64,000 nucleotides of DNA, from positions 166,328-230,327 of the forward strand of contig JANLFQ010000003.1 in assembly GCA_024653355.1 (NCBI GenBank), in the 5' to 3' direction. The translations under genes and the position numbers were made by a program. The notes under the pieces are model-generated. The model saw only the letters and a list, made by a program, of their open reading frames with translations. It did not search any database and had not been told where the DNA came from. Source of the stretch: a candidate division WOR-3 bacterium (GTDB taxonomy: Bacteria > Hydrothermota > Tepidihabitantia > Tepidihabitantales > Tepidihabitantaceae). Shown here one piece after another: positions 1 through 64,000 of this stretch (the stretch's first letter is position 1; each line of letters opens with the position of its first letter).

Positions 1-2
1 TG

Positions 3-2522
3 GTGCTCAATTCAATCCTCGGTTTTGTGCAGGAGTTTCGCGCCGAGAAGGCGCTGCAGGCTTTGAAACGGCTGGCGATGCCTAAGGTCAGGGTGTGCCG
101 TAACGGTGTGGTGGCTGATGCGCCGGCGCAGGATTTAGTGCCCGGTGATATCGTGCTGCTTGAAGCGGGGAGCAACATTCCGGCAGACGGCAGGTTGCTT
201 GAGGCGGTGAACTTACGGGTTCAGGAGGCGGCATTGACCGGCGAATCAGAGCCGGTGGATAAAGAGAGCAAACCGCAGGCGATGGCAGCGCACGGTGCGG
301 TGCCGGATGGGGAACACCGCGCGAAAAATATGGTGTTTATGGGCACGGCGGTGGTTGCGGGTCGGGGTCGGATGGTGGTGACAGAAACGGGGATGAGAAC
401 CGAGTTGGGCAAGATTGCGGATATGCTTCAGACAACGAAGCGGGAGCCAACACCGTTACAGAAACGGCTGGAGCGGATGGCAAGAGAACTGGCGATTGCG
501 GTTTTAGTAATTGTTGCCATCGTGTTTATTTTAGGGGTGTTGAGGGGACAGAACTATCGCGAGATGTTTCTCGTGGCGGTGGCGATGGCGGTAGCAGCGG
601 TGCCCGAAGGGTTGCCGGCGGTTGTTACCATCGGTCTGACGCTGGGTGCGCGGCGCATGCTGGGCCGGAATGCGTTGATTAGAAGGTTGAATGCGGTGGA
701 AACGCTGGGTTCGGTTACGGTAATTTGTTCGGACAAGACCGGCACTTTGACTCAGAATCGGATGACGGTGACGGTGCTGGATGTTGCCGGCGAAAAGTGC
801 GACCTGCAGGTGGTACGGGCAAAGGGTGATAAGGTGGAGGGCTGTCACTATCTTTCTCCGACAATGCTACTTCTGGTTGCCGCGGGTGCGTTGTGTAACG
901 ATGCTCTGATTGCGGTTGATGCCGGGGAGATGAAGGTTTTGGGCGACCCAACTGAAGGGGCATTGGTTCTGGCAGCAATGGAGTTGGGAATGGAACCCAA
1001 CCAGTTGCGGCGGCTTTTACCCCGGGTCGGCGAAATCCCCTTTTCTTCTGAACGAAAGCGGATGAGCACCATCCATCAGTTAAAAATTGAAGGTCCGGTT
1101 GCGGAAAAGGAGCGGGTGGTTTTTGAAATTTTGAAGACCAGGGATGAGGGAGAGCTGGTTCTCTTCACCAAAGGTGCGGTTGATGTGCTGTTAAAGTTGT
1201 GTCGCGGGGTTTATGTCAATGGTGAGGTGGAACCTTTGACCGAAGTCTGGCGGCAACGGATAACTGAAGCCCTGACCAATCTCACCGCCCAGGGAATCCG
1301 GGTACTGGGGAGCGCGTTCCGGATGGTTAAAGAGGTTGAGGTTACCGAGACAGGTGGCATAGGCGAGGGGCTGGAAAGCAATTTAATTTTTATCGGGATG
1401 AGCGGAATGATTGACCCGGCAAGGCCGGAAGTTAAGGATGCGGTTAAGGTGTGCCGGGAAGCCGGTATTAAACCGGTGATGATTACCGGAGACCATCCTT
1501 TGACCGCACTTTTTATTGCCAGTGACATCGGTATTTTGAATCGGGCGGAGCCGAACTGGCAGGAACGCTGTCTTACAGGCGAACAGTTGCGGGAGCTGCC
1601 TTTTGAAAGGTTGAAGTCAATTGTCGAACGGGTCGTGGTTTTTGCCCGGGTTGCGCCCGAGGATAAACTGGCGATTGTCAAGGCGCTGCAGGAGAAGGGC
1701 GAAGTTGTGGCGATGACCGGTGATGGGGTGAATGATGCCCCGGCGTTGAAGAAGGCGGATATCGGTGTGGCGATGGGTATTACGGGAACCGATGTGGCGA
1801 AGGAGGCGGCGGATATGGTGCTCCTCGACGACAACTTTGCGACGATTGTGGCGGCGGTGCGCGAGGGTCGGGCAATCTATGAAAACATCCGCAAGTTTAT
1901 CCGCTATACATTTGCCTCTAACACCGGTGAGATTGTGGCGATGGTTTTTGCACCCTTTTTCGGGATGCCGTTTCCATTGGGTCCGCTGCAAATACTCTGG
2001 GTTAATCTTGTTACCGATGGTTTGCCCGGTCTGGCTTTAGGGGTTGAGCCGCCGGAGCGGGATGTGATGCAGCGGCCGCCCCGACGGTTGAATGAAAGTA
2101 TATTTGCCCACGGTATGGGCTTTAACATCATCTGGTCGGGAATTTTTTTAGGATTGGTTTCACTGGGTGTCGGCTACTGGGCATTCATCAAGGGCAGGGA
2201 GGATTGGCGGACGATGGTGTTCACAATACTTATTATGGGGCAGTTGCTTCACTCTTTGGCGCTAAGGTCGCAGCGCGACTCTTTCTTTAAGATGAAACTG
2301 CTGGGGAATCCAGTGCTGATCGGCACATTTTTGCTCACATTTGGGCTGCAACTTCTGGTGATATACAGTCCAGTTCTGCAACGGGTATTCAGAACTCAGG
2401 CGCTGCCCATTTCCGATTTGATTGTCGCCCTGCTGGCAAGTTCGGTGGTGTTCTTTGCGGTCGAAGTGGAGAAAGCGCTGCGCCGGGTTCTGAACCGAAC
2501 AGCGGCAAAACAAAGGTCGTGA
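3..2522 (+). CDS. P-type Ca2+-transporting ATPase (P2A), 5' partial
   Basis: Cation pump that couples ATP hydrolysis to Ca2+ export across the inner membrane. The reading frame is open to the left edge, and the visible protein begins in the segment between M2 and the actuator domain, so M1, M2 and the true start are missing. Visible marks are TGES at about residues 79-82, the PEGLP motif in M4 (about 201-205), the phosphorylated Asp in DKTGTLT (Asp244), the [11 protein letters not shown] hinge, and the M6 sequence NLVTDGLP with the Asn/Thr/Asp ligands of SERCA-type pumps; M5 carries NTGE. These side chains point to Ca2+ rather than heavy metals or K+, although Mn2+ or Na+ specificity is possible. 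Stop TGA at 2520-2522 is four bases before the next gene. Confidence 0.93.
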
Positions 2523-2526
2523 TGCG

Positions 2527-4230
2527 GTGGTTTTTTTAACGGTTATCGTGATTCTGGGACAGGTGGCACCGGGGATGAAGGTTGACATCGTCCGGTTTGC
2601 CGGCAATAAGAGTTTTTCGCACCGGGTGCTGGTCAACATTGTTCAGGTTAAACCCGGTGCATTGGCAATGGAGGCGTTACTGGACGAGGATGCGCGCACC
2701 CTTGAGGCGTTTTATCGTAATGAAGGTTTTTTTGATGTCCAGGTTGAGAAGGGTCTTGGCGTGGTCGCCCAGAAGGTGGTTGCAACATTCTATATTCAAG
2801 AAGGGGTTAGGGCAAAGGTGGCAGATGTGGTTTTTGAGGGAAACAGGGCGTTTACTGCCGAGAGGTTGAAACGGGTCTTGAAGTTTGGTGCCCAAGCACC
2901 CTTTTCTCTTGCTTCGGTCAAGGCGGGTACCCAGAGTCTGCGCAATTTGTATCTGAACACCGGATATCCTTTTGTAACGGTTGAGGACAGCTTTGAGCGC
3001 CGGGATACATTGGTGTTGGTTAGATATCGTGTTGCGGAGGGACCCCGCTGTTATATAAGGGATGTTCGGGTGCGAGGTAACAGGTCGGTACGCACGGCAA
3101 CGATTTTGCAGAGCGTGGAGATAAAGAAAGGCGAGATGTTCTCACGGCGCCGGCTCGAGGAGGCACAACGCCGGGTTTATGCGATGAAGGTTTTTTCCCG
3201 GGTTCTGTTCTATGTGATTCCGGATTCGCTCGCATCGGATAGCGTTGTGGTGCGGTTTGATGTGGTAGAAGGGGCGCAAAAGGGTATCGCCCTTGGCGTT
3301 GGTCTGGAAACGCCGCCCAGTCGGGCGCTCTTTTCGGTTGAATGGGAGCACAACAATGTGATGAATCGCGGGCAGTGGTTGATTGCCGAGGTTGTTTTTA
3401 GCCCGGATTTAAGCAAGAATTACCGGAGCAGTTTTGACCTGACCTGGCGGGTGCCTTATCTGTTTTGGACCCGGGTTGATTTTCAGAGCCATCCCTTCTT
3501 TTACTACGAGCGGTTTGACTCGGCACGGCAGCGTGAGTACGGAATAGAAAATGGTCTGCAAAAGGATATCGCACCTCAGTTGCGGCTCGGTCTGTTCAAT
3601 CGGTTGCGGTTAGTTGCCGATACGAGCCGGGGGATAACCAATTCTCTGGCGCTGAGTTTGATATACGACTCGCGGGACAACTTTTTTGACCCGCAACGCG
3701 GTGTGTATTTCCAGCCCGGTCTTGAAGGCGCGGGTGGTATTTTGCTCGGGGACAATGACTTTGTCCGCGGGGTGGCGGACATCCGTGTCTATCAGTCACT
3801 GGGGCGGGGCTTTGTTTTCGCCGTGCGGGGGTTAGGAGGCAGGGTGATTCCTTATGGCAGGTCAGCCTCGGTACCTTATTACGAAGAGTTTTCGCTGGGC
3901 GGCAAGAACAATCTGCGGGGTTATCCGGACCGGGCTCTGGGACCGGATACGGCGCGCGGTGGCAGGTATGGACCGGTTATTTTGAATGCCAATGTTGAGG
4001 TGCGAAGCCCTTATATCCTGCGCTGGGTTGGGGTTGTTGGTTTTATCGATTGGGGTCAGATTGCCGGTCAGAGGGATTTGAAACTACGGGGATTTGAAGT
4101 TGGCGCCGGTTTTGGTTTACGGCTGCGGACGCCGGTGGGCCCGATTCGGCTTGACTGGGGAAAACGTTTGAAAGGTGCGGCCGCCGGAGATTGGGGCAGA
4201 ATTTATTTCGGGGTGTTGCATGCGTTTTAA
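2527..4230 (+). CDS. tamA: Omp85 family outer-membrane protein, TamA-like (three POTRA domains)
   Basis: Outer-membrane beta-barrel that helps insert or translocate proteins across the outer membrane. A short hydrophobic N-terminus (residues 1-15) looks like a signal peptide. Three POTRA repeats follow at about 18-94, 95-172 and 173-249, each with the beta-alpha-alpha-beta-beta pattern and a conserved Gly-Asn turn (AGNKSF, EGNRAF, RGNRSV). The C-terminal 320 residues form the barrel, with the Omp85 loop-6 motif LRGY and a terminal Phe. Three POTRAs rather than five, and a following tamB, favour TamA over BamA, though in this lineage it could be the only Omp85. A start at ATG 2522 would stop after five codons, so GTG 2527 is used. 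Confidence 0.85.
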   Translation: MVFLTVIVILGQVAPGMKVDIVRFAGNKSFSHRVLVNIVQVKPGALAMEALLDEDARTLEAFYRNEGFFDVQVEKGLGVVAQKVVATFYIQEGVRAKVADVVFEGNRAFTAERLKRVLKFGAQAPFSLASVKAGTQSLRNLYLNTGYPFVTVEDSFERRDTLVLVRYRVAEGPRCYIRDVRVRGNRSVRTATILQSVEIKKGEMFSRRRLEEAQRRVYAMKVFSRVLFYVIPDSLASDSVVVRFDVVEGAQKGIALGVGLETPPSRALFSVEWEHNNVMNRGQWLIAEVVFSPDLSKNYRSSFDLTWRVPYLFWTRVDFQSHPFFYYERFDSARQREYGIENGLQKDIAPQLRLGLFNRLRLVADTSRGITNSLALSLIYDSRDNFFDPQRGVYFQPGLEGAGGILLGDNDFVRGVADIRVYQSLGRGFVFAVRGLGGRVIPYGRSASVPYYEEFSLGGKNNLRGYPDRALGPDTARGGRYGPVILNANVEVRSPYILRWVGVVGFIDWGQIAGQRDLKLRGFEVGAGFGLRLRTPVGPIRLDWGKRLKGAAAGDWGRIYFGVLHAF

Positions 4231-7200
4231 GCGGCGTTGGTGGCTCCTGGTGTTCGGATTTGTGATTGGTTTGCTGGTAGTGGTGGTTTTATTCCGGCAG
4301 GAGGTTGGACGGCTGGTGTTGAAAAGGACACTGGCGGCTTTGAGTAAGGGGATTAACGGCGAGATTACTTACGGTAACATCAGCGGTGATATATTTTCTG
4401 CTCCTCAGGTGAGCGATTTAAGGATAGTTTTAAACTCTGATTCAATTCTGATTAAACGGCTCGGGGTACGGTACGACATTCTTTCTTTAATACGGGGTAA
4501 AATTGTCCTGCGCGATGTTCAACTGGATAGCGTGCGGGCTTACTGCTCCGGGGTCAGGACAGAAGTCGGTGCCGGGCAACCAATCAAGAGCTGGAGTTTC
4601 CCCGATATTACGGTCAGGCAACTGGCAGTGAAGGGCGGTGCGGTTTATATCAAAGACGAGAAACGGATTGATTCGTTGCGGATAAATCTCCGCCTTCGGG
4701 CAAGGAAGTCGGTTGCGGTGCTTAACCTTGACTCGGCGCAATTTTTAATGGTTAAGGAAAGTTTGGCACTCCGGCATATCGGTGCCCGGGTGGAGTTGAC
4801 CGGGGATTCATTAAAGATGAGCGAAGTTCAAGCGATGAGCCGGGGTTCAAGGTTTCGCGGTAGTGTGGGGATTGATTTGAGGTCAAGAGAGGTCACGGCT
4901 GAAGTTACCGAGTTGAGTGTCAATCTAACGGAGATTTTGCATATCCCGGGGCGGGTTTGGTTTCAAGGGGAGGCAGAGGTGGGAGAGAAGAGAAAGGTGG
5001 CGGCAGGTCGTTGGGTTGCTGATGGGCTGCTCTGGAGGAGAGTGAACCTGCCAAGGCTGACCGGGGGGTTTAATCTTCAGGAGTCAACATTTCAGTTGAC
5101 GCTTGCCGGTAGTGACCGTGAGATTGGGCGGTTTGCGCTTGATGGGTGGGTTGATTTGCAGCGGTTTGATTTTACCGCCTCAATTCAGGTTGACAGTCTG
5201 GCGGTGTCCCGTTTGGAGCCTACGCTACCCGATTTTCGGTTATCGGCACAGTTTCAGTCGAGCGGTGTGCTGGGTTCTCTAAGTTCCTTACTGGGCTATA
5301 AGCGAGATTCCAGTCTTACCGATTCAATTAACTTGCTGGTGAAGGGCAAAGTGACCGAATTGGGGATTGATACGCTGAATGCGGTTGTTGATTATCGACA
5401 GGGCGGTGTGCAGTTACGAAGTTTGACCCTGAGAGGTCCGGTGGGAAACTTTGACTTCGTCGGTGTGGCGCGTGCCGGGTTGTTGAAGGCGCGGTGTGAT
5501 ATGGAAAATTTTGATTTAAATGTTGCGGGGCGGTTGTTCAATGTTGAACTCACCGGACGTGCGGATGGCGAACTGTCGGCTTTCTGGGAAAAAGATTCCT
5601 GGGGTTTTTCCGGTGTTGTTTATTTTGATGGATTCCGCTGGAGTAAAGTGGAGATTACCAACGGTCTTATCGCGGCGGATGTTAATGGCAGTGGTCCGCT
5701 GCGGGGAAATTTTGTTGACCGAATGGCGGGCAGATTGGCGCTGGGCGGCGAAGGCATCGTCGTAGCAAATCAGGAGTGGAATGCCGGACAGCTGGTATGG
5801 ACCGGACCCGATTTTGAAGTGAGGTTTGATCGGGAGAACGCACGCTGCGGTGCGCTGGGCGAGCTGCATTTTCAAGGGCGCGCGGTGGTTTGTTCTTTGA
5901 ATATGCTGGAGTATGCGACCGAAAAGGAGACGCTTGCCCTTCTTGAACCGTGCCGGCTGGTTTTAAGCGATTCGGTTGTTGACCTGACCGGTGTGAAGTT
6001 TGCGGTTGCCGATGGTGAATTAAATCTGAACGCCAAAATTGTTAAGCAGCGGTCACCCTGGTTTGAAATTGGGTTGCGCCATATCAACATCAGGAAGGTA
6101 CAGCGGTTGCTGGGTATCAATACCGAGTTGTGGGGGGTGTGTGACATTGATGTCGTCGGTGGTGATTCGGTGTTTGTCAAGTTTACCGGGGTTGATTTTG
6201 GGGTGCCGAGCCTTTCTTTGAATCTGAAACATATTCAGGGGAGTTTGGTTGCCGGGCGCGCGGGTTGCCATTTAGCAGGGCTGGAGTTCGTGTGCCGCCA
6301 GGACACCAGTTATATAAAAGGTGATTTTGACTGGAAATTGAGTCCCGGGTTTCGCTTAACAGGTGCCAGGCTGGACTTTGCGCTTGTTGACCCGGGAAAC
6401 TGGATTTTTGAGGTGACCAAGCCTTATGTTGAGGTTACCCAAGGGGTCGTGTTTGGTGCGTTCAAGGTGGAATGGCAGCCGGCGCATCTGGTGCTTTCCG
6501 GAAGGTCAAGGGTGAGCAGGGGTGTTATCAGGGTACCAAGCGTTGCCACCACAGTAGATGGGGTGGAAGCGGAGATTACATTTAATGAGGACCGGCTGGT
6601 CATTGAGAAGTTGAGCGGAAAGAGTGCCCGGGGTACGGTTACTGCTGAGGGGATTGTGGATTTGAGCCCGAGCGGCGAAATCGATTCGGTGGCATTTAAG
6701 ACCCACTTCACCGGCGTATCAGCGGTGCCGATGCCCCAGGTTTATGCCATTGGTAGGGGGGATATCAACATCGTCTGGCATCAGGGCGAAGAACGGGCGT
6801 TTATCTCGGGAAACACGGTGGTGGATGAGGCGCTGGTGGCAATCGGATTTGGTGGTCAGCAGGGTGGTGGCAATGGTGCAGCCGGTGTTGATTATGACAT
6901 TCGGGTCCGCGCGGACCGCGGTGTTTGGCTGCGCAATCGGGAGGCGGACATTGAACTGGCGGTGGATTTGACGGTCCGTCAGGTGGGTGAGGAGGCGGTG
7001 TATATCGGTGAACTTGTTACCCGGCAGGGCAATGTGTACTACCTTGACCACATCCTGCGCGTTACTGAGGGAACGCTGACCTTTGACAATGTGAGCCGAT
7101 TTGACCCAAAACTTGATATCACCGCGGAATTGCCTATTACCCACAACGGTAAAAAGGAACAGCCGGATAAGGTCGTGCTCAGTTTAACCGGAACGCTTTC

Positions 7201-7627
7201 GGAACCATCATTTGTATTTCGTACTGAACCGCCGGTGTGGGACGAAACTCAGATTCTCTCTTATTTGAGTTTGAATGTCACGATGGACGAAATTTCCGCA
7301 ATGGAACAGAAGGAAATTTTGAATAGGCTTTTGTCAGAACGGCTCCTCGGTTATTTCCAGACTCAGGTTGCGAAAAAGGTCAGAGAGTTTGTCAGTCTTG
7401 ACTATCTCGAACTGGAGACCGGTATTCTTTCGGGACAGGGCGCCCGGGTTACGGTGGGAAAATATGTTGGGCGTAATCTCTATGTTTCTTACACCCAGAA
7501 CTTTACCGGTGAATTGAGCCCGGCTTTTTTGATTGAGTACTATCTCAATCGGCGCAACGAACTGATTGCCGAGCGTTCTTCAGATGGCAGGTACTCTTTG
7601 CGCTATCGTTTTAAACTACGTTATTGA
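4220..7627 (+). CDS. tamB: TamB/AsmA-like translocation and lipid-transport protein (DUF490)
   Basis: Very long periplasm-spanning protein anchored in the inner membrane. TamB partners TamA, and the family is now linked to phospholipid transport to the outer membrane. One transmembrane helix lies at residues 7-26 after a basic start (MRFKRR). The remaining 1,100 residues are monotonous amphipathic beta repeats, and the last 350 or so match the DUF490 pattern, ending near LSYLSLNVTMDE and a short barrel-like tail. The reading frame is open from 4175, but ATG 4220 gives a clean signal-anchor and overlaps the tamA stop by 11 bases, so I chose it. At 1,135 residues it is typical for the family. 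Confidence 0.85.
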   Translation: MRFKRRWWLLVFGFVIGLLVVVVLFRQEVGRLVLKRTLAALSKGINGEITYGNISGDIFSAPQVSDLRIVLNSDSILIKRLGVRYDILSLIRGKIVLRDVQLDSVRAYCSGVRTEVGAGQPIKSWSFPDITVRQLAVKGGAVYIKDEKRIDSLRINLRLRARKSVAVLNLDSAQFLMVKESLALRHIGARVELTGDSLKMSEVQAMSRGSRFRGSVGIDLRSREVTAEVTELSVNLTEILHIPGRVWFQGEAEVGEKRKVAAGRWVADGLLWRRVNLPRLTGGFNLQESTFQLTLAGSDREIGRFALDGWVDLQRFDFTASIQVDSLAVSRLEPTLPDFRLSAQFQSSGVLGSLSSLLGYKRDSSLTDSINLLVKGKVTELGIDTLNAVVDYRQGGVQLRSLTLRGPVGNFDFVGVARAGLLKARCDMENFDLNVAGRLFNVELTGRADGELSAFWEKDSWGFSGVVYFDGFRWSKVEITNGLIAADVNGSGPLRGNFVDRMAGRLALGGEGIVVANQEWNAGQLVWTGPDFEVRFDRENARCGALGELHFQGRAVVCSLNMLEYATEKETLALLEPCRLVLSDSVVDLTGVKFAVADGELNLNAKIVKQRSPWFEIGLRHINIRKVQRLLGINTELWGVCDIDVVGGDSVFVKFTGVDFGVPSLSLNLKHIQGSLVAGRAGCHLAGLEFVCRQDTSYIKGDFDWKLSPGFRLTGARLDFALVDPGNWIFEVTKPYVEVTQGVVFGAFKVEWQPAHLVLSGRSRVSRGVIRVPSVATTVDGVEAEITFNEDRLVIEKLSGKSARGTVTAEGIVDLSPSGEIDSVAFKTHFTGVSAVPMPQVYAIGRGDINIVWHQGEERAFISGNTVVDEALVAIGFGGQQGGGNGAAGVDYDIRVRADRGVWLRNREADIELAVDLTVRQVGEEAVYIGELVTRQGNVYYLDHILRVTEGTLTFDNVSRFDPKLDITAELPITHNGKKEQPDKVVLSLTGTLSEPSFVFRTEPPVWDETQILSYLSLNVTMDEISAMEQKEILNRLLSERLLGYFQTQVAKKVREFVSLDYLELETGILSGQGARVTVGKYVGRNLYVSYTQNFTGELSPAFLIEYYLNRRNELIAERSSDGRYSLRYRFKLRY

Positions 7628-9453
7628 TGTTTTGTGATATCGTCATTCCCCGGACGCCGCTCAACGAGTTGACCTACGAACTTCCCCGGGATATGGAAGT
7701 TGCACCGGGTGACTGCGTACGGGTACCGTTGCGCGGTAAGCAGGTAACGGCGGTGGTTTTCGGATTGAGAAAAGAGTTGCCCGAGTGCCAGGTGCCGGGC
7801 AAACTACAGCAAATTACTAAAATTCTGGCCCGGGGGATGATTTCAAGCGAACTGCTTTGTTTGGTACGGTGGGTGGCGGACTATTATGTTGCCAGTATGG
7901 GTGAAGTGCTCAGTTTTGTTCTGCCGCGCGGGGTTTTTCCGCAAAAGAGAACCGCTCCGTACCCGCAATCGAGCACCGGGGTTGCTTCGATTTGTTCGGA
8001 TGGTGGTGCTGATGCAGAAGCCGTTGCGAGACAGAATTTTTCGGTGCTGGTTTGTTCCGAGAGCAAAGAGAAGGAGGCGGTGGCGGATTTTTTAAAGCGG
8101 GCACAGCGGTACGGTTCAGTCGTTTTTTTGATGCCCGAGCGGCGGCTGAAGGAGTGGCGCAACTTAGTGCGCGATATATGGGGGGACGGGGTAATTGAGT
8201 ACCACAACAAACTTTCACCGGCAAATCAGCGCAAGGCGTGGTTAAAAGCGGTAGAGGCAGAACAGGTCGTGGTTGTTGGTGTGCGCGGGGCGGTTTGGGC
8301 GCCAGTTAAGAAACTTGCCGGGGTGGTGATACTCGAAGAGCACTTTTCAGGTTACAAGGAGGAACGGCGACCAGGTTGGCATGCCCGGGATGTGGCAATT
8401 GCCCGGGCAAAGTTTGCCGACTGTCCGGTTTTGCTTACTGACCGGACACCAACCCTCGAGACTATTGCCAACATTAAGTCGGGTCGCTTTACCCTTCTGG
8501 CACCGCTGGAGTTACCAATAAACCGGGAACGAATTTTTGTAGTTGATATGCGCTTGCATCGCGGGGAGTTGCTTTCACCGCTCCTGTTAACCGAGTTAAA
8601 AAGGGCAGATGAAAAAAATCGGGTTGCGCTTCTTTTTTTAAACAGAAAAGGTGTAAGCCGGTTTGTGGTTTGCCGGCAGTGCGGTAATGTGTTGCGATGT
8701 TCGCGGTGCGGTGTGCCCGGGGTACTTACCGCCGATTCCCGGCTTACCTGTCGGTACTGCGGAACCGATTGTCCGGCACCCGACAGATGTCCTTCTTGCC
8801 AGGGGGTTGATTTTGAGTACCGGGCGCCCGGTGTTGATATGGTGCAAAGGAAGTTAAAGGAGTATGGGTTTTCTGGTGCCGGAACAAAGATAGTCGTTGG
8901 AACCCGGAAACTGCTGAGTCAGGATTTTCCCGAAAACCTTGGGGTCGTCGGCATTGTCAATCTGGACACCGAATTCGCCCTGCCCGACTTTCGTGCCCGG
9001 GAGCGGGTCTGGCAACTTTTGTGCGATGTTATCAACCGTGTGCAGCGGCAGCGTGCCCGGCTGGTTATTCAAACCTATTGTCCCGAAGAGTCGGTGCTGG
9101 ACTGCTGTTTGCGGGGGGATAGCGCACAGTTTTTCAAAGAGGAGTTACGGCTCCGCAAGGAGGCGGGATTTCCGCCCTACCGCCGATTGGTTTTGCTGAC
9201 AATTAAGGGCGCGGATAGGGAGTTGGTGGGCAAACAGTCCGAACAGTTGCGCCGCATTATTGAGGAGCAGGGCAAAAAGATTCAGCCGCGCCTTGAAATT
9301 CTGGGTCCGGTAACAACGATGAAGGCGGGAAGGTTTAATGCCCGGCTTCTGGTTAAAGTCCCGACCACAATAATGCCGGGCAAGGTTATCCCCAGAATAA
9401 AACTGCAAAACAGCCAGTTACGGATTGAGGTTGACCCGCAGGAAATAGTTTAA
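7627..9453 (+). CDS. priA: PriA-like primosomal protein N' with decayed helicase motifs
   Basis: Replication-restart initiator family. The N-terminal DNA-binding domain and the zinc-binding module are intact: pairs of Cys-x2-Cys lie at about residues 349-396, beginning CRQCGN. The ATPase is not intact. Where PriA has the Walker A GVTGSGKTE, this protein reads LVCSESKEKEA (about 141-151). The DEEH box is LEEH (236-239), and motif VI (QVAGRAGR) is replaced by DVINRVQRQRA (467-477). Motif V-like VGTRKLLSQDFP remains. A similar loss is known in actinobacterial PriA. It probably acts as a structural loader rather than a helicase. ATG 7627 overlaps the tamB stop; TTG 7624 is also possible. Confidence 0.85.
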   Translation: MFCDIVIPRTPLNELTYELPRDMEVAPGDCVRVPLRGKQVTAVVFGLRKELPECQVPGKLQQITKILARGMISSELLCLVRWVADYYVASMGEVLSFVLPRGVFPQKRTAPYPQSSTGVASICSDGGADAEAVARQNFSVLVCSESKEKEAVADFLKRAQRYGSVVFLMPERRLKEWRNLVRDIWGDGVIEYHNKLSPANQRKAWLKAVEAEQVVVVGVRGAVWAPVKKLAGVVILEEHFSGYKEERRPGWHARDVAIARAKFADCPVLLTDRTPTLETIANIKSGRFTLLAPLELPINRERIFVVDMRLHRGELLSPLLLTELKRADEKNRVALLFLNRKGVSRFVVCRQCGNVLRCSRCGVPGVLTADSRLTCRYCGTDCPAPDRCPSCQGVDFEYRAPGVDMVQRKLKEYGFSGAGTKIVVGTRKLLSQDFPENLGVVGIVNLDTEFALPDFRARERVWQLLCDVINRVQRQRARLVIQTYCPEESVLDCCLRGDSAQFFKEELRLRKEAGFPPYRRLVLLTIKGADRELVGKQSEQLRRIIEEQGKKIQPRLEILGPVTTMKAGRFNARLLVKVPTTIMPGKVIPRIKLQNSQLRIEVDPQEIV

Positions 9454-9463
9454 CAGTTGGTAA

Positions 9464-10255
9464 TTAACGGTGCAGATTTCTTTTCAGCCGTAATGCCGGT
9501 GCGGCGTTTAATCCCCGGGATTGGTCAAGAGAAACGGTCGTGTCAATGTACATTGTTGCCCGGATAAACGCCTCCTTTGCACCAATCGAGTCACCGATAA
9601 ACTCGGCGGCAACGCCGAGGTTGTTCAGGATTGCGCCGGCTAAATCGGCAGGGGATGGTGTTAGAGTAGAAAGTGAGCGCTCTGCCAAGCGGTAATAGAA
9701 AAGGGCGCTTTCGGGATAAGAGTAGTACTGGAAGATGTAACCAGTGTTGAATGCCAGCCAGCCGGTGATACAGGATGCGGCGCGCCCGCTAAGGGCGTGT
9801 GTCAGTTCAAGACCTTTTTGAAATTCAACGAGCGCCGATTGAGGTTGCGCAAGTTCATTGTAGGAGAAACCGATATATCCATAAACCACCGCCTGACCTA
9901 TTGAGTCTTTTCTTAACTCTTTTTTCTGCAAGAGTTTTGTTAACCGGGCGATGGCGTCCCGCAACTCACGATTTTCAATCATAGTATCGATTGACACCAG
10001 CTGCCGGTTCAGTTCCGGGGAAAGGAAGGTGCGAACGGTGGTGTCAATGTACACCTTGCCCAGCATTCGGGTGTAAGCGCTGAGGTCTACTTTAGTCAAT
10101 TCGGCTGTTTTTCGTCCGGGCTCACTTTTGGGTGGCTGGGAAAGAATCCGGCTGAGGAACAAAAGGATGACCAGGACAACAACACCGACCGTAACCCAGA
10201 GCCACAGATTGCGCAGCGAGAGCCCGGGGTTTGGCTTTTTGGGCTTTTTCGGCAC
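9464..10255 (-). CDS. Membrane-anchored TPR-like protein
   Basis: 263 residues, function not recognised. A very basic N-terminus (PKKPKKP) is followed by one transmembrane helix at about residues 17-36 (LWLWVTVGVVVLVILLF), so the rest is probably periplasmic. The soluble part contains helical pairs resembling tetratricopeptide repeats (GYIGFSYNELAQPQSALVEFQKGLEL, shortened here; and YYRLAERSLSTL), which usually mediate protein contacts. The hexapeptide YIDTTV occurs twice, near residues 69 and 235. The gene converges on priA with a 10-base gap. GTG is used as start because a strong promoter ends five bases upstream of it. Confidence 0.7.
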   Translation of the reverse strand: MPKKPKKPNPGLSLRNLWLWVTVGVVVLVILLFLSRILSQPPKSEPGRKTAELTKVDLSAYTRMLGKVYIDTTVRTFLSPELNRQLVSIDTMIENRELRDAIARLTKLLQKKELRKDSIGQAVVYGYIGFSYNELAQPQSALVEFQKGLELTHALSGRAASCITGWLAFNTGYIFQYYSYPESALFYYRLAERSLSTLTPSPADLAGAILNNLGVAAEFIGDSIGAKEAFIRATMYIDTTVSLDQSRGLNAAPALRLKRNLHR

Positions 10256-10260
10256 GCCGA

Positions 10261-10288
10261 ATTTTAATCTAACTAACTTTTATGTCAA
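10261..10288 (-). promoter_or_regulatory. Sigma-70-type promoter of the TPR gene, leaderless spacing
   Basis: On the minus strand the -35 box TTGACA (10283-10288) and the -10 box TAAAAT (10261-10266) are 16 bases apart. Only TCGGC lies between the -10 box and the GTG start at 10255, leaving no room for a ribosome binding site. Confidence 0.75.
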
Positions 10289-10959
10289 TGTTGTGGCAGA
10301 TGTCAAAAACGGCAATTCGGATGGCACTCCACAATGCAACCGAATGAAAGAGTAACCGGTAACTATTCAATGGTATTTAATTTTGCCGAAGTGTTGCAAG
10401 AGGCTGTTTTCTGGGCATTATAAAGCGGTGCAATCCATCTTCAGGCTCGACTTTTCTGAACCCTGTATGCTGGCCGGTTCAGTTGTGTTCTGGTTCACAG
10501 GGGTTAGATGTTGTGATGGGTATAAGTTTAACTACTGCTGTATTGGTAAGTTGTTAGCATTATAAAATATCGCTCATCATCACACCGGTTAGGGCTCGTT
10601 AATTCATTCTGAAAGCGGTTCATCAGTTCAATCCCGGACACACTGGCAGAACCAATCCCTGAGTCGCTCCCCGAGCGGTTTCCTAAGACAGATAAGGACC
10701 GACTCAATGATTGAGTTACCCAACCCTTTTCCCTATTCTATCCGAAATAGGGTGATGGGTGATTTTAACATAGGTTTAGTATGCTAATTTACTGGTTTTT
10801 AACGGGTTAACATCACAGTCAGTATCTGTTGCCACCTAATCTTTTACCATTTCAACCGTTTGCTGTTTTTTCCCGGATTGTTGTCGGGGTTTTCTGACAA
10901 GAAGGATGGAGTCTGGAAATAACATCGGTATGATATTGTTTTTATAAAGTGCTGACCCC
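10289..10959. other. Long intergenic spacer with several hairpins
   Basis: No convincing gene. The two small open frames here lack any start signal and look like chance. Structured elements are visible: a 7-bp stem CTGAACC/GGTTCAG (10456-10462 with 10476-10482), a 15-base perfect hairpin ACTCAAT-G-ATTGAGT (10702-10716), and a 7-bp stem CCCTATT/AATAGGG near 10730-10751. A 23-base element at 10661-10683 recurs in the spacer at 62053-62075. It could hold a small RNA. Confidence 0.4.
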
Positions 10960-10988
10960 TTGACTTTTGGTATATTTTTCGGTATAAT
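10960..10988 (+). promoter_or_regulatory. Promoter of nfnA-nfnB
   Basis: TTGACT (10960-10965), 17-base spacer, TATAAT (10983-10988). Transcription would start near 10995, giving a leader of about 70 bases before the TTG start at 11066, which is served by AAAGGAGG at 11053-11060. Confidence 0.85.
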
Positions 10989-11065
10989 GCCAATCAATTT
11001 ACTGGTTATTTTAGTGAGAGCGAAAATAAGGAATAGTTTTTTGTTTTATCCCAAAGGAGGAATTT

Positions 11066-11926
11066 TTGGTTAAGATTTTGAAAAAGCGCCAGTTAGCGCC
11101 ACAAATTAAGATGTTAGAACTGGATGCACCCGAAATCGCCCGCAAGGCACAGCCCGGGCAGTTTGTTGTCGTTAGGGTCAACGAAGAGGGCGAAAGGATA
11201 CCTTTGACTGTGGCGGATGCGCTTCCCGAGCAAGGGGTTCTGGTTATTGTTTTCCAGGAGGTTGGTAAATCGACGATGCTTCTGGGCACGCTTGAAGAGG
11301 GCGAGGCGATTCTGGATTTGATTGGACCGCTGGGAAAGCCAAGCGAAATTGAACGGTTCGGGACGGTGGTGTGTGTTGCCGGCGGGGTCGGAACACCGGA
11401 GATTTTTCCTGTTGCCCGGGCGTTGAAACAAGCGGGTAATCGGGTGATTTCAATTATCGGATTTAGAAGTCGGGAACTGGTTTTGATGGAGGAAAAGATG
11501 CGTGCGGTTTCCGATGAGTTGATTGTGGCAACTGACGACGGTTCTTACGGCGTTAAAGGTTTTGTCACCGATGTATTGCGGGAGGTATTGAATCGGGGCG
11601 AAAAGGTGGATAGATGTTTTGCCGTTGGTCCGGTAATAATGATGAAGATGGTTTCCCTGCTCACCAAAGAGTATGGCGTGCCGACAGTTGTAAGTTTAAA
11701 TCCGATAATGCTGGATGCGACCGGGATGTGTGGTGTGTGCAGGGTTGAGGTCGGTGGTGAGACAAAGTTTGCCTGTGTGGACGGTCCGGAGTTTGATGGC
11801 CATAAGGTAAATTTTGACCAGTTGATGGCACGGTTGAGGACCTATGTTAATGAGGAGAAACAGGCGGTAGAGTTATTCCTTAAATCCCGTAATTGTGGTT
11901 GCGAGAAAGGAACTGTCCGTGGCTAA
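11066..11926 (+). CDS. nfnA: NADH-dependent ferredoxin-NADP+ oxidoreductase small subunit (NfnA / SudB-like)
   Basis: FAD and [2Fe-2S] subunit of the cytoplasmic electron-bifurcating complex that balances NADH, NADPH and reduced ferredoxin. It is also annotated as a sulfide dehydrogenase subunit. The protein has an N-terminal flavin-binding barrel (QPGQFVVVRV), an NAD-binding domain (CVAGGVGTPEIFPVARAL), and a C-terminal cluster loop with MCGVCRVEV and a following Cys (FACVDGPEF). Length of 286 is normal. The start is TTG, chosen for the strong Shine-Dalgarno sequence five bases upstream. It overlaps nfnB by eight bases, as in many anaerobes. Confidence 0.9.
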   Translation: MVKILKKRQLAPQIKMLELDAPEIARKAQPGQFVVVRVNEEGERIPLTVADALPEQGVLVIVFQEVGKSTMLLGTLEEGEAILDLIGPLGKPSEIERFGTVVCVAGGVGTPEIFPVARALKQAGNRVISIIGFRSRELVLMEEKMRAVSDELIVATDDGSYGVKGFVTDVLREVLNRGEKVDRCFAVGPVIMMKMVSLLTKEYGVPTVVSLNPIMLDATGMCGVCRVEVGGETKFACVDGPEFDGHKVNFDQLMARLRTYVNEEKQAVELFLKSRNCGCEKGTVRG

Positions 11927-13316
11927 GATAAATCCGAAACGAACACCGATGGCTGAGCAACCGGCAGACAAGCGCCGGCACAACTTTGATGAGGTGCCTT
12001 ATGGATATACGCCAGAACAGGCGATGGCTGAGGCGCAGCGCTGTCTCCAGTGTAAAAAGCCCTCCTGTGTTGGCGGTTGTCCGGTTCAGGTGGATATTCC
12101 AGGATTCATCCGTGAGGTGGCGCAGGGGAATTTTCTGGAAGCGGTTAAGGTGATGAAGCGGACAAATGTGTTGCCGGCGATATGCGGTCGGGTGTGTCCC
12201 CAGGAGGTGCAGTGCGAAGGTGCCTGTATATTAGGTAAGAAAATGGAGCCGGTGGCGATTGGCAATCTGGAACGGTTTGTCGCCGATTGGGAAGCGACGC
12301 AACCGGAGTGTGTGATGTGCGAGATACAGCCGGCCACGGGCAAGAAGGTGGCGGTTGTTGGTGCCGGACCAGCCGGGTTAACGCTTGCCGGTGATATGAG
12401 GAAACTGGGGCACAGTGTCACGATATTTGAGGCGCTGCATAAGCCAGGCGGGGTGCTGATGTACGGGATTCCTGAGTTCCGGTTACCCAAGGCGGTGGTG
12501 GAAAGGGAGGTAAACTTTCTGCTCGCGATGGGTGTGGAGTTGAAACTTGATTACGTGATTGGAAAGATCAAGACGATTGATGAGTTGTTGAACGAGTACG
12601 ATGCGGTTTTTGTTGGCACTGGTGCCGGTTTACCACTTTTTATGGGAATTCCGGGCGAGAATAGTTTGGGGATTTATTCGGCGAATGAGTATCTTACCCG
12701 TTCCAATCTGATGAAGGCTTACCTGTTTCCCAAATATGATACGCCGATTGTGCGGGGGAAGCAGGTGGCGGTGATTGGCGGTGGCAATGTAGCGATGGAC
12801 GCGGCGCGCACCGCATTAAGATTAGGTGCCGAGCGGGTGGTTTTAATCTATCGCCGCTCCCGCGATGAGATGCCGGCACGGGTAGCAGAGATTCATCATG
12901 CAGAAGAAGAGGGTGTGGAGTTCCAGTTGTTGACCAATCCGGTGCGTTACATCGCTGATGAGAGTGGCTGGGTTAAAGAGGTGGAGTGTTTGCGAATGGA
13001 ATTGGGCGAACCGGATGCATCGGGCCGAAGACGGCCGGTGCCGGTACCAAATAGCGAATTTCGTATTCCGGTGGACACGGTGGTAGTGGCGATTGGCAAC
13101 AGCCCCAATCCGCTTATTCCCCAGACAACACCGGGTTTGGCGACAACCAAGCGGGGAACACTGGTAGTTGACCCGAATACCGGTAAAACCACGAAAAGAG
13201 GGGTTTTTGCCGGCGGGGACATCGTTACCGGAGCGGCAACGGTGATTCTGGCAATGGGCGCAGGTAGAGTTGCTGCTAAGGCAATGGATGAGTTCCTGCG
13301 CACCGGGGTGTGGTGA
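11919..13316 (+). CDS. nfnB: NADPH-binding large subunit NfnB / glutamate synthase small-subunit family
   Basis: Partner of NfnA, carrying the bifurcating FAD and two [4Fe-4S] clusters. Visible marks are CLQCKKPSCVGGCP and CGRVCPQEVQCEGAC for the clusters, VGAGPAGLTLAGDM for FAD, and GGGNVAMDAARTA for NADPH. The frame is open from 11895, but GTG 11919, eight bases after AAAGGA, gives the usual N-terminus MAKINPKRTPM. With nfnA directly upstream I read it as NfnB rather than GltD; 465 residues fits. Sulfide dehydrogenase SudA is the close alternative and cannot be separated by sequence alone. Confidence 0.9.
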   Translation: MAKINPKRTPMAEQPADKRRHNFDEVPYGYTPEQAMAEAQRCLQCKKPSCVGGCPVQVDIPGFIREVAQGNFLEAVKVMKRTNVLPAICGRVCPQEVQCEGACILGKKMEPVAIGNLERFVADWEATQPECVMCEIQPATGKKVAVVGAGPAGLTLAGDMRKLGHSVTIFEALHKPGGVLMYGIPEFRLPKAVVEREVNFLLAMGVELKLDYVIGKIKTIDELLNEYDAVFVGTGAGLPLFMGIPGENSLGIYSANEYLTRSNLMKAYLFPKYDTPIVRGKQVAVIGGGNVAMDAARTALRLGAERVVLIYRRSRDEMPARVAEIHHAEEEGVEFQLLTNPVRYIADESGWVKEVECLRMELGEPDASGRRRPVPVPNSEFRIPVDTVVVAIGNSPNPLIPQTTPGLATTKRGTLVVDPNTGKTTKRGVFAGGDIVTGAATVILAMGAGRVAAKAMDEFLRTGVW

Positions 13317-13427
13317 TAAAATGATTAAAATGACACCGGTCACCGGTTATCCGACACCAAACGATTTAAAGTTTAATATGATATCTTTTCAGGGTGGCCA
13401 GTCAGAGGTGTCAGGAGGTGTAGAAAA

Positions 13428-14375
13428 ATGAGTAGAAGCGACATTGTCCGCCGGTTACGGAAAAGGAAAATCGGCGTTCTGATGGGAGGCTGGTCGAGCG
13501 AAAGGGAGGTTTCGCTCCTTTCGGGCCAACGGGTTCTGGAATCTTTGAAAAGGCAGGGTTATCAGGCGGTCGGGATTGATATCAACCGGAGTTTTGTCGA
13601 CCAGATACGCCAGGCAAAGATTGATATGGCGTTTGTCATACTCCATGGCCGGCCCGGTGAAGATGGAACGATGCAGGGTTTTTTAGAACTCCTGGGAATT
13701 CCCTATACCGGTTCCGGGGTTACCGCATCGGCGATTGCGATTGACAAAGTGTTCACGAAGATGCTTTTCCGACAGATTGGTATCCCGACGCCGGATTTTG
13801 TAAGTGTTGGTAAGGATGATGATGTTGCTGAAGGGTTAGCCGCGGCGGAGAAACGTTTCGGGTATCCGATGATTGCCAAACCGCGCTGCGAGGGTTCGAG
13901 CGTGGGAATTGAACTGCTCGAAGGGAAACGGGGCGCACTGGACCGATGCGAGCGGGTCTGGCGCGGTTTTAGTGAGATGCTCATCGAACCTTTTATCGAT
14001 GGGATGATTGCCACGGTGGGGATAGTTGGTGACCAGGTGTTACCAATTCTCGAACTGGTTCCCAAACAGCAGAAGTTTTACAGTTATGAGGCAAAGTACA
14101 TTCGGGGCGAAACCGATTTTATTGTACCGGCGCGGCTGAGCAGCCGGGTTGAGGCGAGAATTAAAGAATTGGCGATAAAGGCGTATCGCGAACTGGGTTG
14201 CAAAGGTTTCGCCCGCCTTGACTTAATTGTTAAGGACGGTCGCCAGCCTTACTTTCTTGAGGTGAATACCCTTCCTGGATTAACCGACATTTCCGACCTA
14301 CCGGTGCAAGCCGAAGCGGCCGGAATTACTTATGACGACCTGATTTTCCGGATTCTGGCGGATGCCTTAGAGTGA
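13428..14375 (+). CDS. ddl: D-alanine-D-alanine ligase
   Basis: ATP-grasp enzyme making the D-Ala-D-Ala dipeptide for peptidoglycan. Near the start is the Ddl signature GGWSSEREVSL, followed by HGRPGEDGTMQG (a variant of HGxxGEDG), the ATP-grasp segment KPRCEGSSVGIEL, and the Mg2+-binding end ARLDLIV...FLEVNTLPG. Length of 315 is typical. An AGGAGGTG ribosome binding site lies just before ATG 13428. The cell-wall partner alr lies 30 kb away at 44.1-45.3 kb. No murein gene is adjacent, and the 110-base gap to nfnB suggests its own promoter, which I could not define. Confidence 0.93.
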   Translation: MSRSDIVRRLRKRKIGVLMGGWSSEREVSLLSGQRVLESLKRQGYQAVGIDINRSFVDQIRQAKIDMAFVILHGRPGEDGTMQGFLELLGIPYTGSGVTASAIAIDKVFTKMLFRQIGIPTPDFVSVGKDDDVAEGLAAAEKRFGYPMIAKPRCEGSSVGIELLEGKRGALDRCERVWRGFSEMLIEPFIDGMIATVGIVGDQVLPILELVPKQQKFYSYEAKYIRGETDFIVPARLSSRVEARIKELAIKAYRELGCKGFARLDLIVKDGRQPYFLEVNTLPGLTDISDLPVQAEAAGITYDDLIFRILADALE

Positions 14376-14400
14376 CGGTAAACGATGGTGTTGGTATTTC

Positions 14401-14428
14401 TTGACTGAGAGTAATTTATGAATAAGAT
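14401..14428 (+). promoter_or_regulatory. Promoter of the rplR-secY operon, leaderless spacing
   Basis: TTGACT (14401-14406), 16-base spacer, TAAGAT (14423-14428). The ATG of rplR begins only eight bases later at 14437. This promoter decides the start among TTG 14428, GTG 14431 and ATG 14437. Confidence 0.75.
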
Positions 14429-14436
14429 TGGTGATT

Positions 14437-14784
14437 ATGATTCGTGACCGAAAGTTAAGAAGGCATTTAAGTATCCGGCACCGGATTTCCGGAACGCCGG
14501 AGCGACCCCGGTTGTGTGTTTTTCGGAGTAACCGGCATATGTATGCCCAGTTGATAGACGACACTACCGGTCGGGTGCTAACCGCGGTTTCCAGTTTAAC
14601 TCCGGAGTTAAGAGACAAAAAAGGGAAACCCACTGAGATGGCGCTTGAGGTGGGTAAACTGGTTGCCGCAAAGGCGAAAGAACGGGGAATAACAAAAGTT
14701 GTTTTCGACCGCGCCGGTTATCGCTACCATGGCCGGGTGAAGGCGGTGGCTGAAGGAGCGCGCCAAGGAGGTCTGGAGTTTTGA
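14437..14784 (+). CDS. rplR: 50S ribosomal protein L18
   Basis: 5S-rRNA-binding protein of the large subunit. It has a basic N-terminus ([17 protein letters not shown]), the conserved [16 protein letters not shown] strand and a C-terminal [13 protein letters not shown]; 115 residues. In most bacteria L18 follows L6 and S8 inside the spc operon. Here it is the first gene, preceded by ddl and its own promoter, so the operon has been cut just before it. The start at ATG 14437 is set by the promoter eight bases upstream. It overlaps rpsE by four bases. Confidence 0.95.
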
Positions 14785-15326
14785 TTGAGGTTTTAACTGA
14801 TAGTGAGGTTGTTCAGCAGGAACCCGAACTTATTGAACGGGTAATCAATATAAAGCGAATTTCCAAGGTGATGAAAGGTGGCAAGCGGATGCGGATTTCG
14901 GCCGCGGTGGTTGTGGGCGATGGTAAAGGACAGGTCGGAGTGGGACACGGCAAAGCGGTAGAGGTGGCTGTGGCGGTACGGAAGGCGGCAGCGCGCGCGC
15001 GCAAGGAGATGGTGAAAATCTCTTTTCGTGGTCATACGATACCCCATGAGACGACGGGAAAGTTTGGAGCGACAAAGGTATTAATTAAGCCGGCGGCACC
15101 GGGTACCGGTCTGATCGCCTGTCCGCAGGTGCGAGCGGTTTTGGAGGCGGTCGGGTTGCGCGATGCCTTGAGCAAAGCGTACGGTTCACGTAACCACTAC
15201 AACACCGCCAAGGCAACAATAATTGCTCTGTCCCGGTTGCGCACGCTTGACCAGGTAGCAGCGGCGCGCAACAAACCGATAGGGTATTTTGTAGAACGGA
15301 AGGGCGATGAAAAAGTTGAAGGTTAA
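14781..15326 (+). CDS. rpsE: 30S ribosomal protein S5
   Basis: Small-subunit protein important for translational accuracy and mRNA unwinding. It starts at TTG 14781 within the end of rplR (GGAGG a few bases upstream). The double-stranded RNA-binding fold is visible: [32 protein letters not shown], then SYGSRN-like [15 protein letters not shown] near the end. 181 residues, normal. The C-terminus overlaps rpmD by 20 bases. Confidence 0.96.
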
Positions 15327-15486
15327 ACTGATTAAGAGTCTTATTGACGAGAAAGAGGAGCACAAGCGGACCGCACGGGCGCTGGGATTGCGAAGGCTTG
15401 GGGCGGAAAGGGTGCACAACGATTCGCCGGTTGTTCGGGGAATGATTTTTAAAATCAGGCATCTGGTAAAGGTGGAGGAGTTATGA
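15307..15486 (+). CDS. rpmD: 50S ribosomal protein L30
   Basis: Small large-subunit protein of 59 residues, too short for many gene finders. It begins [11 protein letters not shown], has the L30 helix ALGLRRLG and the segment [21 protein letters not shown]. It overlaps rpsE at its start and rplO by ATGA at 15483-15486, keeping the usual rpsE-rpmD-rplO order. Confidence 0.93.
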
Positions 15487-15944
15487 GAATAAATGAACTG
15501 AAACCGGCAACCGGTGCTGTGAAGAAGAAGAAACGGGTTGGTTGCGGACCCGGTTCCGGGCACGGTAAAACATCGTGTCGGGGCCACAAGGGTATGGGAC
15601 AACATTCGGCACCGGAGTTTGATTCCCGTTTTGAAGGCGGCCAGATGCCCTTCTACCGGCGGATTCCCAAGCGCGGTTTTAAAAACCCGAGCCGGGTTGA
15701 GTTTGAAGTGGTAAACCTTGACGACCTGGCGAAAGTGAAAGAGGAGCAGATTACGGTTGAGACGCTGATAAAAAATAAACTGGTCCGGCGGGGAAAGTAT
15801 GTCAAAGTCCTTGGCAAAGGCGAAATAAACCGGCCAATTACGATAACCGCCCATGCATTCTCGGCAACCGCCCGACAGAAGATTGAAGAAGCAGGGGGCA
15901 AGGTTACGGTTCTCGCCCTGAAACCGACGGGGGTTGTTAATTGA
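15483..15944 (+). CDS. rplO: 50S ribosomal protein L15
   Basis: Large-subunit assembly protein that contacts 23S rRNA. It starts MRINELKP, followed by the glycine/lysine-rich rRNA-binding stretch ([18 protein letters not shown]), [17 protein letters not shown] and a C-terminal globular domain ending [11 protein letters not shown]. 153 residues, typical. The stop codon overlaps the TTG start of secY. Confidence 0.95.
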
Positions 15945-17245
15945 CGGGCAGTGTTCCCAGTATCTTTAAAATCCCGGACCTGCGGAAAAAGATTTTATTT
16001 ACCCTTGCGATGGTTGTGGTTTACCGCCTTGGTACCCACATCCCGGTACCGGGCATCAACGCTCAGGCGCTGGGCTGGACCTTAAGGCAACTTCAGGGTA
16101 CGATATTCGGGCTTTACGACATATTCGTGGGCGGCGCCCTTTCCCGGGCATCGGTTTTTGCCCTGGGGGTTATGCCTTATATCTCAGCGTCAATCGTATT
16201 TCAATTGCTGGGTTCGGTTTTCCCGTTTCTTGAGAAACTGCAAAGGGATGAAGAGGGGCGCAAGAAAATCAATCAGTACACCCGCTATGCCACCGTGCTG
16301 CTCGCGGTCATTCAGGCGGCAAGTATCTCGGTTTACCTTGAGTCTCAACCGCCGACGCAGTTTGGTTCAATTGTTCTTCAGCCGGGTCTGTTCTTCCGTT
16401 TGATGACCATCTTCACCCTTACCGCGGGGACGATTTTTGTGATGTGGCTGGGCGAACAGATTACAGACCGGGGTATTGGCAACGGTATTTCCTTCATAAT
16501 CCTGATTGGCTGTCTCGACAGTACACCGCAAGATTTGGCGCGTACCTTCCAGCAGGCACGGATTTCTTCCTGGTTCTGGCTCCTGATTGTTGCGGCGATG
16601 GTCTTTGTTGTTTACGCCGCAGTGGTGTTGATGACGATGGCGGTGCGTAAAATTCCGGTCCAGTACCCGAAGCGTATTGTTGGCCGGCGGATGTACGGCG
16701 GTCAGAGTACGCACATTCCGCTCCGAATTATCACCGCCGGTGTCATTCCGATCATCTTTGCCCAGAGTTTAATTGTTTTTCCCTCGACCTTTGCTACCTT
16801 TCTTAAACTGCCGTTTCTGGAGTGGGTGCAGCGATTTCTTTCCCCCGGGGGCTGGCTCTACAATCTGCTTTACGCGGTGTTGATTGTTTTCTTTACCTAC
16901 TTTTACACCTCCATTGTGTTTAACCCGAGAGACCTTGCCGAAAATATGCAACGCTACGGCGGGTTCATTCCCGGTATCCGGCCGGGCGAAAAGACCGCCG
17001 CTTACATTGACCGCAGCCTTTCGCTGTTAACTTTACCCGGGGCGCTGTTTCTGGTGGTGATTGCCCTTTTGCCCTGGATCCTGATGAGCGCCTTTCGGGT
17101 ACCGTTCTACTTTGGTGGTACAACCCTGTTGATTATCGTTGGCGTTGCCCTTGACATCCTCCAGCAGATTGAAGCCCACCTGGTGATGCGGCACTACGAG
17201 GGTCTGGTCAAGGGTGGCAAGTTCACGGGCCGGCGTTTCGGCTAA
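15941..17245 (+). CDS. secY: Preprotein translocase subunit SecY
   Basis: Channel-forming subunit of the Sec translocon, inner membrane, with ten predicted helices. Recognisable parts are the N-terminal DLRKKILFTLAM, the plug region after PGINAQAL, YISASIVFQLL of TM2, and the cytoplasmic loops with RKIPVQYPKR and GFIPGIRPG. 434 residues. It starts at TTG overlapping the rplO stop. In most bacteria adk and map follow; here they lie 28 kb downstream, and a nucleoside phosphorylase follows instead. Confidence 0.96.
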   Translation: MTGSVPSIFKIPDLRKKILFTLAMVVVYRLGTHIPVPGINAQALGWTLRQLQGTIFGLYDIFVGGALSRASVFALGVMPYISASIVFQLLGSVFPFLEKLQRDEEGRKKINQYTRYATVLLAVIQAASISVYLESQPPTQFGSIVLQPGLFFRLMTIFTLTAGTIFVMWLGEQITDRGIGNGISFIILIGCLDSTPQDLARTFQQARISSWFWLLIVAAMVFVVYAAVVLMTMAVRKIPVQYPKRIVGRRMYGGQSTHIPLRIITAGVIPIIFAQSLIVFPSTFATFLKLPFLEWVQRFLSPGGWLYNLLYAVLIVFFTYFYTSIVFNPRDLAENMQRYGGFIPGIRPGEKTAAYIDRSLSLLTLPGALFLVVIALLPWILMSAFRVPFYFGGTTLLIIVGVALDILQQIEAHLVMRHYEGLVKGGKFTGRRFG

Positions 17246-17264
17246 AAGACCGGCGCTCCCGGCA

Positions 17265-18611
17265 GTGGAATTTCTCGAACTTCTCCGGCGCAAAAGAGAC
17301 CGGGGTCGCCTTACGCCCGAAGAAATCAATTGGCTGGTAAGTAGCTTCACATCCGGGGCAATTCCTGACTATCAGATGGCGGCGTTCTTAATGGCGGTTT
17401 ATATTCAGGGGATGAACACGCGGGAGACGGTGGCGTTGACCCGGGCGATGATGAGTTCCGGACGGGTACTTGATTTGAGTACACTACCTGGGCCAAAGGT
17501 GGATAAACATTCTACCGGTGGTGTCGGTGATAAAGTTTCGCTGATTCTCGCGCCTTTGGTTGCCGCCTGCGACGTAATTGTGCCGATGGTTTCGGGCCGC
17601 AGTCTGGGCCATACCGGTGGAACACTCGACAAATTGGAGTCGATTCCCGGTTTTAAGACCGATTTGGCGCTGGATGAGTTCACCCGGATTCTGGAAAGAA
17701 TCGGGGTCGCAATTATCGGGCAGACCACCGAGATGTGTCCGGCGGACAAAAAGATGTATGCGCTGCGCGATGTCACGGCGACAATCGAATCGCTGGCGCT
17801 TATCACCGCCAGCATAATGGCGAAAAAACTTGCCGAGGGTATCGATGGGCTGGTGCTTGATGTCAAAACCGGTCGGGGCGCATTTATGCAGCGATTGCGG
17901 ACAGCGCGGCAATTAGCAAAACTGATGCTCTCAGTCGGTGAAACGATGGGTAAAAGGGTCTGTGCGTTGATAACGGCGATGGACCAGCCGCTGGGAGTTG
18001 CGGTTGGCAATGCCCTTGAGGTGCGCGAGGCGATTGGGGCGCTGAAAAACCAATGGCCGCCCGACCTTAAAGAGGTAACGGTCGCCCTTGCCGAAGAGAT
18101 GCTTCTGCTGGCGGGTCGGGCGCAAAAACGACAGCAGGCGCGGCGGCAAATTCTCCGGGTTTTAGAAAATGGTCGGGCACTAGAGCGGTTTAAACAGATG
18201 GTTGAAGCGCAAGGTGGCAACCCGGCAGTGGTTGATGATGAGAAACTGCTCCCGGTGGCGCGCTATCAAAGGGCAGTCCGGGCTGAAGGGGAAGGTTATG
18301 TTCGGGCGATTGATGCTTATCAAGTTGGTGTGCTGGGGCTGGATATCGGTCTGGGCCGGAGGTCAATTACCGACCGGGTTGCGCCGGGTGCCGGTTTTAT
18401 GTTCTACAAAAAGGTTGGTGACCCAGTGAAAAAAGGGGATGTCGTGGCAGAGGTTTTTGCCGAGCAGGAAGATAAGGCGGAGTCGGTTGCGGCGCAGCTG
18501 GCAAAATGTTTTACCTATTCAGAACGACCGGTGCCAGGGGTAAGGTTGATTCTTGAACGCTTGACAGCAGCCGCGGGGTCGAGAAGAGGCCGTAGAGGGC
18601 GGCGGGTATAG
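17265..18611 (+). CDS. Pyrimidine-nucleoside (thymidine) phosphorylase
   Basis: Reversible phosphorolysis of thymidine, deoxyuridine and probably uridine to base plus (deoxy)ribose-1-phosphate, for salvage. The phosphate- and substrate-binding motif KHSTGGVGDKVSL is clear, followed by SGRSLGHTGGTLDKLESIPGF and the C-terminal GYVRAIDAYQVGVLGLDIG domain. 448 residues from GTG 17265, where the protein begins EFLELLRRKRDRGRLTPEEI as in family members. An earlier GTG at 17214 inside secY would add 17 residues, and neither start has a good ribosome binding site. PyrNP (pdp) and DeoA cannot be told apart by eye; AMP phosphorylase is less likely. Confidence 0.88.
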   Translation: MEFLELLRRKRDRGRLTPEEINWLVSSFTSGAIPDYQMAAFLMAVYIQGMNTRETVALTRAMMSSGRVLDLSTLPGPKVDKHSTGGVGDKVSLILAPLVAACDVIVPMVSGRSLGHTGGTLDKLESIPGFKTDLALDEFTRILERIGVAIIGQTTEMCPADKKMYALRDVTATIESLALITASIMAKKLAEGIDGLVLDVKTGRGAFMQRLRTARQLAKLMLSVGETMGKRVCALITAMDQPLGVAVGNALEVREAIGALKNQWPPDLKEVTVALAEEMLLLAGRAQKRQQARRQILRVLENGRALERFKQMVEAQGGNPAVVDDEKLLPVARYQRAVRAEGEGYVRAIDAYQVGVLGLDIGLGRRSITDRVAPGAGFMFYKKVGDPVKKGDVVAEVFAEQEDKAESVAAQLAKCFTYSERPVPGVRLILERLTAAAGSRRGRRGRRV

Positions 18612-18613
18612 TT

Positions 18614-20200
18614 GTGAGTAGCGATAGCATCGGGCGAGACCCAACGGTGCAGAGTCGGGTTAAGGAACTGCTTGAGCCCACCTTTTACGGCGGTGGTGTG
18701 AAACGGGTGCGATTGATTCAGACCCACACCTCCTGGGTTTTTATCGCCGGCGATTTTGCCTATAAAATTAAGAAGCCGGTGAACTTTGGATTTCTTGATT
18801 ACACGACACTTTCGGCCCGAAAATTTTTCTGCTACGAGGAGTTGCGGTTGAATCGCTACCTCTCGCCCGACCTGTATCTTGATGTTGTGCCGATTGTGGA
18901 AAGGAAGGGACGATTGTGTCTGGGCGGTTCCGGGCAGGTGATTGACTACAGCGTGAAGATGAGGGCGTTACCGCAGCGGGCGATTATGACCGAGCGGTTG
19001 AAAAGAGGAAAGGTGACTTTTCAGGAGATTGATGAAATTGCCCGGCGGGTTAGCGATTTTCACCGGCAAGCGGAGCGGGGTAAACAGGTGGCGCAGTACG
19101 GGAGCTCCGAGATAATTAAACTAAACTGGGACGAAAACTTTGCCCAGACGATGGAGTTTAGAGGTAAAACGATTTCCTACCGAATGTTTGACGAGATTAA
19201 AGAGGTGGTGGAGCGGTTTATTATTGAAAATCGGGACACATTCCGCGAGCGAAGGCAGCACGGTTTTGTTCGCCGCTGTCACGGTGACCTGCATTCCAAA
19301 AACATTTTTCTGACCGACCGGGTTTATATCTTTGACTGTATCGAGTTCAATCCCCGTTTTTCCTGTTGTGATGTTGCTTCAGAGGTGGCGTTTATGGCGA
19401 TGGACTTAGACTTTTTTGACCGCCATGACCTGGCAAACTTTTTTCTGGAACGGTATCTGGTCTATTCAGAAGATAAAGGTTTTCTTAAACTTTTGGATTT
19501 TTACCGCTGTTATCGGGCGTATGTTCGGGGCAAAGTTACCAGTTTCCAGTTGAAAGATCCAACAGTTCCCAAACGGGCAAAACAGGCGGCATTAATTACG
19601 GCGCAACGGTACTTCAAGCTCGCAAGCCGGTATGCCCGGCTGATGCAGAATAATAACTGGCTGATAGTTGTGTTTGGATTGCCGGGCGTGGGCAAGAGTT
19701 ACCTGGCACAGCGGCTGGCAACACGGCATCTGGCAATGCACCTCCTGTCGGATTCGATTCGCAAACAGATTTTGGGAATTCCGGTCGATGAGCGTCGGTT
19801 TGATGGGTACGGGAAGGGAATCTATACTTCAGATATCAGCAAGCGGACTTATGAAGAGTTGCTCAATCGGGCAGAAATTTTTTTGAAAGGCAGGCAGAGC
19901 GTGATTCTTGATGCTACCTTTCTTGCACCGGAAAGTCGCAACCGCTGTCGGGAGCTGGCACAGAGATTGGGTGTTAAGGTACTCTTTGTCTGGGCAAAAT
20001 GCCCGGAGAACACAATTGCCCGGCGGCTGCAAAGGCGAGCAAAAGAAGGTGGTTTTTCGGATGCAAACCTTGAGGTTTACCGGGCGATGAAGGCAAGGTT
20101 TCAACCACCGGAACATCGTGCTGATTTGATAACTGTGGACACCAGGGTTCCGATAGTAAAACTGTTTAAGAAAATTGAGCGCGCACTACTTTGTGTCTGA
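18614..20200 (+). CDS. Two-domain protein: aminoglycoside-phosphotransferase-like kinase plus P-loop kinase
   Basis: 528 residues. The N-terminal two thirds has the APH/choline-kinase fold with catalytic HGDLHSKNIF and the metal-binding DCIEFN (about residues 220-245). The C-terminal third is a P-loop nucleotide kinase of the gluconate/zeta-toxin type, starting FGLPGVGKSYLAQRLA with a later LDATFLAPESRN. This COG2187-COG0645 fusion is found in many bacteria and its substrate is unknown; drug resistance should not be assumed. It starts at GTG 18614, two bases after the phosphorylase, and overlaps lpxH by 26 bases. Confidence 0.8.
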   Translation: MSSDSIGRDPTVQSRVKELLEPTFYGGGVKRVRLIQTHTSWVFIAGDFAYKIKKPVNFGFLDYTTLSARKFFCYEELRLNRYLSPDLYLDVVPIVERKGRLCLGGSGQVIDYSVKMRALPQRAIMTERLKRGKVTFQEIDEIARRVSDFHRQAERGKQVAQYGSSEIIKLNWDENFAQTMEFRGKTISYRMFDEIKEVVERFIIENRDTFRERRQHGFVRRCHGDLHSKNIFLTDRVYIFDCIEFNPRFSCCDVASEVAFMAMDLDFFDRHDLANFFLERYLVYSEDKGFLKLLDFYRCYRAYVRGKVTSFQLKDPTVPKRAKQAALITAQRYFKLASRYARLMQNNNWLIVVFGLPGVGKSYLAQRLATRHLAMHLLSDSIRKQILGIPVDERRFDGYGKGIYTSDISKRTYEELLNRAEIFLKGRQSVILDATFLAPESRNRCRELAQRLGVKVLFVWAKCPENTIARRLQRRAKEGGFSDANLEVYRAMKARFQPPEHRADLITVDTRVPIVKLFKKIERALLCV

Positions 20201-20885
20201 TGTTCATCTCGGGATGGGTACTCCTCTTGCCGAGATGCGGTTTGGTGATTTTCTTTTAAGTATCAAGGGCAGGGCGAAAGGGCTTTACGTACTGGGCGAT
20301 TTGTTTGAGTTCTGGTTTGAATATCGCCGGGTGGTGCCCAAAATCGGTTTTGAGATTTTAGCCCGGATGAGAGATTTAGCCGAGAGCGGTACCAAAATTT
20401 TTCTGTTTCGGGGTAATCACGACATCTGGTTTAAAGGCTGGCTGGAACACGGGTTGAAGGTGGAAGGGGTGTTTGATGAACAGGAGATGGTGATTGATGG
20501 TCTGCGGGTTTACCTGGCGCACGGCGATGCGCTGGACCGGGGTTTTGTGCCCCGACTTTTTCGTTCGCTGATGCGGTCTCCAATCAACGGCTTTTTATTT
20601 TCCTGTTTGCATCCGGATATCGGTATTAGTTTAGCACGCCGCATCGCAATTCGAAGCCGGCGGGGGATGGAGGAACGGGGCGCGGCACAGAAAGTGCAGG
20701 CGGCAATGGTAGAGTTTGCCCGTGAGAAGATTGCGGGCGGTTACGATGTGGTGATGCTGGGGCACTCCCATATTCCGGAGATGAGCAGAATTGGATCCGG
20801 GGTTTATATCAACACCGGCGACTGGATGAAAAGTTTCACCTACGGGATGATCAGAGAGGGTAAGGCAACACTCGAGTATTTCTGA
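20175..20885 (+). CDS. lpxH: UDP-2,3-diacylglucosamine pyrophosphatase-like calcineurin phosphoesterase
   Basis: Probably converts UDP-2,3-diacylglucosamine to lipid X in lipid A synthesis, at the cytoplasmic face of the inner membrane. Metallophosphoesterase motifs are in order: SDVHLG, LGDLFEFW, RGNHD, LAHGD and LGHSHIP. 236 residues, typical of LpxH. It starts at TTG 20175, nested in the end of the preceding gene; the next in-frame start would remove the first beta strand. Other LPS genes in the window (acyltransferase, lptC, lptA, lptB) support the assignment, although a general phosphoesterase role is possible. Confidence 0.78.
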   Translation: MSAHYFVSDVHLGMGTPLAEMRFGDFLLSIKGRAKGLYVLGDLFEFWFEYRRVVPKIGFEILARMRDLAESGTKIFLFRGNHDIWFKGWLEHGLKVEGVFDEQEMVIDGLRVYLAHGDALDRGFVPRLFRSLMRSPINGFLFSCLHPDIGISLARRIAIRSRRGMEERGAAQKVQAAMVEFAREKIAGGYDVVMLGHSHIPEMSRIGSGVYINTGDWMKSFTYGMIREGKATLEYF

Positions 20886-21832
20886 TGAAGAGTTTCTGGC
20901 GTTTTTTCGGTCTCGGGGCGTGGCGTGGTGTGCGGGCATTTGGTAAACTTTTATTGATTGTCGCGCCCGTTTATACGCTGGTTACGGCATTGAAGTATAC
21001 GCCGGTTCTGGCGGCTTTTGCGCAATTTATGGCGCCGTTTATGCGTTTTTTCCGGTTACCCGGTGAAGCGGCGATGGCGCTGATTTTGGGCAATTTCATC
21101 AACATTTACGCCTCGTTAGGAGCGATTACCGCTTTGAAAATCAGTGGTAGTCAGCTGACGGTGTTGAGCCTGATGATACTTATCTCGCATTCCCAGATTC
21201 TGGAGACGGCGGTCTTCTTTCAAATTCGAGCAAAATGGTGGCTATTGTGGTTTGTCCGGCTGGTGGTTTCCCTGCTGGCCGGTGCTGGACTTGCGGTGCT
21301 CATCGTGCGGAACAATTCGGGCGGAGGCGGGAATGTTGACTTTTCTCTCCTGCGACAAGAGTTTGTGCTTGGGCCGGCTTTGCAGGGGTGGGCGTTGGGG
21401 CTTTTCAACACGGGCGTTAAGATGCTGTTGGTTCTCGTCGGGATATTTATTCTGCTTGAGCTGGCACGAGGTTACGGGGTGCTGGAAAAGGTGCTCGCCG
21501 CAGTGAAGCGCATTATTGGATTTATGGGCTACAACGAGGCAGCAGCGATGCCCTGGCTTGCCGGTAATGTGTTTGGAATTGTGTTTGGTGCCGGGCTGAT
21601 TGTTGAGTCGGTTAAGGAGGGAGGTTTGACGCCGAAACAGGTGACGCTCGTTGCCCAGTTTCTGGCGTTGTGCCATGGGCTGTTTGAAGACACGGCAATT
21701 TTTATTGTGCTCGGCGCAAACCTTTTCTGGATTGTGGTGCCGAGGATAGTTCTGGCGGTGATTGTCACCTGGATTTTAAACCGCTGTCTGAAGGACAATC
21801 AGGGGTTGACAGAAGTAAAGGAGAGCCGATAA
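20885..21832 (+). CDS. Nucleoside-recognition (Gate) domain membrane protein, SpmA/SpmB-like
   Basis: Inner-membrane protein of 315 residues with about eight hydrophobic segments. Two Gate-type repeats are visible, each with a polar turn inside hydrophobic sequence (LGNFINIYASLGAI and WLAGNVFGIVFGAGL). Relatives include spore maturation proteins A and B and the core of concentrative nucleoside transporters, but this short form has no proven substrate. Its neighbourhood (nucleoside phosphorylase three genes upstream) is compatible with nucleoside traffic, which is inference. The ATG overlaps the lpxH stop by one base. Confidence 0.7.
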   Translation: MKSFWRFFGLGAWRGVRAFGKLLLIVAPVYTLVTALKYTPVLAAFAQFMAPFMRFFRLPGEAAMALILGNFINIYASLGAITALKISGSQLTVLSLMILISHSQILETAVFFQIRAKWWLLWFVRLVVSLLAGAGLAVLIVRNNSGGGGNVDFSLLRQEFVLGPALQGWALGLFNTGVKMLLVLVGIFILLELARGYGVLEKVLAAVKRIIGFMGYNEAAAMPWLAGNVFGIVFGAGLIVESVKEGGLTPKQVTLVAQFLALCHGLFEDTAIFIVLGANLFWIVVPRIVLAVIVTWILNRCLKDNQGLTEVKESR

Positions 21833-21857
21833 TAAACAGAGCAAGAAAGGAGCAAAG

Positions 21858-23291
21858 GTGAAAATCAATTTAATAAGCAGGAGAAAATGGTCGGGCAAAG
21901 TCAAGGCACTGCTTGTATTTGAAGGAGAATTTGATACCGAAGGGTTGATTGACCGGCGTTTTCGCGGCCGATTGGGCGAGACGGCGTTAGCGGTGAAGGG
22001 TGAGAGCAGGGTGGTGTTGGGTGGTATGGGAAAGCGGTCTGAGTTTGAATTGGAACGGGTTCGGATTGCCGTAGCAAAGGTTTTGCGCCGGGCAGGTGAG
22101 CTGGGTGTGGATGAGGTTGGACTTGCCGTTACCGCCGGGCACAAAGTTGATGGTAAAAGTTTTGTATCCGCGGCGGTTGAAGGGGCGATACTGAGCAGTT
22201 ATCGATTCCGCAAGTTCTTAACAGTGAATGAGGATATCGATAGGGTTGAGAGAATGGTAATTTTGACCGAGAGCGAAAGGGAGTCTGCCGAGTTGCAGCC
22301 GGTGGTGATGGATGCCGAGCACCGTGCTAATGCGGTGTGTTATGTCCGGGACTTGGTGAACGAACCGGCTGCCGGTAAAGCGCCAATGGTGCTTGCGGAC
22401 CGGGCTAAGGAACTGGCGCAAGGGGAACGGGTTACAATTAACGTGCTGGATGTTGCAAAACTGACGCAGTTGGGAATGGGGGGCATAATTGGTGTTGGGA
22501 AAGGTTCTCACAATCCACCGTGTATGGTTCATCTAACCTATAAACCAAAAGTCAAGCCCAAGCGGACAGTGGTGGTAGTCGGCAAGGGCATTACATTTGA
22601 TTCGGGCGGACTGTCATTGAAAACCGCCCAACAGATGGAGACGATGAAAGACGATATGTCGGGCGCGGCGACAGTTTTTGGGCTGTTTTACTATCTGCGG
22701 CAGATTGATAGTCCGGTTGTGGTCCATGGTTTGGTACCACTGGCAGAGAATTTACCCGGGGGCGGCGCTCAGAAGCCGGGTGATGTGATTCGCCATTTTA
22801 ACGGCAAGACGGTTGAGGTACTCAATACCGATGCCGAGGGCCGGCTGATTCTTGCCGATGCCCTTGCCTACGGGGCGACACTGAAGCCCGATTTGATGAT
22901 TGACATTGCGACCCTGACTGGTGCCTGTGTTGTGGCACTGGGTAATGAGATTTCAGGCGTACTGGGCACCGATGAAAAGGCGATTGCCCAACTGATTGCC
23001 CTTGGTAAGGAAATGGGCGAGTACTTCTGGCAATTACCATTGTTTGAGCGGTATCGTGCTCATATGAAGAGCCGGGTGGCGGATTTGAAAAATATCGGCA
23101 AACCGCAGAATGCCGGAACAATTATCGGCGGGCTGTTTCTTTCTGAGTTTGTGCCGAAAACGGTGCCCTGGTTACATATTGACATCGCTGGTACCGCCTG
23201 GACCGGTGAAGAGCGGGATTATTACCCGGCGGGTGCCACCGGTGTGCCATTGCGGACATTAATTGCCTTTTTGTGCCGGAACAATCGATGA
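21858..23291 (+). CDS. pepA: Cytosol (leucyl) aminopeptidase, M17 family
   Basis: Two-metal aminopeptidase releasing N-terminal residues from peptides in the cytoplasm. The C-terminal catalytic domain has the metal-binding and catalytic segments GKGITFDSGGLSLK, KDDMSGAATVFG and NTDAEGRLILADAL. The N-terminal domain is the usual macrodomain-like module; 477 residues. It starts at GTG 21858 preceded by AAAGGAGC. It overlaps the downstream metal-transporter ATPase by four bases (ATGA), so a Zn/Mn-dependent enzyme is co-transcribed with a Zn/Mn importer. Confidence 0.94.
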   Translation: MKINLISRRKWSGKVKALLVFEGEFDTEGLIDRRFRGRLGETALAVKGESRVVLGGMGKRSEFELERVRIAVAKVLRRAGELGVDEVGLAVTAGHKVDGKSFVSAAVEGAILSSYRFRKFLTVNEDIDRVERMVILTESERESAELQPVVMDAEHRANAVCYVRDLVNEPAAGKAPMVLADRAKELAQGERVTINVLDVAKLTQLGMGGIIGVGKGSHNPPCMVHLTYKPKVKPKRTVVVVGKGITFDSGGLSLKTAQQMETMKDDMSGAATVFGLFYYLRQIDSPVVVHGLVPLAENLPGGGAQKPGDVIRHFNGKTVEVLNTDAEGRLILADALAYGATLKPDLMIDIATLTGACVVALGNEISGVLGTDEKAIAQLIALGKEMGEYFWQLPLFERYRAHMKSRVADLKNIGKPQNAGTIIGGLFLSEFVPKTVPWLHIDIAGTAWTGEERDYYPAGATGVPLRTLIAFLCRNNR

Positions 23292-24067
23292 CCGCGGCGG
23301 TTGAGTTTACAGGAGTTACCGTTGTATTTCAGCAGACGGTTGCCCTGCAGGATGTCTCATTCCGTCTTGCAAAAGGTGAGTTTTTAGGCGTCATTGGCCC
23401 AAACGGCTCGGGCAAGACTACGCTTTTAAAAACCGTCCTGGGGCTAATTAAACCGATTCAAGGGAAAGTGACCGTGTTAGGTGCAAGCGGTAAGCGTATA
23501 AAAGAAGTGAGAACACGGATTGGCTATGTACCCCAGCGTAGACCGATTGATGTCAACTTTCCGGTCCAGGTCTTGGATGCGGTTTTAATGGGTAGTTATG
23601 GCGGACTCGGACTGTTACGCCGTCCCGGTAAAGAAGAAAAGGCAAGGGCACGAGAGGTGTTAAAAGCGGTGGGGTTAGAAGCTATGGCTTTTCATACAGC
23701 AGGACACCTTTCTGGTGGCCAGCAGCAAAGGCTGTTTCTTGCCCGGGCGCTGGTTGGCGAGCCGGAGGTGCTGCTGCTGGATGAGCCAACTGCCGGGGTC
23801 GATGTGGCAACGCGGGGACAGATTGTGGAACTGGTGCACCACATCCACCAGGAACGACAGCTGACGACGATTTATGTAACCCACGATGTCAACGAGGTGT
23901 TGCCCTGTTTGAACCGGGTGATGTTTCTCAATCGAACGGTTGAGGCACTGGGTAGTTGTGCTGATGTGCTGAACCCGGATGTTTTAGCGCGGCTTTACGG
24001 CACACCGGTTGCGGTTGTGGAAAGTCAGGGGCGAAAATTTTTGCTCGTCGATGACCGCCATATTTGA
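23288..24067 (+). CDS. znuC: Metal (Zn/Mn) ABC transporter ATP-binding protein
   Basis: ATPase of a cluster 9-type ABC importer for Zn2+ or Mn2+. Walker A GPNGSGKTTL, the signature LSGGQQQRLFLARAL, Walker B LLLDEPTAG and the switch His in VTHDVNEV are all present. 259 residues from ATG 23288. The Q-loop segment YVPQRRPIDVNFPV is typical of ZnuC/MntB. It overlaps pepA upstream and the permease downstream by 17 bases. Confidence 0.92.
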   Translation: MTAAVEFTGVTVVFQQTVALQDVSFRLAKGEFLGVIGPNGSGKTTLLKTVLGLIKPIQGKVTVLGASGKRIKEVRTRIGYVPQRRPIDVNFPVQVLDAVLMGSYGGLGLLRRPGKEEKARAREVLKAVGLEAMAFHTAGHLSGGQQQRLFLARALVGEPEVLLLDEPTAGVDVATRGQIVELVHHIHQERQLTTIYVTHDVNEVLPCLNRVMFLNRTVEALGSCADVLNPDVLARLYGTPVAVVESQGRKFLLVDDRHI

Positions 24068-24893
24068 ATTTTTGAGTTACGGTTTTGGACGCAATGCGCT
24101 CTTTGGGGCGTTGCTTGTGGGAACGGTATGTTCGCTCATCGGCGTATTTGTTATTTTGCGCGGCCTGGCGTTTGCTGGTGCGGGTATTGCTCATGCCGCC
24201 TTCGGTGGTGTGGCGCTGGGATTTTTGCTCGGCGTTGACCCGCTGATAACGGCGATTGTTTTTTGTGTCGGTACGGCGGGCTTGATTCAACTAACAGGTA
24301 AAAAGGCAAACTTGGGACAGGATACGGCGATTGGCATCTTTTTCGCCCTGACGATGGCGCTGGGCGTTCTGTTCATCGGGTTTATGCGCCGCTATGACGC
24401 CCGGCTTTACGGGTATCTATTCGGCAACATTTTGGGTGTGACTGCGCAAAGTCTCGTGATTATGGCGGCGTTAACGGTGGCCGTCCTGATTTTCACAGGG
24501 TTGTTTTACAAGGAGTTTAAGTTTCTGGCGTTCGATGAGGAGATGGCGCAAGCCAGCGGTTTACCAACTGGACTCCTGGGCGCTCTCCAACTGGGGCTTC
24601 TGGCGTTAGTCGTGGTGGTCTCAATTAAGGCGGTGGGCGTGATTTTAGTAGAGGCGCTGCTGGTGATACCGGCGGCGACCGCCTATCAACTTACCAACCG
24701 TTACGGGATGATGTTTATTTTATCATGGGTATCGGCGATTGGTGCCTGTATTATCGGTTTGATTCTTTCCTATCTGCTGGGCGTGCCGTCCGGCGCAACA
24801 ATCGTTCTGGTCGCAGGTTTTGGGTTTGGTCTGGCAACAGTACTTTCACCCAAAAGGAGGCGATGTAAGATATGCGGGAAAAAGTTATCCTGA
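24051..24893 (+). CDS. znuB: Metal (Zn/Mn) ABC transporter permease
   Basis: Inner-membrane channel of the metal importer, ABC-3 family, with about eight helices. Family marks are FVILRGLAFAGAGIAHAAFGGVALG near the N-terminus (shortened: RGLAFAGAGIAHAAFGG) and the late segment LVEALLVIPAATAYQLT. 280 residues from ATG 24051; the longer frame from 24009 adds only residues translated out of frame with znuC. The cytoplasmic tail ends in a CKIC pair, which might bind metal but has no known role. Confidence 0.9.
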   Translation: MTAIFEFLSYGFGRNALFGALLVGTVCSLIGVFVILRGLAFAGAGIAHAAFGGVALGFLLGVDPLITAIVFCVGTAGLIQLTGKKANLGQDTAIGIFFALTMALGVLFIGFMRRYDARLYGYLFGNILGVTAQSLVIMAALTVAVLIFTGLFYKEFKFLAFDEEMAQASGLPTGLLGALQLGLLALVVVVSIKAVGVILVEALLVIPAATAYQLTNRYGMMFILSWVSAIGACIIGLILSYLLGVPSGATIVLVAGFGFGLATVLSPKRRRCKICGKKLS

Positions 24894-25804
24894 TAGCGTT
24901 AACCTTAATTTTTGGTTCCGGATGTCCACGGGCAAATAAAGAAAGCCGGTTTATCGGAATTGATTCACGCCCGTTGGTCATTACCACGCTTCCTGACCTG
25001 GCGGATTGGGTACGTCAGGTGGGAGGGGAATCGGTTGCGGTTCAGTCGCTCATTGTTGGGACAGAAGAGCCGCACAATTACGAACCACGAGTTGCTGATG
25101 TAGATAAGATTAAGAAAGCAGTGATGGTTGTGCGGGTTGGTTTGGGTTTGGATGAGTGGCTAAACGGGTTAATTGAAAACGCCCGCAACGGGAGGCTTAA
25201 AATAGTTACGGTTTCTGAGGGGGTAGAGATTATTCAGGATGAAGATGTTGCCGAGCACAAAGAAAACCATCATCACGTGCACGATTATGGTAATCCCCAT
25301 ATCTGGCTTGACCCGAATGTCGCCCGTTTAACGGTTCAAAGGATTGTTGATATATTGAGTGAGTTCAATCCCGCACGGAAAGATTTTTACCAGAAAAGGG
25401 GCGACGATTACATCAAAAGGATTGACAGCACCGTTGCCGAGTTGAGAAGGCAGGTGGAAAATTTACCCGCGCGGAAGTTTGTTGCAATGCACGAGTCCTG
25501 GCCCTATTTCTGCCGGGCGTTTGGATTTGAGATGGTGCGGGCGATTGAGCCGTTGCCCGGACAGGAGCCTTCGGCTAAAGATTTGGCACATCTGGTTCAG
25601 ATGATACAACAGGAAGGTGTTCGGGCAATAGTTGTTGAGCCGCAACACAATCGGGATGTGGCGGATGCCATCGCCCGCGAAACCGGCGTAAAAGTTGTTG
25701 TCCTGGCGTCGATAACCGGTTCGTTACCTTCAGTTACCGACTATCTAACTCTTCTTGAATACGATGTCAAAACGCTAGCCCGCGCGCTGTCCGGTGGCGA
25801 TTGA
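24872..25804 (+). CDS. znuA: Metal (Zn/Mn) ABC transporter substrate-binding lipoprotein
   Basis: Periplasmic metal receptor of the importer. The signal sequence ends at Cys18 in IFGSGC, a plausible but non-canonical lipobox. Expected ligands are visible: His in EEPHNYEPR, His in NPHIWLDP, His in AMHESWPYF and an acidic/His pair in VEPQHN. Between the first two is an acidic, His-rich loop (EHKENHHHVHD), a feature of zinc- rather than manganese-specific members. 310 residues. The AAAGGAGG at 24852-24860 lies inside znuB, and ATG 24872 overlaps it by 22 bases. No Zur-like operator was seen. Confidence 0.9.
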   Translation: MREKVILIALTLIFGSGCPRANKESRFIGIDSRPLVITTLPDLADWVRQVGGESVAVQSLIVGTEEPHNYEPRVADVDKIKKAVMVVRVGLGLDEWLNGLIENARNGRLKIVTVSEGVEIIQDEDVAEHKENHHHVHDYGNPHIWLDPNVARLTVQRIVDILSEFNPARKDFYQKRGDDYIKRIDSTVAELRRQVENLPARKFVAMHESWPYFCRAFGFEMVRAIEPLPGQEPSAKDLAHLVQMIQQEGVRAIVVEPQHNRDVADAIARETGVKVVVLASITGSLPSVTDYLTLLEYDVKTLARALSGGD

Positions 25805-25811
25805 ACATTGT

Positions 25812-27635
25812 TCAGGACAAGGCGTAAACGGTAAGTAACTGGCCCCGGATTCGGTACTGGCGGAGTGGTTTCATCCGTTCCTTTATTTCCAAGGGCAATT
25901 TTTCCCAGAGGAGACGGTCAACTTCGTTTTCACCAAGAATGATATGGGTGATGCCAAACCGATTTATCGGGTCGTTGATATTTGCCCAGTCGGTAATGGC
26001 GACGGCCCGTTTTCGGGATTCAATCATCAAGGGTGGTGCCCAGGAGCCGGCGACGACCGCATCTTCGGGCAAAATCTGGTCAAGGTCACGGGCAGAAGAA
26101 ATCAAGATGTAGGTGCGATTGGAAAACCAGTTGAAGAACTGCCCGAGATCAAGGCGCAGGGAAAACAAAAGCAGCAGGGCGGCGACAATTGCGTTCAGTG
26201 CCGGAATTTTGCCAATTCTGTTTTTGGTTAAAAGACGGTAAAACAAGGCGCCAACTAAACTTGTTGTCAAGGCGATGATGAGGGCGATAACAGTTATGCC
26301 CAACTCGTCTCCCGGTGCCGGGTAGTTCCGGAAATTAGAGATGTAAAGTAGTAACTGAAGGGCAAGGGGCCAGAGATAGATGGCGTATAATATAATACGA
26401 AAGAAAGGACGCGAACTTTTGGTGGGTGCTTTCTTTTTCTCAGCCCGAGAAGGACCGGGCGCTTTTTCCTTTCCAATCGAAGGCGGGGAAGAATTTGGTT
26501 TCGGGATAAGCCATTGGCTCAGGGTACTGGCAGCGGCGGCAATCAGCGGCGGCAGAATGATAATTTCGTAGCGGGGTGGCCGGTAGTTCATATAGCCAAG
26601 CATCAGAACGGCAAAGATAAACCAGAAGAGGAGATATTGCCAAGACTGTCGTGTTCTTACATCGCGATGTCGGATGGCATGCCCGGGCAGGGACAAAAAT
26701 CCTAATAGAGCAATCCATACCAACCGGGGCAAAAGTTTTGAACGGACACCGATGGTGAATGTGTTGAATAGGTAGGCGATCAGGGTTTGAGGATGACCAG
26801 CAGGAGATTCACTTGAGTGGCGCAAGACATATTGAAGGTACTGATTGCGATAGGGAAGAAAGACCACTATCAACCACACTATTATTGCACCGATTGCCCC
26901 AGCGGTAAACCAGCCAATGCTAACGAGAAATCGGCGGCGTTCTTCCTGCTGGGAACGAGTCGAGAGCCAACGGCTGATAAACAGCAGAAGGAGCGCCGGC
27001 AGGATAAAGGCGCCCGAGATTTTAATTAGCAAAAATGTGGCAAAGGCGCAAAAGCCAGTCAACAACATCAGAACCGGTTTTTCGAAAGACTTTACCCAGA
27101 AAAAACCGGTGAGTAAGAGAAATAGAATCTGGACGGTCTCAACAAGTCCAAGCCGGCTGTACATCACCAGGGGGTAACTCAAAGCAAGAAGCAGACCGGC
27201 GAGCAGTGCGGCGATTTCACCGCCGGCGCGGCGAATCAACAGCGCCATTATCAGTACGCCGATGACTCCGCTAATAACCGAAAGAAGTTTTACTTGGACG
27301 AAACCGATGCCAACCAGTTTGAATATCAGGGCAACGACGATGTTGACCAGCGGATAGATGCAGAAAGGCAAAAAGTCGTCCTGGTGCCAGTTGCCATAGA
27401 GGATGAAGTTACGTGCCGAATAGGTGTTTAAACTTTCATCGGTATAAGGGGCAAAGCTCCAGGAAAGGTCCGGGGGCGGGTCGGCACGCAGGTCAGCGAT
27501 ACGAAAAAGCAGGGCGATTAAAAGGATGGCACTAAGGAGGAGCCAGAAGTGGCGGCGGCTGAAATGTTCAATCTGGTAAGCGAATTTAGGAGGGTTATCC
27601 TGAATAGTTTTCTTTGATGAATGCTTTTGGTTCAT
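25812..27635 (-). CDS. GT-C (family 39-like) membrane glycosyltransferase
   Basis: 607-residue polytopic protein with about 11-12 hydrophobic helices. It has the dolichyl-phosphate-mannose-mannosyltransferase layout: TM1 at about residues 32-47, then a periplasmic loop with the acidic pair TDESLNTYSARNF (about 90-102), typical of lipid-linked sugar transferases. A soluble C-terminal part of about 120 residues follows. Such enzymes add sugars from polyprenyl phosphate to glycans, lipid A or proteins; the acceptor is unknown. It begins four bases after the PAS gene on the same strand and converges with znuA across seven bases. Confidence 0.75.
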   Translation of the reverse strand: MNQKHSSKKTIQDNPPKFAYQIEHFSRRHFWLLLSAILLIALLFRIADLRADPPPDLSWSFAPYTDESLNTYSARNFILYGNWHQDDFLPFCIYPLVNIVVALIFKLVGIGFVQVKLLSVISGVIGVLIMALLIRRAGGEIAALLAGLLLALSYPLVMYSRLGLVETVQILFLLLTGFFWVKSFEKPVLMLLTGFCAFATFLLIKISGAFILPALLLLFISRWLSTRSQQEERRRFLVSIGWFTAGAIGAIIVWLIVVFLPYRNQYLQYVLRHSSESPAGHPQTLIAYLFNTFTIGVRSKLLPRLVWIALLGFLSLPGHAIRHRDVRTRQSWQYLLFWFIFAVLMLGYMNYRPPRYEIIILPPLIAAAASTLSQWLIPKPNSSPPSIGKEKAPGPSRAEKKKAPTKSSRPFFRIILYAIYLWPLALQLLLYISNFRNYPAPGDELGITVIALIIALTTSLVGALFYRLLTKNRIGKIPALNAIVAALLLLFSLRLDLGQFFNWFSNRTYILISSARDLDQILPEDAVVAGSWAPPLMIESRKRAVAITDWANINDPINRFGITHIILGENEVDRLLWEKLPLEIKERMKPLRQYRIRGQLLTVYALS

Positions 27636-27639
27636 CCAG

Positions 27640-29406
27640 TTATTTGCCCCAGCGGTCGAACTCCTGCTTGATGCCGCTCAGGAGTTTTTCGAAAAACTCC
27701 CGGCGTCGGGTTAGTTCCTGCTGGGCATGGACCCGGCGGGTTATGTCAAAGCCGATATCTAAGATGCCAATTACTTCGTTGTTGGCGTTACGCCAGGGTT
27801 GTTTGGCAATTGCCAGCCAGACGGTTGTTTCCTGTTTGGGGTCACCGAGCGCGAACTCCAGTTGTGCTCCTTTGCCCGTTTCCAGGACCTGGCGGTCATA
27901 AGAACCTATGAGCGCGGTGACCGTGGCAGGGAACAGTTCCGCATCGGTTTTGCCGACAATGTCGGTGCCGGCACCGAGCAACCTTTGGGCGGTTTCATTG
28001 GCGGTGACATAACGGTGTTCCCGGTCTTTAAAAGCGATTAACACCAGCGGGTTTTCGATAATCGCCTTAAGACGTGATTCGGAATCCTGCCACGCCTGCT
28101 CTATCTTTTTCCGGCTGGACAAATTTTTCATGAGAGCCAGCGCACCGTTGTCCAACGGGTAGGTGGTCAAAGAAAACCAGCCAGCAAACCGGTCGCGGCC
28201 ATCGGTGTAAAAAAACTCCTGGTACTGAGGAGTGCGTTCAAGCAGGGTCCGGCGCAAAGGCACCGCCATTCCGGTTTTTTCCATTTCGGGGTAAAGTTCC
28301 CACAGCCGTTTGCCCAGCGCTTCGGCAGCGGTGACCCGGGTCTCCTTTTCGGCACCTTTGCTCCAGGCGGTTACTGTCCATTCCTGGTTAATGGCGAAGA
28401 AGCCGTCACTGGGGCTGGTGAGAAGCGAGCCGATGTCGGCGTTTTTTTTGTTTAACAGTTCCTCCAGTTGTTTCTCCCGGGTAATGTCAATCGCAAGGGC
28501 TTCAAATGTTCGGCGGCTGGCGAACGTTATTGCCCGACCGGTCATTTTGACCCAGGTCGTTTCGTTCGTGTTTTTTACGACCCGGAACTGGTAATCAGGA
28601 GGATAACTGCCGGTCTTTTTTGCTTCTGACTCAATCTGCTTGACCCGGCTGATGTCTTCGGGGTGGATGTGCGCGAAGAGTGCGGAGTTGTCGGTCATAA
28701 CCGCTTCCCGGGATACGCCAAAGATATTTTCGACCGAAGGGCTGATGGCGATGATGCGTCCTTCTTCGCTGAATCGGATGATACATACATCTTGGGCGGA
28801 ATCTACCAGACCGCGATACCGTTCTTCGCTCTCGCGCAACGCCTGTTCGATTTTTCTGCGGGCGAACTCAACATCGCGAATGTCAGCCGGCGCCGCTGCC
28901 CAGTTTTTCTCAATTTGCTGATTTTCCGCGATTTGTTCCTGAACTTTTTTTAATTCGGTGAGGTCTTCATAAATTATGGCAATTTGCTGAACCACGCCTT
29001 CGGCGTTCAGTAAAGGGAAAGCGGTGGTGCGGATACATACCTTTTTCCCGGGCGTGCTGGCGAGCCCGAGTTCAGCGGCATCGTACCAGAAAGGCGGTGT
29101 TTCGACCCGGGCACCGGCAAGCAACCGTTTAATCTGAGGCTCAAGCAATCCGGTGCGTTTTAACCCCTTTTCTTCAAATAAGTTTATGCCGGGCGGTGGC
29201 AATTTACCAAGCAACCGTTCGGCGGCTTTATTGCTTTTAACCAGGTTGCCAGCGGTATCGAATATCTCCACGCCTACCGGACAGAAGTCAACGAAACTGT
29301 CGAATAGGACCCGGGCCCGGGCTTCGGCTTTTTTTCTTTCTGCTTCTTCAAATGCCGCTTGTTCTTCAAGCAGCCGCTTGGGGTCAGGTCCCTTGGGGAA
29401 AAGCAT
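27640..29406 (-). CDS. Multi-PAS sensor protein without an output domain
   Basis: 588 residues, cytoplasmic (no transmembrane helix). After a charged coiled start, four PAS-like modules can be placed at about 38-155, 195-320, 330-440 and 455-570. Each ends near a short linker typical of PAS-PAC proteins (YEDLTELKKVQEQ, DITREKQLEELL, DITRRVHAQQEL). The chain ends soon after the last linker. No histidine kinase, GGDEF, EAL or HTH domain follows, and the next gene is a glycosyltransferase. It may act by protein contact or be a truncated kinase. tRNA-Thr lies 22 bases upstream on the same strand. Confidence 0.8.
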   Translation of the reverse strand: MLFPKGPDPKRLLEEQAAFEEAERKKAEARARVLFDSFVDFCPVGVEIFDTAGNLVKSNKAAERLLGKLPPPGINLFEEKGLKRTGLLEPQIKRLLAGARVETPPFWYDAAELGLASTPGKKVCIRTTAFPLLNAEGVVQQIAIIYEDLTELKKVQEQIAENQQIEKNWAAAPADIRDVEFARRKIEQALRESEERYRGLVDSAQDVCIIRFSEEGRIIAISPSVENIFGVSREAVMTDNSALFAHIHPEDISRVKQIESEAKKTGSYPPDYQFRVVKNTNETTWVKMTGRAITFASRRTFEALAIDITREKQLEELLNKKNADIGSLLTSPSDGFFAINQEWTVTAWSKGAEKETRVTAAEALGKRLWELYPEMEKTGMAVPLRRTLLERTPQYQEFFYTDGRDRFAGWFSLTTYPLDNGALALMKNLSSRKKIEQAWQDSESRLKAIIENPLVLIAFKDREHRYVTANETAQRLLGAGTDIVGKTDAELFPATVTALIGSYDRQVLETGKGAQLEFALGDPKQETTVWLAIAKQPWRNANNEVIGILDIGFDITRRVHAQQELTRRREFFEKLLSGIKQEFDRWGK

Positions 29407-29428
29407 ATTTCGATTATTAGCTTTCGTA

Positions 29429-29501
29429 AGCCGGCGGCCCGGCTCGAACGGGCGACCTGCGGTTTACGAAACCGCTGCTCTGCCTGCTGAGCTACGCCGG
29501 C
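29429..29501 (-). tRNA. tRNA-Thr (anticodon CGU)
   Basis: On the minus strand a full cloverleaf folds: acceptor GCCGGCG/CGCCGGC, D arm GCUC/GAGC, anticodon stem GCGGU/ACCGC with loop UUCGUAA, T arm GCCCG/CGGGC with UUCGAGC. The anticodon CGU reads ACG (Thr). Discriminator is U and CCA is not encoded. A consensus promoter lies just upstream. Confidence 0.95.
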
Positions 29502-29513
29502 ATTTTTCGAACG

Positions 29514-29542
29514 ATTTTAGCGATTAGACTGGCTCTGGTCAA
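29514..29542 (-). promoter_or_regulatory. Promoter of tRNA-Thr
   Basis: Minus strand TTGACC (29537-29542), 17-base spacer, TAAAAT (29514-29519), twelve bases before the mature tRNA 5' end. It could also serve the PAS gene and glycosyltransferase downstream. Confidence 0.75.
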
Positions 29543-30128
29543 GGAGACGGTATTTCTGGGTGATTACCGTTAAAAAAAATATGATTGGTTAATTCCGAAG
29601 TAAAAGGTGTTTTACTCGTACAGTTTATATACGAAAAAATGGTGAAAAGTGACAAAATTTCATCCCCTCCACCGTCCGGGGGCAATTCCCAGGATAGCCT
29701 CCAGCGCTCACTGGTTTATTATCCTTTTCAACATATCTATTTTAATTTGGACAACTTCCCCGGGCAAAATTCAACAGTCTATGTTATTGATAATCAGAAT
29801 GGTTATGTCCTGATTCCAAACAGTTTCTCTATCGAGATATGTTGTACCGTTAAATTGCCATCTGGTCCAATATAGACTTTGCTGTTATGCCCTGATTTCT
29901 GCCTCAGGGTTTGTAATCCAATTTATGGTTAGGGTCGCATCCGAGTGAAAATCAAGTTTACTGACCCTTTCGCCCCAAAGTTTTTTCACTTACGACGCGC
30001 AAACTTGTAAATCAGGTGCTTTTGGCGAAAAGCCGAAAGGCAGGTTAGCAATTAAGTGAGGAAACTTTTGAAATTATGAGGAAAACTGGAAACGGTTGTT
30101 TTTCGACGGAGTGAGAAGTTGATATGTT
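29543..30128. other. Non-coding spacer with possible decayed coding remnant
   Basis: No intact gene. On the minus strand between about 29930 and 29690, short protein-like stretches (for example SKVYIGPDGNLTVQ and LPGEVVQIKIDM) are split by stops and frame changes, suggesting a degraded gene, though chance cannot be excluded. An open plus-strand frame of 96 codons at 29585-29875 has no ribosome binding site and no recognisable domain. A CCCTGA/TCAGGG hairpin lies at 29890-29909. Confidence 0.3.
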
Positions 30129-31604
30129 TTATGGCAGGCGAACCAACCGTTTGATTGTCGGCGGTGTAGTTTGAATGCGGGCGAAGTAGGTTCCGGCAGG
30201 AAGATGGCGCAAATTGATGAGCGAACCGGGCGTAACGGTCTGGGCTAACACAGGGCTACCAGAGATGTTAAACAGGGTAATGGTTATTGATTGTTCAAGA
30301 GAGCGTTCAGAGATTAGTCGGACCGATGAATGTGCCGGGTTGGGGACGAAAGATATGTCTGATAGAACTTTGCCTGTTTGCTCAGTGATGCCGGTGCCGA
30401 TGACGATGAAGGTGTCGGGTTGCGTGGTGACAGGAGCCATTCCGTCGGAAAAACGGAAGTAGAATTGATGCGAGCCCGGGGGAAATCCGGAACGCCTGAT
30501 TGAAAAGACAACGCCATTTGCATACTTATGGCTTGTTGGAATCAGGTTGAATGTGTTGTCGTCAACTATGACGGTGCTAATTGGTGGTAAGTTGGTGTCG
30601 GTGTCGATATAACGAACGTTGAACCAGAAGGGGGTGGTTTCTTCTCCGGTGTCGGGTATGACCCGGGCGTTGGTGAGTTGGGGTGGCGCATTTTGGTTAA
30701 CAGTAAATGCTGGTGTTCGATTGGCGTAGAAACGGCAGGGCACAGTCGTATCGCGAACATAACTGCCACCAATGGGATAAACCGCCTGGGTAACAGCCGC
30801 CGCATAAAGGTAGCCAGACGAGTTAGGCCAGGGTCCAAATCTACGGTCGGCGGTAAATCGTGATATCGGACAGCGAAGGGAGAGGAGGTTACCGTTGGTC
30901 TGGGCTTCGATATCCCCGACCCGTTCGTACGACTGGGTATAACGGTTGATGGCGTAGAGACCGGTGGTGTAGATTGTAAGGATGTTGGCATAACTCATTA
31001 CGAAGATGAAGGTGTCAGAAGGTGCTTCGGGGTTGACAAAACCCAAAGAGTAGATGTAATAAGGTTGCGGGAATGTGTAGGTGGGCCAGCTGTTATGGTT
31101 GTTGCGGAGACGGGCGTAAAAGTAGTCGTTAGAGCGGGAAACCCAGGCGCCAGTAAGGTCTAACCAGGGTCCTTCAGGTTGGATGGCATCACCAACGGTC
31201 TCGGCAGCGACCGATGCCAATAGCGCCGAGCCCGGTGGCCAGATGTTGTCAATGTTGAAAGGCGAGTACGTGGCATATCCTGATTCATCGGCAGCGCGGA
31301 TGTAATAATAAACGTTACCAGATACCGGCGCGACAAGGGACGTTTGCCAGGTGCTTTCGTATCCGGGTGCGGTGAGACGGGTCATAATTGCTTCCTGCCA
31401 GGAGTTTTGGCCGTCAAGAGAGTAAAAAAGTGTTACCGTTGAGTTCCGGTTTTCTGTTTGGGGGGCAAAATGGCAGTCGACATTGATAAATACCGTTTGT
31501 GCGGGAGCAGGCGCTGAGTTGCAAACGGCGGATAATGTCGGTTGTGCCGCGGCGATTTTCAAGAAGATGAGGGTTGACAGTCCAACGGCTCGGGTTATGA
31601 GCAT
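30129..31604 (-). CDS. Secreted protein with type IX secretion-like C-terminal sorting domain
   Basis: 491 residues, exported. The N-terminus from ATG 31604 (MLITRAVGLSTLIFLKIAAAQ) is a good signal peptide, and a promoter ends five bases before it. A longer frame from 31706 would bury this signal and is rejected. The body is beta-rich, with a fibronectin-like stretch near residues 40-110 (VTLFYSLDGQNSW, YYYIRAADESGY) and a second near 310-400. The last 75 or so residues match the Por/T9SS type A pattern: FVPNPAHSSVRL, ITLFNISGSPV, LPAGTYFARI and final KRLVRLP. Substrate or function is unknown; cell-surface display or release is inferred. Confidence 0.78.
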   Translation of the reverse strand: MLITRAVGLSTLIFLKIAAAQPTLSAVCNSAPAPAQTVFINVDCHFAPQTENRNSTVTLFYSLDGQNSWQEAIMTRLTAPGYESTWQTSLVAPVSGNVYYYIRAADESGYATYSPFNIDNIWPPGSALLASVAAETVGDAIQPEGPWLDLTGAWVSRSNDYFYARLRNNHNSWPTYTFPQPYYIYSLGFVNPEAPSDTFIFVMSYANILTIYTTGLYAINRYTQSYERVGDIEAQTNGNLLSLRCPISRFTADRRFGPWPNSSGYLYAAAVTQAVYPIGGSYVRDTTVPCRFYANRTPAFTVNQNAPPQLTNARVIPDTGEETTPFWFNVRYIDTDTNLPPISTVIVDDNTFNLIPTSHKYANGVVFSIRRSGFPPGSHQFYFRFSDGMAPVTTQPDTFIVIGTGITEQTGKVLSDISFVPNPAHSSVRLISERSLEQSITITLFNISGSPVLAQTVTPGSLINLRHLPAGTYFARIQTTPPTIKRLVRLP

Positions 31605-31609
31605 AGAAA

Positions 31610-31639
31610 ATTTTATCCCAAAACGACAATAGTGGTCAA
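31610..31639 (-). promoter_or_regulatory. Promoter of the secreted T9SS-like gene, leaderless spacing
   Basis: Minus strand TTGACC (31634-31639), 18-base spacer, TAAAAT (31610-31615). Only TTTCT separates it from ATG 31604. Confidence 0.7.
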
Positions 31640-31694
31640 GTATTTTCTGTATTTTGAGTTGATTTATGGGCGGGCGATGGATTTTCCGGTTTAG

Positions 31695-31722
31695 TTTACA
31701 TCGCACCGAAATTTGTTATTAT
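31695..31722 (+). promoter_or_regulatory. Promoter of the peroxiredoxin operon
   Basis: TTTACA (31695-31700), 16-base spacer, TATTAT (31717-31722). The ATG at 31758 follows 35 bases later and has its own AAAAGGAGGAG ribosome binding site. Confidence 0.6.
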
Positions 31723-31757
31723 TAGTATTAGTAGGAGACAACCAAAAGGAGGAGCAG

Positions 31758-32432
31758 ATGGAAAACAACACCGAAAGAAGAAGTATGCCCCTTTTAGGGG
31801 ACGATTTTCCCGAAATCAAGGTGCCGACAACGCACGGGCTGATAGAACTGCCGAAGTTCTTTGCCGGCAAGTGGTTTGTGTTATTCAGCCACCCCGCCGA
31901 TTTTACGCCGGTGTGTACGACGGAATTTGTTGCCTTTCAAAAGCGCTACGATAAATTTCGGCGTCTGAACTGTGAACTAATCGGTTTGAGTGTTGACCAG
32001 GTGTTCTCTCATATCAAGTGGGAGGAGTGGATTAAAGAGAAACTGGGCGTTGAGATTGAATTTCCGATTATCGCCGATACGGGTCGTGTTGCCAGTATGT
32101 TAGGGTTAATTCATCCTAATAAGGGGACGAATACGGTTCGGGCGGTTTTTGTGGTTGATGACCGGGGTAAGATTCGGATTATTCTTTACTATCCCCAGGA
32201 GCTGGGACGAAATATGGACGAAATTTTGCGGGCGGTTGAGGCGATGCAGATTGCCGATAAGTACAAGGTGGCAATGCCCGCAAACTGGCCCAACAATGAA
32301 CTCATTCAGGACCGGGTGATTGTGCCGCCGGCGAGCGATGTTAAGACCGCAAAAGAGCGGTTAGAAAAGGCAAAGGCGGGCGAATTTGAGTGTTTTGATT
32401 GGTGGCTCTGCCACAAGAAGTTAAACCGATAG
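31758..32432 (+). CDS. Peroxiredoxin (Prx6/AhpC-like)
   Basis: Thiol peroxidase reducing H2O2 and organic peroxides. The peroxidatic Cys is in FTPVCTTEF (about residue 48), and the long C-terminal arm typical of archaeal and anaerobic Prx6-type enzymes is present. That arm carries two more cysteines close to the end ([12 protein letters not shown]), which can resolve the active-site Cys. 224 residues from ATG 31758; the earlier frame start at 31713 lies before the ribosome binding site. It is followed after 11 bases by a ferritin-like gene, so the pair probably handles peroxide and iron together. Confidence 0.92.
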
Positions 32433-32443
32433 GGGAGGCGAAG

Positions 32444-32728
32444 ATGCTTTCGCGAATCCCGATAGATATTGACGAAGTTAAAAAAGAGCGGCTTGATTTA
32501 GAAATTTTGCGGGCGGCGATGATTGCTGAGCTGGATGCGATAAATCTCTATGAGCAGATGGCAGCAATGGTTGAAGATGAAACAATAAGAAGGGTGTTAA
32601 TGGATGTGGCTCGGGAGGAAAAGACCCACTTAGGAGAGTTTGAGGCTTTGCTTTTGAAGTTCGATAAAGAGCAGCAGGAGGAGTTGAAGGCGGGTGAGGA
32701 AGAGGTTGAGGAGTTGATGGAGGATTAG
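32444..32728 (+). CDS. Small ferritin-like protein resembling the encapsulin-fused ferritin domain
   Basis: 94 residues, two long helices with iron ligands in AAMIAELDAINLYEQM and VAREEKTHLGEFEALLL (Glu, and Glu-x2-His). This layout matches the short encapsulated-ferritin-like (EncFtn) domain known as the N-terminal part of the Pyrococcus encapsulin and as a free cargo elsewhere. It should need to dimerise to form a ferroxidase centre. The tail is very acidic (EEEVEELMED). AGGGGAGG precedes ATG 32444. No encapsulin shell gene is in the window; iron oxidation beside a peroxiredoxin is the likely role. Confidence 0.75.
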   Translation: MLSRIPIDIDEVKKERLDLEILRAAMIAELDAINLYEQMAAMVEDETIRRVLMDVAREEKTHLGEFEALLLKFDKEQQEELKAGEEEVEELMED

Positions 32729-32751
32729 TTTAAAGGCGTTTCGGGAAATAT

Positions 32752-32778
32752 TTGTCCGCGTGATATTTTCAGTATAAT
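32752..32778 (+). promoter_or_regulatory. Promoter before the coiled-coil gene, leaderless spacing
   Basis: TTGTCC (32752-32757), 15-base spacer (short), TATAAT (32773-32778). ATG 32788 starts nine bases later with no ribosome binding site. Confidence 0.55.
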
Positions 32779-32787
32779 TTGTCCTCT

Positions 32788-33330
32788 ATGACAATTCCGG
32801 AAGAAGAGAAACAGACAGGCGAAGATTCGAGCCGGACGGAACCCGCTTTCTGGCAAAAACCGGCATTTTTTATTCCGGTGGTGGCGTTTTTGCTTCTGGT
32901 GCTGACCCTAGCGGTGATTGTGGTTGTGAAGAATGCCGGGCGGGTACAGATTGGGCCCGCGCCGGTCCCTCAGGCGCCAATTTTGCCTGACACGACGATG
33001 GGTCGGGTGCGGCGACAACTGGCGCGGGGTATTAAGAGACTGGAGCGGCGGTTACAAGAGTATCGGGGAAAAATTGAGACCCTATCTTTCTATCAGGATT
33101 CACTTTACAAAAGTTGCAGTCTGGGGTTGAAGCAACTGGCGATTGAGTTCGCTGCGGTGGAGAGTGCTCGTTCCTATGCAGAGCGTAAACCCCTTTTTAC
33201 TAGGGCAAGAAAGATGTATGTGGAGTTGCGTAATAGTGTCAACGACTTTGCCCTTTCGGTTGATTCGGCAATTACCGGTCGAGTTCTCGACTCTTTGGAC
33301 CAGGAGTTCCGTAAGTTGATCAGCGAATAG
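32788..33330 (+). CDS. Single-pass membrane protein with coiled coil, function unknown
   Basis: 180 residues. A short acidic cytoplasmic start is followed by one transmembrane helix (about residues 28-46, FFIPVVAFLLLVLTLAVIVVV), a proline-rich linker (APVPQAPILP), then a charged helical region (about 70-180) with heptad spacing, such as RRQLARGIKRLERRLQEY. No domain recognised. It is six bases upstream of purL and probably co-transcribed with it, which does not by itself suggest a role. Confidence 0.65.
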   Translation: MTIPEEEKQTGEDSSRTEPAFWQKPAFFIPVVAFLLLVLTLAVIVVVKNAGRVQIGPAPVPQAPILPDTTMGRVRRQLARGIKRLERRLQEYRGKIETLSFYQDSLYKSCSLGLKQLAIEFAAVESARSYAERKPLFTRARKMYVELRNSVNDFALSVDSAITGRVLDSLDQEFRKLISE

Positions 33331-33336
33331 GAAGCA

Positions 33337-36204
33337 ATGGCGCTCTGGCGAATCGATATCAATAAAAAGGGTTTTGACCCTGAGGCACGGGCGTTCGAGG
33401 CTGACGCGCGCGATATGGGATTAAAATCGATATCACCGGTCAGGATTACCCGGGTGTGGTTTCTCGAAGGAAAGTTAACCAAGAGCGATGTGGAGAAAAT
33501 TGCCTGGGAGTTGTTGTGCGACCCGGTTGTTGAGGAATGGCGGGTTGAGGTGCTGGAAGATGGCGTGCTGAAGGGAGGCGAGGAGACTTTAGTCCTTTAC
33601 AATCCGGGAGTGATGGACCCGACTGTAGCAACGGCGTTACGGGCGTTGGATGATATGGGATATAAAGAAGTACAGGTGCGTACCGGTCGGGGGTATCGTC
33701 TGGGAAGAGAAGTGACTGCCGAAGAACGAGCCGTTCTCAGCCGGGGTTTGCTTTTTAATCCGTTGATTCAGCATCTCGCATCTTCAGGGGAAAAAGTTTT
33801 TGCCCAACCCAAACCCTACCGTTTCAAACCGGTGATTGTCAATTTGCGCGGCAAGAGCGACCGGGAACTGGCGGAGATTTCTCGGAGCCGGCTCCTCGCA
33901 CTATCGGTTGAGGAGATGAAGATTCTGCGGCGGTTTTATGAAAAGATGGGACGAGACCCGAGCGATGTGGAGCTCGAGACCTTCGCTCAAACCTGGTCTG
34001 AACACTGTCAGCACAAGACATTTCGCGGGGAGATTCTTTTTGGCCGGAGGCGGATTAAAAATTTGTTGAAGTCGACAGTAATGCGGGTTACGGAAGAGCT
34101 TGCCCTGCCCTGGGTGCTCTCGGCGTTTGAAGACAACTCCGGGGTAATTGAGTTTGATGAGAATTACGGCATCAGTTTTAAGGTTGAGACGCACAATCAT
34201 CCTTCGGCACTTGAGCCCTATGGCGGAGCGGCGACCGGTATCGGCGGTGTAATCCGGGACTGCCTGGGAACGGGTCTTGGGGCGAAGCCGATTTTGAATA
34301 CCGATGTGTTCTGCTTTGGATATCCGGGCACGAGTTTTAACGAATTGCCCAAAGGGGTGTTGCATCCCCGACGCGTGATGAAAGGAGTGGTGGCGGGTGT
34401 ACGGGATTATGGAAATCGGATGGGAATTCCAACCGCAAACGGTGCGGTCTATTTCGACCCGGGCTACTTAGGCAATCCGCTGGTATTCTGCGGCACGGTT
34501 GGGCTTATTCCGCGGCAGAAGTTGCGCAAAAAGGTTGATGCCGGTCAGATGATTGTGCTCCTTGGTGGCCGCACCGGCAGAGACGGAATTCATGGGGTTA
34601 CCTTTGCCTCGTTAGAACTTGATGAGCGTTCGGGTGAATTTTCTTCGGGTGCGGTTCAGATTGGCAACCCGATTGAGGAGAAAAAACTACTCGATTTGGT
34701 TCTCACCGCCCGGGATAAGGGGCTCTTTGCTGCGATTACCGATTGTGGTGGTGGTGGTCTTTCGAGCGCCGTGGGCGAGATGGCAGCGCAGACTGGTTGT
34801 GAGGTGTGGCTGGATAAGGTGCCGTTGAAGTACCCGGGTTTAAGTCCGGCTGAAATCTGGGTTTCTGAGGCGCAGGAGCGAATGGTGGTTTTTGTTGAGC
34901 CGGGAAAGGTTCTGGAACTTTTGCAACTGGCAAAAGAGAACGATGTTGAGGCGACAATAATTGGAAAGGTTACCAAAACAAAGAGGCTGGTTTTGAAGTA
35001 TCGGGAGCGAATTGTTGCCGATTTACCGATGCGTTTTCTTCATCATGGCTGGCGTCAGGTCAAGCGGGTGGCGCGATGGGAAAGGCAGGACATTCCAGAG
35101 CCGTTTGTGCCGCATCGCCGGGAATTGACCGAGATATTGCTCAAATTGCTGGCAACACCAAACATTGCGAGTAAGGAATGGGTAACAAGGCAGTACGACC
35201 ATGAGGTTCAGGCGGGCACTGTTTTAAAACCGTTCTCCGGGCAAGAAAGTAACGGTCCGACAGATGCCTGCGTCATTGTGCCGGTAAAGGGTTCTAATCG
35301 GGCGTGTGTGGTTTCTTGTGGACTGTGTCCAAGGTTTGGATTGGTTGACCCTTACTGGATGGCGGCTTCGGCAATTGACGAGGCTTTGCGGAATTGCGTT
35401 GCTGCCGGTGGCGATATCACCCGCACCGCCATCTTAGACAATTTTTGCTGGGGAAGCCCGGAAAAAGAGGAGCAGTTAGGTGGGCTGGTGCGAGCGGCAG
35501 AGGGTTGTTACGATACCGCACGCGGTTTCCGGGTACCGTTTATCTCCGGTAAAGACTCTCTTTACAATGAGTTCAAAACCGAGCAAGGAGAAACATTGCC
35601 GATACCCGGGACGCTGTTGATTTCGGCGATTAGTGTAATCCCGGATGTTCGCAAGACGACAACTCCGGACTTTAAAAAATCCGGTTCGTATGTGTATCTC
35701 GTGGGTGATACTTTTCCCGAATTGGGCGGCAGTGAGTTTATGCGGTTGCATGGTGGCATCGGCCGCGATGTCCCAAAGGTTGAGCCCTATCGGGCAAGGC
35801 GATTGATGCAGAAGATGTTTCAGGCAATCCAGCGGGGGTTGGTGCTCGCCTGTCACGACCTCTCTGAGGGCGGGCTTGGTGTCGCACTTAGCGAGATGAG
35901 CTTCAGTGGGGGCGTGGGCGTTGAGGTGCATTTGCGCGCGGTGCCGGGCGCACATCGGTTTGAACGGGACGACTTCCTGCTTTTCAGCGAGTCCAACAGT
36001 CGGTTCATCTGCGAGGTAGCGCCGCAGAAACGGGATGTTTTTGAACGACTTTTTGCCGGGTTACCCTGCGCGCAAATCGGCCGCACGGTAGCAGGCCAGT
36101 TAATAACGATTTTCGGTCTGGATGGCAGTGCGGTGGTCCGGCTCAGCCTGATTGAGGCGTGCAAGGTGTGGCGAACAGCACTGACGAAAAGAATCGCCGA
36201 GTAG
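33337..36204 (+). CDS. purL: Phosphoribosylformylglycinamidine synthase, PurS-PurL fusion
   Basis: Purine synthesis step FGAR to FGAM. The 955-residue chain begins with two PurS-like segments (about 1-80 and 85-150, the latter with LYNPGVMDPTVATALRALDD), then the linker and two AIR-synthase-type halves. Marks include FAQTWSEHCQHKTFRG, the ATP/metal segment VETHNHPSALEPYGGAATG, DCGGGGLSSAVGEMA and FISGKDSLYNEF. It ends without a class I glutaminase domain, so PurQ must be encoded elsewhere. PurS is normally a separate 80-residue protein; here it is fused in tandem. Confidence 0.92.
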   Translation: MALWRIDINKKGFDPEARAFEADARDMGLKSISPVRITRVWFLEGKLTKSDVEKIAWELLCDPVVEEWRVEVLEDGVLKGGEETLVLYNPGVMDPTVATALRALDDMGYKEVQVRTGRGYRLGREVTAEERAVLSRGLLFNPLIQHLASSGEKVFAQPKPYRFKPVIVNLRGKSDRELAEISRSRLLALSVEEMKILRRFYEKMGRDPSDVELETFAQTWSEHCQHKTFRGEILFGRRRIKNLLKSTVMRVTEELALPWVLSAFEDNSGVIEFDENYGISFKVETHNHPSALEPYGGAATGIGGVIRDCLGTGLGAKPILNTDVFCFGYPGTSFNELPKGVLHPRRVMKGVVAGVRDYGNRMGIPTANGAVYFDPGYLGNPLVFCGTVGLIPRQKLRKKVDAGQMIVLLGGRTGRDGIHGVTFASLELDERSGEFSSGAVQIGNPIEEKKLLDLVLTARDKGLFAAITDCGGGGLSSAVGEMAAQTGCEVWLDKVPLKYPGLSPAEIWVSEAQERMVVFVEPGKVLELLQLAKENDVEATIIGKVTKTKRLVLKYRERIVADLPMRFLHHGWRQVKRVARWERQDIPEPFVPHRRELTEILLKLLATPNIASKEWVTRQYDHEVQAGTVLKPFSGQESNGPTDACVIVPVKGSNRACVVSCGLCPRFGLVDPYWMAASAIDEALRNCVAAGGDITRTAILDNFCWGSPEKEEQLGGLVRAAEGCYDTARGFRVPFISGKDSLYNEFKTEQGETLPIPGTLLISAISVIPDVRKTTTPDFKKSGSYVYLVGDTFPELGGSEFMRLHGGIGRDVPKVEPYRARRLMQKMFQAIQRGLVLACHDLSEGGLGVALSEMSFSGGVGVEVHLRAVPGAHRFERDDFLLFSESNSRFICEVAPQKRDVFERLFAGLPCAQIGRTVAGQLITIFGLDGSAVVRLSLIEACKVWRTALTKRIAE

Positions 36205-36269
36205 TAACGAAATAGTATCAAGTGCGATAACCAGACCCGCTAAATTGTCCTCTTACAAACTTCGGGGTC

Positions 36270-37259
36270 CTATTCCTGGTCTTCAGTTATATACGGGTCA
36301 ATGGGTGATTTACTCATCACCCGCATCAGTTCATCGTTAAACCGTCGTGCCGGGTAATAACCAAACACTTTAAGGATGTGGTTTTTAGCGATAACTTCAT
36401 GCACAAGGGCAAGGTTCTTACCCGGAACAACGGGAATTGTTACCAGGGGGATTTTGACCCCGAGGATTTCGGAAAACTGTTCTTCTAGACCCGCTCTTTC
36501 ACACTCGACACCACTTTGCCACGGAACGAGCCGGACTTCAACCTCCACCCTTTTCTGGATGCGAATTGCCCGTACCCCATAGAGGGAGTAGACATCAACA
36601 ATACCAACACCGCGGACCTCAATATGATGGGCGAGTGCCGGCGATTTTGCCGCGGGATAACCCATAAGAATGCCAGTACCCCGACGCAGTACCCGGACAA
36701 GGTCATCGGCAACCAGACGGTGACCACGGTCAACCAGGTCAAGGGCACACTCACTTTTCCCGATGCCGGATTCGCCGGTGATGAGGAGTCCAACGCCGAA
36801 CACATCAACCAAATCGCCATGGATGTAAGTTTCCGGTGCCAGTCGGTAGTCGAGAAAGACGCTCAAGAGGTGAATAAAAGGTGTGGTATCAAGCGGGGTA
36901 CGGATTATCGGGACATTAGTTTTGTTCCCTTCCTGAATCCAGACATCAGCCACCGGCAAATTTTTGGTTATGATGACCGCAACCGGTTTCAGTCCGAGAA
37001 GGGTTTTAACCGATCGGGCATACTGTTCTGAAGATAAGTTTTCCAGATAGGAAAGTTCCGTGCTACCCACAATTTGAATCCGTTCCCGCAAAAACACGCC
37101 GGTGTAGCCGGCGAGTGCCATTCCCGGGCGGTTGATATCTGAGGTGGTGACAAAGCTGGTTTCCAGTCCATTACTGCCGGCGAGCAATTCCAGTTGCCAA
37201 TCGGCCTTTTTTTCTTCAAGCAGGGTGCCGACCGTTATTTGCTTGGAAGAAATTTCCAT
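36270..37259 (-). CDS. hprK: HPr kinase/phosphorylase
   Basis: Phosphorylates and dephosphorylates Ser46 of HPr-type proteins, linking carbon status to PTS and other targets. Walker A GESGIGKSECALDL is at about residues 153-166, and the family signature HHIEVRGVGIVDV at about 200-212. An N-terminal domain (1-125) precedes the kinase domain. 329 residues, usual length. It starts one base after hpf ends, so the two are one operon. No HPr gene is in the window; a PTS IIA-like gene lies at 42.1 kb. Outside Firmicutes this set (HprK, IIA, RpoN, HPF) is usually regulatory rather than for sugar uptake. Confidence 0.92.
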   Translation of the reverse strand: MEISSKQITVGTLLEEKKADWQLELLAGSNGLETSFVTTSDINRPGMALAGYTGVFLRERIQIVGSTELSYLENLSSEQYARSVKTLLGLKPVAVIITKNLPVADVWIQEGNKTNVPIIRTPLDTTPFIHLLSVFLDYRLAPETYIHGDLVDVFGVGLLITGESGIGKSECALDLVDRGHRLVADDLVRVLRRGTGILMGYPAAKSPALAHHIEVRGVGIVDVYSLYGVRAIRIQKRVEVEVRLVPWQSGVECERAGLEEQFSEILGVKIPLVTIPVVPGKNLALVHEVIAKNHILKVFGYYPARRFNDELMRVMSKSPIDPYITEDQE

Positions 37260-37601
37260 TTAACCCTGCGGCTTTGACCCTTCGGAGCGGGACGGACGGT
37301 TTGGAGCCCGACGCCGCCGGGTGCGAATCTTTCCCAGACGACGCTCCAGCTGAATTATCAACTTGTCGGTGAGGTCATTAACCGCCTGATAGGAGTCACT
37401 GCCGTGACCTTTGGCGGTTACAACAAAATGTCCGGTATGTACTTTACCTTCGGCGACATCGTATGCCCGGTCCTGGAACAGCACGACCTCACTTTTTAAT
37501 ATTTGATGGTCAAATTTTCCCAATTTTTCTAACTTTTTGGTGACATATTCTCGGAGATGGGGGGTAATTTCCAGATGACGAGCGGTGAGTGTGATTTGCA
37601 T
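37260..37601 (-). CDS. hpf: Ribosome hibernation promoting factor, short form
   Basis: Binds the 30S decoding centre in stationary phase and helps silence ribosomes. 113 residues with the sigma-54 modulation/S30EA fold: MQITLTARHLEITPHLREYV, then VLFQDRAYDVAEGKVHTGHF, ending in a basic tail (RKIRTRRRRAPNR). No C-terminal dimerisation domain of the long form. AAAGGAGG precedes the ATG, and it shares an operon with hprK. In proteobacteria hpf sits beside rpoN and ptsN; here it is separate from both. Confidence 0.92.
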   Translation of the reverse strand: MQITLTARHLEITPHLREYVTKKLEKLGKFDHQILKSEVVLFQDRAYDVAEGKVHTGHFVVTAKGHGSDSYQAVNDLTDKLIIQLERRLGKIRTRRRRAPNRPSRSEGSKPQG

Positions 37602-37620
37602 TTTTCCTCCTTTACCTATA

Positions 37621-37648
37621 ATGATAGCCTTATATTTTCAACAGTCAA
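37621..37648 (-). promoter_or_regulatory. Promoter of hpf-hprK
   Basis: Minus strand TTGACT (37643-37648), 16-base spacer, TATCAT (37621-37626). Nineteen bases to the ATG include AAAGGAGG. Confidence 0.75.
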
Positions 37649-37687
37649 GAACGGCTGGGACAGGAGGGGAAACTTTTACCGCAATGG

Positions 37688-38269
37688 TTAAATATTGGGC
37701 ACTTGTTCAAATAGGGCAAGGTAGTGAAAGGTGTTGAGTTGCTGGTAATGGCACAGGCCGAAGCCGGCGGCGCGGGTCAGTTTTCTAAGTTGCGCCGGGG
37801 AGATTCTTTCGCTTAGGGGTGGGCCAGGAGGCGGTTTAATTTTTTCCCATTCCAGTACCGCAAATAAACCGGTAGGCTTTAGCAGGCGGTGCGCTTCCCG
37901 GAGTGCGGCAGTTTTGTTATCGACTTCGTGGAGAACGAGCGCCATCAACGCCCGGTCGGCGATTGCATCGGGCAGGGGGATTTTTTCCGCCGGTGCTTGC
38001 AGGAGTCTGACATTACCGGTTTTTGCCGGGATTTTGTGTTCAAGGTCTTTTAGCATTTTTGGTTCGATATCCACGGCGATAACTGTGCCATTTTTACCCA
38101 CTTTTTTCAGTGCCGGTAAGGTGAAGTAGCCGTTACCGGCGCCAATATCGATCAGGGTGATACCGGGTTTTAACCTGAGCGCCTGAAGTACCAAGCGGGG
38201 CGGTAGTCGTTGCTGCCGTTCGAGACTGAAGAGAGCGGCACGGTTTTTCGGGTCAAACCGATGGGGCAT
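37688..38269 (-). CDS. Class I SAM-dependent methyltransferase
   Basis: 193 residues with the Rossmann methyltransferase core: motif I TLIDIGAGNGYFTLPAL, the acidic residue after strand 2 (VIAVDIEPKML), a motif II-like APAEKIPLPDAIADRALMAL, and motif III near LLKPTGLFAVLEW. Resembles the Methyltransf_11/UbiE-like group. Substrate unknown (quinone, lipid and arsenic-type methylation are all possible). It stands alone on the minus strand, 86 bases beyond the start of hpf. Confidence 0.8.
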   Translation of the reverse strand: MPHRFDPKNRAALFSLERQQRLPPRLVLQALRLKPGITLIDIGAGNGYFTLPALKKVGKNGTVIAVDIEPKMLKDLEHKIPAKTGNVRLLQAPAEKIPLPDAIADRALMALVLHEVDNKTAALREAHRLLKPTGLFAVLEWEKIKPPPGPPLSERISPAQLRKLTRAAGFGLCHYQQLNTFHYLALFEQVPNI

Positions 38270-38359
38270 AGTGGAATCAGTGTTAAGGAACCAAGCGCGG
38301 GGGCAATAGTGGCTTGTCGTTGTCGCCGGGCCGGGAAAAGAGTGCGTCGGTGTTTAACA

Positions 38360-38743
38360 TCAGTCGATGCCGGCGGCAGTGCGGGCGGCGCGGACAATCA
38401 ATTCAACCGGAACCGTTTCGTAGGTGTGATTATCAACCTCAATTGTGCGGCATTCAACCGGGCCACACACATCACAGCAAGGAGTTTGCCCCGTATCGGC
38501 AGAAAGGTACTCCTCAATAGGGCGGTCGTTAATCAAGATGCGGTTTGATTTTAGGGGTGCTTTATCAAATTCTTCTCTGGCGAGCGGTTTCTTTTCGACA
38601 ACGACTTCCCAGCCGAGCGGTGCCAGTTGCTCTGCTAATATTGCCACCGCCTTATCAAGCTCCGCCTCGGTGTTTTTACACCGCGGGCAGGTGCGGTCTT
38701 CAATCAAGAGCCTTTGCCAGGTGATTTTCAAAACCTTTTTCAT
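38360..38743 (-). CDS. DUF2703-like small cysteine protein
   Basis: 127 residues from ATG 38743. It begins with a thioredoxin-like strand (KVLKITWQRLL), then RTCPRCKNTEAELDKA with a CxxC pair, a middle part with NRILINDRPIEEYL, and a second cysteine group CCDVCGPVEC. This matches the DUF2703 pattern found in anaerobes, often near metal or sulfur genes; the role is unknown. The frame is open to 38809, but a promoter ends ten bases upstream of 38743. It is divergent from carbamate kinase. Confidence 0.72.
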   Translation of the reverse strand: MKKVLKITWQRLLIEDRTCPRCKNTEAELDKAVAILAEQLAPLGWEVVVEKKPLAREEFDKAPLKSNRILINDRPIEEYLSADTGQTPCCDVCGPVECRTIEVDNHTYETVPVELIVRAARTAAGID

Positions 38744-38753
38744 ATCGAAATTG

Positions 38754-38781
38754 ATTTTAGGACCGGGGAGAGTAAAATCAA
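38754..38781 (-). promoter_or_regulatory. Promoter of the DUF2703 gene, short leader
   Basis: Minus strand TTGATT (38776-38781), 16-base spacer, TAAAAT (38754-38759). Ten bases to ATG 38743, no ribosome binding site. Confidence 0.65.
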
Positions 38782-38798
38782 GGCCTGATTCTAAATTC

Positions 38799-38826
38799 TT
38801 GATTATCACCGTGGGCGGTGTAAGAT
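38799..38826 (+). promoter_or_regulatory. Promoter of carbamate kinase, leaderless spacing
   Basis: TTGATT (38799-38804), 16-base spacer, TAAGAT (38821-38826), then seven bases to ATG 38834. The same -10 sequence is used before rplR. Confidence 0.7.
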
Positions 38827-38833
38827 TAGTAAT

Positions 38834-39769
38834 ATGTCAATAACGGTGGTTGCGATTGGCGGTAATTCCCTTATCAGGGATAAGGAGCGAAGTTCATTTG
38901 CCGACCAGCTGGCGACATTGAAGAGCAGTTGTCAACCGATTGCGGAGATGGTTCGGCGGGGTGAGCGGGTTTTGATTACCCATGGCAATGGGCCGCAGGT
39001 CGGGTTTGTGCTGTTGCGCTCCCATCTGGCAAGGATGCGGGTGCCCGAAATTCCGCTTGATGCGGCGAACGCCCAGACCCAGGCGGAGATTGGGTATATG
39101 ATTCAACAGGTTCTGGACAATGAGTTCCGGCAGATGGGGATTGAAAGGCGGGTGGTGACGGTGGTGACACAGGTGGTGGTTGACAACCAGGACCCGGCAT
39201 TTTCTTTTCCCGCCAAGCCCGTAGGGCCATTTTACACCCGAGAGGAGGCGGTGCGCTTGCAGCGGGAATTGGGCTGGGTTTTGAAGGAGGATGCCGGGCG
39301 GGGTTTTCGGCGGTTTGTGCCCTCACCAATGCCACGGGCGATTGTTGAGATTGAGGAGATAAAACGGCTGGTTGAGGCGGGTGCGGTTGTTGTTGCCTGT
39401 GGTGGTGGCGGAATACCGGTTGTGGAAGAAAACGGTAGTTTGCACGGGGTTGCTGCGGTTATTGACAAAGACTTGGCATCGGCCCTTCTTGGTAATTTGG
39501 TCGGGGCAGAGCGGCTGGTAATCTCTACGGCGGTGGCGCAGGTTTATCTGCATTACGGGATGCCTGATGCCCAGCCATTGACAAAGGTGACGGCGGCGGA
39601 GATGGCAGGTTATTTAGCCGCCGGCCATTTTCCTGAGGGTAGTATGGGACCCAAGGTCAGTGCCGGGCTTAACTTTCTTAAGAACGGCGGCAAAGAGGTT
39701 TTCATAACCGACCCGGAACATATCCTCGCCGCAGTTGAAGGAAAAGCCGGGACAACGATTGTGCCATAG
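38834..39769 (+). CDS. arcC: Carbamate kinase
   Basis: Transfers phosphate between carbamoyl phosphate and ADP, usually making ATP during arginine or purine breakdown. Amino-acid-kinase family motifs: AIGGNSLI at the N-terminus, THGNGPQVGFVLLRS, VVACGGGGIPV and VIDKDLASALL. 311 residues, typical. No arginine deiminase or ornithine transcarbamylase is nearby, so the source of carbamoyl phosphate is unknown. The neighbouring genes are a conserved unknown, DUF89 and hypC, all on the same strand with 1-7 base gaps; HypF-type maturation also uses carbamoyl phosphate, which may be a coincidence. Confidence 0.92.
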   Translation: MSITVVAIGGNSLIRDKERSSFADQLATLKSSCQPIAEMVRRGERVLITHGNGPQVGFVLLRSHLARMRVPEIPLDAANAQTQAEIGYMIQQVLDNEFRQMGIERRVVTVVTQVVVDNQDPAFSFPAKPVGPFYTREEAVRLQRELGWVLKEDAGRGFRRFVPSPMPRAIVEIEEIKRLVEAGAVVVACGGGGIPVVEENGSLHGVAAVIDKDLASALLGNLVGAERLVISTAVAQVYLHYGMPDAQPLTKVTAAEMAGYLAAGHFPEGSMGPKVSAGLNFLKNGGKEVFITDPEHILAAVEGKAGTTIVP

Positions 39770-39770
39770 G

Positions 39771-41006
39771 ATGAGCGGGTTCGCAGTTCTTGTTTCCCTT
39801 TTGTTTTCCCAGACGATGATGCTGATTCCGATGGATTTAGCCCAGACCGACCATCTAAAGGCTTACGGCATTGCGTACCGTGCGCTGGTGCGCGGGGTGC
39901 GGGTTGAATGGCTCTTGAACTACCGAGGTGGTTCCTTTTTGTTTCCGGAAGATGGCACGGCAATAAAGGAGTGCCGGCTTAACGGGGTTGTGTTTGAGGA
40001 GGTGGCGCCATCGCAACTGGTGGCAATTCGCTCGACAATCGAAGCGAACAACATGGCTTCGGTTGTGCTGGAAAGGCCGACGCGGATCGCGGTTTATGCG
40101 CCACCAACCGCCGACCCTTGGGATGATGCGGTGCGGCTGGCGCTGGACTACGCCGGGATTCCTTACGATGTTATCTGGGATAGGGAGGTGCTGGGCGGGA
40201 AATTGTCCCAGTACGATTGGTTGCATTTGCACCACGAGGATTTCACCGGTCAGTTTGGTAAGTTTTACGCCTCTTACCGGCAGGAGAAGTGGTACCAGGA
40301 AGAGGTGGCGCTCAACATAAAGACCGCACGCGAGCTGGGGTTCAAGAAGGTGAGCCAGTTGAAACTGGCGGTGATTGAGGCGATAAGAAGGTATATCGCT
40401 GAAGGCGGTATGCTGTTTGCGATGTGTTCCGCGACCGACACGCCGGATATCGCTTGGGCGGCGCGCAACACCGATATCTGCGATGCGGTGTTTGATGGAG
40501 ACCCACCGGACCCCAACTGCAATCAGAAACTGGACTATGAGGGGTGCTTAGCGTTTGAGAATTTTAGGGTGATTACCGACCCCTGGGTTTATGAGCATTC
40601 GGATATCGACACTTATCAGGAGGCAACAGCCCGGGGCCCGGATGTTTACTTTTCCCTTTTTGATTTCTCTGCCAAGTACGACCCGGTGCCGACGATGCTC
40701 GTCCAGAACCATGTCGGACTGGTCAAGGAGTTTTTAGGACAGAACTGTGGTTTCCGGCGCACTTTGCTGAAGAAGAATGTCGTAGTTATGGGTGAAGTGA
40801 ACAACACCGAAGAGGTGAAGTATATTCATGGACAGTTTGGTAAAGGTACCTTTACTTTTCTGGGTGGACACGACCCAGAGGATTATGCACATCGCATTGG
40901 CGACCCACCCACCGACCTTTCTTTGCATAAAAATTCCCCGGGCTACCGGTTGATTCTCAACAATGTGCTCTTCCCGGCGGCGGAGAAGAAGCCGCTCAAA
41001 ACATAA
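39771..41006 (+). CDS. Conserved exported protein of unknown function
   Basis: 411 residues. A signal peptide-like start (MSGFAVLVSLLFSQTMM) precedes a conserved-looking segment IPMDLAQTDHLKAYGIAY and WLLNYRGGSF. I recall proteins with this opening in Bacteroidetes that databases label 'asparagine synthetase B', but no asparagine synthetase motifs are visible here, so that name should not be carried over. The middle part (AVYAPPTADPWDDAVRLALDYAGIPYDVIWD, in part) resembles a glutaminase-like or trehalose-utilisation-type alpha/beta fold with GGMLFAMCSATDTP, and later FTFLGGHDPEDYAH. It starts one base after arcC. Possible role: extracytoplasmic enzyme of unknown substrate. Confidence 0.6.
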   Translation: MSGFAVLVSLLFSQTMMLIPMDLAQTDHLKAYGIAYRALVRGVRVEWLLNYRGGSFLFPEDGTAIKECRLNGVVFEEVAPSQLVAIRSTIEANNMASVVLERPTRIAVYAPPTADPWDDAVRLALDYAGIPYDVIWDREVLGGKLSQYDWLHLHHEDFTGQFGKFYASYRQEKWYQEEVALNIKTARELGFKKVSQLKLAVIEAIRRYIAEGGMLFAMCSATDTPDIAWAARNTDICDAVFDGDPPDPNCNQKLDYEGCLAFENFRVITDPWVYEHSDIDTYQEATARGPDVYFSLFDFSAKYDPVPTMLVQNHVGLVKEFLGQNCGFRRTLLKKNVVVMGEVNNTEEVKYIHGQFGKGTFTFLGGHDPEDYAHRIGDPPTDLSLHKNSPGYRLILNNVLFPAAEKKPLKT

Positions 41007-41013
41007 AAAAAAG

Positions 41014-41856
41014 ATGAACTCAACACCCGACTGCTTTGATTGCGGTCTTAAACAGTGTGAACGGATTGCCCGTTTGTGCGGGAAGGAAGAAAAAATTCCG
41101 GCGTTACGGCAACGACTGGAGGAGATGAGAGGTCAGCTTGACTTAAGAGAGCCACCCGGCACCTTCACATCTAAGATGTTGATTGCGACGATGGAGTTTT
41201 TGAATGAAAGGGACCCGTTCCGCCTGATACGGGCGGAGCAAAACCAGAAGGGCTTGGAGTTGGCGGAGCGCTACGATGCTGAACTCGGGGACGGCGAAGA
41301 GGCGCTCCTTGCCGCTATCGTGGGTGCCGCAGCGGGTAATGTGATGGATGTCGGTCCCAGACACCGGTTTGACTTTGCGGCAACTCTGGCGCGAGGGCGT
41401 CTGGCACACGATGACACCAATCTGCTGCTTCGGCGGCTCCAGGAGGCAAGGCGGTTGGTTTACATCCTTGACAATGCCGGTGAGGCGTTGTTTGACCGGC
41501 TGGTGCTCAAGCGGTTGGGAGTGCCCGAGGTGACGATTGTTGCCCGTTCCACGCCGATTCTCAACGATGTGACCGTAGATGAGGCGCGGGCGCTGGGTTT
41601 CGAACAGCTGGGCCGGGTGATTGGGACCGGTTCGCCTTATCTCGGCTTTGACCTCAATACCATTTCTGCGGCGGCGCGTCAGGTTTACTACGATGCCGAT
41701 GTGGTGATCGCCAAAGGGCATGCGAACTTTGAGTCTCTGGTGGACGATGGTCGGGATGGTTTCTACCTCCTGACGGCAAAGTGTGAACTTGTTGCCCGCC
41801 GGCTGGGGGTGAATTTGGGTAATTCTGTTTTGTTCTATTCCAAAGGTAAGGGTTGA
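41014..41856 (+). CDS. DUF89 / ARMT1-like damage-control phosphatase family protein
   Basis: 280 residues. DUF89 enzymes are metal-dependent phosphatases that remove harmful or side-product sugar and nucleotide phosphates. The N-terminus has a cysteine group (CFDCGLKQC), seen in the bacterial and archaeal subgroup. The conserved metal and substrate segments are YILDNAGEALFD, GTGSPYLGFDL and VIAKGHANFESL. ATG 41014 follows the previous stop by seven bases; the ribosome binding site is poor (A-rich). The next gene, hypC, is one base downstream. The true substrate cannot be told from sequence. Confidence 0.8.
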   Translation: MNSTPDCFDCGLKQCERIARLCGKEEKIPALRQRLEEMRGQLDLREPPGTFTSKMLIATMEFLNERDPFRLIRAEQNQKGLELAERYDAELGDGEEALLAAIVGAAAGNVMDVGPRHRFDFAATLARGRLAHDDTNLLLRRLQEARRLVYILDNAGEALFDRLVLKRLGVPEVTIVARSTPILNDVTVDEARALGFEQLGRVIGTGSPYLGFDLNTISAAARQVYYDADVVIAKGHANFESLVDDGRDGFYLLTAKCELVARRLGVNLGNSVLFYSKGKG

Positions 41857-41857
41857 T

Positions 41858-42109
41858 ATGTGTCTCGCGATACCGACGAGAATCGTGGCGATTGAGGGTG
41901 AACGGGCGATTGGTGAGGTCGGCGGGGTGCAACGGGAGATTTCGATTGTGATGACACCGGGCGTGAAGGTGGGGGATTATGTGATTGTTCACGCCGGGTT
42001 TGCGATTCAGGTTTTAAACAAAACTGCGGCTGAGGAAACAAGGGAGATTTTTGAACAGATGGCGCAACGGGTTAGCGAGTTGCAGAATAAAGCGCAGCGC
42101 CGGCGCTAA
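41858..42109 (+). CDS. hypC: HypC/HupF-type hydrogenase maturation chaperone
   Basis: 83 residues beginning MCLAIPTRIV. The N-terminal Cys2, exposed after Met removal, carries the Fe(CN)2CO intermediate between HypD and the hydrogenase large subunit. The body is an OB-like barrel (GGVQREISI, VGDYVIVHAGFAIQ), and the tail is a helix ending in basic residues. No hypA, B, D, E, F or hydrogenase gene is in the window, so this is an isolated copy. Its stop codon overlaps that of the convergent PTS IIA-like gene by three bases. Confidence 0.88.
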   Translation: MCLAIPTRIVAIEGERAIGEVGGVQREISIVMTPGVKVGDYVIVHAGFAIQVLNKTAAEETREIFEQMAQRVSELQNKAQRRR

Positions 42110-42606
42110 CAGACCGGTTCAATCAACGGCTCGCCACCCTCTTCTTGCTGTTGGGCACTCTGGGCAATCAATCGGGCGGCGTCGGCTGCGGTCGGTGCGG
42201 TGAGTGCCAGCTGGCGTACCGGTGCAAGGTGTAATGCCCGGGCAAGAGTGGCAAGGACCTGAAGATAAAGCGAGTACATGGAAGGCGGTGAGACGAGCGC
42301 AACGACAAGATTCACCGGTTCATTGTCCCGGGCGTGCCAGTCGATTGGGTTGTTGAGACGAACCACCACCACCACAATTCGGTCAAGGGAAGGTGTGGCG
42401 GAATGGGGAATGGCAACCCCATGGCCAACACCGGTTGAACACAGTTCTTCTCTTTTTCTGAACCCTTCAATCACTTCGTTATGGTCACGGGTGATGCCGG
42501 CTTCAAGAAGGCGGTCGGCAATGAGGTCAAACAGTTGTTCCTGGGAGCCGATTGGCGGCGCGTCGAATGCCAGTTCGGGAATGACAAACTCGAAAAGGTT
42601 CATCAT
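42106..42606 (-). CDS. PTS IIA-like (PtsN/fructose family) regulatory protein
   Basis: 166 residues. Phosphoryl-acceptor domain with the active His in GHGVAIPHSATP (about residue 70) and the core VVVVVRLNNPIDWHA. In the absence of IIB or IIC genes nearby it is probably a nitrogen-PTS-type regulator rather than a sugar carrier. HprK and RpoN are both encoded in this window, fitting that. The C-terminus is a long acidic helix (QQQEEGGEPL). It overlaps degT by four bases at the start and hypC at the stop. Confidence 0.82.
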   Translation of the reverse strand: MMNLFEFVIPELAFDAPPIGSQEQLFDLIADRLLEAGITRDHNEVIEGFRKREELCSTGVGHGVAIPHSATPSLDRIVVVVVRLNNPIDWHARDNEPVNLVVALVSPPSMYSLYLQVLATLARALHLAPVRQLALTAPTAADAARLIAQSAQQQEEGGEPLIEPVC

Positions 42607-43655
42607 AAGCGCGCAAAGAATTCTTCTATCTTATTGATAATGACATCCTGTTCGGCATCTGTCAAGTTATGTCTGATGGGCAGGCAGACGATTTCGCGGC
42701 TTGCCTTTTCGGCGACAGGAAAGGACTGGTCGGTGAATAGCGAGGCGAACTCTGGTTGGCGGTGAATCGGGTGGGGGTAGTAAACCATCGTCTGGATACC
42801 GGCGGCAAGCAGAAAGTTGCGGAGTTTGTCGCGGTGCGGGGTGAGCAGAGCGAACTGGTGATAGTTGACGGTGCTGGCTGGTGCCGAACCGACGATGCGC
42901 ACATAGCGTCCGAGTGCTGCCCGGTAGCGGGCGCCAAGATACCGGCGCCGGGCAAGCCAGCGGTCCAGATGGTTTAACTTTACAAGTAAAAAAGCGGCCT
43001 GCAGTTCGTCGAGCCGTGATGAAGTAGGACAGGCAATCGGTAGATGGGAACTGGCGATTGCACCGCCGTTGCCCAGTGCGCCAAGGTTTTTGGTGGGGTA
43101 GAAACTGAAGGTGGCGATGGTGCCGAAAGAGCCCAGTTTTTTTGTTCCGAAAGTTGCGCCTATTGCCTGAGCAGCGTCCTCAATTAAAAAGATGTTGTTG
43201 CGCTGGCAGAGGGCGGTAAACCGGTCGAGGTCGGCACAGTTACCGAAAAGGTGGACCAGGACAATTGCTCTGGTCCGGGAGGAGATTTTCTCTTCGACCG
43301 CTGAGGGTGAAAGACAGAGTGTTTCCGGTTCGATGTCCGCCAGGACCGGCTGGGCACCGGTTCTTAAAATCGCCTCCACGGTGGCGGGAAAGGTGAACGG
43401 AGTGGTGATGACTTCGTCTTTTGGTCCGATGCCCAGCGCCTTCAGCCCGTAAAACAGGGCGTCGGTGCCGCTTTTGACCCCGACAACCTGCGGTACACCA
43501 AGGTAAAGGGCAAGGTTCTGTTCGAATCTGGTTAGTTCCGCGCCCAGGACGAATCTGCCCGATTCGAGGATACGGGTAAGCGCCTTTTCAAACTCCGGTC
43601 CAAACTCAAGGTTTTCTGATTTCAGGTCGTAAAACGGAATGCGGAGAAAATCCAT
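42603..43655 (-). CDS. DegT/DnrJ/EryC1/StrS family PLP aminotransferase
   Basis: 350 residues. Transfers an amino group to a nucleotide-linked keto-sugar, usually for LPS, capsule or glycoprotein. Key parts: GVKSGTDALFYGLKALGIG, DAAQAIGATFGTKKLG and the PLP lysine in FYPTKNLGALGNGG (about residue 185). The substrate-binding C-terminal half is normal. A promoter lies seven bases before ATG 43655. It is co-transcribed with the PTS IIA-like gene, an unusual partner. No other nucleotide-sugar gene is close. Confidence 0.88.
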   Translation of the reverse strand: MDFLRIPFYDLKSENLEFGPEFEKALTRILESGRFVLGAELTRFEQNLALYLGVPQVVGVKSGTDALFYGLKALGIGPKDEVITTPFTFPATVEAILRTGAQPVLADIEPETLCLSPSAVEEKISSRTRAIVLVHLFGNCADLDRFTALCQRNNIFLIEDAAQAIGATFGTKKLGSFGTIATFSFYPTKNLGALGNGGAIASSHLPIACPTSSRLDELQAAFLLVKLNHLDRWLARRRYLGARYRAALGRYVRIVGSAPASTVNYHQFALLTPHRDKLRNFLLAAGIQTMVYYPHPIHRQPEFASLFTDQSFPVAEKASREIVCLPIRHNLTDAEQDVIINKIEEFFARL

Positions 43656-43662
43656 TCTTTAG

Positions 43663-43690
43663 ATTGTAGCCCGGAAAACAGTTGAGGCAA
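43663..43690 (-). promoter_or_regulatory. Promoter of degT, leaderless spacing
   Basis: Minus strand TTGCCT (43685-43690), 16-base spacer, TACAAT (43663-43668), seven bases before ATG 43655. Confidence 0.65.
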
Positions 43691-43792
43691 ATTAGGGGTA
43701 AATGTGAACCCGCAGGGCGCAGTGCTTACGTTAAGATTGCTTTACCGGCAAAGTGCAGGGATAATGCCTTCAGGCCGGACTAACTTTTTACT

Positions 43793-44107
43793 CTATGGCG
43801 TTTTATTTTCCGGGTTTTCAACCGGCTTTTGTGCTGCCTGGAGATAGGCGAGGCGCAGCTGGTAGAGTAAGTCGTTGATAAGTTCGGTTTCATCCTGGGA
43901 ACGGTTACCTTCGGTTTTGGCTTTGAGCATTTCAAGGGTGTCAATGGCGTGGCGGGCTAACGGCAGGTTGACCTCGGTTTTGGTGCTGGCGCCGGGCAAG
44001 GGGCGGCCGAGATGGTGCAGCGCGGTGGCGGCGATGCTCAAGATGAGCGATGAGAGTGTTGCCGGAATTTCTTCTGAGGTTTGATGCTGGGGCTTTTCGT
44101 CACTCAT
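43793..44107 (-). CDS. DUF1844 family small protein
   Basis: 104 residues. The family is short, helical and of unknown function, widespread in bacteria. Matching parts are ATLSSLILSIAATALHHLG, NLPLARHAIDTLEMLKAKT and ELINDLLYQLRLAYLQA. ATG 44107 lies inside the end of alr (8-base overlap), so the two are translated together; the longer frame from 44248 is antisense-like sequence within alr and is rejected. Confidence 0.85.
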   Translation of the reverse strand: MSDEKPQHQTSEEIPATLSSLILSIAATALHHLGRPLPGASTKTEVNLPLARHAIDTLEMLKAKTEGNRSQDETELINDLLYQLRLAYLQAAQKPVENPENKTP

Positions 44108-45272
44108 TGTGGAGCAGGGTTTTGATGTGGGTGACTTTACCGTCGCTGAAATAAATTCGGGGCACGCGCGGGCTGACTCGGCAGATGATTTCGTAGGGGA
44201 TGGTACCGGCAAGGAGGGCGAGTTCATTGGCACAGATTTTCTTGCCATCAGCGGCGCCGAGCAGGGTTACGGTATCACCCAATTTTGCCTCGGGGATGTC
44301 GGTGACATCGAGCATCGTCAGGTCCATTGACACATTGCCGACGACCGGCGCTTTTTTGCCGTGTATCAGGCAGTAGCCGCGGTTGGTCAAGGAGTGCGGG
44401 TAGCCATCACCATAGCCGACCGAGATGACAGCAATCCGGGAAGGTCGAGTGGTGAAGTAGGTCCGTTCATAACTGACCGAGGTGCCCGCCGGGAAATGAC
44501 GCAGGTTGACGATGCGCGAGCGCAGGCTCATTACCGGTTTCAGATTGAGGGATGAGCGGCGGTGGCCAAAATGGTAACTCAACGGCATTATCCCGTACAG
44601 GACAAGACCGGGCCGCACCATATCGAGGTGTGCTTCCGGGATGTTCAGGCAGCCGGCAGAGTTTGCCGCATGGCGCAGAAACCCCTGGACGCCTTTCTCC
44701 GCCAGTTGTGCAAGGAGTCTGTTGTACGATTTGACCTGGTATTGGGTGAACAGGATGTCGGTGTCCGCTGCCGGGAAATGGGTGAAGATGCCGGTGAGTT
44801 TGATGCCTGGTAACTGGACGACCTGGGTGATGAAGTCAAGCGCTTCGGTGACGCTCACGCCGGTTCTGCCCATACCGGTGTCCACTTCGATGTGGAACGG
44901 AATGACGGTGTTGTGGGCGATTGCCTGCTCTGATAGTGCCCGGGCAAAGGTCAGTTCGGTTACCGTTGGTGTGAGGCGGTGTTCAATCAGTTCCGGAATT
45001 CCTTCCTCGGGCACCGGGGAAAGTATCAGGATGGGTGTTTCTTTTACACCGGCGAGCCGGCAGGAAACCCCTTCCTCAATGCTGGCGACACCGTAGGCGT
45101 CAACCAGCCGGTAACTGGCGCGGGCGATTTCGCGCAAGCCATGGCCATAGGCGTCGGCTTTGATGGCGAACAGAAGCTGGCGGTTGCCGATTTCCCGCCG
45201 TACTTCACTGATGTTGTGTTTTAAGGCGTCAAGGTCAATTTCTGCCCAGACCCTGCCAAAGTGATTCTCCAT
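44100..45272 (-). CDS. alr: Alanine racemase
   Basis: PLP enzyme making D-alanine for peptidoglycan; works with ddl at 13.4 kb. The N-terminal barrel starts RVWAEIDLDALKHN, with the PLP lysine in FAIKADAYGHG (about residue 37), and the second-domain Tyr in the segment SVGYGDGYPHSLTN. 390 residues from ATG 45272. The frame is open to 45401, but the start chosen lies eight bases from a -10 box and gives the standard N-terminus. Confidence 0.93.
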   Translation of the reverse strand: MENHFGRVWAEIDLDALKHNISEVRREIGNRQLLFAIKADAYGHGLREIARASYRLVDAYGVASIEEGVSCRLAGVKETPILILSPVPEEGIPELIEHRLTPTVTELTFARALSEQAIAHNTVIPFHIEVDTGMGRTGVSVTEALDFITQVVQLPGIKLTGIFTHFPAADTDILFTQYQVKSYNRLLAQLAEKGVQGFLRHAANSAGCLNIPEAHLDMVRPGLVLYGIMPLSYHFGHRRSSLNLKPVMSLRSRIVNLRHFPAGTSVSYERTYFTTRPSRIAVISVGYGDGYPHSLTNRGYCLIHGKKAPVVGNVSMDLTMLDVTDIPEAKLGDTVTLLGAADGKKICANELALLAGTIPYEIICRVSPRVPRIYFSDGKVTHIKTLLHNE

Positions 45273-45280
45273 CGGTAAAG

Positions 45281-45308
45281 ATATTAAGGAAAAATGGTTA
45301 ATGGTCAA
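45281..45308 (-). promoter_or_regulatory. Promoter of alr, leaderless spacing
   Basis: Minus strand TTGACC (45303-45308), 16-base spacer, TAATAT (45281-45286), eight bases before ATG 45272. Confidence 0.7.
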
Positions 45309-45342
45309 GTGTGCGGCGCAGCGCAAGGGGTGAGCATAACTG

Positions 45343-45358
45343 TATACTTTAAAGTATA
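45343..45358. promoter_or_regulatory. Perfect 16-base palindrome upstream of alr
   Basis: TATACTTTAAAGTATA, centred between 45350 and 45351, about 35 bases upstream of the alr -35 box. It has the form of a dimeric regulator site, but could be chance in AT-rich DNA. The rest of the 45359-45663 spacer holds a CTACCC/GGGTAG hairpin near 45431-45449 and no gene. Confidence 0.35.
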
Positions 45359-45663
45359 AGGCGCTGGTTCGGGTATTTTTGCATAACATCTTATTGTTCA
45401 AATGGTTAGCCTTTTGGGTCTAAATTTTCCCTACCCAACCCCGGGGTAGTTTCGGGGATGGTATGGGAAATTGGGTTTTTCCCGGTTCGGTTTATGCGGG
45501 CCGTTTTGGTCGGCGGTCTTTTCGGGAAGTTTACAACCGGGTTGGTAATCGAGCGGGTTTCAGGTTGTGGTTGTTCGGATGATGAAGCGGTTTTGGCTCC
45601 GGTTTTCGGGAAAAACGATTGGGCGACGATGCGGTCAGGAAAGTGGTTTTGATGCGGGTGTTC

Positions 45664-45692
45664 TTGACTAATAGCGATAAGGAGACTACACT
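45664..45692 (+). promoter_or_regulatory. Promoter of the adk operon
   Basis: TTGACT (45664-45669), 17-base spacer, TACACT (45687-45692). It gives a leader of about 20 bases, with GGAG at 45706-45709 before ATG 45720. Confidence 0.75.
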
Positions 45693-45719
45693 ATACAAAA
45701 ATTATGGAGTTGGCAACAT

Positions 45720-46394
45720 ATGGTACAGAGAGATTCAGTTGATAGTATGCGTTTGGTTTTGCTGGGTCCGCCGGGTTCTGGTAAGGGAACGCAGGCGGAG
45801 TTGCTGGCAAGCCGGCTGGGTTTTGTTCACTACTCAACCGGGGAGGTGTTTCGCGACCACATCAGCCGCCGGACGCCGTTGGGTTTAAAGGTTGAGAGTT
45901 ATGTGGTTTCGGGCGGACTGGTGCCGGACGAGATTGTGCTTGAAGTGGTGGAACAGTTTGTCCGGGACAATACAGGGAAGCCAATCGTGTTTGACGGTTT
46001 TCCCCGAACGATTCCGCAGGCACAGGGGCTTGACGCCCTTTTAGGCAAAATGGCGCTCGGGTTGACGCTTGTCGTGCTGGTGGATTTGAGCGATGATGAG
46101 GTGGTGCGCCGGCTTTCGAGCCGCCGGCAGTGCAAGGTGTGTGGCAAGATTTACAACCTGACCTTCAGTCCACCGAAAAAGGACGGGGTTTGCGACGAGT
46201 GTGGCGGTGAACTTTATCAACGGGATGACGACCGGGAGGAGACAATCCGGGCGCGGTTGCGAGTTTACAAAGAGCAGACAAGTCCATTGATTGACTATTA
46301 TGAGAACCAGAAAAAACTGGTCCGGCTTGACGGCGCTCTGGGCCGGGACCGGGTTTTTGAGCGTTTGAGTGCCCTGGTTACCGCAACGAGATGA
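45720..46394 (+). CDS. adk: Adenylate kinase
   Basis: Interconverts AMP plus ATP with 2 ADP. P-loop GPPGSGKGTQA, AMP-binding FDGFPRTIPQAQGLD and a zinc-type lid with CKVCGKIY and CDECGGEL. 224 residues from ATG 45720, placed ten bases after GGAG. An inner ATG at 45747 gives the more usual N-terminus MRLVLLGPPG, so the first nine residues are uncertain. adk-map-infA-rpmJ is the second half of the normal spc operon, here separated from secY by 28 kb. Confidence 0.95.
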   Translation: MVQRDSVDSMRLVLLGPPGSGKGTQAELLASRLGFVHYSTGEVFRDHISRRTPLGLKVESYVVSGGLVPDEIVLEVVEQFVRDNTGKPIVFDGFPRTIPQAQGLDALLGKMALGLTLVVLVDLSDDEVVRRLSSRRQCKVCGKIYNLTFSPPKKDGVCDECGGELYQRDDDREETIRARLRVYKEQTSPLIDYYENQKKLVRLDGALGRDRVFERLSALVTATR

Positions 46395-46397
46395 GGG

Positions 46398-47144
46398 ATG
46401 GCGCTTTACATAAAAAGCCCGGCCGAGGTCGAGGGAATCAGGCAGGCAGGGCAGGTGGCAGCGGCGCTTTTGAAAATGTTAAAGGGTCAGGTGGCACCCG
46501 GGGTCAGTTTGAAGGAACTGGAGGATTTTTGTGCCCGGTTTATCAGGGAGGCGGGCGCAGTGCCGACATTTCTCGGTTATCGCGGGTTTCCGGCAGCGGT
46601 GTGTATCAGTGTGAATGAGGAGGTTGTGCACGGAATTCCCGACCACCGGGTGCTGAATGAGGGTGATATTGTGAAGGTGGATGTTGGGGTTACCAAAAAG
46701 GGGTTTATTGCCGATGCGGCACGCACCTATCAGGTAGGAAAGGTTGCGGCTGATGTGGTGCGGCTGGTGGATAAGACCGAACAGGCGTTTTACGAGGGGT
46801 TGAGGTTTGCCCGCGCGGGCTACCGGGTGGGTGACATCAGCGCGGCGATTCAGAGGTTTGTTGAGGAACAGGGGTTTTCGGTGGTGCGGGAGTTGCATGG
46901 CCATGGTGTCGGGATTGAACTGCACGAGGAGCCCACGGTGCCCAATTTCGGGGTGCCGGGAAAGGGACGGGAACTGGTTAAGGGGATGACGATTGCTATT
47001 GAGCCGATGGTAAATATGGGTTCGGCAAAGGTAAAGACATTGTCCAATGGCTGGACCGTGGTTGCGGCTGATGGCAAACCATCAGCCCATTACGAGAATA
47101 CGGTGCTCATCACCGATGGTGAGCCCGAGATATTGACCGTCTGA
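46398..47144 (+). CDS. map: Methionine aminopeptidase type I
   Basis: Removes the initiator Met from new proteins. Metal ligands are in VKVDVGVTKKGFIADAART (shortened), ELHGHGVG, the Glu of TIAIEPMVNMG and the final HYENTVLITD. 248 residues, no N-terminal SH3 extension, as for bacterial type Ia. Starts three bases after adk. Confidence 0.95.
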   Translation: MALYIKSPAEVEGIRQAGQVAAALLKMLKGQVAPGVSLKELEDFCARFIREAGAVPTFLGYRGFPAAVCISVNEEVVHGIPDHRVLNEGDIVKVDVGVTKKGFIADAARTYQVGKVAADVVRLVDKTEQAFYEGLRFARAGYRVGDISAAIQRFVEEQGFSVVRELHGHGVGIELHEEPTVPNFGVPGKGRELVKGMTIAIEPMVNMGSAKVKTLSNGWTVVAADGKPSAHYENTVLITDGEPEILTV

Positions 47145-47165
47145 AAGAAGCAAAACCGGAGGTGT

Positions 47166-47384
47166 ATGGCTAAAAAGGATGTGATTCAGTTAGAAGGGGT
47201 GGTGACCGAATCGTTGCCCAATGCAACCTTTCGGGTGCAGCTGGACAATGGTCATCTGGTCCTCGCCCATATTTCGGGTAAGATGCGGATGAACTGGATC
47301 AGAATCCTGCCGGGTGACCGGGTTACGGTGGAACTTTCACCTTACGACCTCACCCGGGGGCGGATTGTTTACCGGTTTAAGTAG
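47166..47384 (+). CDS. infA: Translation initiation factor IF-1
   Basis: 72-residue OB-fold protein that occupies the ribosomal A site during initiation. The sequence [40 protein letters not shown] and [20 protein letters not shown] (in part) is unmistakable. It is 21 bases after map with GGAGGTGT upstream. Confidence 0.96.
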
Positions 47385-47428
47385 CGGCGAGAGACTACTC
47401 GCTGAAGTTGAGCAGGAAAGGAGTTTTG

Positions 47429-47545
47429 ATGAAGGTGCGTTCTTCGGTTAAGAAGCGGTGTGCCCACTGTGTGGTTGTGCGGCGCCGGGGCAAGGTACGG
47501 GTGATTTGTAAGCGCGAGCCCAAGCACAATCAGCGGCAGGGTTAG
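47429..47545 (+). CDS. rpmJ: 50S ribosomal protein L36
   Basis: 38 residues, missed by length cut-offs. [20 protein letters not shown] starts the protein; the zinc ribbon ligands Cys11, Cys14, Cys27 and a His near 33 are all present. AAAGGAG precedes the ATG. In most bacteria rpsM, rpsK, rpsD and rpoA follow; here pyrG follows. Confidence 0.96.
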
Positions 47546-47563
47546 ATGCTAAACCGCAGGTAG

Positions 47564-50029
<2,466 letters not shown>

Positions 50030-50030
<1 letters not shown>

Positions 50031-50560
50031 TGGACTGGAAAAGAGTTCTCGTCGCGGCTTATTTCATTCTTGTTATCAGCCAGTGTAAGGATGCTTCGAT
50101 ACCAAGTCCGGGTGAGAATCTGCCCGACCAGGTCGTTTACGGATTTGTCCTGCACGAGTCAGCAAGCGGTAAAAGGCTTTACACGCTGAACGCAGCGGAG
50201 GCGGTGGTGCGGGAACCGGAGGGCCGGATTGATGTCAAGAGCCCAATCGTTACTTTTTATGACGAAGGCGGCGGAGTCTATTCCACACTGAGAGCCGAGC
50301 TGGGTGTGATATTAACTCGCAACGAGGATTTGATTGCCCGCGGCAATGTGGTCGTGCAAACTGCGGAGAGCACCCGTCTCTACACCGACTCCCTGGTCTG
50401 GAACAACACCCGGAAGGTTGTGCTGACCGATGCCGGTGTAACGATTGAGTCGCCCAAAGGCAGGATTGTGGGTCAGGGTTTGATTGCCGATGCGGCGCTG
50501 AATAAGATTGAGATTGTTAGCGAGGTGCGCGGGAGTTCCAGTTATGAGTTTGCGCCTTAG
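50030..50560 (+). CDS. lptC: LPS export protein LptC-like lipoprotein
   Basis: 176 residues. The signal ends in LVISQCKDA, a probable lipobox, so it may be lipidated rather than keep a TM anchor as in E. coli LptC. The rest is the beta-jellyroll typical of LptC/OstA (KRLYTLNAAEAVVREPEGRI in part, and VVVQTAESTRLYTDSLVW). It links the LptB2FG transporter to the periplasmic bridge. GTG start overlaps the previous stop; the end overlaps lptA by 17 bases. Confidence 0.8.
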
Positions 50561-51479
50561 GCTTATAACCGGGTGCGGGTTGTTCATTTTAAGCGGGTTC
50601 ACCTTTGGGGCTGAGATTTACGCCCGGAAGATGGAGATTGTCAAGACGCCGGCCGGTCAGGTAACAATTTTTCGGGATAGCGTGGCGCTGAGTCAGGATG
50701 GGACTTTTCTGACCAGCCGGCGGGCGGTGATGCAGGAGCAGGCAGGCTGGGCGGTGCTTACCGAATCGGTTTATATCCGGACACCGGAGGCGCAGGTCTG
50801 GGCTGATTCGGTGGTCTACGACTTTAAGACGCGAAAGGCGACGATTCTGGCACCGGTACGAAACAATGTTGTTGTCAGGCAGGATTCGGTTGTCATCCGG
50901 GCGCGCGCAGTGGAATACTTTATTAGCGAACGGGTGCTCAAAGCCGGACAGGGATTGGAAATCAGCACCGAGGATGGGGGGTATTTGTTAACCGGGGCAC
51001 ACGGTTTTTACAATTTAGATGAAAGGGCGGGTGTTGTTGATTCCGCGCCGCTACTCACGATCAAGCGGGGACAGGAGCCGGTGCAGGTAACGGCACGGCA
51101 GATGCGCTATCAGGAGTCGGGTGCGGTGGCAAGGGCAGAGGGTCAGGTCCGGATTCAGTCCGGGGCGAGTTCGCTCGCTTGTGATACGGCGATTTTTTAC
51201 CCGAATCGCGATTCGGGATTTGCTTGGGGTGACCCGGTACTCGAAGACAGTGCCGGTCGTGCCGCAGGGGATACGGTGGTGTTTATCGTATCCAACGGTG
51301 CGCTGCGTGAGGTTGCGCTCTTAGGAAGGAGTAACGGCAGGTATCGGACCGAAGGCGGCGATACGGTGCTGGTGCAGGGCAAGGAGATTTCGGTTTTGAT
51401 TACCGATGGCAAGATTGAACGGATTGAGGTGGCAGAATTGAGTTCCGGGCAGCTGGTAAGGAAGGCGGCGGCAAGATGA
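50544..51479 (+). CDS. lptA: OstA-like periplasmic LPS transport protein (LptA)
   Basis: 311 residues: longer than E. coli LptA (185), as in several other phyla. A signal peptide (LRLITGCGLFILSGFTFGAE) precedes repeated OstA jellyroll strands, for example VTIFRDSVALSQDGTFLTSRRA, LEISTEDGGYLLTGAHGFY and VRIQSGASSLACDTAIFY (all in part). It forms the periplasmic bridge that carries LPS to the outer membrane. ATG 50544 has GGGAG eight bases upstream; the frame from 50508 adds residues in an overlap and is less likely. Confidence 0.82.
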   Translation: MSLRLRLITGCGLFILSGFTFGAEIYARKMEIVKTPAGQVTIFRDSVALSQDGTFLTSRRAVMQEQAGWAVLTESVYIRTPEAQVWADSVVYDFKTRKATILAPVRNNVVVRQDSVVIRARAVEYFISERVLKAGQGLEISTEDGGYLLTGAHGFYNLDERAGVVDSAPLLTIKRGQEPVQVTARQMRYQESGAVARAEGQVRIQSGASSLACDTAIFYPNRDSGFAWGDPVLEDSAGRAAGDTVVFIVSNGALREVALLGRSNGRYRTEGGDTVLVQGKEISVLITDGKIERIEVAELSSGQLVRKAAAR

Positions 51480-52195
51480 AACTGATTGCCGAAGGTCTGG
51501 TTAAGTCCTACGGGGGCAGGAAGGTTGTTGATCAGGTCTCGCTCGAGTTAAGTCGGGGCGAAGTTGTTGGGCTGCTCGGTCCTAACGGTGCCGGAAAAAC
51601 TACAACATTCCATATGATTACCGGTTTCATCAAACCGGAGGAGGGGAAAATATTTCTCGACGGCACAGAGATTACCCATATGCCGGTTTACAAAAGGGCA
51701 CGGCAGGGTATCGGGTATCTTTCTCAGGAGCCGTCGGTGTTCCGGAAGTTGACCGTGGAGGAGAATATCAGGGCGATTCTTGAGATGCTGGGTGTACCCA
51801 AAGCCGAACAGCGGCGTCGGGTTGACGAGCTTTTAGAAAAATTGAATATCACCAATCTGGCGCAGCAGCGGGCAGGAACACTTTCGGGCGGCGAGCGCCG
51901 GCGCGTTGAACTTGCCCGGGCACTGGCGCCCAAGCCGGCTTTTCTTTTGTTAGATGAGCCTTTTACCGGTGTTGACCCGATTGTGCGCGCGGAGATACAG
52001 AAGATTGTCCGGATGCTGTGCAGCGAGGGGCTGGGAATCTTAATCACCGACCATAATGTGCGGGAGACGCTGGAGATTACCGAGAGGGCATATCTGATGT
52101 ATGATGCCAAGGTTTTGATTTCGGGCACCGCAAGGGAGTTGATTGAAAACCAGCGGGCGCGGGAGGTTTATCTCGGGGAGAAGTTTCAGATATGA
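51476..52195 (+). CDS. lptB: LPS export ABC transporter ATPase
   Basis: Drives LPS extraction from the inner membrane with LptF and LptG (not in this window). Walker A GPNGAGKTTTFHMI, signature LSGGERRRVELARAL, Walker B LLLDEPFTGVDPI, and the Q-loop YLSQEPSVFRKLTVEEN, all as in LptB. 239 residues. ATGA overlaps with lptA before and rpoN after. The lptB-rpoN adjacency is the same as in proteobacteria. Confidence 0.95.
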   Translation: MKLIAEGLVKSYGGRKVVDQVSLELSRGEVVGLLGPNGAGKTTTFHMITGFIKPEEGKIFLDGTEITHMPVYKRARQGIGYLSQEPSVFRKLTVEENIRAILEMLGVPKAEQRRRVDELLEKLNITNLAQQRAGTLSGGERRRVELARALAPKPAFLLLDEPFTGVDPIVRAEIQKIVRMLCSEGLGILITDHNVRETLEITERAYLMYDAKVLISGTARELIENQRAREVYLGEKFQI

Positions 52196-53682
52196 GTGAC
52201 GACAAGATGAAATTGGGACAGAGTATTGAACAGCGGCTGGAGCAGCGGCTGACCCCGCAGTTGATAATGAATATGAAACTGCTTGAGTTACCGCTAATGG
52301 AACTCGAGCAGTTGATTCGGAATGAACTGGAGCAGAATCCGGCACTGGAGCAGTTTGAGGGAGACGGTGACAGTGAAGTGGAGGAGTACGGTCCGGATGG
52401 AGAACAACTCAATGAGGCGGGCAATGTTGAGGAAGGATTGATTGAGCAGCCGTCAGAGGGTGATTCGGTAAGTAAGACGGACAACCTGGAACAGGGAACG
52501 AAGAGCGATAATGAGGAGTATACCTTTGATGAGTTGTTGCCTTCTGAAGGGTGGGATGCGCCGGTTGTTCTTCCTGCGCAAAACGATGATGAGGAGATGG
52601 TGCGAGGAGAGGTTATCGCAGACCCGCGAACTACATTGCGCGAGACGATTTTACCTCATTTACAGGCGCTGTTACCAACCGAAGATGCGGCACTTGCTGA
52701 AGAGGTGGTTGAATGGCTGGATGAGAACGGATTTTTGTCGGTTACCGTGGAAGAGTTGGGTGAGAAGTTGGCGGTGGATGAGGTACGGTTACGGCGGATT
52801 GTTTACCAGTTACAGCGAATACCACCCGGAGGCATTGGTTGCCGCAATGCCCGGGAGGCGCTTTTGGTTCAACTTGAGGTTAAAGGGTGTGCGCCCGATG
52901 CGCTCGAATGTCGATTGATAGCCGAAGGGTGGGAGTTGCTGGAGCGGAGAGATACCAACCGGCTGGCAAAGAAGTTTGGTTGCAGTGAGGATGAAATTAA
53001 ACAGGCGATTGCCCGGTTGTGGGGGCTGGAACCGAAGCCGGCGCGGCGGTTTGTGAACAATGCGGTACAGTATGTCTCGCCCGACTTTTCGGTTGTCTGG
53101 CAGGGGAATAGACTGGTTGCGGTGATGAATGACGAGGCGGTGCCCAGACTCCGTATTTCGCGGTATTTTATTGAGGTACTCCGTAATCCGCGCCAGTACA
53201 CACGGGAGCAGGTGGAGTATGCCAAAAAACGGGTTGAGGCGGCACGCCAGCTTCTCAAGGCGCTGGAATCCCGACGCCGGATGCTGCGGCGGCTTGTGGA
53301 GTTGATTATCCAGATGCAGCGAGACTTTTTTGTCCTCGGACCGGAACATCTGAAACCGGCAACACTGCGCGCGGCGGCGGAGGTTATTGGTGTGCATCCG
53401 GCAACGGTATCGCGGGCAATAAACGGTAAGTATATTGAGACACCGAACGGTATTTTCCCGCTGAAATTCTTTTTCCAAGCCGGGACCGAAGACATTTCCC
53501 GAGCGTCGATTAAAGAAAAAATCAAAGCGATGATTGAGTCTGAAGACAAACGGTCACCGTTGAGTGATGATGAGATTGTCAGTAGGCTAAAAGCGGCCGG
53601 GATTGAAATTTCGCGGCGCACCGTTGCGAAATATCGGAATGAGATGGGGATTCCGGGCTCAAGCGAAAGAAAGGGTTTTTAA
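52192..53682 (+). CDS. rpoN: RNA polymerase sigma-54 factor
   Basis: 496 residues. Region I starts with a Gln- and Leu-rich segment ([24 protein letters not shown], in part) used for enhancer responses, then an acidic region II (about 60-150). The core-binding region, an HTH ([17 protein letters not shown]) and the C-terminal RpoN box ([15 protein letters not shown]) that reads the -24 element follow. It needs an AAA+ activator to open promoters; none is encoded here. Part of the long adk-selD run. Confidence 0.95.
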
Positions 53683-53684
53683 AG

Positions 53685-55583
53685 ATGCATTTTGTTGTCG
53701 GTACTGCCGGACATATTGACCACGGGAAAAGTGCGCTGGTAAAGGCGTTGACCGGGACCGACCCGGACCGGTTGAAAGAGGAGCAGGAACGGGGGATGAC
53801 AACCGATTTAGGATTCGCCTTCTTAGGTGACGATATTACGATTATTGATGTCCCGGGGCACGAGAAGTTTGTGCGGCATATGTTAGCCGGTGCGAGTACA
53901 ATCGATTTGGTAATGCTGGTGGTGGCGGCTGATGATGGTGTTATGCCGCAAACCAGGGAGCATTTTGAGATTTGCCGGCTTTTGGGGATTAAAAAAGGTC
54001 TGGTGGTTTTAAACAAGATTGACCTTGTGGATAAAGATTGGCTGGAGATGGTGCGGCTGGATGTTCAGGAACTGGTGCGGGGTTCTTTTCTGGAAGGGGC
54101 ACCGGTGGTTGCGGTTTCGGCGCGAACCGGTGCAGGAATTGAGGAGTTAAAAAGGGTTCTTTATCAGGTAACCCAGACGGTTGAACCGAAACCGGACCGT
54201 GGTGTGTTTCGCTTGCCGATTGACCGTTGTTTTACAATAAAAGGGTTTGGCACGGTGGTGGCAGGCACGGTACTTTCAGGAAGTTGTCGGGTTGGAGACC
54301 GTCTGGAACTTTTGCCCCAGGGGATAGAGGTGCGGGTGCGAGGCATCCAGCGCCACAATAAACCGGTTGAGACTGCCGTGGTGGGCGAACGTGCAGCCTT
54401 GAATCTTCAAGGGGTGGAAGTTGATGCGATTGAGCGGGGTAATATTCTATCAACCCCGGGTTATTATCGTCCGACAACGGTGTTTAACGGTTCGCTTTAC
54501 CTGTTGAAGGATGCGGGTAAGCCGTTGCGCAATATGACGCGGGTGCATCTTCACATCGGGACTGCGGAGGTGATGTGCCGCGTTTGTCTCCTTGACCGCA
54601 AGGAACTTTTGCCCGGTGAAGAGTGCCTGGTACAAATCCGGACCGAAGGTCCGGTGGTGTGCGATTGGAACGACCACTATGTGATTCGGCACTACTCACC
54701 CCAGCAGACAATCGGGGGTGGTGTTGTACTCGAGGCGCAGGGTGAGAAGGTGCGCCGGTTTGATGATGAAACATTGACCCGGTTGCAGGAGTTAAAATCT
54801 GGTAAACGGGGTGCGGTCCTGGAGCAGTTTTTGCTCAAGTCCGGGTTTGATGTCAAAACAGTGGCAACAATCTGCCGGGAGCTGGCATTAACCGAAGCGG
54901 ACGCCCGGTTGATGGCCGATTTTCTTGTACAACAGGGGAAGGCACGCTGGGTTGAATGGGAAGGAAAGGAGTATTTGATACTGGAGCGGGTGATTAACGA
55001 TGGGTTAGAAAGAGTTAAAGCGGTGTTAGCAGAGTTTCATCAGACGAATCCGCTTCGGGTCGGCATGAAACGGGCTGAGGCACGGGCGAAGTTGGCTCAG
55101 CCGCCAGTTTTGTTTGAGACCCTGGTCAGGATGTTAAAGGAACAAGGGGTGGTTTATGAGGAAGGGGACCGGTTGCGCCTTGCCAGCCATCAGGTAAAAT
55201 TGAACCCACAAGAGCAGGCGATTTTCGAGAAGGTGACGCGGGAGATTAAACAGGCAAAATGGCAACCGCCTGATGTTGATGAACTTTTTGCCGGAGTGGA
55301 AAAGAAACTTGCGGAACGGGTGAAGATGGCACTGCTGGAAACCGGGGAGATTGTGGATGTTGGCGAAGGCGTGCTGCTGCATTCCGAAATTGTTGCGGAA
55401 GCGGAAAAGGTATTGAAGGATTTTTTTACAAGGAAGCCAGAACTGACCGCCTCAGAGTTCAGGCAGGCACTGGGTACCACCCGAAAGGTGGTGATTCCGC
55501 TTTTGAACTATTTTGACCGAATTGGTTTGACCCAGCGCCGGGGTGATGTGCGGGTGCTAAGGCAAAGCAAAGAGCCAAAATAA
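53685..55583 (+). CDS. selB: Selenocysteine-specific elongation factor SelB
   Basis: GTPase that brings Sec-tRNA to UGA codons, guided by a SECIS hairpin. G motifs are [28 protein letters not shown] and NKIDLVDKD. Domains II and III follow (about 175-340), then winged-helix repeats at the C-terminus (about 380-632) for SECIS binding. 632 residues, standard length. It is nine bases upstream of selD, which itself needs Sec insertion. selA and tRNA-Sec are not in the window. Confidence 0.95.
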
Positions 55584-55591
55584 AGAAGTGT

Positions 55592-56626
55592 ATGGCAAAA
55601 AGCGGAATACTTGCAACCGTGACCTGCGCCGGTTGAGCGTCGAAACTGAGTAAGGCGCAGTTGGCGCAGGCATTAGCCGGGCTGGAACAGCCCGAGGACC
55701 CAAGACTGCTGGTTGGCATCAATACGGCAGACGATGCTGGGGTGTTTCTGCTTTCGGACGGCGTAGCACTGGTGCAAACGGTTGACATGCTCACGCCGAT
55801 GGCGGAAGACCCCTACATTTATGGCAGAATTGCAGCCGCAAATTCGCTTTCCGATGTTTATGCAATGGGCGGTGAGCCGTTGACCGTGCTCAACATCGTG
55901 GGATTCCCGGCAGCGATGGATAAGACCATTCTGCGGGAGATTTTACGCGGCGGGCAGGATACGGTGAAACAGGCGGGTGCGGTTGTTGTTGGCGGGCACA
56001 CCTTTAATGAAAAGGAGATTAAATACGGACTGGCGGTAACCGGACGCATTGACCCGCAGCGGATTGTCACCAATGCCGGGGCAAAGTTAGGCGATGTTCT
56101 TGTGTTGACCAAACCGCTGGGCATTGGTGTTTATACCCAGGCGTTGATGACCCTGGACCAGGTAGACCCGGTTTTTGAGCAGGCGGCGCTGGATTCAATG
56201 ATGCGGCTGAACCGGGACGCCGCAGCGATAATGGTTGCCTGTGAAGCCGATGCCGCAACCGACATCACCGGTTATGGACTTCTCGGCCACACCCAGGAGA
56301 TGGCAGAGGCTTCGGGCGTGAGGATAAGGATTTATGCCGAGCGAGTGCCGGTTTTGCCCCGGGCAAAAGAACTGGCGAAAACTTTTATTGACCCCGGTGT
56401 TTTGATGAACGAAAACTCATTTGGCAAACAGGTGGAATGGAAAGGTTCCTTGCCCGATGAGATTAGAAATCTGCTCTGGGAGTCGGAAAGTTCGGGCGGG
56501 CTTCTCGTGGTGTTAAAGCCGGAAAAGGTGGCGATGTTTCAGAGTCGGGCTAAAGCGGCGGGGATTGTTGCACCAATTATCGGTGAAGTTGTTGAGGGGC
56601 AGCCCGGGACAATTGAAGTGATTTAA
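55592..56626 (+). CDS. selD: Selenophosphate synthetase containing selenocysteine (in-frame TGA)
   Basis: Makes selenophosphate from selenide and ATP, the selenium donor for Sec-tRNA. Reading from ATG 55592 gives MAKSGILATVTCAG, then TGA at 55634-55636, then ASKLSKAQLAQALAG; the TGA falls exactly at the catalytic Cys/Sec position of SelD (CAG-U-A-K pattern). After it the frame stays open to 56626 through NTADDAGVF, VVGGHTFNE and TDITGYGLLGHTQ. Total 344 residues with Sec, normal. A gene caller that stops at TGA would begin wrongly at TTG 55661. selB directly upstream and the hairpins at 55624-55694 support recoding. Confidence 0.93.
55624..55694 (+). promoter_or_regulatory. Candidate SECIS hairpins at the selD TGA
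   Basis: CTGCGCC (55624-55630) pairs perfectly with GGCGCAG (55654-55660), enclosing the TGA at 55634. The overlapping copy GGCGCAGG (55663-55670) can pair eight bases with 55623-55630 instead. A second hairpin, CGGGCT/AGCCCG with a GGAAC loop, lies at 55678-55694. Which form SelB reads is uncertain. Confidence 0.5.
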
Positions 56627-56629
56627 AAA

Positions 56630-57940
56630 TCAGGCTGTTACCGTTTCCGGTGGCGCCGGGTTGGTGATGATGACAATCACGCCGGTTATCGCGCCGTTAC
56701 GGTCCCGGAGCGTTTCAAAACAGAGCGCCGAACCCGGAAGTCCGGGGAGAATCTCGCACTCCTGATGGCTGGAACTGCCGGAAAGTATCTGTTCCAGCCG
56801 GGGTTTAATTACGGCGAGGTTGGGCAGGTCTTTAATGTTATGGCCAATGCTCTCAGAGGATTTGATGCCCAGGAGCGGTTCTGCTGCGGGGTTGGCATAG
56901 ACAATTTTCGGTTCACGGTCAAACACGATTACCCCTTCATTGATGTTGTTGGCAAGGAGCCGGAAACGCCGTTCCAGTTCCAGGATGTAGTTCGCCTTGC
57001 GTTCATCAAAATCTCGCAAATGAGCAAACGCCCGGTTGAGTTGGCGGGCAAGGTCACCCAGCTCGTCGTTTACCGGCACGGTGACTCTGATGTTTAAGTC
57101 GCCCTGTTCGGCGCGAGTCAGGGCGTTGTTTATTCTCTTAATGGGAAGGACAATCGAGCGCGGCAGGCGAGTAATAAGGTATACAAGCAGGGCGGTGAGA
57201 ACGATGATGGCGGATATGATGTTGCGTTGACTCCAGGTGAAAAGGCGGGTGATTCTTGATTTGTGTTCGGCGATACGCTGGTTGGCATAAGCCATTATCT
57301 TTTCACCGATGATAATGATTTTCTGGGCGGTTTCGCTCATACGCTGGGTGAACAATTGATTGACAATTCCGGTTAGTTCCGCCCGTTCGATTTCCTGACC
57401 GATCAGGCTGATTGCGTTAAGGAGGGAGTCTTTGACCCTGGGGTTTTGGGCTTCTTCCAGTTCTACCACAATCTGACGATAAATTTCCCTTAACCGCTGG
57501 ACTTGTTCGCGGGAAGGCGTTTGCCAGCGGGCGGTTTTCATTAAGAAAAGCGAGTCCAGGAGCCGGCGATAGGTTAAAAGCAGGTTGGTCAGGGAGTCAA
57601 AACTGGGAGCAAGTGTTGGGTCGAGCCGGCGTGCCCGTTCACAGAGGAGGGCAATTTGCACGAGACGGGACCGACCGGCGGAAAGGTAAAAGGTGTCGTT
57701 GTAAATCAAAAAGTTCCGTTCCGAGTTGCGGACTTCGAGAAAGTTGTGGACGATGGTGTTACCGGTGCGAAGTAGCTCGGCATCCTCTTCGGCGATGACA
57801 TTGGCGAGAGTGTTCATCTGGCCCGCATAATAAAGGGCGATGATGGTGACGGGCAGGACTAAGATTGCCGAGAAAATCATCGCCATTGCGATGCGTCCCC
57901 GAATGGAAAGTCGCAGTCGGCTCTGGTGGTTGTTACCCAC
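56630..57940 (-). CDS. Membrane HAMP-PAS sensor without kinase domain
   Basis: 436 residues: TM1 at about 17-37, a helical periplasmic region (about 45-240), TM2 at about 245-265, HAMP (about 266-320, PRSIVLPIKRINNALTRAEQGDLN in part), a coiled linker, and a PAS domain (about 330-430, NINEGVIVFDREPKIVYANPA in part). It then stops; there is no DHp/HATPase or other output. It starts two bases after trkA, so it may sense osmotic or ion state and act on the Trk system, which is inference. It ends three bases from the convergent selD. Confidence 0.8.
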   Translation of the reverse strand: MGNNHQSRLRLSIRGRIAMAMIFSAILVLPVTIIALYYAGQMNTLANVIAEEDAELLRTGNTIVHNFLEVRNSERNFLIYNDTFYLSAGRSRLVQIALLCERARRLDPTLAPSFDSLTNLLLTYRRLLDSLFLMKTARWQTPSREQVQRLREIYRQIVVELEEAQNPRVKDSLLNAISLIGQEIERAELTGIVNQLFTQRMSETAQKIIIIGEKIMAYANQRIAEHKSRITRLFTWSQRNIISAIIVLTALLVYLITRLPRSIVLPIKRINNALTRAEQGDLNIRVTVPVNDELGDLARQLNRAFAHLRDFDERKANYILELERRFRLLANNINEGVIVFDREPKIVYANPAAEPLLGIKSSESIGHNIKDLPNLAVIKPRLEQILSGSSSHQECEILPGLPGSALCFETLRDRNGAITGVIVIITNPAPPETVTA

Positions 57941-57942
57941 GG

Positions 57943-58674
57943 TTATTTATTTTGCCGAGTTTCAGTTTTTTTCCCGGTAGCGGGCTCAACACCCTGGGCA
58001 AGGCGTTCAATATCTTCATCGTTACCAACAACGACGAGGATGTCATCCTGTTCAACGATGTCTTCCGGTCCGGGCAGGTCGTTAATCTGCTCTTTGAAAC
58101 TGCTTTCGCCTTCCGGGGTGATAACCGGTACCTTTTTCTTTATGGCGATGATGTTCACCCCGTAGCGCCGGCGGATGTCCAGCTGGCCAAGTTTTTTTCC
58201 GATAATATGCCGGGGTGCATGCATCTCCACCAGACTGTGGTTGCTGGTCAGCGGGATTTGTTCTAAAAGGTCCGGGGTGATGAGGCTTTTCGCAAGGTGG
58301 TCCGCCATCTGTTCTTCGATGAGGATGGTGCGGTCAGCACCGACATCCTTGAGAATCCGGGCATAGAGAGAAGATGCGGCGCGGGCGATGACCTGGCCGG
58401 CACCCAGTTTTTTGAGAATCGATGTTACGAGGATGGCGGCTTCCATCCTTTCACCCATCGCCACAACCACCGCATCAACATCAAGAACACCGGAACGGGC
58501 AAGGGCTTCTTCGTCCGTAGCATCAAAGCACAGTGCCTGGGCGACATCGTCTTTAATCGCTTCCACCCGTTTTGGGTCGGCGTCGATGGCGATGACTTCG
58601 GCGCCTCTTTCGGTCAGGGTGCGGGCAACTCGGGCACCAAATGTGCCCAAGCCAATTACGGCAAACTGTTTCAA
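57943..58674 (-). CDS. trkA: Potassium uptake regulatory subunit TrkA/KtrA
   Basis: 243 residues: an RCK-N Rossmann domain with the NAD/ATP-binding GLGTFGARVARTL and an acidic end of strand 2 (IAIDADPKRVEAI), and an RCK-C domain (about 140-220). One RCK unit, as in KtrA, rather than the two of E. coli TrkA. TTG start with a strong AAGGAGGT upstream. It gates the adjacent TrkH channel subunit. Confidence 0.93.
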   Translation of the reverse strand: MKQFAVIGLGTFGARVARTLTERGAEVIAIDADPKRVEAIKDDVAQALCFDATDEEALARSGVLDVDAVVVAMGERMEAAILVTSILKKLGAGQVIARAASSLYARILKDVGADRTILIEEQMADHLAKSLITPDLLEQIPLTSNHSLVEMHAPRHIIGKKLGQLDIRRRYGVNIIAIKKKVPVITPEGESSFKEQINDLPGPEDIVEQDDILVVVGNDEDIERLAQGVEPATGKKTETRQNK

Positions 58675-58686
58675 GTTGACCTCCTT

Positions 58687-60429
58687 TTAGCCAACCATAA
58701 TCCGCGCCTGCGGATAACTTATTGGCCGGCGGGTTTTCGGAGCCGCCATCGCCAGGGCGAGGGTCAATGGGCCGACTCTTCCGACGAACATCAAAATGAT
58801 AATAACCAACCGGCTGGCGGTTTTCAAGGATGAAGTTATGCCTGTGGAAAGCCCCACGGTGCCAAATGCCGATACCGTTTCAAATAGAACTTCTTCAAAG
58901 GGATGGGGTTCAATGAACAAGAGGATAAAGAACACCAGGCAGACCGCACAAACGGCGGCGGTAAGAATGGCAACGGCGCGATAGATTGCGTCCCGGCCAA
59001 TGGTTCTGCCACCGATGACAATGTCTTCGTCGTTTGAAAGCCGCGCCCTTAAGGCGAGGAGCAGGATAGCAAAGGTTGTGGTTTTGATACCGCCGCCGGT
59101 GCCACCGGGTGAAGCGCCAATAAACATCAGAATGGTGAGAATAAAAAGTGTTGCCCGGTGCAATAAATTTATCGGCACGGTATTGAATCCGGCGGTGCGA
59201 GCGGTTACGGACTGAAAAAGGCTGGCGAGCAGTTTTGTCCCGATGGGCATTTGCGCCAATGACCGGTCGTATTCGATGAAAAAGAACAGTAGTGCGCCCG
59301 AGAAGATGAGGATGAGGGTGGTGATGATGACCAGTTTTGCGTGGACCGTAAGGGAACGCAATGTTGTCCGGATGCTCTGGCGCAGGGTATGCTTACTGAT
59401 TAGTTCGTGCACCACCGCAAACCCCAGTCCGCCGAATACAATCAGGGATATGAAGGTGATGTTGACGAGGAAATCGCCCTGGTAACGGATGAGTGAGTCA
59501 TTAAAGGTGGAAAAGCCGGCATTACAGAATGCCGATATAGAGTGGAACAGGGCGTTGTAAAATGACAACCCTATTGTAGGAAAGCTGGGGAGCCAGCGGA
59601 AAAACAGAATGGCACAGCCCAAACCCTCGGCAAGGATGGTAAAAAGGAAAATGTAACGGATGGTTCGGGCGATATCGATATCGCGCGGAGTTTCCACCAT
59701 TTCCGATACAAGGCGGCGTTCGCCTGGTGCGAGGCGGTGGCCCAGGATAATGGCGATACTGGTGGAAAAGGTCATAATGCCCAATCCTCCCAGTTGGATA
59801 AGGACAAGGATTATCACCTGGCCAAAAGTGGTAAAGTAGGTACCGGTGTCCCGGACAATGAGACCCGTGACACAGGTTGCCGATGTGGCGGTGAACAGGG
59901 CGTCAACAAAAGGCGCACCGCGGCCATCGGTTGTTGCCGCGGGAAAGGTTAAAAACAGGGTTCCCAGTGCGATTAAGCCGGTAAAGCTAAGTATCAGGGA
60001 GAGAACCGCTTGCTGGCGCATCTTACTGATAAGGTTGAAGAAAACCCCTTTCTTTGACAGGCGATTGGTAATTGTGATTATCTGATAGAGCAGGATGAGT
60101 GATAAAGCGAGGACGGGCAGAAGTAGTCCGATAATTAGTAGAACCCCTAATATCAACTGCAACCAGCGATTCGGGCCAATGTTCAGGTGCGAGAAATACA
60201 AAATCCAGTGCGTAGCGATTTCGGTTAAAGTCAGCAGGCCGGCGATGACCGTTGAGAACCGAATTAACACATCTTCAACGCCCCAGAACGGTACCCGATA
60301 CCCCTTAAATAGAATTACGGCAAGGAGGGTAAGTGCCACAAAACCGGTCGTGACCCAGGAAAATTTATTGAGCCAGGACGGTTCCGGTTTGCTACTTTTG
60401 ATGACCCGTAATCGTCTAAATAATTTCAT
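58687..60429 (-). CDS. trkH: Potassium transporter TrkH/KtrB
   Basis: 580 residues, inner membrane. Four selectivity-filter loops are visible in order: TSATCVTGL, AFCNAGFSTF, TARTAGFNT and AFGTVGLSTGI. Before them lie about 150 residues with three to four extra helices not present in KtrB, so the protein is TrkH-like in length but has an N-terminal extension. First gene of a trkH-trkA-sensor operon. A TTGCCA/TATAAT promoter lies 85 bases upstream. Confidence 0.92.
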   Translation of the reverse strand: MKLFRRLRVIKSSKPEPSWLNKFSWVTTGFVALTLLAVILFKGYRVPFWGVEDVLIRFSTVIAGLLTLTEIATHWILYFSHLNIGPNRWLQLILGVLLIIGLLLPVLALSLILLYQIITITNRLSKKGVFFNLISKMRQQAVLSLILSFTGLIALGTLFLTFPAATTDGRGAPFVDALFTATSATCVTGLIVRDTGTYFTTFGQVIILVLIQLGGLGIMTFSTSIAIILGHRLAPGERRLVSEMVETPRDIDIARTIRYIFLFTILAEGLGCAILFFRWLPSFPTIGLSFYNALFHSISAFCNAGFSTFNDSLIRYQGDFLVNITFISLIVFGGLGFAVVHELISKHTLRQSIRTTLRSLTVHAKLVIITTLILIFSGALLFFFIEYDRSLAQMPIGTKLLASLFQSVTARTAGFNTVPINLLHRATLFILTILMFIGASPGGTGGGIKTTTFAILLLALRARLSNDEDIVIGGRTIGRDAIYRAVAILTAAVCAVCLVFFILLFIEPHPFEEVLFETVSAFGTVGLSTGITSSLKTASRLVIIILMFVGRVGPLTLALAMAAPKTRRPISYPQARIMVG

Positions 60430-60514
60430 TTTAGCAACTTAACGATAGATAGCGCAATGACATATATTATCTCCCGGGAGAAACTATGCAAGAGGTAAGT
60501 TTATCACTGCCATA

Positions 60515-60542
60515 ATTATACGCGAAATTTTCCCCTTGGCAA
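60515..60542 (-). promoter_or_regulatory. Promoter of trkH-trkA operon
   Basis: Minus strand TTGCCA (60537-60542), 16-base spacer, TATAAT (60515-60520). The leader of about 80 bases before ATG 60429 contains the perfect palindrome CTCCCGGGAG (60471-60480), and no clear ribosome binding site. Confidence 0.65.
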
Positions 60543-60567
60543 GATAGGTCGATGTTTCACTTTTAAC

Positions 60568-61719
60568 TCAGATAAAAAGCGCCAGCCCAAGAGCAGCGAT
60601 AAGCCCGAGTGCGCTGCCGAATAAAAATGGTGCCCGGGGTCCGAACAGGCTCCAGAGCCCGCCGGCGATGAGCGATGCGGGTAAGAGCCCGATACCGGTA
60701 AGGGTGGCATGTAAGCCGATGAAAGTAGCCCTTTGTTCTTCGGGTGCGAGGTCGGTTACAAGCGCTTTTTCCTGCCCTTCGGTCAAGGCGCTGAAAAGTC
60801 CATAAACGGCAAACAGGATGTAGGGAAGGACCGGTAGACTTTCCGGTTTGAGAAAGGCGAAGCCCGAATAGACCAAGCCATAAATCCCATAGCCGATAAC
60901 CAAAAGGCGTTTTCGGCCAATTTTATCGGACAGCCGGCCCGCGGGGTAAGAGAAAACTGCGTAGGTGATGTTGTAGATAAGGTAGAGGAGAAGGACCGAG
61001 ATGGTCGTCCAGCCGATATTTTTCATTCTTAACAGAAGGAAACCGTTTGAGGAGTTGCCCAGGGCGAAACAGGTAACGATGATGAGAAAAGAGCGCAGTT
61101 TTGGGGTAAGACATTTCCAGGTTATTCTGAGTCGCGCGGGCGCACAAAGCGCCGCCTTCTTTTCCCGAACAAAAAAGAGGACAACGACCCCTAAAAACGC
61201 CGGGATTAATGACAGAAGAAAAATCCGCTGAAAGTCCGGCGGGGTAAGGTTTGCACCAAATCGCGATGTAAGGTAGATGGCGAGCAGAACACCGAACACG
61301 GCGCCAAGAGTGTCCAGGGCGCGGTGAAGGCCAAACGCCCGGCCTCTTGTCGTCGCAGTTGTGCAGTCGGCGATGAGCGCATCGCGCGGTGCAACTCTGA
61401 TTCCTTTGCCGATGCGGTCAATCATCCGACCGGCAAAAACCATACCCCAGTTTTGCGACAAATAGAGTAGCAGTTTCCCGATGGTTGAACCGGAGTATCC
61501 CAAAATCGCAAGCGGTTTGCGGCGTTGCAGGCGGTCGGATATTGTTCCGAAAAACACCTTGAGAATTGAGGCGGTACTTTCGGCAAAACCTTCAATAAGG
61601 CCGAGGACCGCGGGTTGGGCGCCAAGTGTGGCAAGATACAGCGGAATCAACGGGTATACCATTTCGGTGGAGATGTCGGTTAAAAGGCTGGTAAAACCGG
61701 TGATAATGATATTGAACAT
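60568..61719 (-). CDS. MFS transporter
   Basis: 383 residues with 12 predicted helices. The family loop motif between TM2 and TM3 reads GTISDRLQRRKPLAILGY, and the matching motif in the second half is GRLSDKIGRKRLLVIGYGIYG (in part). An acidic helix start (TDISTEMVYPLIPLYLATLG) is common to drug- or sugar-type permeases of the YfcJ/UhpC-like group. Substrate unknown. Stands alone; promoter 13 bases upstream. Confidence 0.85.
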   Translation of the reverse strand: MFNIIITGFTSLLTDISTEMVYPLIPLYLATLGAQPAVLGLIEGFAESTASILKVFFGTISDRLQRRKPLAILGYSGSTIGKLLLYLSQNWGMVFAGRMIDRIGKGIRVAPRDALIADCTTATTRGRAFGLHRALDTLGAVFGVLLAIYLTSRFGANLTPPDFQRIFLLSLIPAFLGVVVLFFVREKKAALCAPARLRITWKCLTPKLRSFLIIVTCFALGNSSNGFLLLRMKNIGWTTISVLLLYLIYNITYAVFSYPAGRLSDKIGRKRLLVIGYGIYGLVYSGFAFLKPESLPVLPYILFAVYGLFSALTEGQEKALVTDLAPEEQRATFIGLHATLTGIGLLPASLIAGGLWSLFGPRAPFLFGSALGLIAALGLALFI

Positions 61720-61732
61720 TGGTTGAAAGTTA

Positions 61733-61760
61733 AGTTTAGGGTTGCAGGGATGGCTGTCAA
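61733..61760 (-). promoter_or_regulatory. Promoter of MFS gene, very short leader
   Basis: Minus strand TTGACA (61755-61760), 16-base spacer, TAAACT (61733-61738), then 13 bases to ATG 61719 without ribosome binding site. Confidence 0.65.
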
Positions 61761-62189
61761 GCTACAAACTCCGGGATTTGGGACTTTGTGTCCGTCAGTT
61801 AAATTGAAACGGCGATTGCGCTGTCAGCAAAAAGGTCTACCCTGGGGGTAGAAACTTCCAATACAATCAGGAACAGTCTGGTTATGTTAACTTGATGATG
61901 CACGGCCAAAGTGAGGGCAGGAGGAGAAGGTTATTGGGCGGTTGAGAGAAAATTTAGGGGTCCAGGGATATGCGATTGCACAGTTGATGTTGAAGGTTAT
62001 TAGCGGATAACGGTTAAAACTACCCTGATAAGGGTTCAGGGAGCCGTTCTGGGAGCGACTCCCTGAGCGGTTACCCGATTCAGTTGGCGAACGCTTTTAA
62101 GGACCCGGTCAGAGAGGGAAATTGGTGGGTTCTTAATAAAGATAACCGGTAGTCCATTAAAAATTATCAAGTTTGACTGTGTTGGATTG
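61761..62189. other. Intergenic spacer with hairpin and repeated element
   Basis: No gene seen. A 7-bp hairpin TCTACCC-TGG-GGGTAGA lies at 61836-61852. The 23-base element at 62053-62075 shares 18 positions with 10661-10683, and TAAGGACC follows in both (62098-62105 here). It may be part of a divergent regulatory region. Confidence 0.4.
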
Positions 62190-62218
62190 TTGACTTGTAA
62201 TTCATTTTCCGCTATAAT
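62190..62218 (+). promoter_or_regulatory. Promoter of FG-GAP protein, leaderless spacing
   Basis: TTGACT (62190-62195), 17-base spacer, TATAAT (62213-62218); GTG 62227 follows eight bases later. Confidence 0.75.
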
Positions 62219-62226
62219 TGGAAACG

Positions 62227-64000
62227 GTGGTTGCGGAAGGAAAAGTAGGGATACTACTCGTTTTGTGTTTTACTGCCTTATTTTCGGCAGAAAGTTCCTT
62301 TACACAATTTAATCGGGTGTGGACGGAAAGTCGGGTTGAAGACTTTGCCGATGGCCAACTCGACCCGATGATGTATGTGTCCCGGCGCACGGTTGCGGAA
62401 CCGGATTCGGGCTGTATTGAATTCTTTTCCCGTTTTGACCTGGATAACAATGGCTATTTTGACCTGGTAAGTTCTGATGACTCAGGACCGTATCTGCGGG
62501 TTTATTTTGGTTCGGCATCGGGCTACAGTGTGGCGAATAGCCGATACTATCCTGTGCCCGGCGGCGGAAATGTTGACCTGGCGGATTTAAATCTTGATGG
62601 GTACGCCGAGCTGATTCACTCGGGCTGGCGGAGCGGACATATTACAATTTACTGGGGAACAGATTCCGGACCTTCACCGGTCGATACCACCTGGCTGGTG
62701 ATATCGGGTCAGAGCGAGGCGGTTACGGTTTACGACCTGGACCGGGACGCTTATCTTGACATCATTGCCGGGTCAGACAACGGAATGGTTTATATCTTCT
62801 GGGGTGATGCCAATGGGTATAACAGCAGCCGTCGTTCCAGCATCTTTTTGAACGGTTCAGTCGGACACAATCTTGAAGTGGCTGATTTTGATAAAGATGG
62901 GTTTGGTGATATCGTGGCGTCACTCTGGAGCAGGAATCAGGCACCGGTTATTTACTGGGGTTCGGGTCGTTCTCCCCAGAGAATAGTGTGGCTGCCGGTT
63001 TCGGGAAATAATCCTCACGGCGTCACGGTCGCGGACCTGAACGACGACTCCTGGCTCGATTTGGTGTTTACCGGTTACGACACCGTGACCTCGGCTTTTA
63101 TCTACTACGGCAGCGCGAGCGGCTTTTCAGTGAGCAACCGTGAAATAATTCATCCCGGTCAATGCTACGGAGGGAGCGCCGCGGTTTTGTGGAATTACGA
63201 CAAGACGCTGGACCTGGTCTTTTATCGGGGTGACTGGGGAAAAAATGTGGCTTATCGGCCGCGTGTCTATTTTAACCGACCCGATACCACGCCCCATTTC
63301 AGTGATGCCCGTTTCAGCGAAATTGGGGAACTGGAATTCAACGCCTCGGGCGGTCTTATTGCCGATTTAAACTACGACGGGTTTCAGGACATATTTATCA
63401 ACAATATGATGCCCGACAGTGCCAGTTTTGTCCTCTGGGGTCCATACTACAACTCCGCAACTCCGCTTCCGGTTGACCGGGACCATCACGGTTTATGGCG
63501 CGAAGTGGGTAATATTTACACCCGGGGCTTTTATGCCCGCTATCTCTCTTCAATTTATTATATAGGGGAAGATTCAGTTATTGCCGGTGGTAGTTGTTCC
63601 TGGGTTGCGAATGAGCCACTTGGCTCTTCGGTTGGGATTGAGGTGCGGGCTGGCAATACGCCTGTACCGGACGAAACCTGGACCGAATTTACACCAATTC
63701 TAATTAACGGCGGTAGCCTGCCCCAAACCGTAAACGGATTCAAGTATCTTCAGTACAGGGCGTTTTTCTCATACTCTCGACCCTGTTATTTACCCTATCT
63801 GGAGCGGGTGAGCTTTAATATAACTCTGCGCCCGCCCATTGATGCGGCGGTGCGGGCGATACTGGCACCGGTGGGAATAGTGGATTCCGGTAGTGTGATT
63901 GTGCCGCGGGTGGTGATTGAGAACCTGCACTCAGGTACACCGGTGGCGACGGTGACCCTTAAAGTCGGGGACGATTACCTTTCGACGCAAATTGATACTC
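62227..64000 (+). CDS. Secreted FG-GAP/VCBS repeat protein, 3' partial
   Basis: Open to the right edge (591 codons visible). A signal peptide (KVGILLVLCFTALFSAE) is followed by at least six FG-GAP-type repeats with Ca2+-binding Asp loops: DLDNNGYFDLV, DLNLDGYAELI, DLDRDAYLDII, DFDKDGFGDIV, DLNDDSWLDLV and DLNYDGFQDIF. These build a beta-propeller of the integrin-alpha type. From about residue 530 a new domain starts (IDAAVRAILAPVGIVDSGSVI, in part) of the CARDB/immunoglobulin-like kind. Such proteins are often T9SS cargo; any sorting tail lies outside the window. GTG 62227 is set by the promoter. Confidence 0.85.
   Translation, partial: MVAEGKVGILLVLCFTALFSAESSFTQFNRVWTESRVEDFADGQLDPMMYVSRRTVAEPDSGCIEFFSRFDLDNNGYFDLVSSDDSGPYLRVYFGSASGYSVANSRYYPVPGGGNVDLADLNLDGYAELIHSGWRSGHITIYWGTDSGPSPVDTTWLVISGQSEAVTVYDLDRDAYLDIIAGSDNGMVYIFWGDANGYNSSRRSSIFLNGSVGHNLEVADFDKDGFGDIVASLWSRNQAPVIYWGSGRSPQRIVWLPVSGNNPHGVTVADLNDDSWLDLVFTGYDTVTSAFIYYGSASGFSVSNREIIHPGQCYGGSAAVLWNYDKTLDLVFYRGDWGKNVAYRPRVYFNRPDTTPHFSDARFSEIGELEFNASGGLIADLNYDGFQDIFINNMMPDSASFVLWGPYYNSATPLPVDRDHHGLWREVGNIYTRGFYARYLSSIYYIGEDSVIAGGSCSWVANEPLGSSVGIEVRAGNTPVPDETWTEFTPILINGGSLPQTVNGFKYLQYRAFFSYSRPCYLPYLERVSFNITLRPPIDAAVRAILAPVGIVDSGSVIVPRVVIENLHSGTPVATVTLKVGDDYLSTQIDT

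Follow-up and report, generated by a model that had tools for sequence, protein, structure and literature searches.

Promoters of first genes in the window

The window analysed here is a stretch of 64,000 nucleotides from contig 3 (positions 166328-230327) of a candidate division WOR-3 genome, whose SecY is 71-75% identical to that in the closest WOR-3 records. It carries ten transcription units in which a predicted promoter stands immediately before the first gene: those of a TPR gene, rplR, a secreted-protein gene, a coiled-coil gene, a DUF2703 gene, arcC, degT, alr, an MFS gene and an FG-GAP gene (Table 1). Their -35/-10 layout and the spacings to the start codon had been proposed from the sequence, and all ten were recovered when the window was scanned independently for TANNNT with TTGAC (at most one mismatch) 15-18 bp before it and an open reading frame start 4-14 nt after it. 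The ten were then re-tested. Shuffling of their upstream regions gave a mean of 0.51 matches per ten with a maximum of 4 (2000 rounds), and such a promoter match was found at 2.3% of arbitrary ATGs. The original prediction that these genes lack Shine-Dalgarno (SD) sequences also held, as AGGA, GGAG or GAGG occurred in 0 of the 10 SD windows. Its description of some of them as near-leaderless stands for spacings of 8-11 nt but is doubtful for the MFS gene; the leader there is probably about 6 nt long, since the 13-nt spacing lies outside the genome-wide peak (5-11 nt). The -35 boxes of arcC, degT, DUF2703 and the coiled-coil gene are weak, with only 4 of the 6 bases of TTGACA.

Table 1. Predicted promoters and ribosome sites in the window, with the class assigned to each from its layout
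Feature	Position	Strand	Predicted class	Elements and start codon
TPR gene promoter	10255-10288	-	leaderless	TTGACA (10288-10283), n16, TAAAAT (10266-10261), 5 nt, GTG 10255
nfnA promoter	10960-11068	+	contrast	TTGACT, n17, TATAAT (10983-10988), long leader, AAAGGAGG, TTG 11066
rplR (L18) promoter	14401-14439	+	leaderless	TTGACT, n16, TAAGAT, 8 nt, ATG 14437
Secreted-protein gene promoter	31604-31639	-	leaderless	TTGACC, n18, TAAAAT, 5 nt, ATG 31604 (not the longer GTG 31706)
Peroxiredoxin gene	31713-31760	+	contrast	AAAAGGAGGAG before ATG 31758
hpf			contrast	GGGGAGG before ATG 32444
Coiled-coil gene promoter	32752-32790	+	leaderless or near-leaderless	TTGTCC, overlapping TATAAT/TAATTT, ATG 32788
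DUF2703 gene promoter	38743-38781	-	near-leaderless	TTGATT, n16, TAAAAT, 10 nt, ATG 38743
arcC promoter	38799-38836	+	leaderless	TTGATT, n16, TAAGAT, 7 nt, ATG 38834
degT promoter	43653-43690	-	leaderless	TTGCCT, n16, TACAAT, 7 nt, ATG 43655
alr promoter	45270-45308	-	leaderless	TTGACC, n16, TAATAT, 8 nt, ATG 45272 (not the longer TTG 45401)
MFS gene promoter	61719-61760	-	short leader	TTGACA, n16, TAAACT, 13 nt, ATG 61719
FG-GAP gene promoter	62190-62229	+	leaderless	TTGACT, n17, TATAAT, 8 nt, GTG 62227

The correct start often differs from that of the longest open reading frame, as at rplR (ATG 14437), alr (ATG 45272) and the secreted-protein gene (ATG 31604). An in-frame stop lies 8 codons upstream of the GTG of the TPR gene and one codon upstream of the ATG of degT. 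The degT start also matches that of solved homologues, and the arcC start that of solved carbamate kinases. At the coiled-coil gene the spacing to the start is either 9 nt, with TATAAT and a 15-bp spacer, or 7 nt, with the overlapping TAATTT and a spacer of 17. The promoters of DUF2703 and arcC are divergent. The secreted protein carries a Por sorting domain (Por_Secre_tail), and its N-terminus looks like a signal peptide.

The -10 box and start codons across the genome

The genome was sampled in 40 stretches, which together with the window cover 861 kb or about 46% of its 1.88 Mb; a simple codon model called 669 genes in this sample. If the layout seen in the window were general, -10 boxes should peak just before start codons genome-wide, as the original prediction held, and such a peak was found with a strict promoter search (TTGAC, 17-18 nt, TANNNT) that was blind to start codons. 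Among the 178 strict promoters upstream of genes, 82 had an in-frame ATG or GTG 5-11 nt past the -10 box. ATG or GTG at this distance was in frame in 85 cases versus 19 in the other two frames together (binomial P ~4e-24). The spacing between the -10 box and the start had its mode at 6 nt and a second peak at 8. The genome thereby shows the mark of bacteria with widespread leaderless transcription, a -10 box about 6-7 nt before first-gene starts. When the -35 requirement was relaxed, 256 promoters were obtained with 108 in-frame and 28 out-of-frame codons (two frames). This count corresponds to at least about 94 net leaderless genes among the 669, and the leaderless fractions are rough because the gene calls rest on a simple codon model. 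Before the starts of inner operon genes in the sample there was no TANNNT peak, which limits the leaderless layout to first genes. About half of the strong promoters therefore appear to be placed so that they end at a gene's start codon, and their messages should start with that codon.

The reversed control built into the pattern search was near zero. Since this control addresses composition only, the comparison of in-frame with out-of-frame codons and a control on E. coli were added. In 250 kb of E. coli K-12 analysed with the identical script there was no peak: 1 of 30 promoters fell at 5-11 nt, and TANNNT in this range was below expectation. In D. radiodurans MP1, the positive control, TANNNT alone peaked at exactly 6 nt; the TTGAC pattern found only 3 promoters there. 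A search with a ParA-like peptide for plasmids that could serve as further control replicons returned no match.

First genes had also been proposed to fall into two classes, and this division is borne out by the counts of SD sequences and start codons, with ATG or GTG starts in the leaderless class and ATG, GTG or TTG in the SD-led one. Behind the strict promoters outside the leaderless class, an SD 4-mer, typically within AAAGGAGG, preceded a candidate start among the first six of the gene in 73 of 96 cases, some of which are chance matches because six candidate starts were allowed per gene. SD-led starts (n = 203) comprised 140 ATG, 33 GTG and 30 TTG, whereas the leaderless starts at 5-8 nt (n = 64) comprised 38 ATG, 25 GTG and a single TTG (Fisher P 0.003 for TTG versus the SD-led starts). 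With 63 starts of the first two kinds against 1 TTG, the leaderless class follows the rule known from mycobacteria that the start is ATG or GTG. TTG was also considered as a leaderless start and was rejected, as it showed no enrichment by frame. As for the longer leaders with good ribosome sites ascribed to four genes, nfnA, the peroxiredoxin gene and hpf have them, but adk has only GGAG.

The 16S rRNA tail reads GGATCACCTCCTTT, and the anti-SD is intact, as the 3' end of the 16S rRNA is ...GGATCACCTCCTTTCTA. With strong SD sequences at leadered genes and this intact anti-SD, the genome is not of the Bacteroidetes type, in which the SD is largely absent. Loss of ribosomal protein S1 or S21 was considered as a cause of the leaderless layout and rejected; almost every relative searched has both proteins, and the machinery is therefore not reduced in those respects.

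Conservation and distribution in the phylum

Two of the ten promoters were followed through related genomes. At alr, 29 of 30 WOR-3 genomes, the window's included, preserve the layout: a -35 box and TANNNT separated by 16-17 bp, with the start 5-10 nt beyond TANNNT. Exact TTGAC is present in 28 of the 30 examined, the protein identity goes down to 48%, and no similarity is left between the spacer sequences of these genomes. At rplR, the leaderless layout is shared by relatives within the window's order (families f1, f2 and f5). In other orders rplR lies directly after the upstream gene, in several cases with a GGAG- or GGGGG-like site; a leaderless promoter thus seems to have been acquired within the spc operon in the window's order. 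The conservation at alr and rplR indicates that the spacing between the -10 box and the start is under selection.

The strict pattern TTGAC-17/18-TANNNT-5/7-ATG gave 58-306 matches in each of the 60 nearest relatives (reversed control 0-15) and 4-33 in 35 other genomes reached through SecY-search records, which include Eisenbacteria, KSB1, Marinimicrobia, Chlorobi, Hydrothermota and one WOR-3-named record (G097). Across 147 genomes of the phylum, high counts were found for the window's class and families f11, f12, f15, f16 and f28-f33; f17 and f20-f24 were close to background, and the other families also lay lower. Most neighbour groups, pooled from small samples centred on secY, had no -10 peak; the exceptions were Marinimicrobia with a 1.7-fold and a delta-proteobacterial group with a 6-fold signal, both from few genes in such samples. 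By these counts, most of the phylum shares the layout, and neighbouring phyla are mostly without it.

The low TTGAC counts in families f17 and f20-f24 raised the possibility that leaderless genes were lost there. For f22 this was rejected, since in a genome of this family (G135) -10 boxes peak strongly where leaderless genes have them, but without TTGAC. Its TANNNT box, in the form TTTAAA[A/C]T, precedes a large proportion of first-gene starts by 5-9 nt, and no recognisable -35 was found with these boxes. Some inner genes carry the box as well (8% at 6 nt), and because of this it may have a translational role. A tentative proposal, which we consider somewhat less probable than its opposite, is that the leaderless geometry is a fixed trait of WOR-3 while the promoter code changed in f22. 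As the spacing persists in this lineage next to a different box, selection on the spacing would then be stronger than on the sigma-factor motif.

Proposed initiation on leaderless and SD-led messages

We propose that this is a mixed genome in which leaderless and SD-led initiation operate side by side, with the mycobacterial restriction of leaderless starts to ATG and GTG, and we put the probability of this reading at about 0.92. The promoter position and geometry, the reading frame, the start-codon rule, the separation of the SD class, the intact anti-SD and the conservation on which it draws are direct observations. In the proposed mechanism, many transcription units carry directly before their first gene a housekeeping promoter, with TTGAC and TANNNT most often 16 bp apart. 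The housekeeping sigma holoenzyme would begin transcription on the ATG or GTG or 1-5 nt before it, and the resulting message would have no room for an SD. The 5' terminal ATG or GTG would be bound directly by the ribosome, probably as a 70S particle, with initiator tRNA, by analogy with mycobacteria and Deinococcus; 70S ribosomes with initiator tRNA on leaderless messages are described for known systems (PMC9031893). Other first genes carry a leader some tens of bases long with a strong AAAGGAGG SD and can start at ATG, GTG or TTG, and genes inside operons depend on an SD or on overlap.

Other explanations fail because of the fixed -35 box, the frame contrast and the conservation. The A+T-rich box could be an A/U-rich ribosome-binding signal of the S1 type rather than a promoter, as has been proposed for the Bacteroidetes/FCB group. 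S1 is present here, and FCB genomes have been described with A+T-rich non-SD sites (PMC9581028). However, the box is paired with TTGAC at a fixed 16-17 bp, for which a ribosome signal has no need; it is absent at inner genes; and TTG is excluded behind it though SD-led genes use TTG. We regard such a signal as very improbable. Just as little credence is given to the notion that the true starts lie downstream, with ordinary leaders and a fortuitous ATG or GTG near the -10 box. The start codons were assigned from sequence rather than by experiment, but the excess of in-frame codons, the agreement of the arcC and degT starts with solved homologues, the joint conservation of start and promoter at alr and rplR, and the lack of an SD upstream of the ten all speak against it. 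That the ten were picked by chance from many A+T-rich upstream regions has a negligible probability: they were chosen from roughly two dozen units and 2.3% of random ATGs match, but shuffles yield 0.5 in ten and the independent genome sample and the relatives show the identical peak.

The preferred reading, of two initiation modes in one genome, has parallels in known systems. In M. tuberculosis and M. smegmatis, about a quarter of the genes whose primary start was mapped are leaderless (PMC3898074). In mycobacteria, an ATG or GTG at the 5' end is both required and sufficient, and TTG does not work there but does so behind an SD (PMC4633059). The leaderless class of M. tuberculosis was defined as -5 to +5 nt (PMC3898074), which fits WOR-3 spacings of about 5-11 nt. 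WOR-3 resembles mycobacteria in its leaderless ATG and GTG starts, in its use of TTG in SD-led genes and in the coexisting SD class; it differs in belonging to an unrelated phylum, in its G+C content of ~51% and in its strong -35 TTGAC with a 16-bp spacer. For Deinococcus-Thermus, where ~40% of genes were predicted to be leaderless (Zheng et al. 2011, PMC3160421), the likeness is TANNNT 6 nt before the start (in D. radiodurans MP1, with the identical script), whereas WOR-3 has a far more distinct -35 box. The mixture of leaderless and SD-led first genes is likewise that of the GeneMarkS-2 leaderless-transcription class, to which 21.6% of surveyed bacterial species were predicted to belong (PMC9581028).

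Bacteria rich in leaderless messages are thus well known, and what would be new is a phylum-wide case in WOR-3, predicted from DNA; a literature search, with most subscription papers outside its reach, found no report linking leaderless messages to this phylum. A whole uncultured phylum far from Actinobacteria and Deinococcus-Thermus would be added to the bacteria that apparently rely heavily on such messages, with the restriction to ATG and GTG in common. Such an addition is relevant to the question of an ancestral or a repeated origin of leaderless initiation. In practice, calling WOR-3 starts by the longest open reading frame or by an SD is likely to give wrong positions for many first genes (in this window rplR, alr and the secreted-protein gene), and in WOR-3 the start codon points directly to the promoter. 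For a study of the switch, the lineage whose promoter-like box differs but stands at equal spacing is a natural comparison.

Finer features of the promoters bear on where transcription begins. In this genome and one other (G030), a 16-bp spacer between the hexamers is far commoner than one of 17 bp, at leaderless and other promoters alike. At a spacing of 8 nt, a purine occupies the canonical +1, the seventh base past the -10 box, in only 16% of 25 cases; this suggests, on small numbers, that the transcription start shifts to the following bases. At a spacing of 5 nt, the base preceding the start codon is a purine in 21% of 24 cases. These proportions, which come from small numbers and are uncorrected for several looks at the data, suggest that a pyrimidine-purine start rule steers initiation onto the start codon or one base before it. 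Spacings of 8-13 nt may give leaders of 1-6 nt.

Promoter spacing and box sequence

A spacer of 16 bp between the -35 and -10 boxes was favored over one of 17 bp in samples of the window's own genome (stretches L001-L040) and of a relative, G030 (L122-L141). This preference was common to all promoters, the leaderless ones and the others. In G135, a WOR-3 relative from family f22 (stretches L210-L229), TTTAAA[A/C]T lies 5-9 nt ahead of first-gene starts, and the TTGAC box is absent at the first genes bearing it. This motif represents either a different promoter or another signal, with the spacing unchanged.

Individual loci in the window

Features discussed in the window
Feature	Position	Strand	Basis
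D-Ala-D-Ala ligase gene, then rplR	13428-14784		
tRNA gene	29429-29501	minus	Rfam match
Secreted protein with Por secretion C-terminal sorting domain	30129-31604		
DUF2703 and arcC, divergent genes	38743-38836		
SelB-type elongation factor gene, then AIR-synthase-like gene (selD candidate)	53685-56626		

The spc ribosomal operon is interrupted in the window: rplR, with a putative leaderless promoter of its own, lies after the ligase gene, whereas in other WOR-3 orders it comes directly after its upstream gene. The starts of DUF2703 and arcC are each predicted to be leaderless or near-leaderless, and their -35 boxes are separated by only about 17 bp.

Selenocysteine, secretion and RNA genes

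Since a SelB-type gene is followed by a selD candidate, the sequence suggests selenocysteine use in this organism; genes containing TGA may have been overlooked by the gene calls. The Por domain of the secreted protein is a tag for type IX secretion, here occurring in WOR-3. The tRNA gene was the single Rfam match across the whole window.
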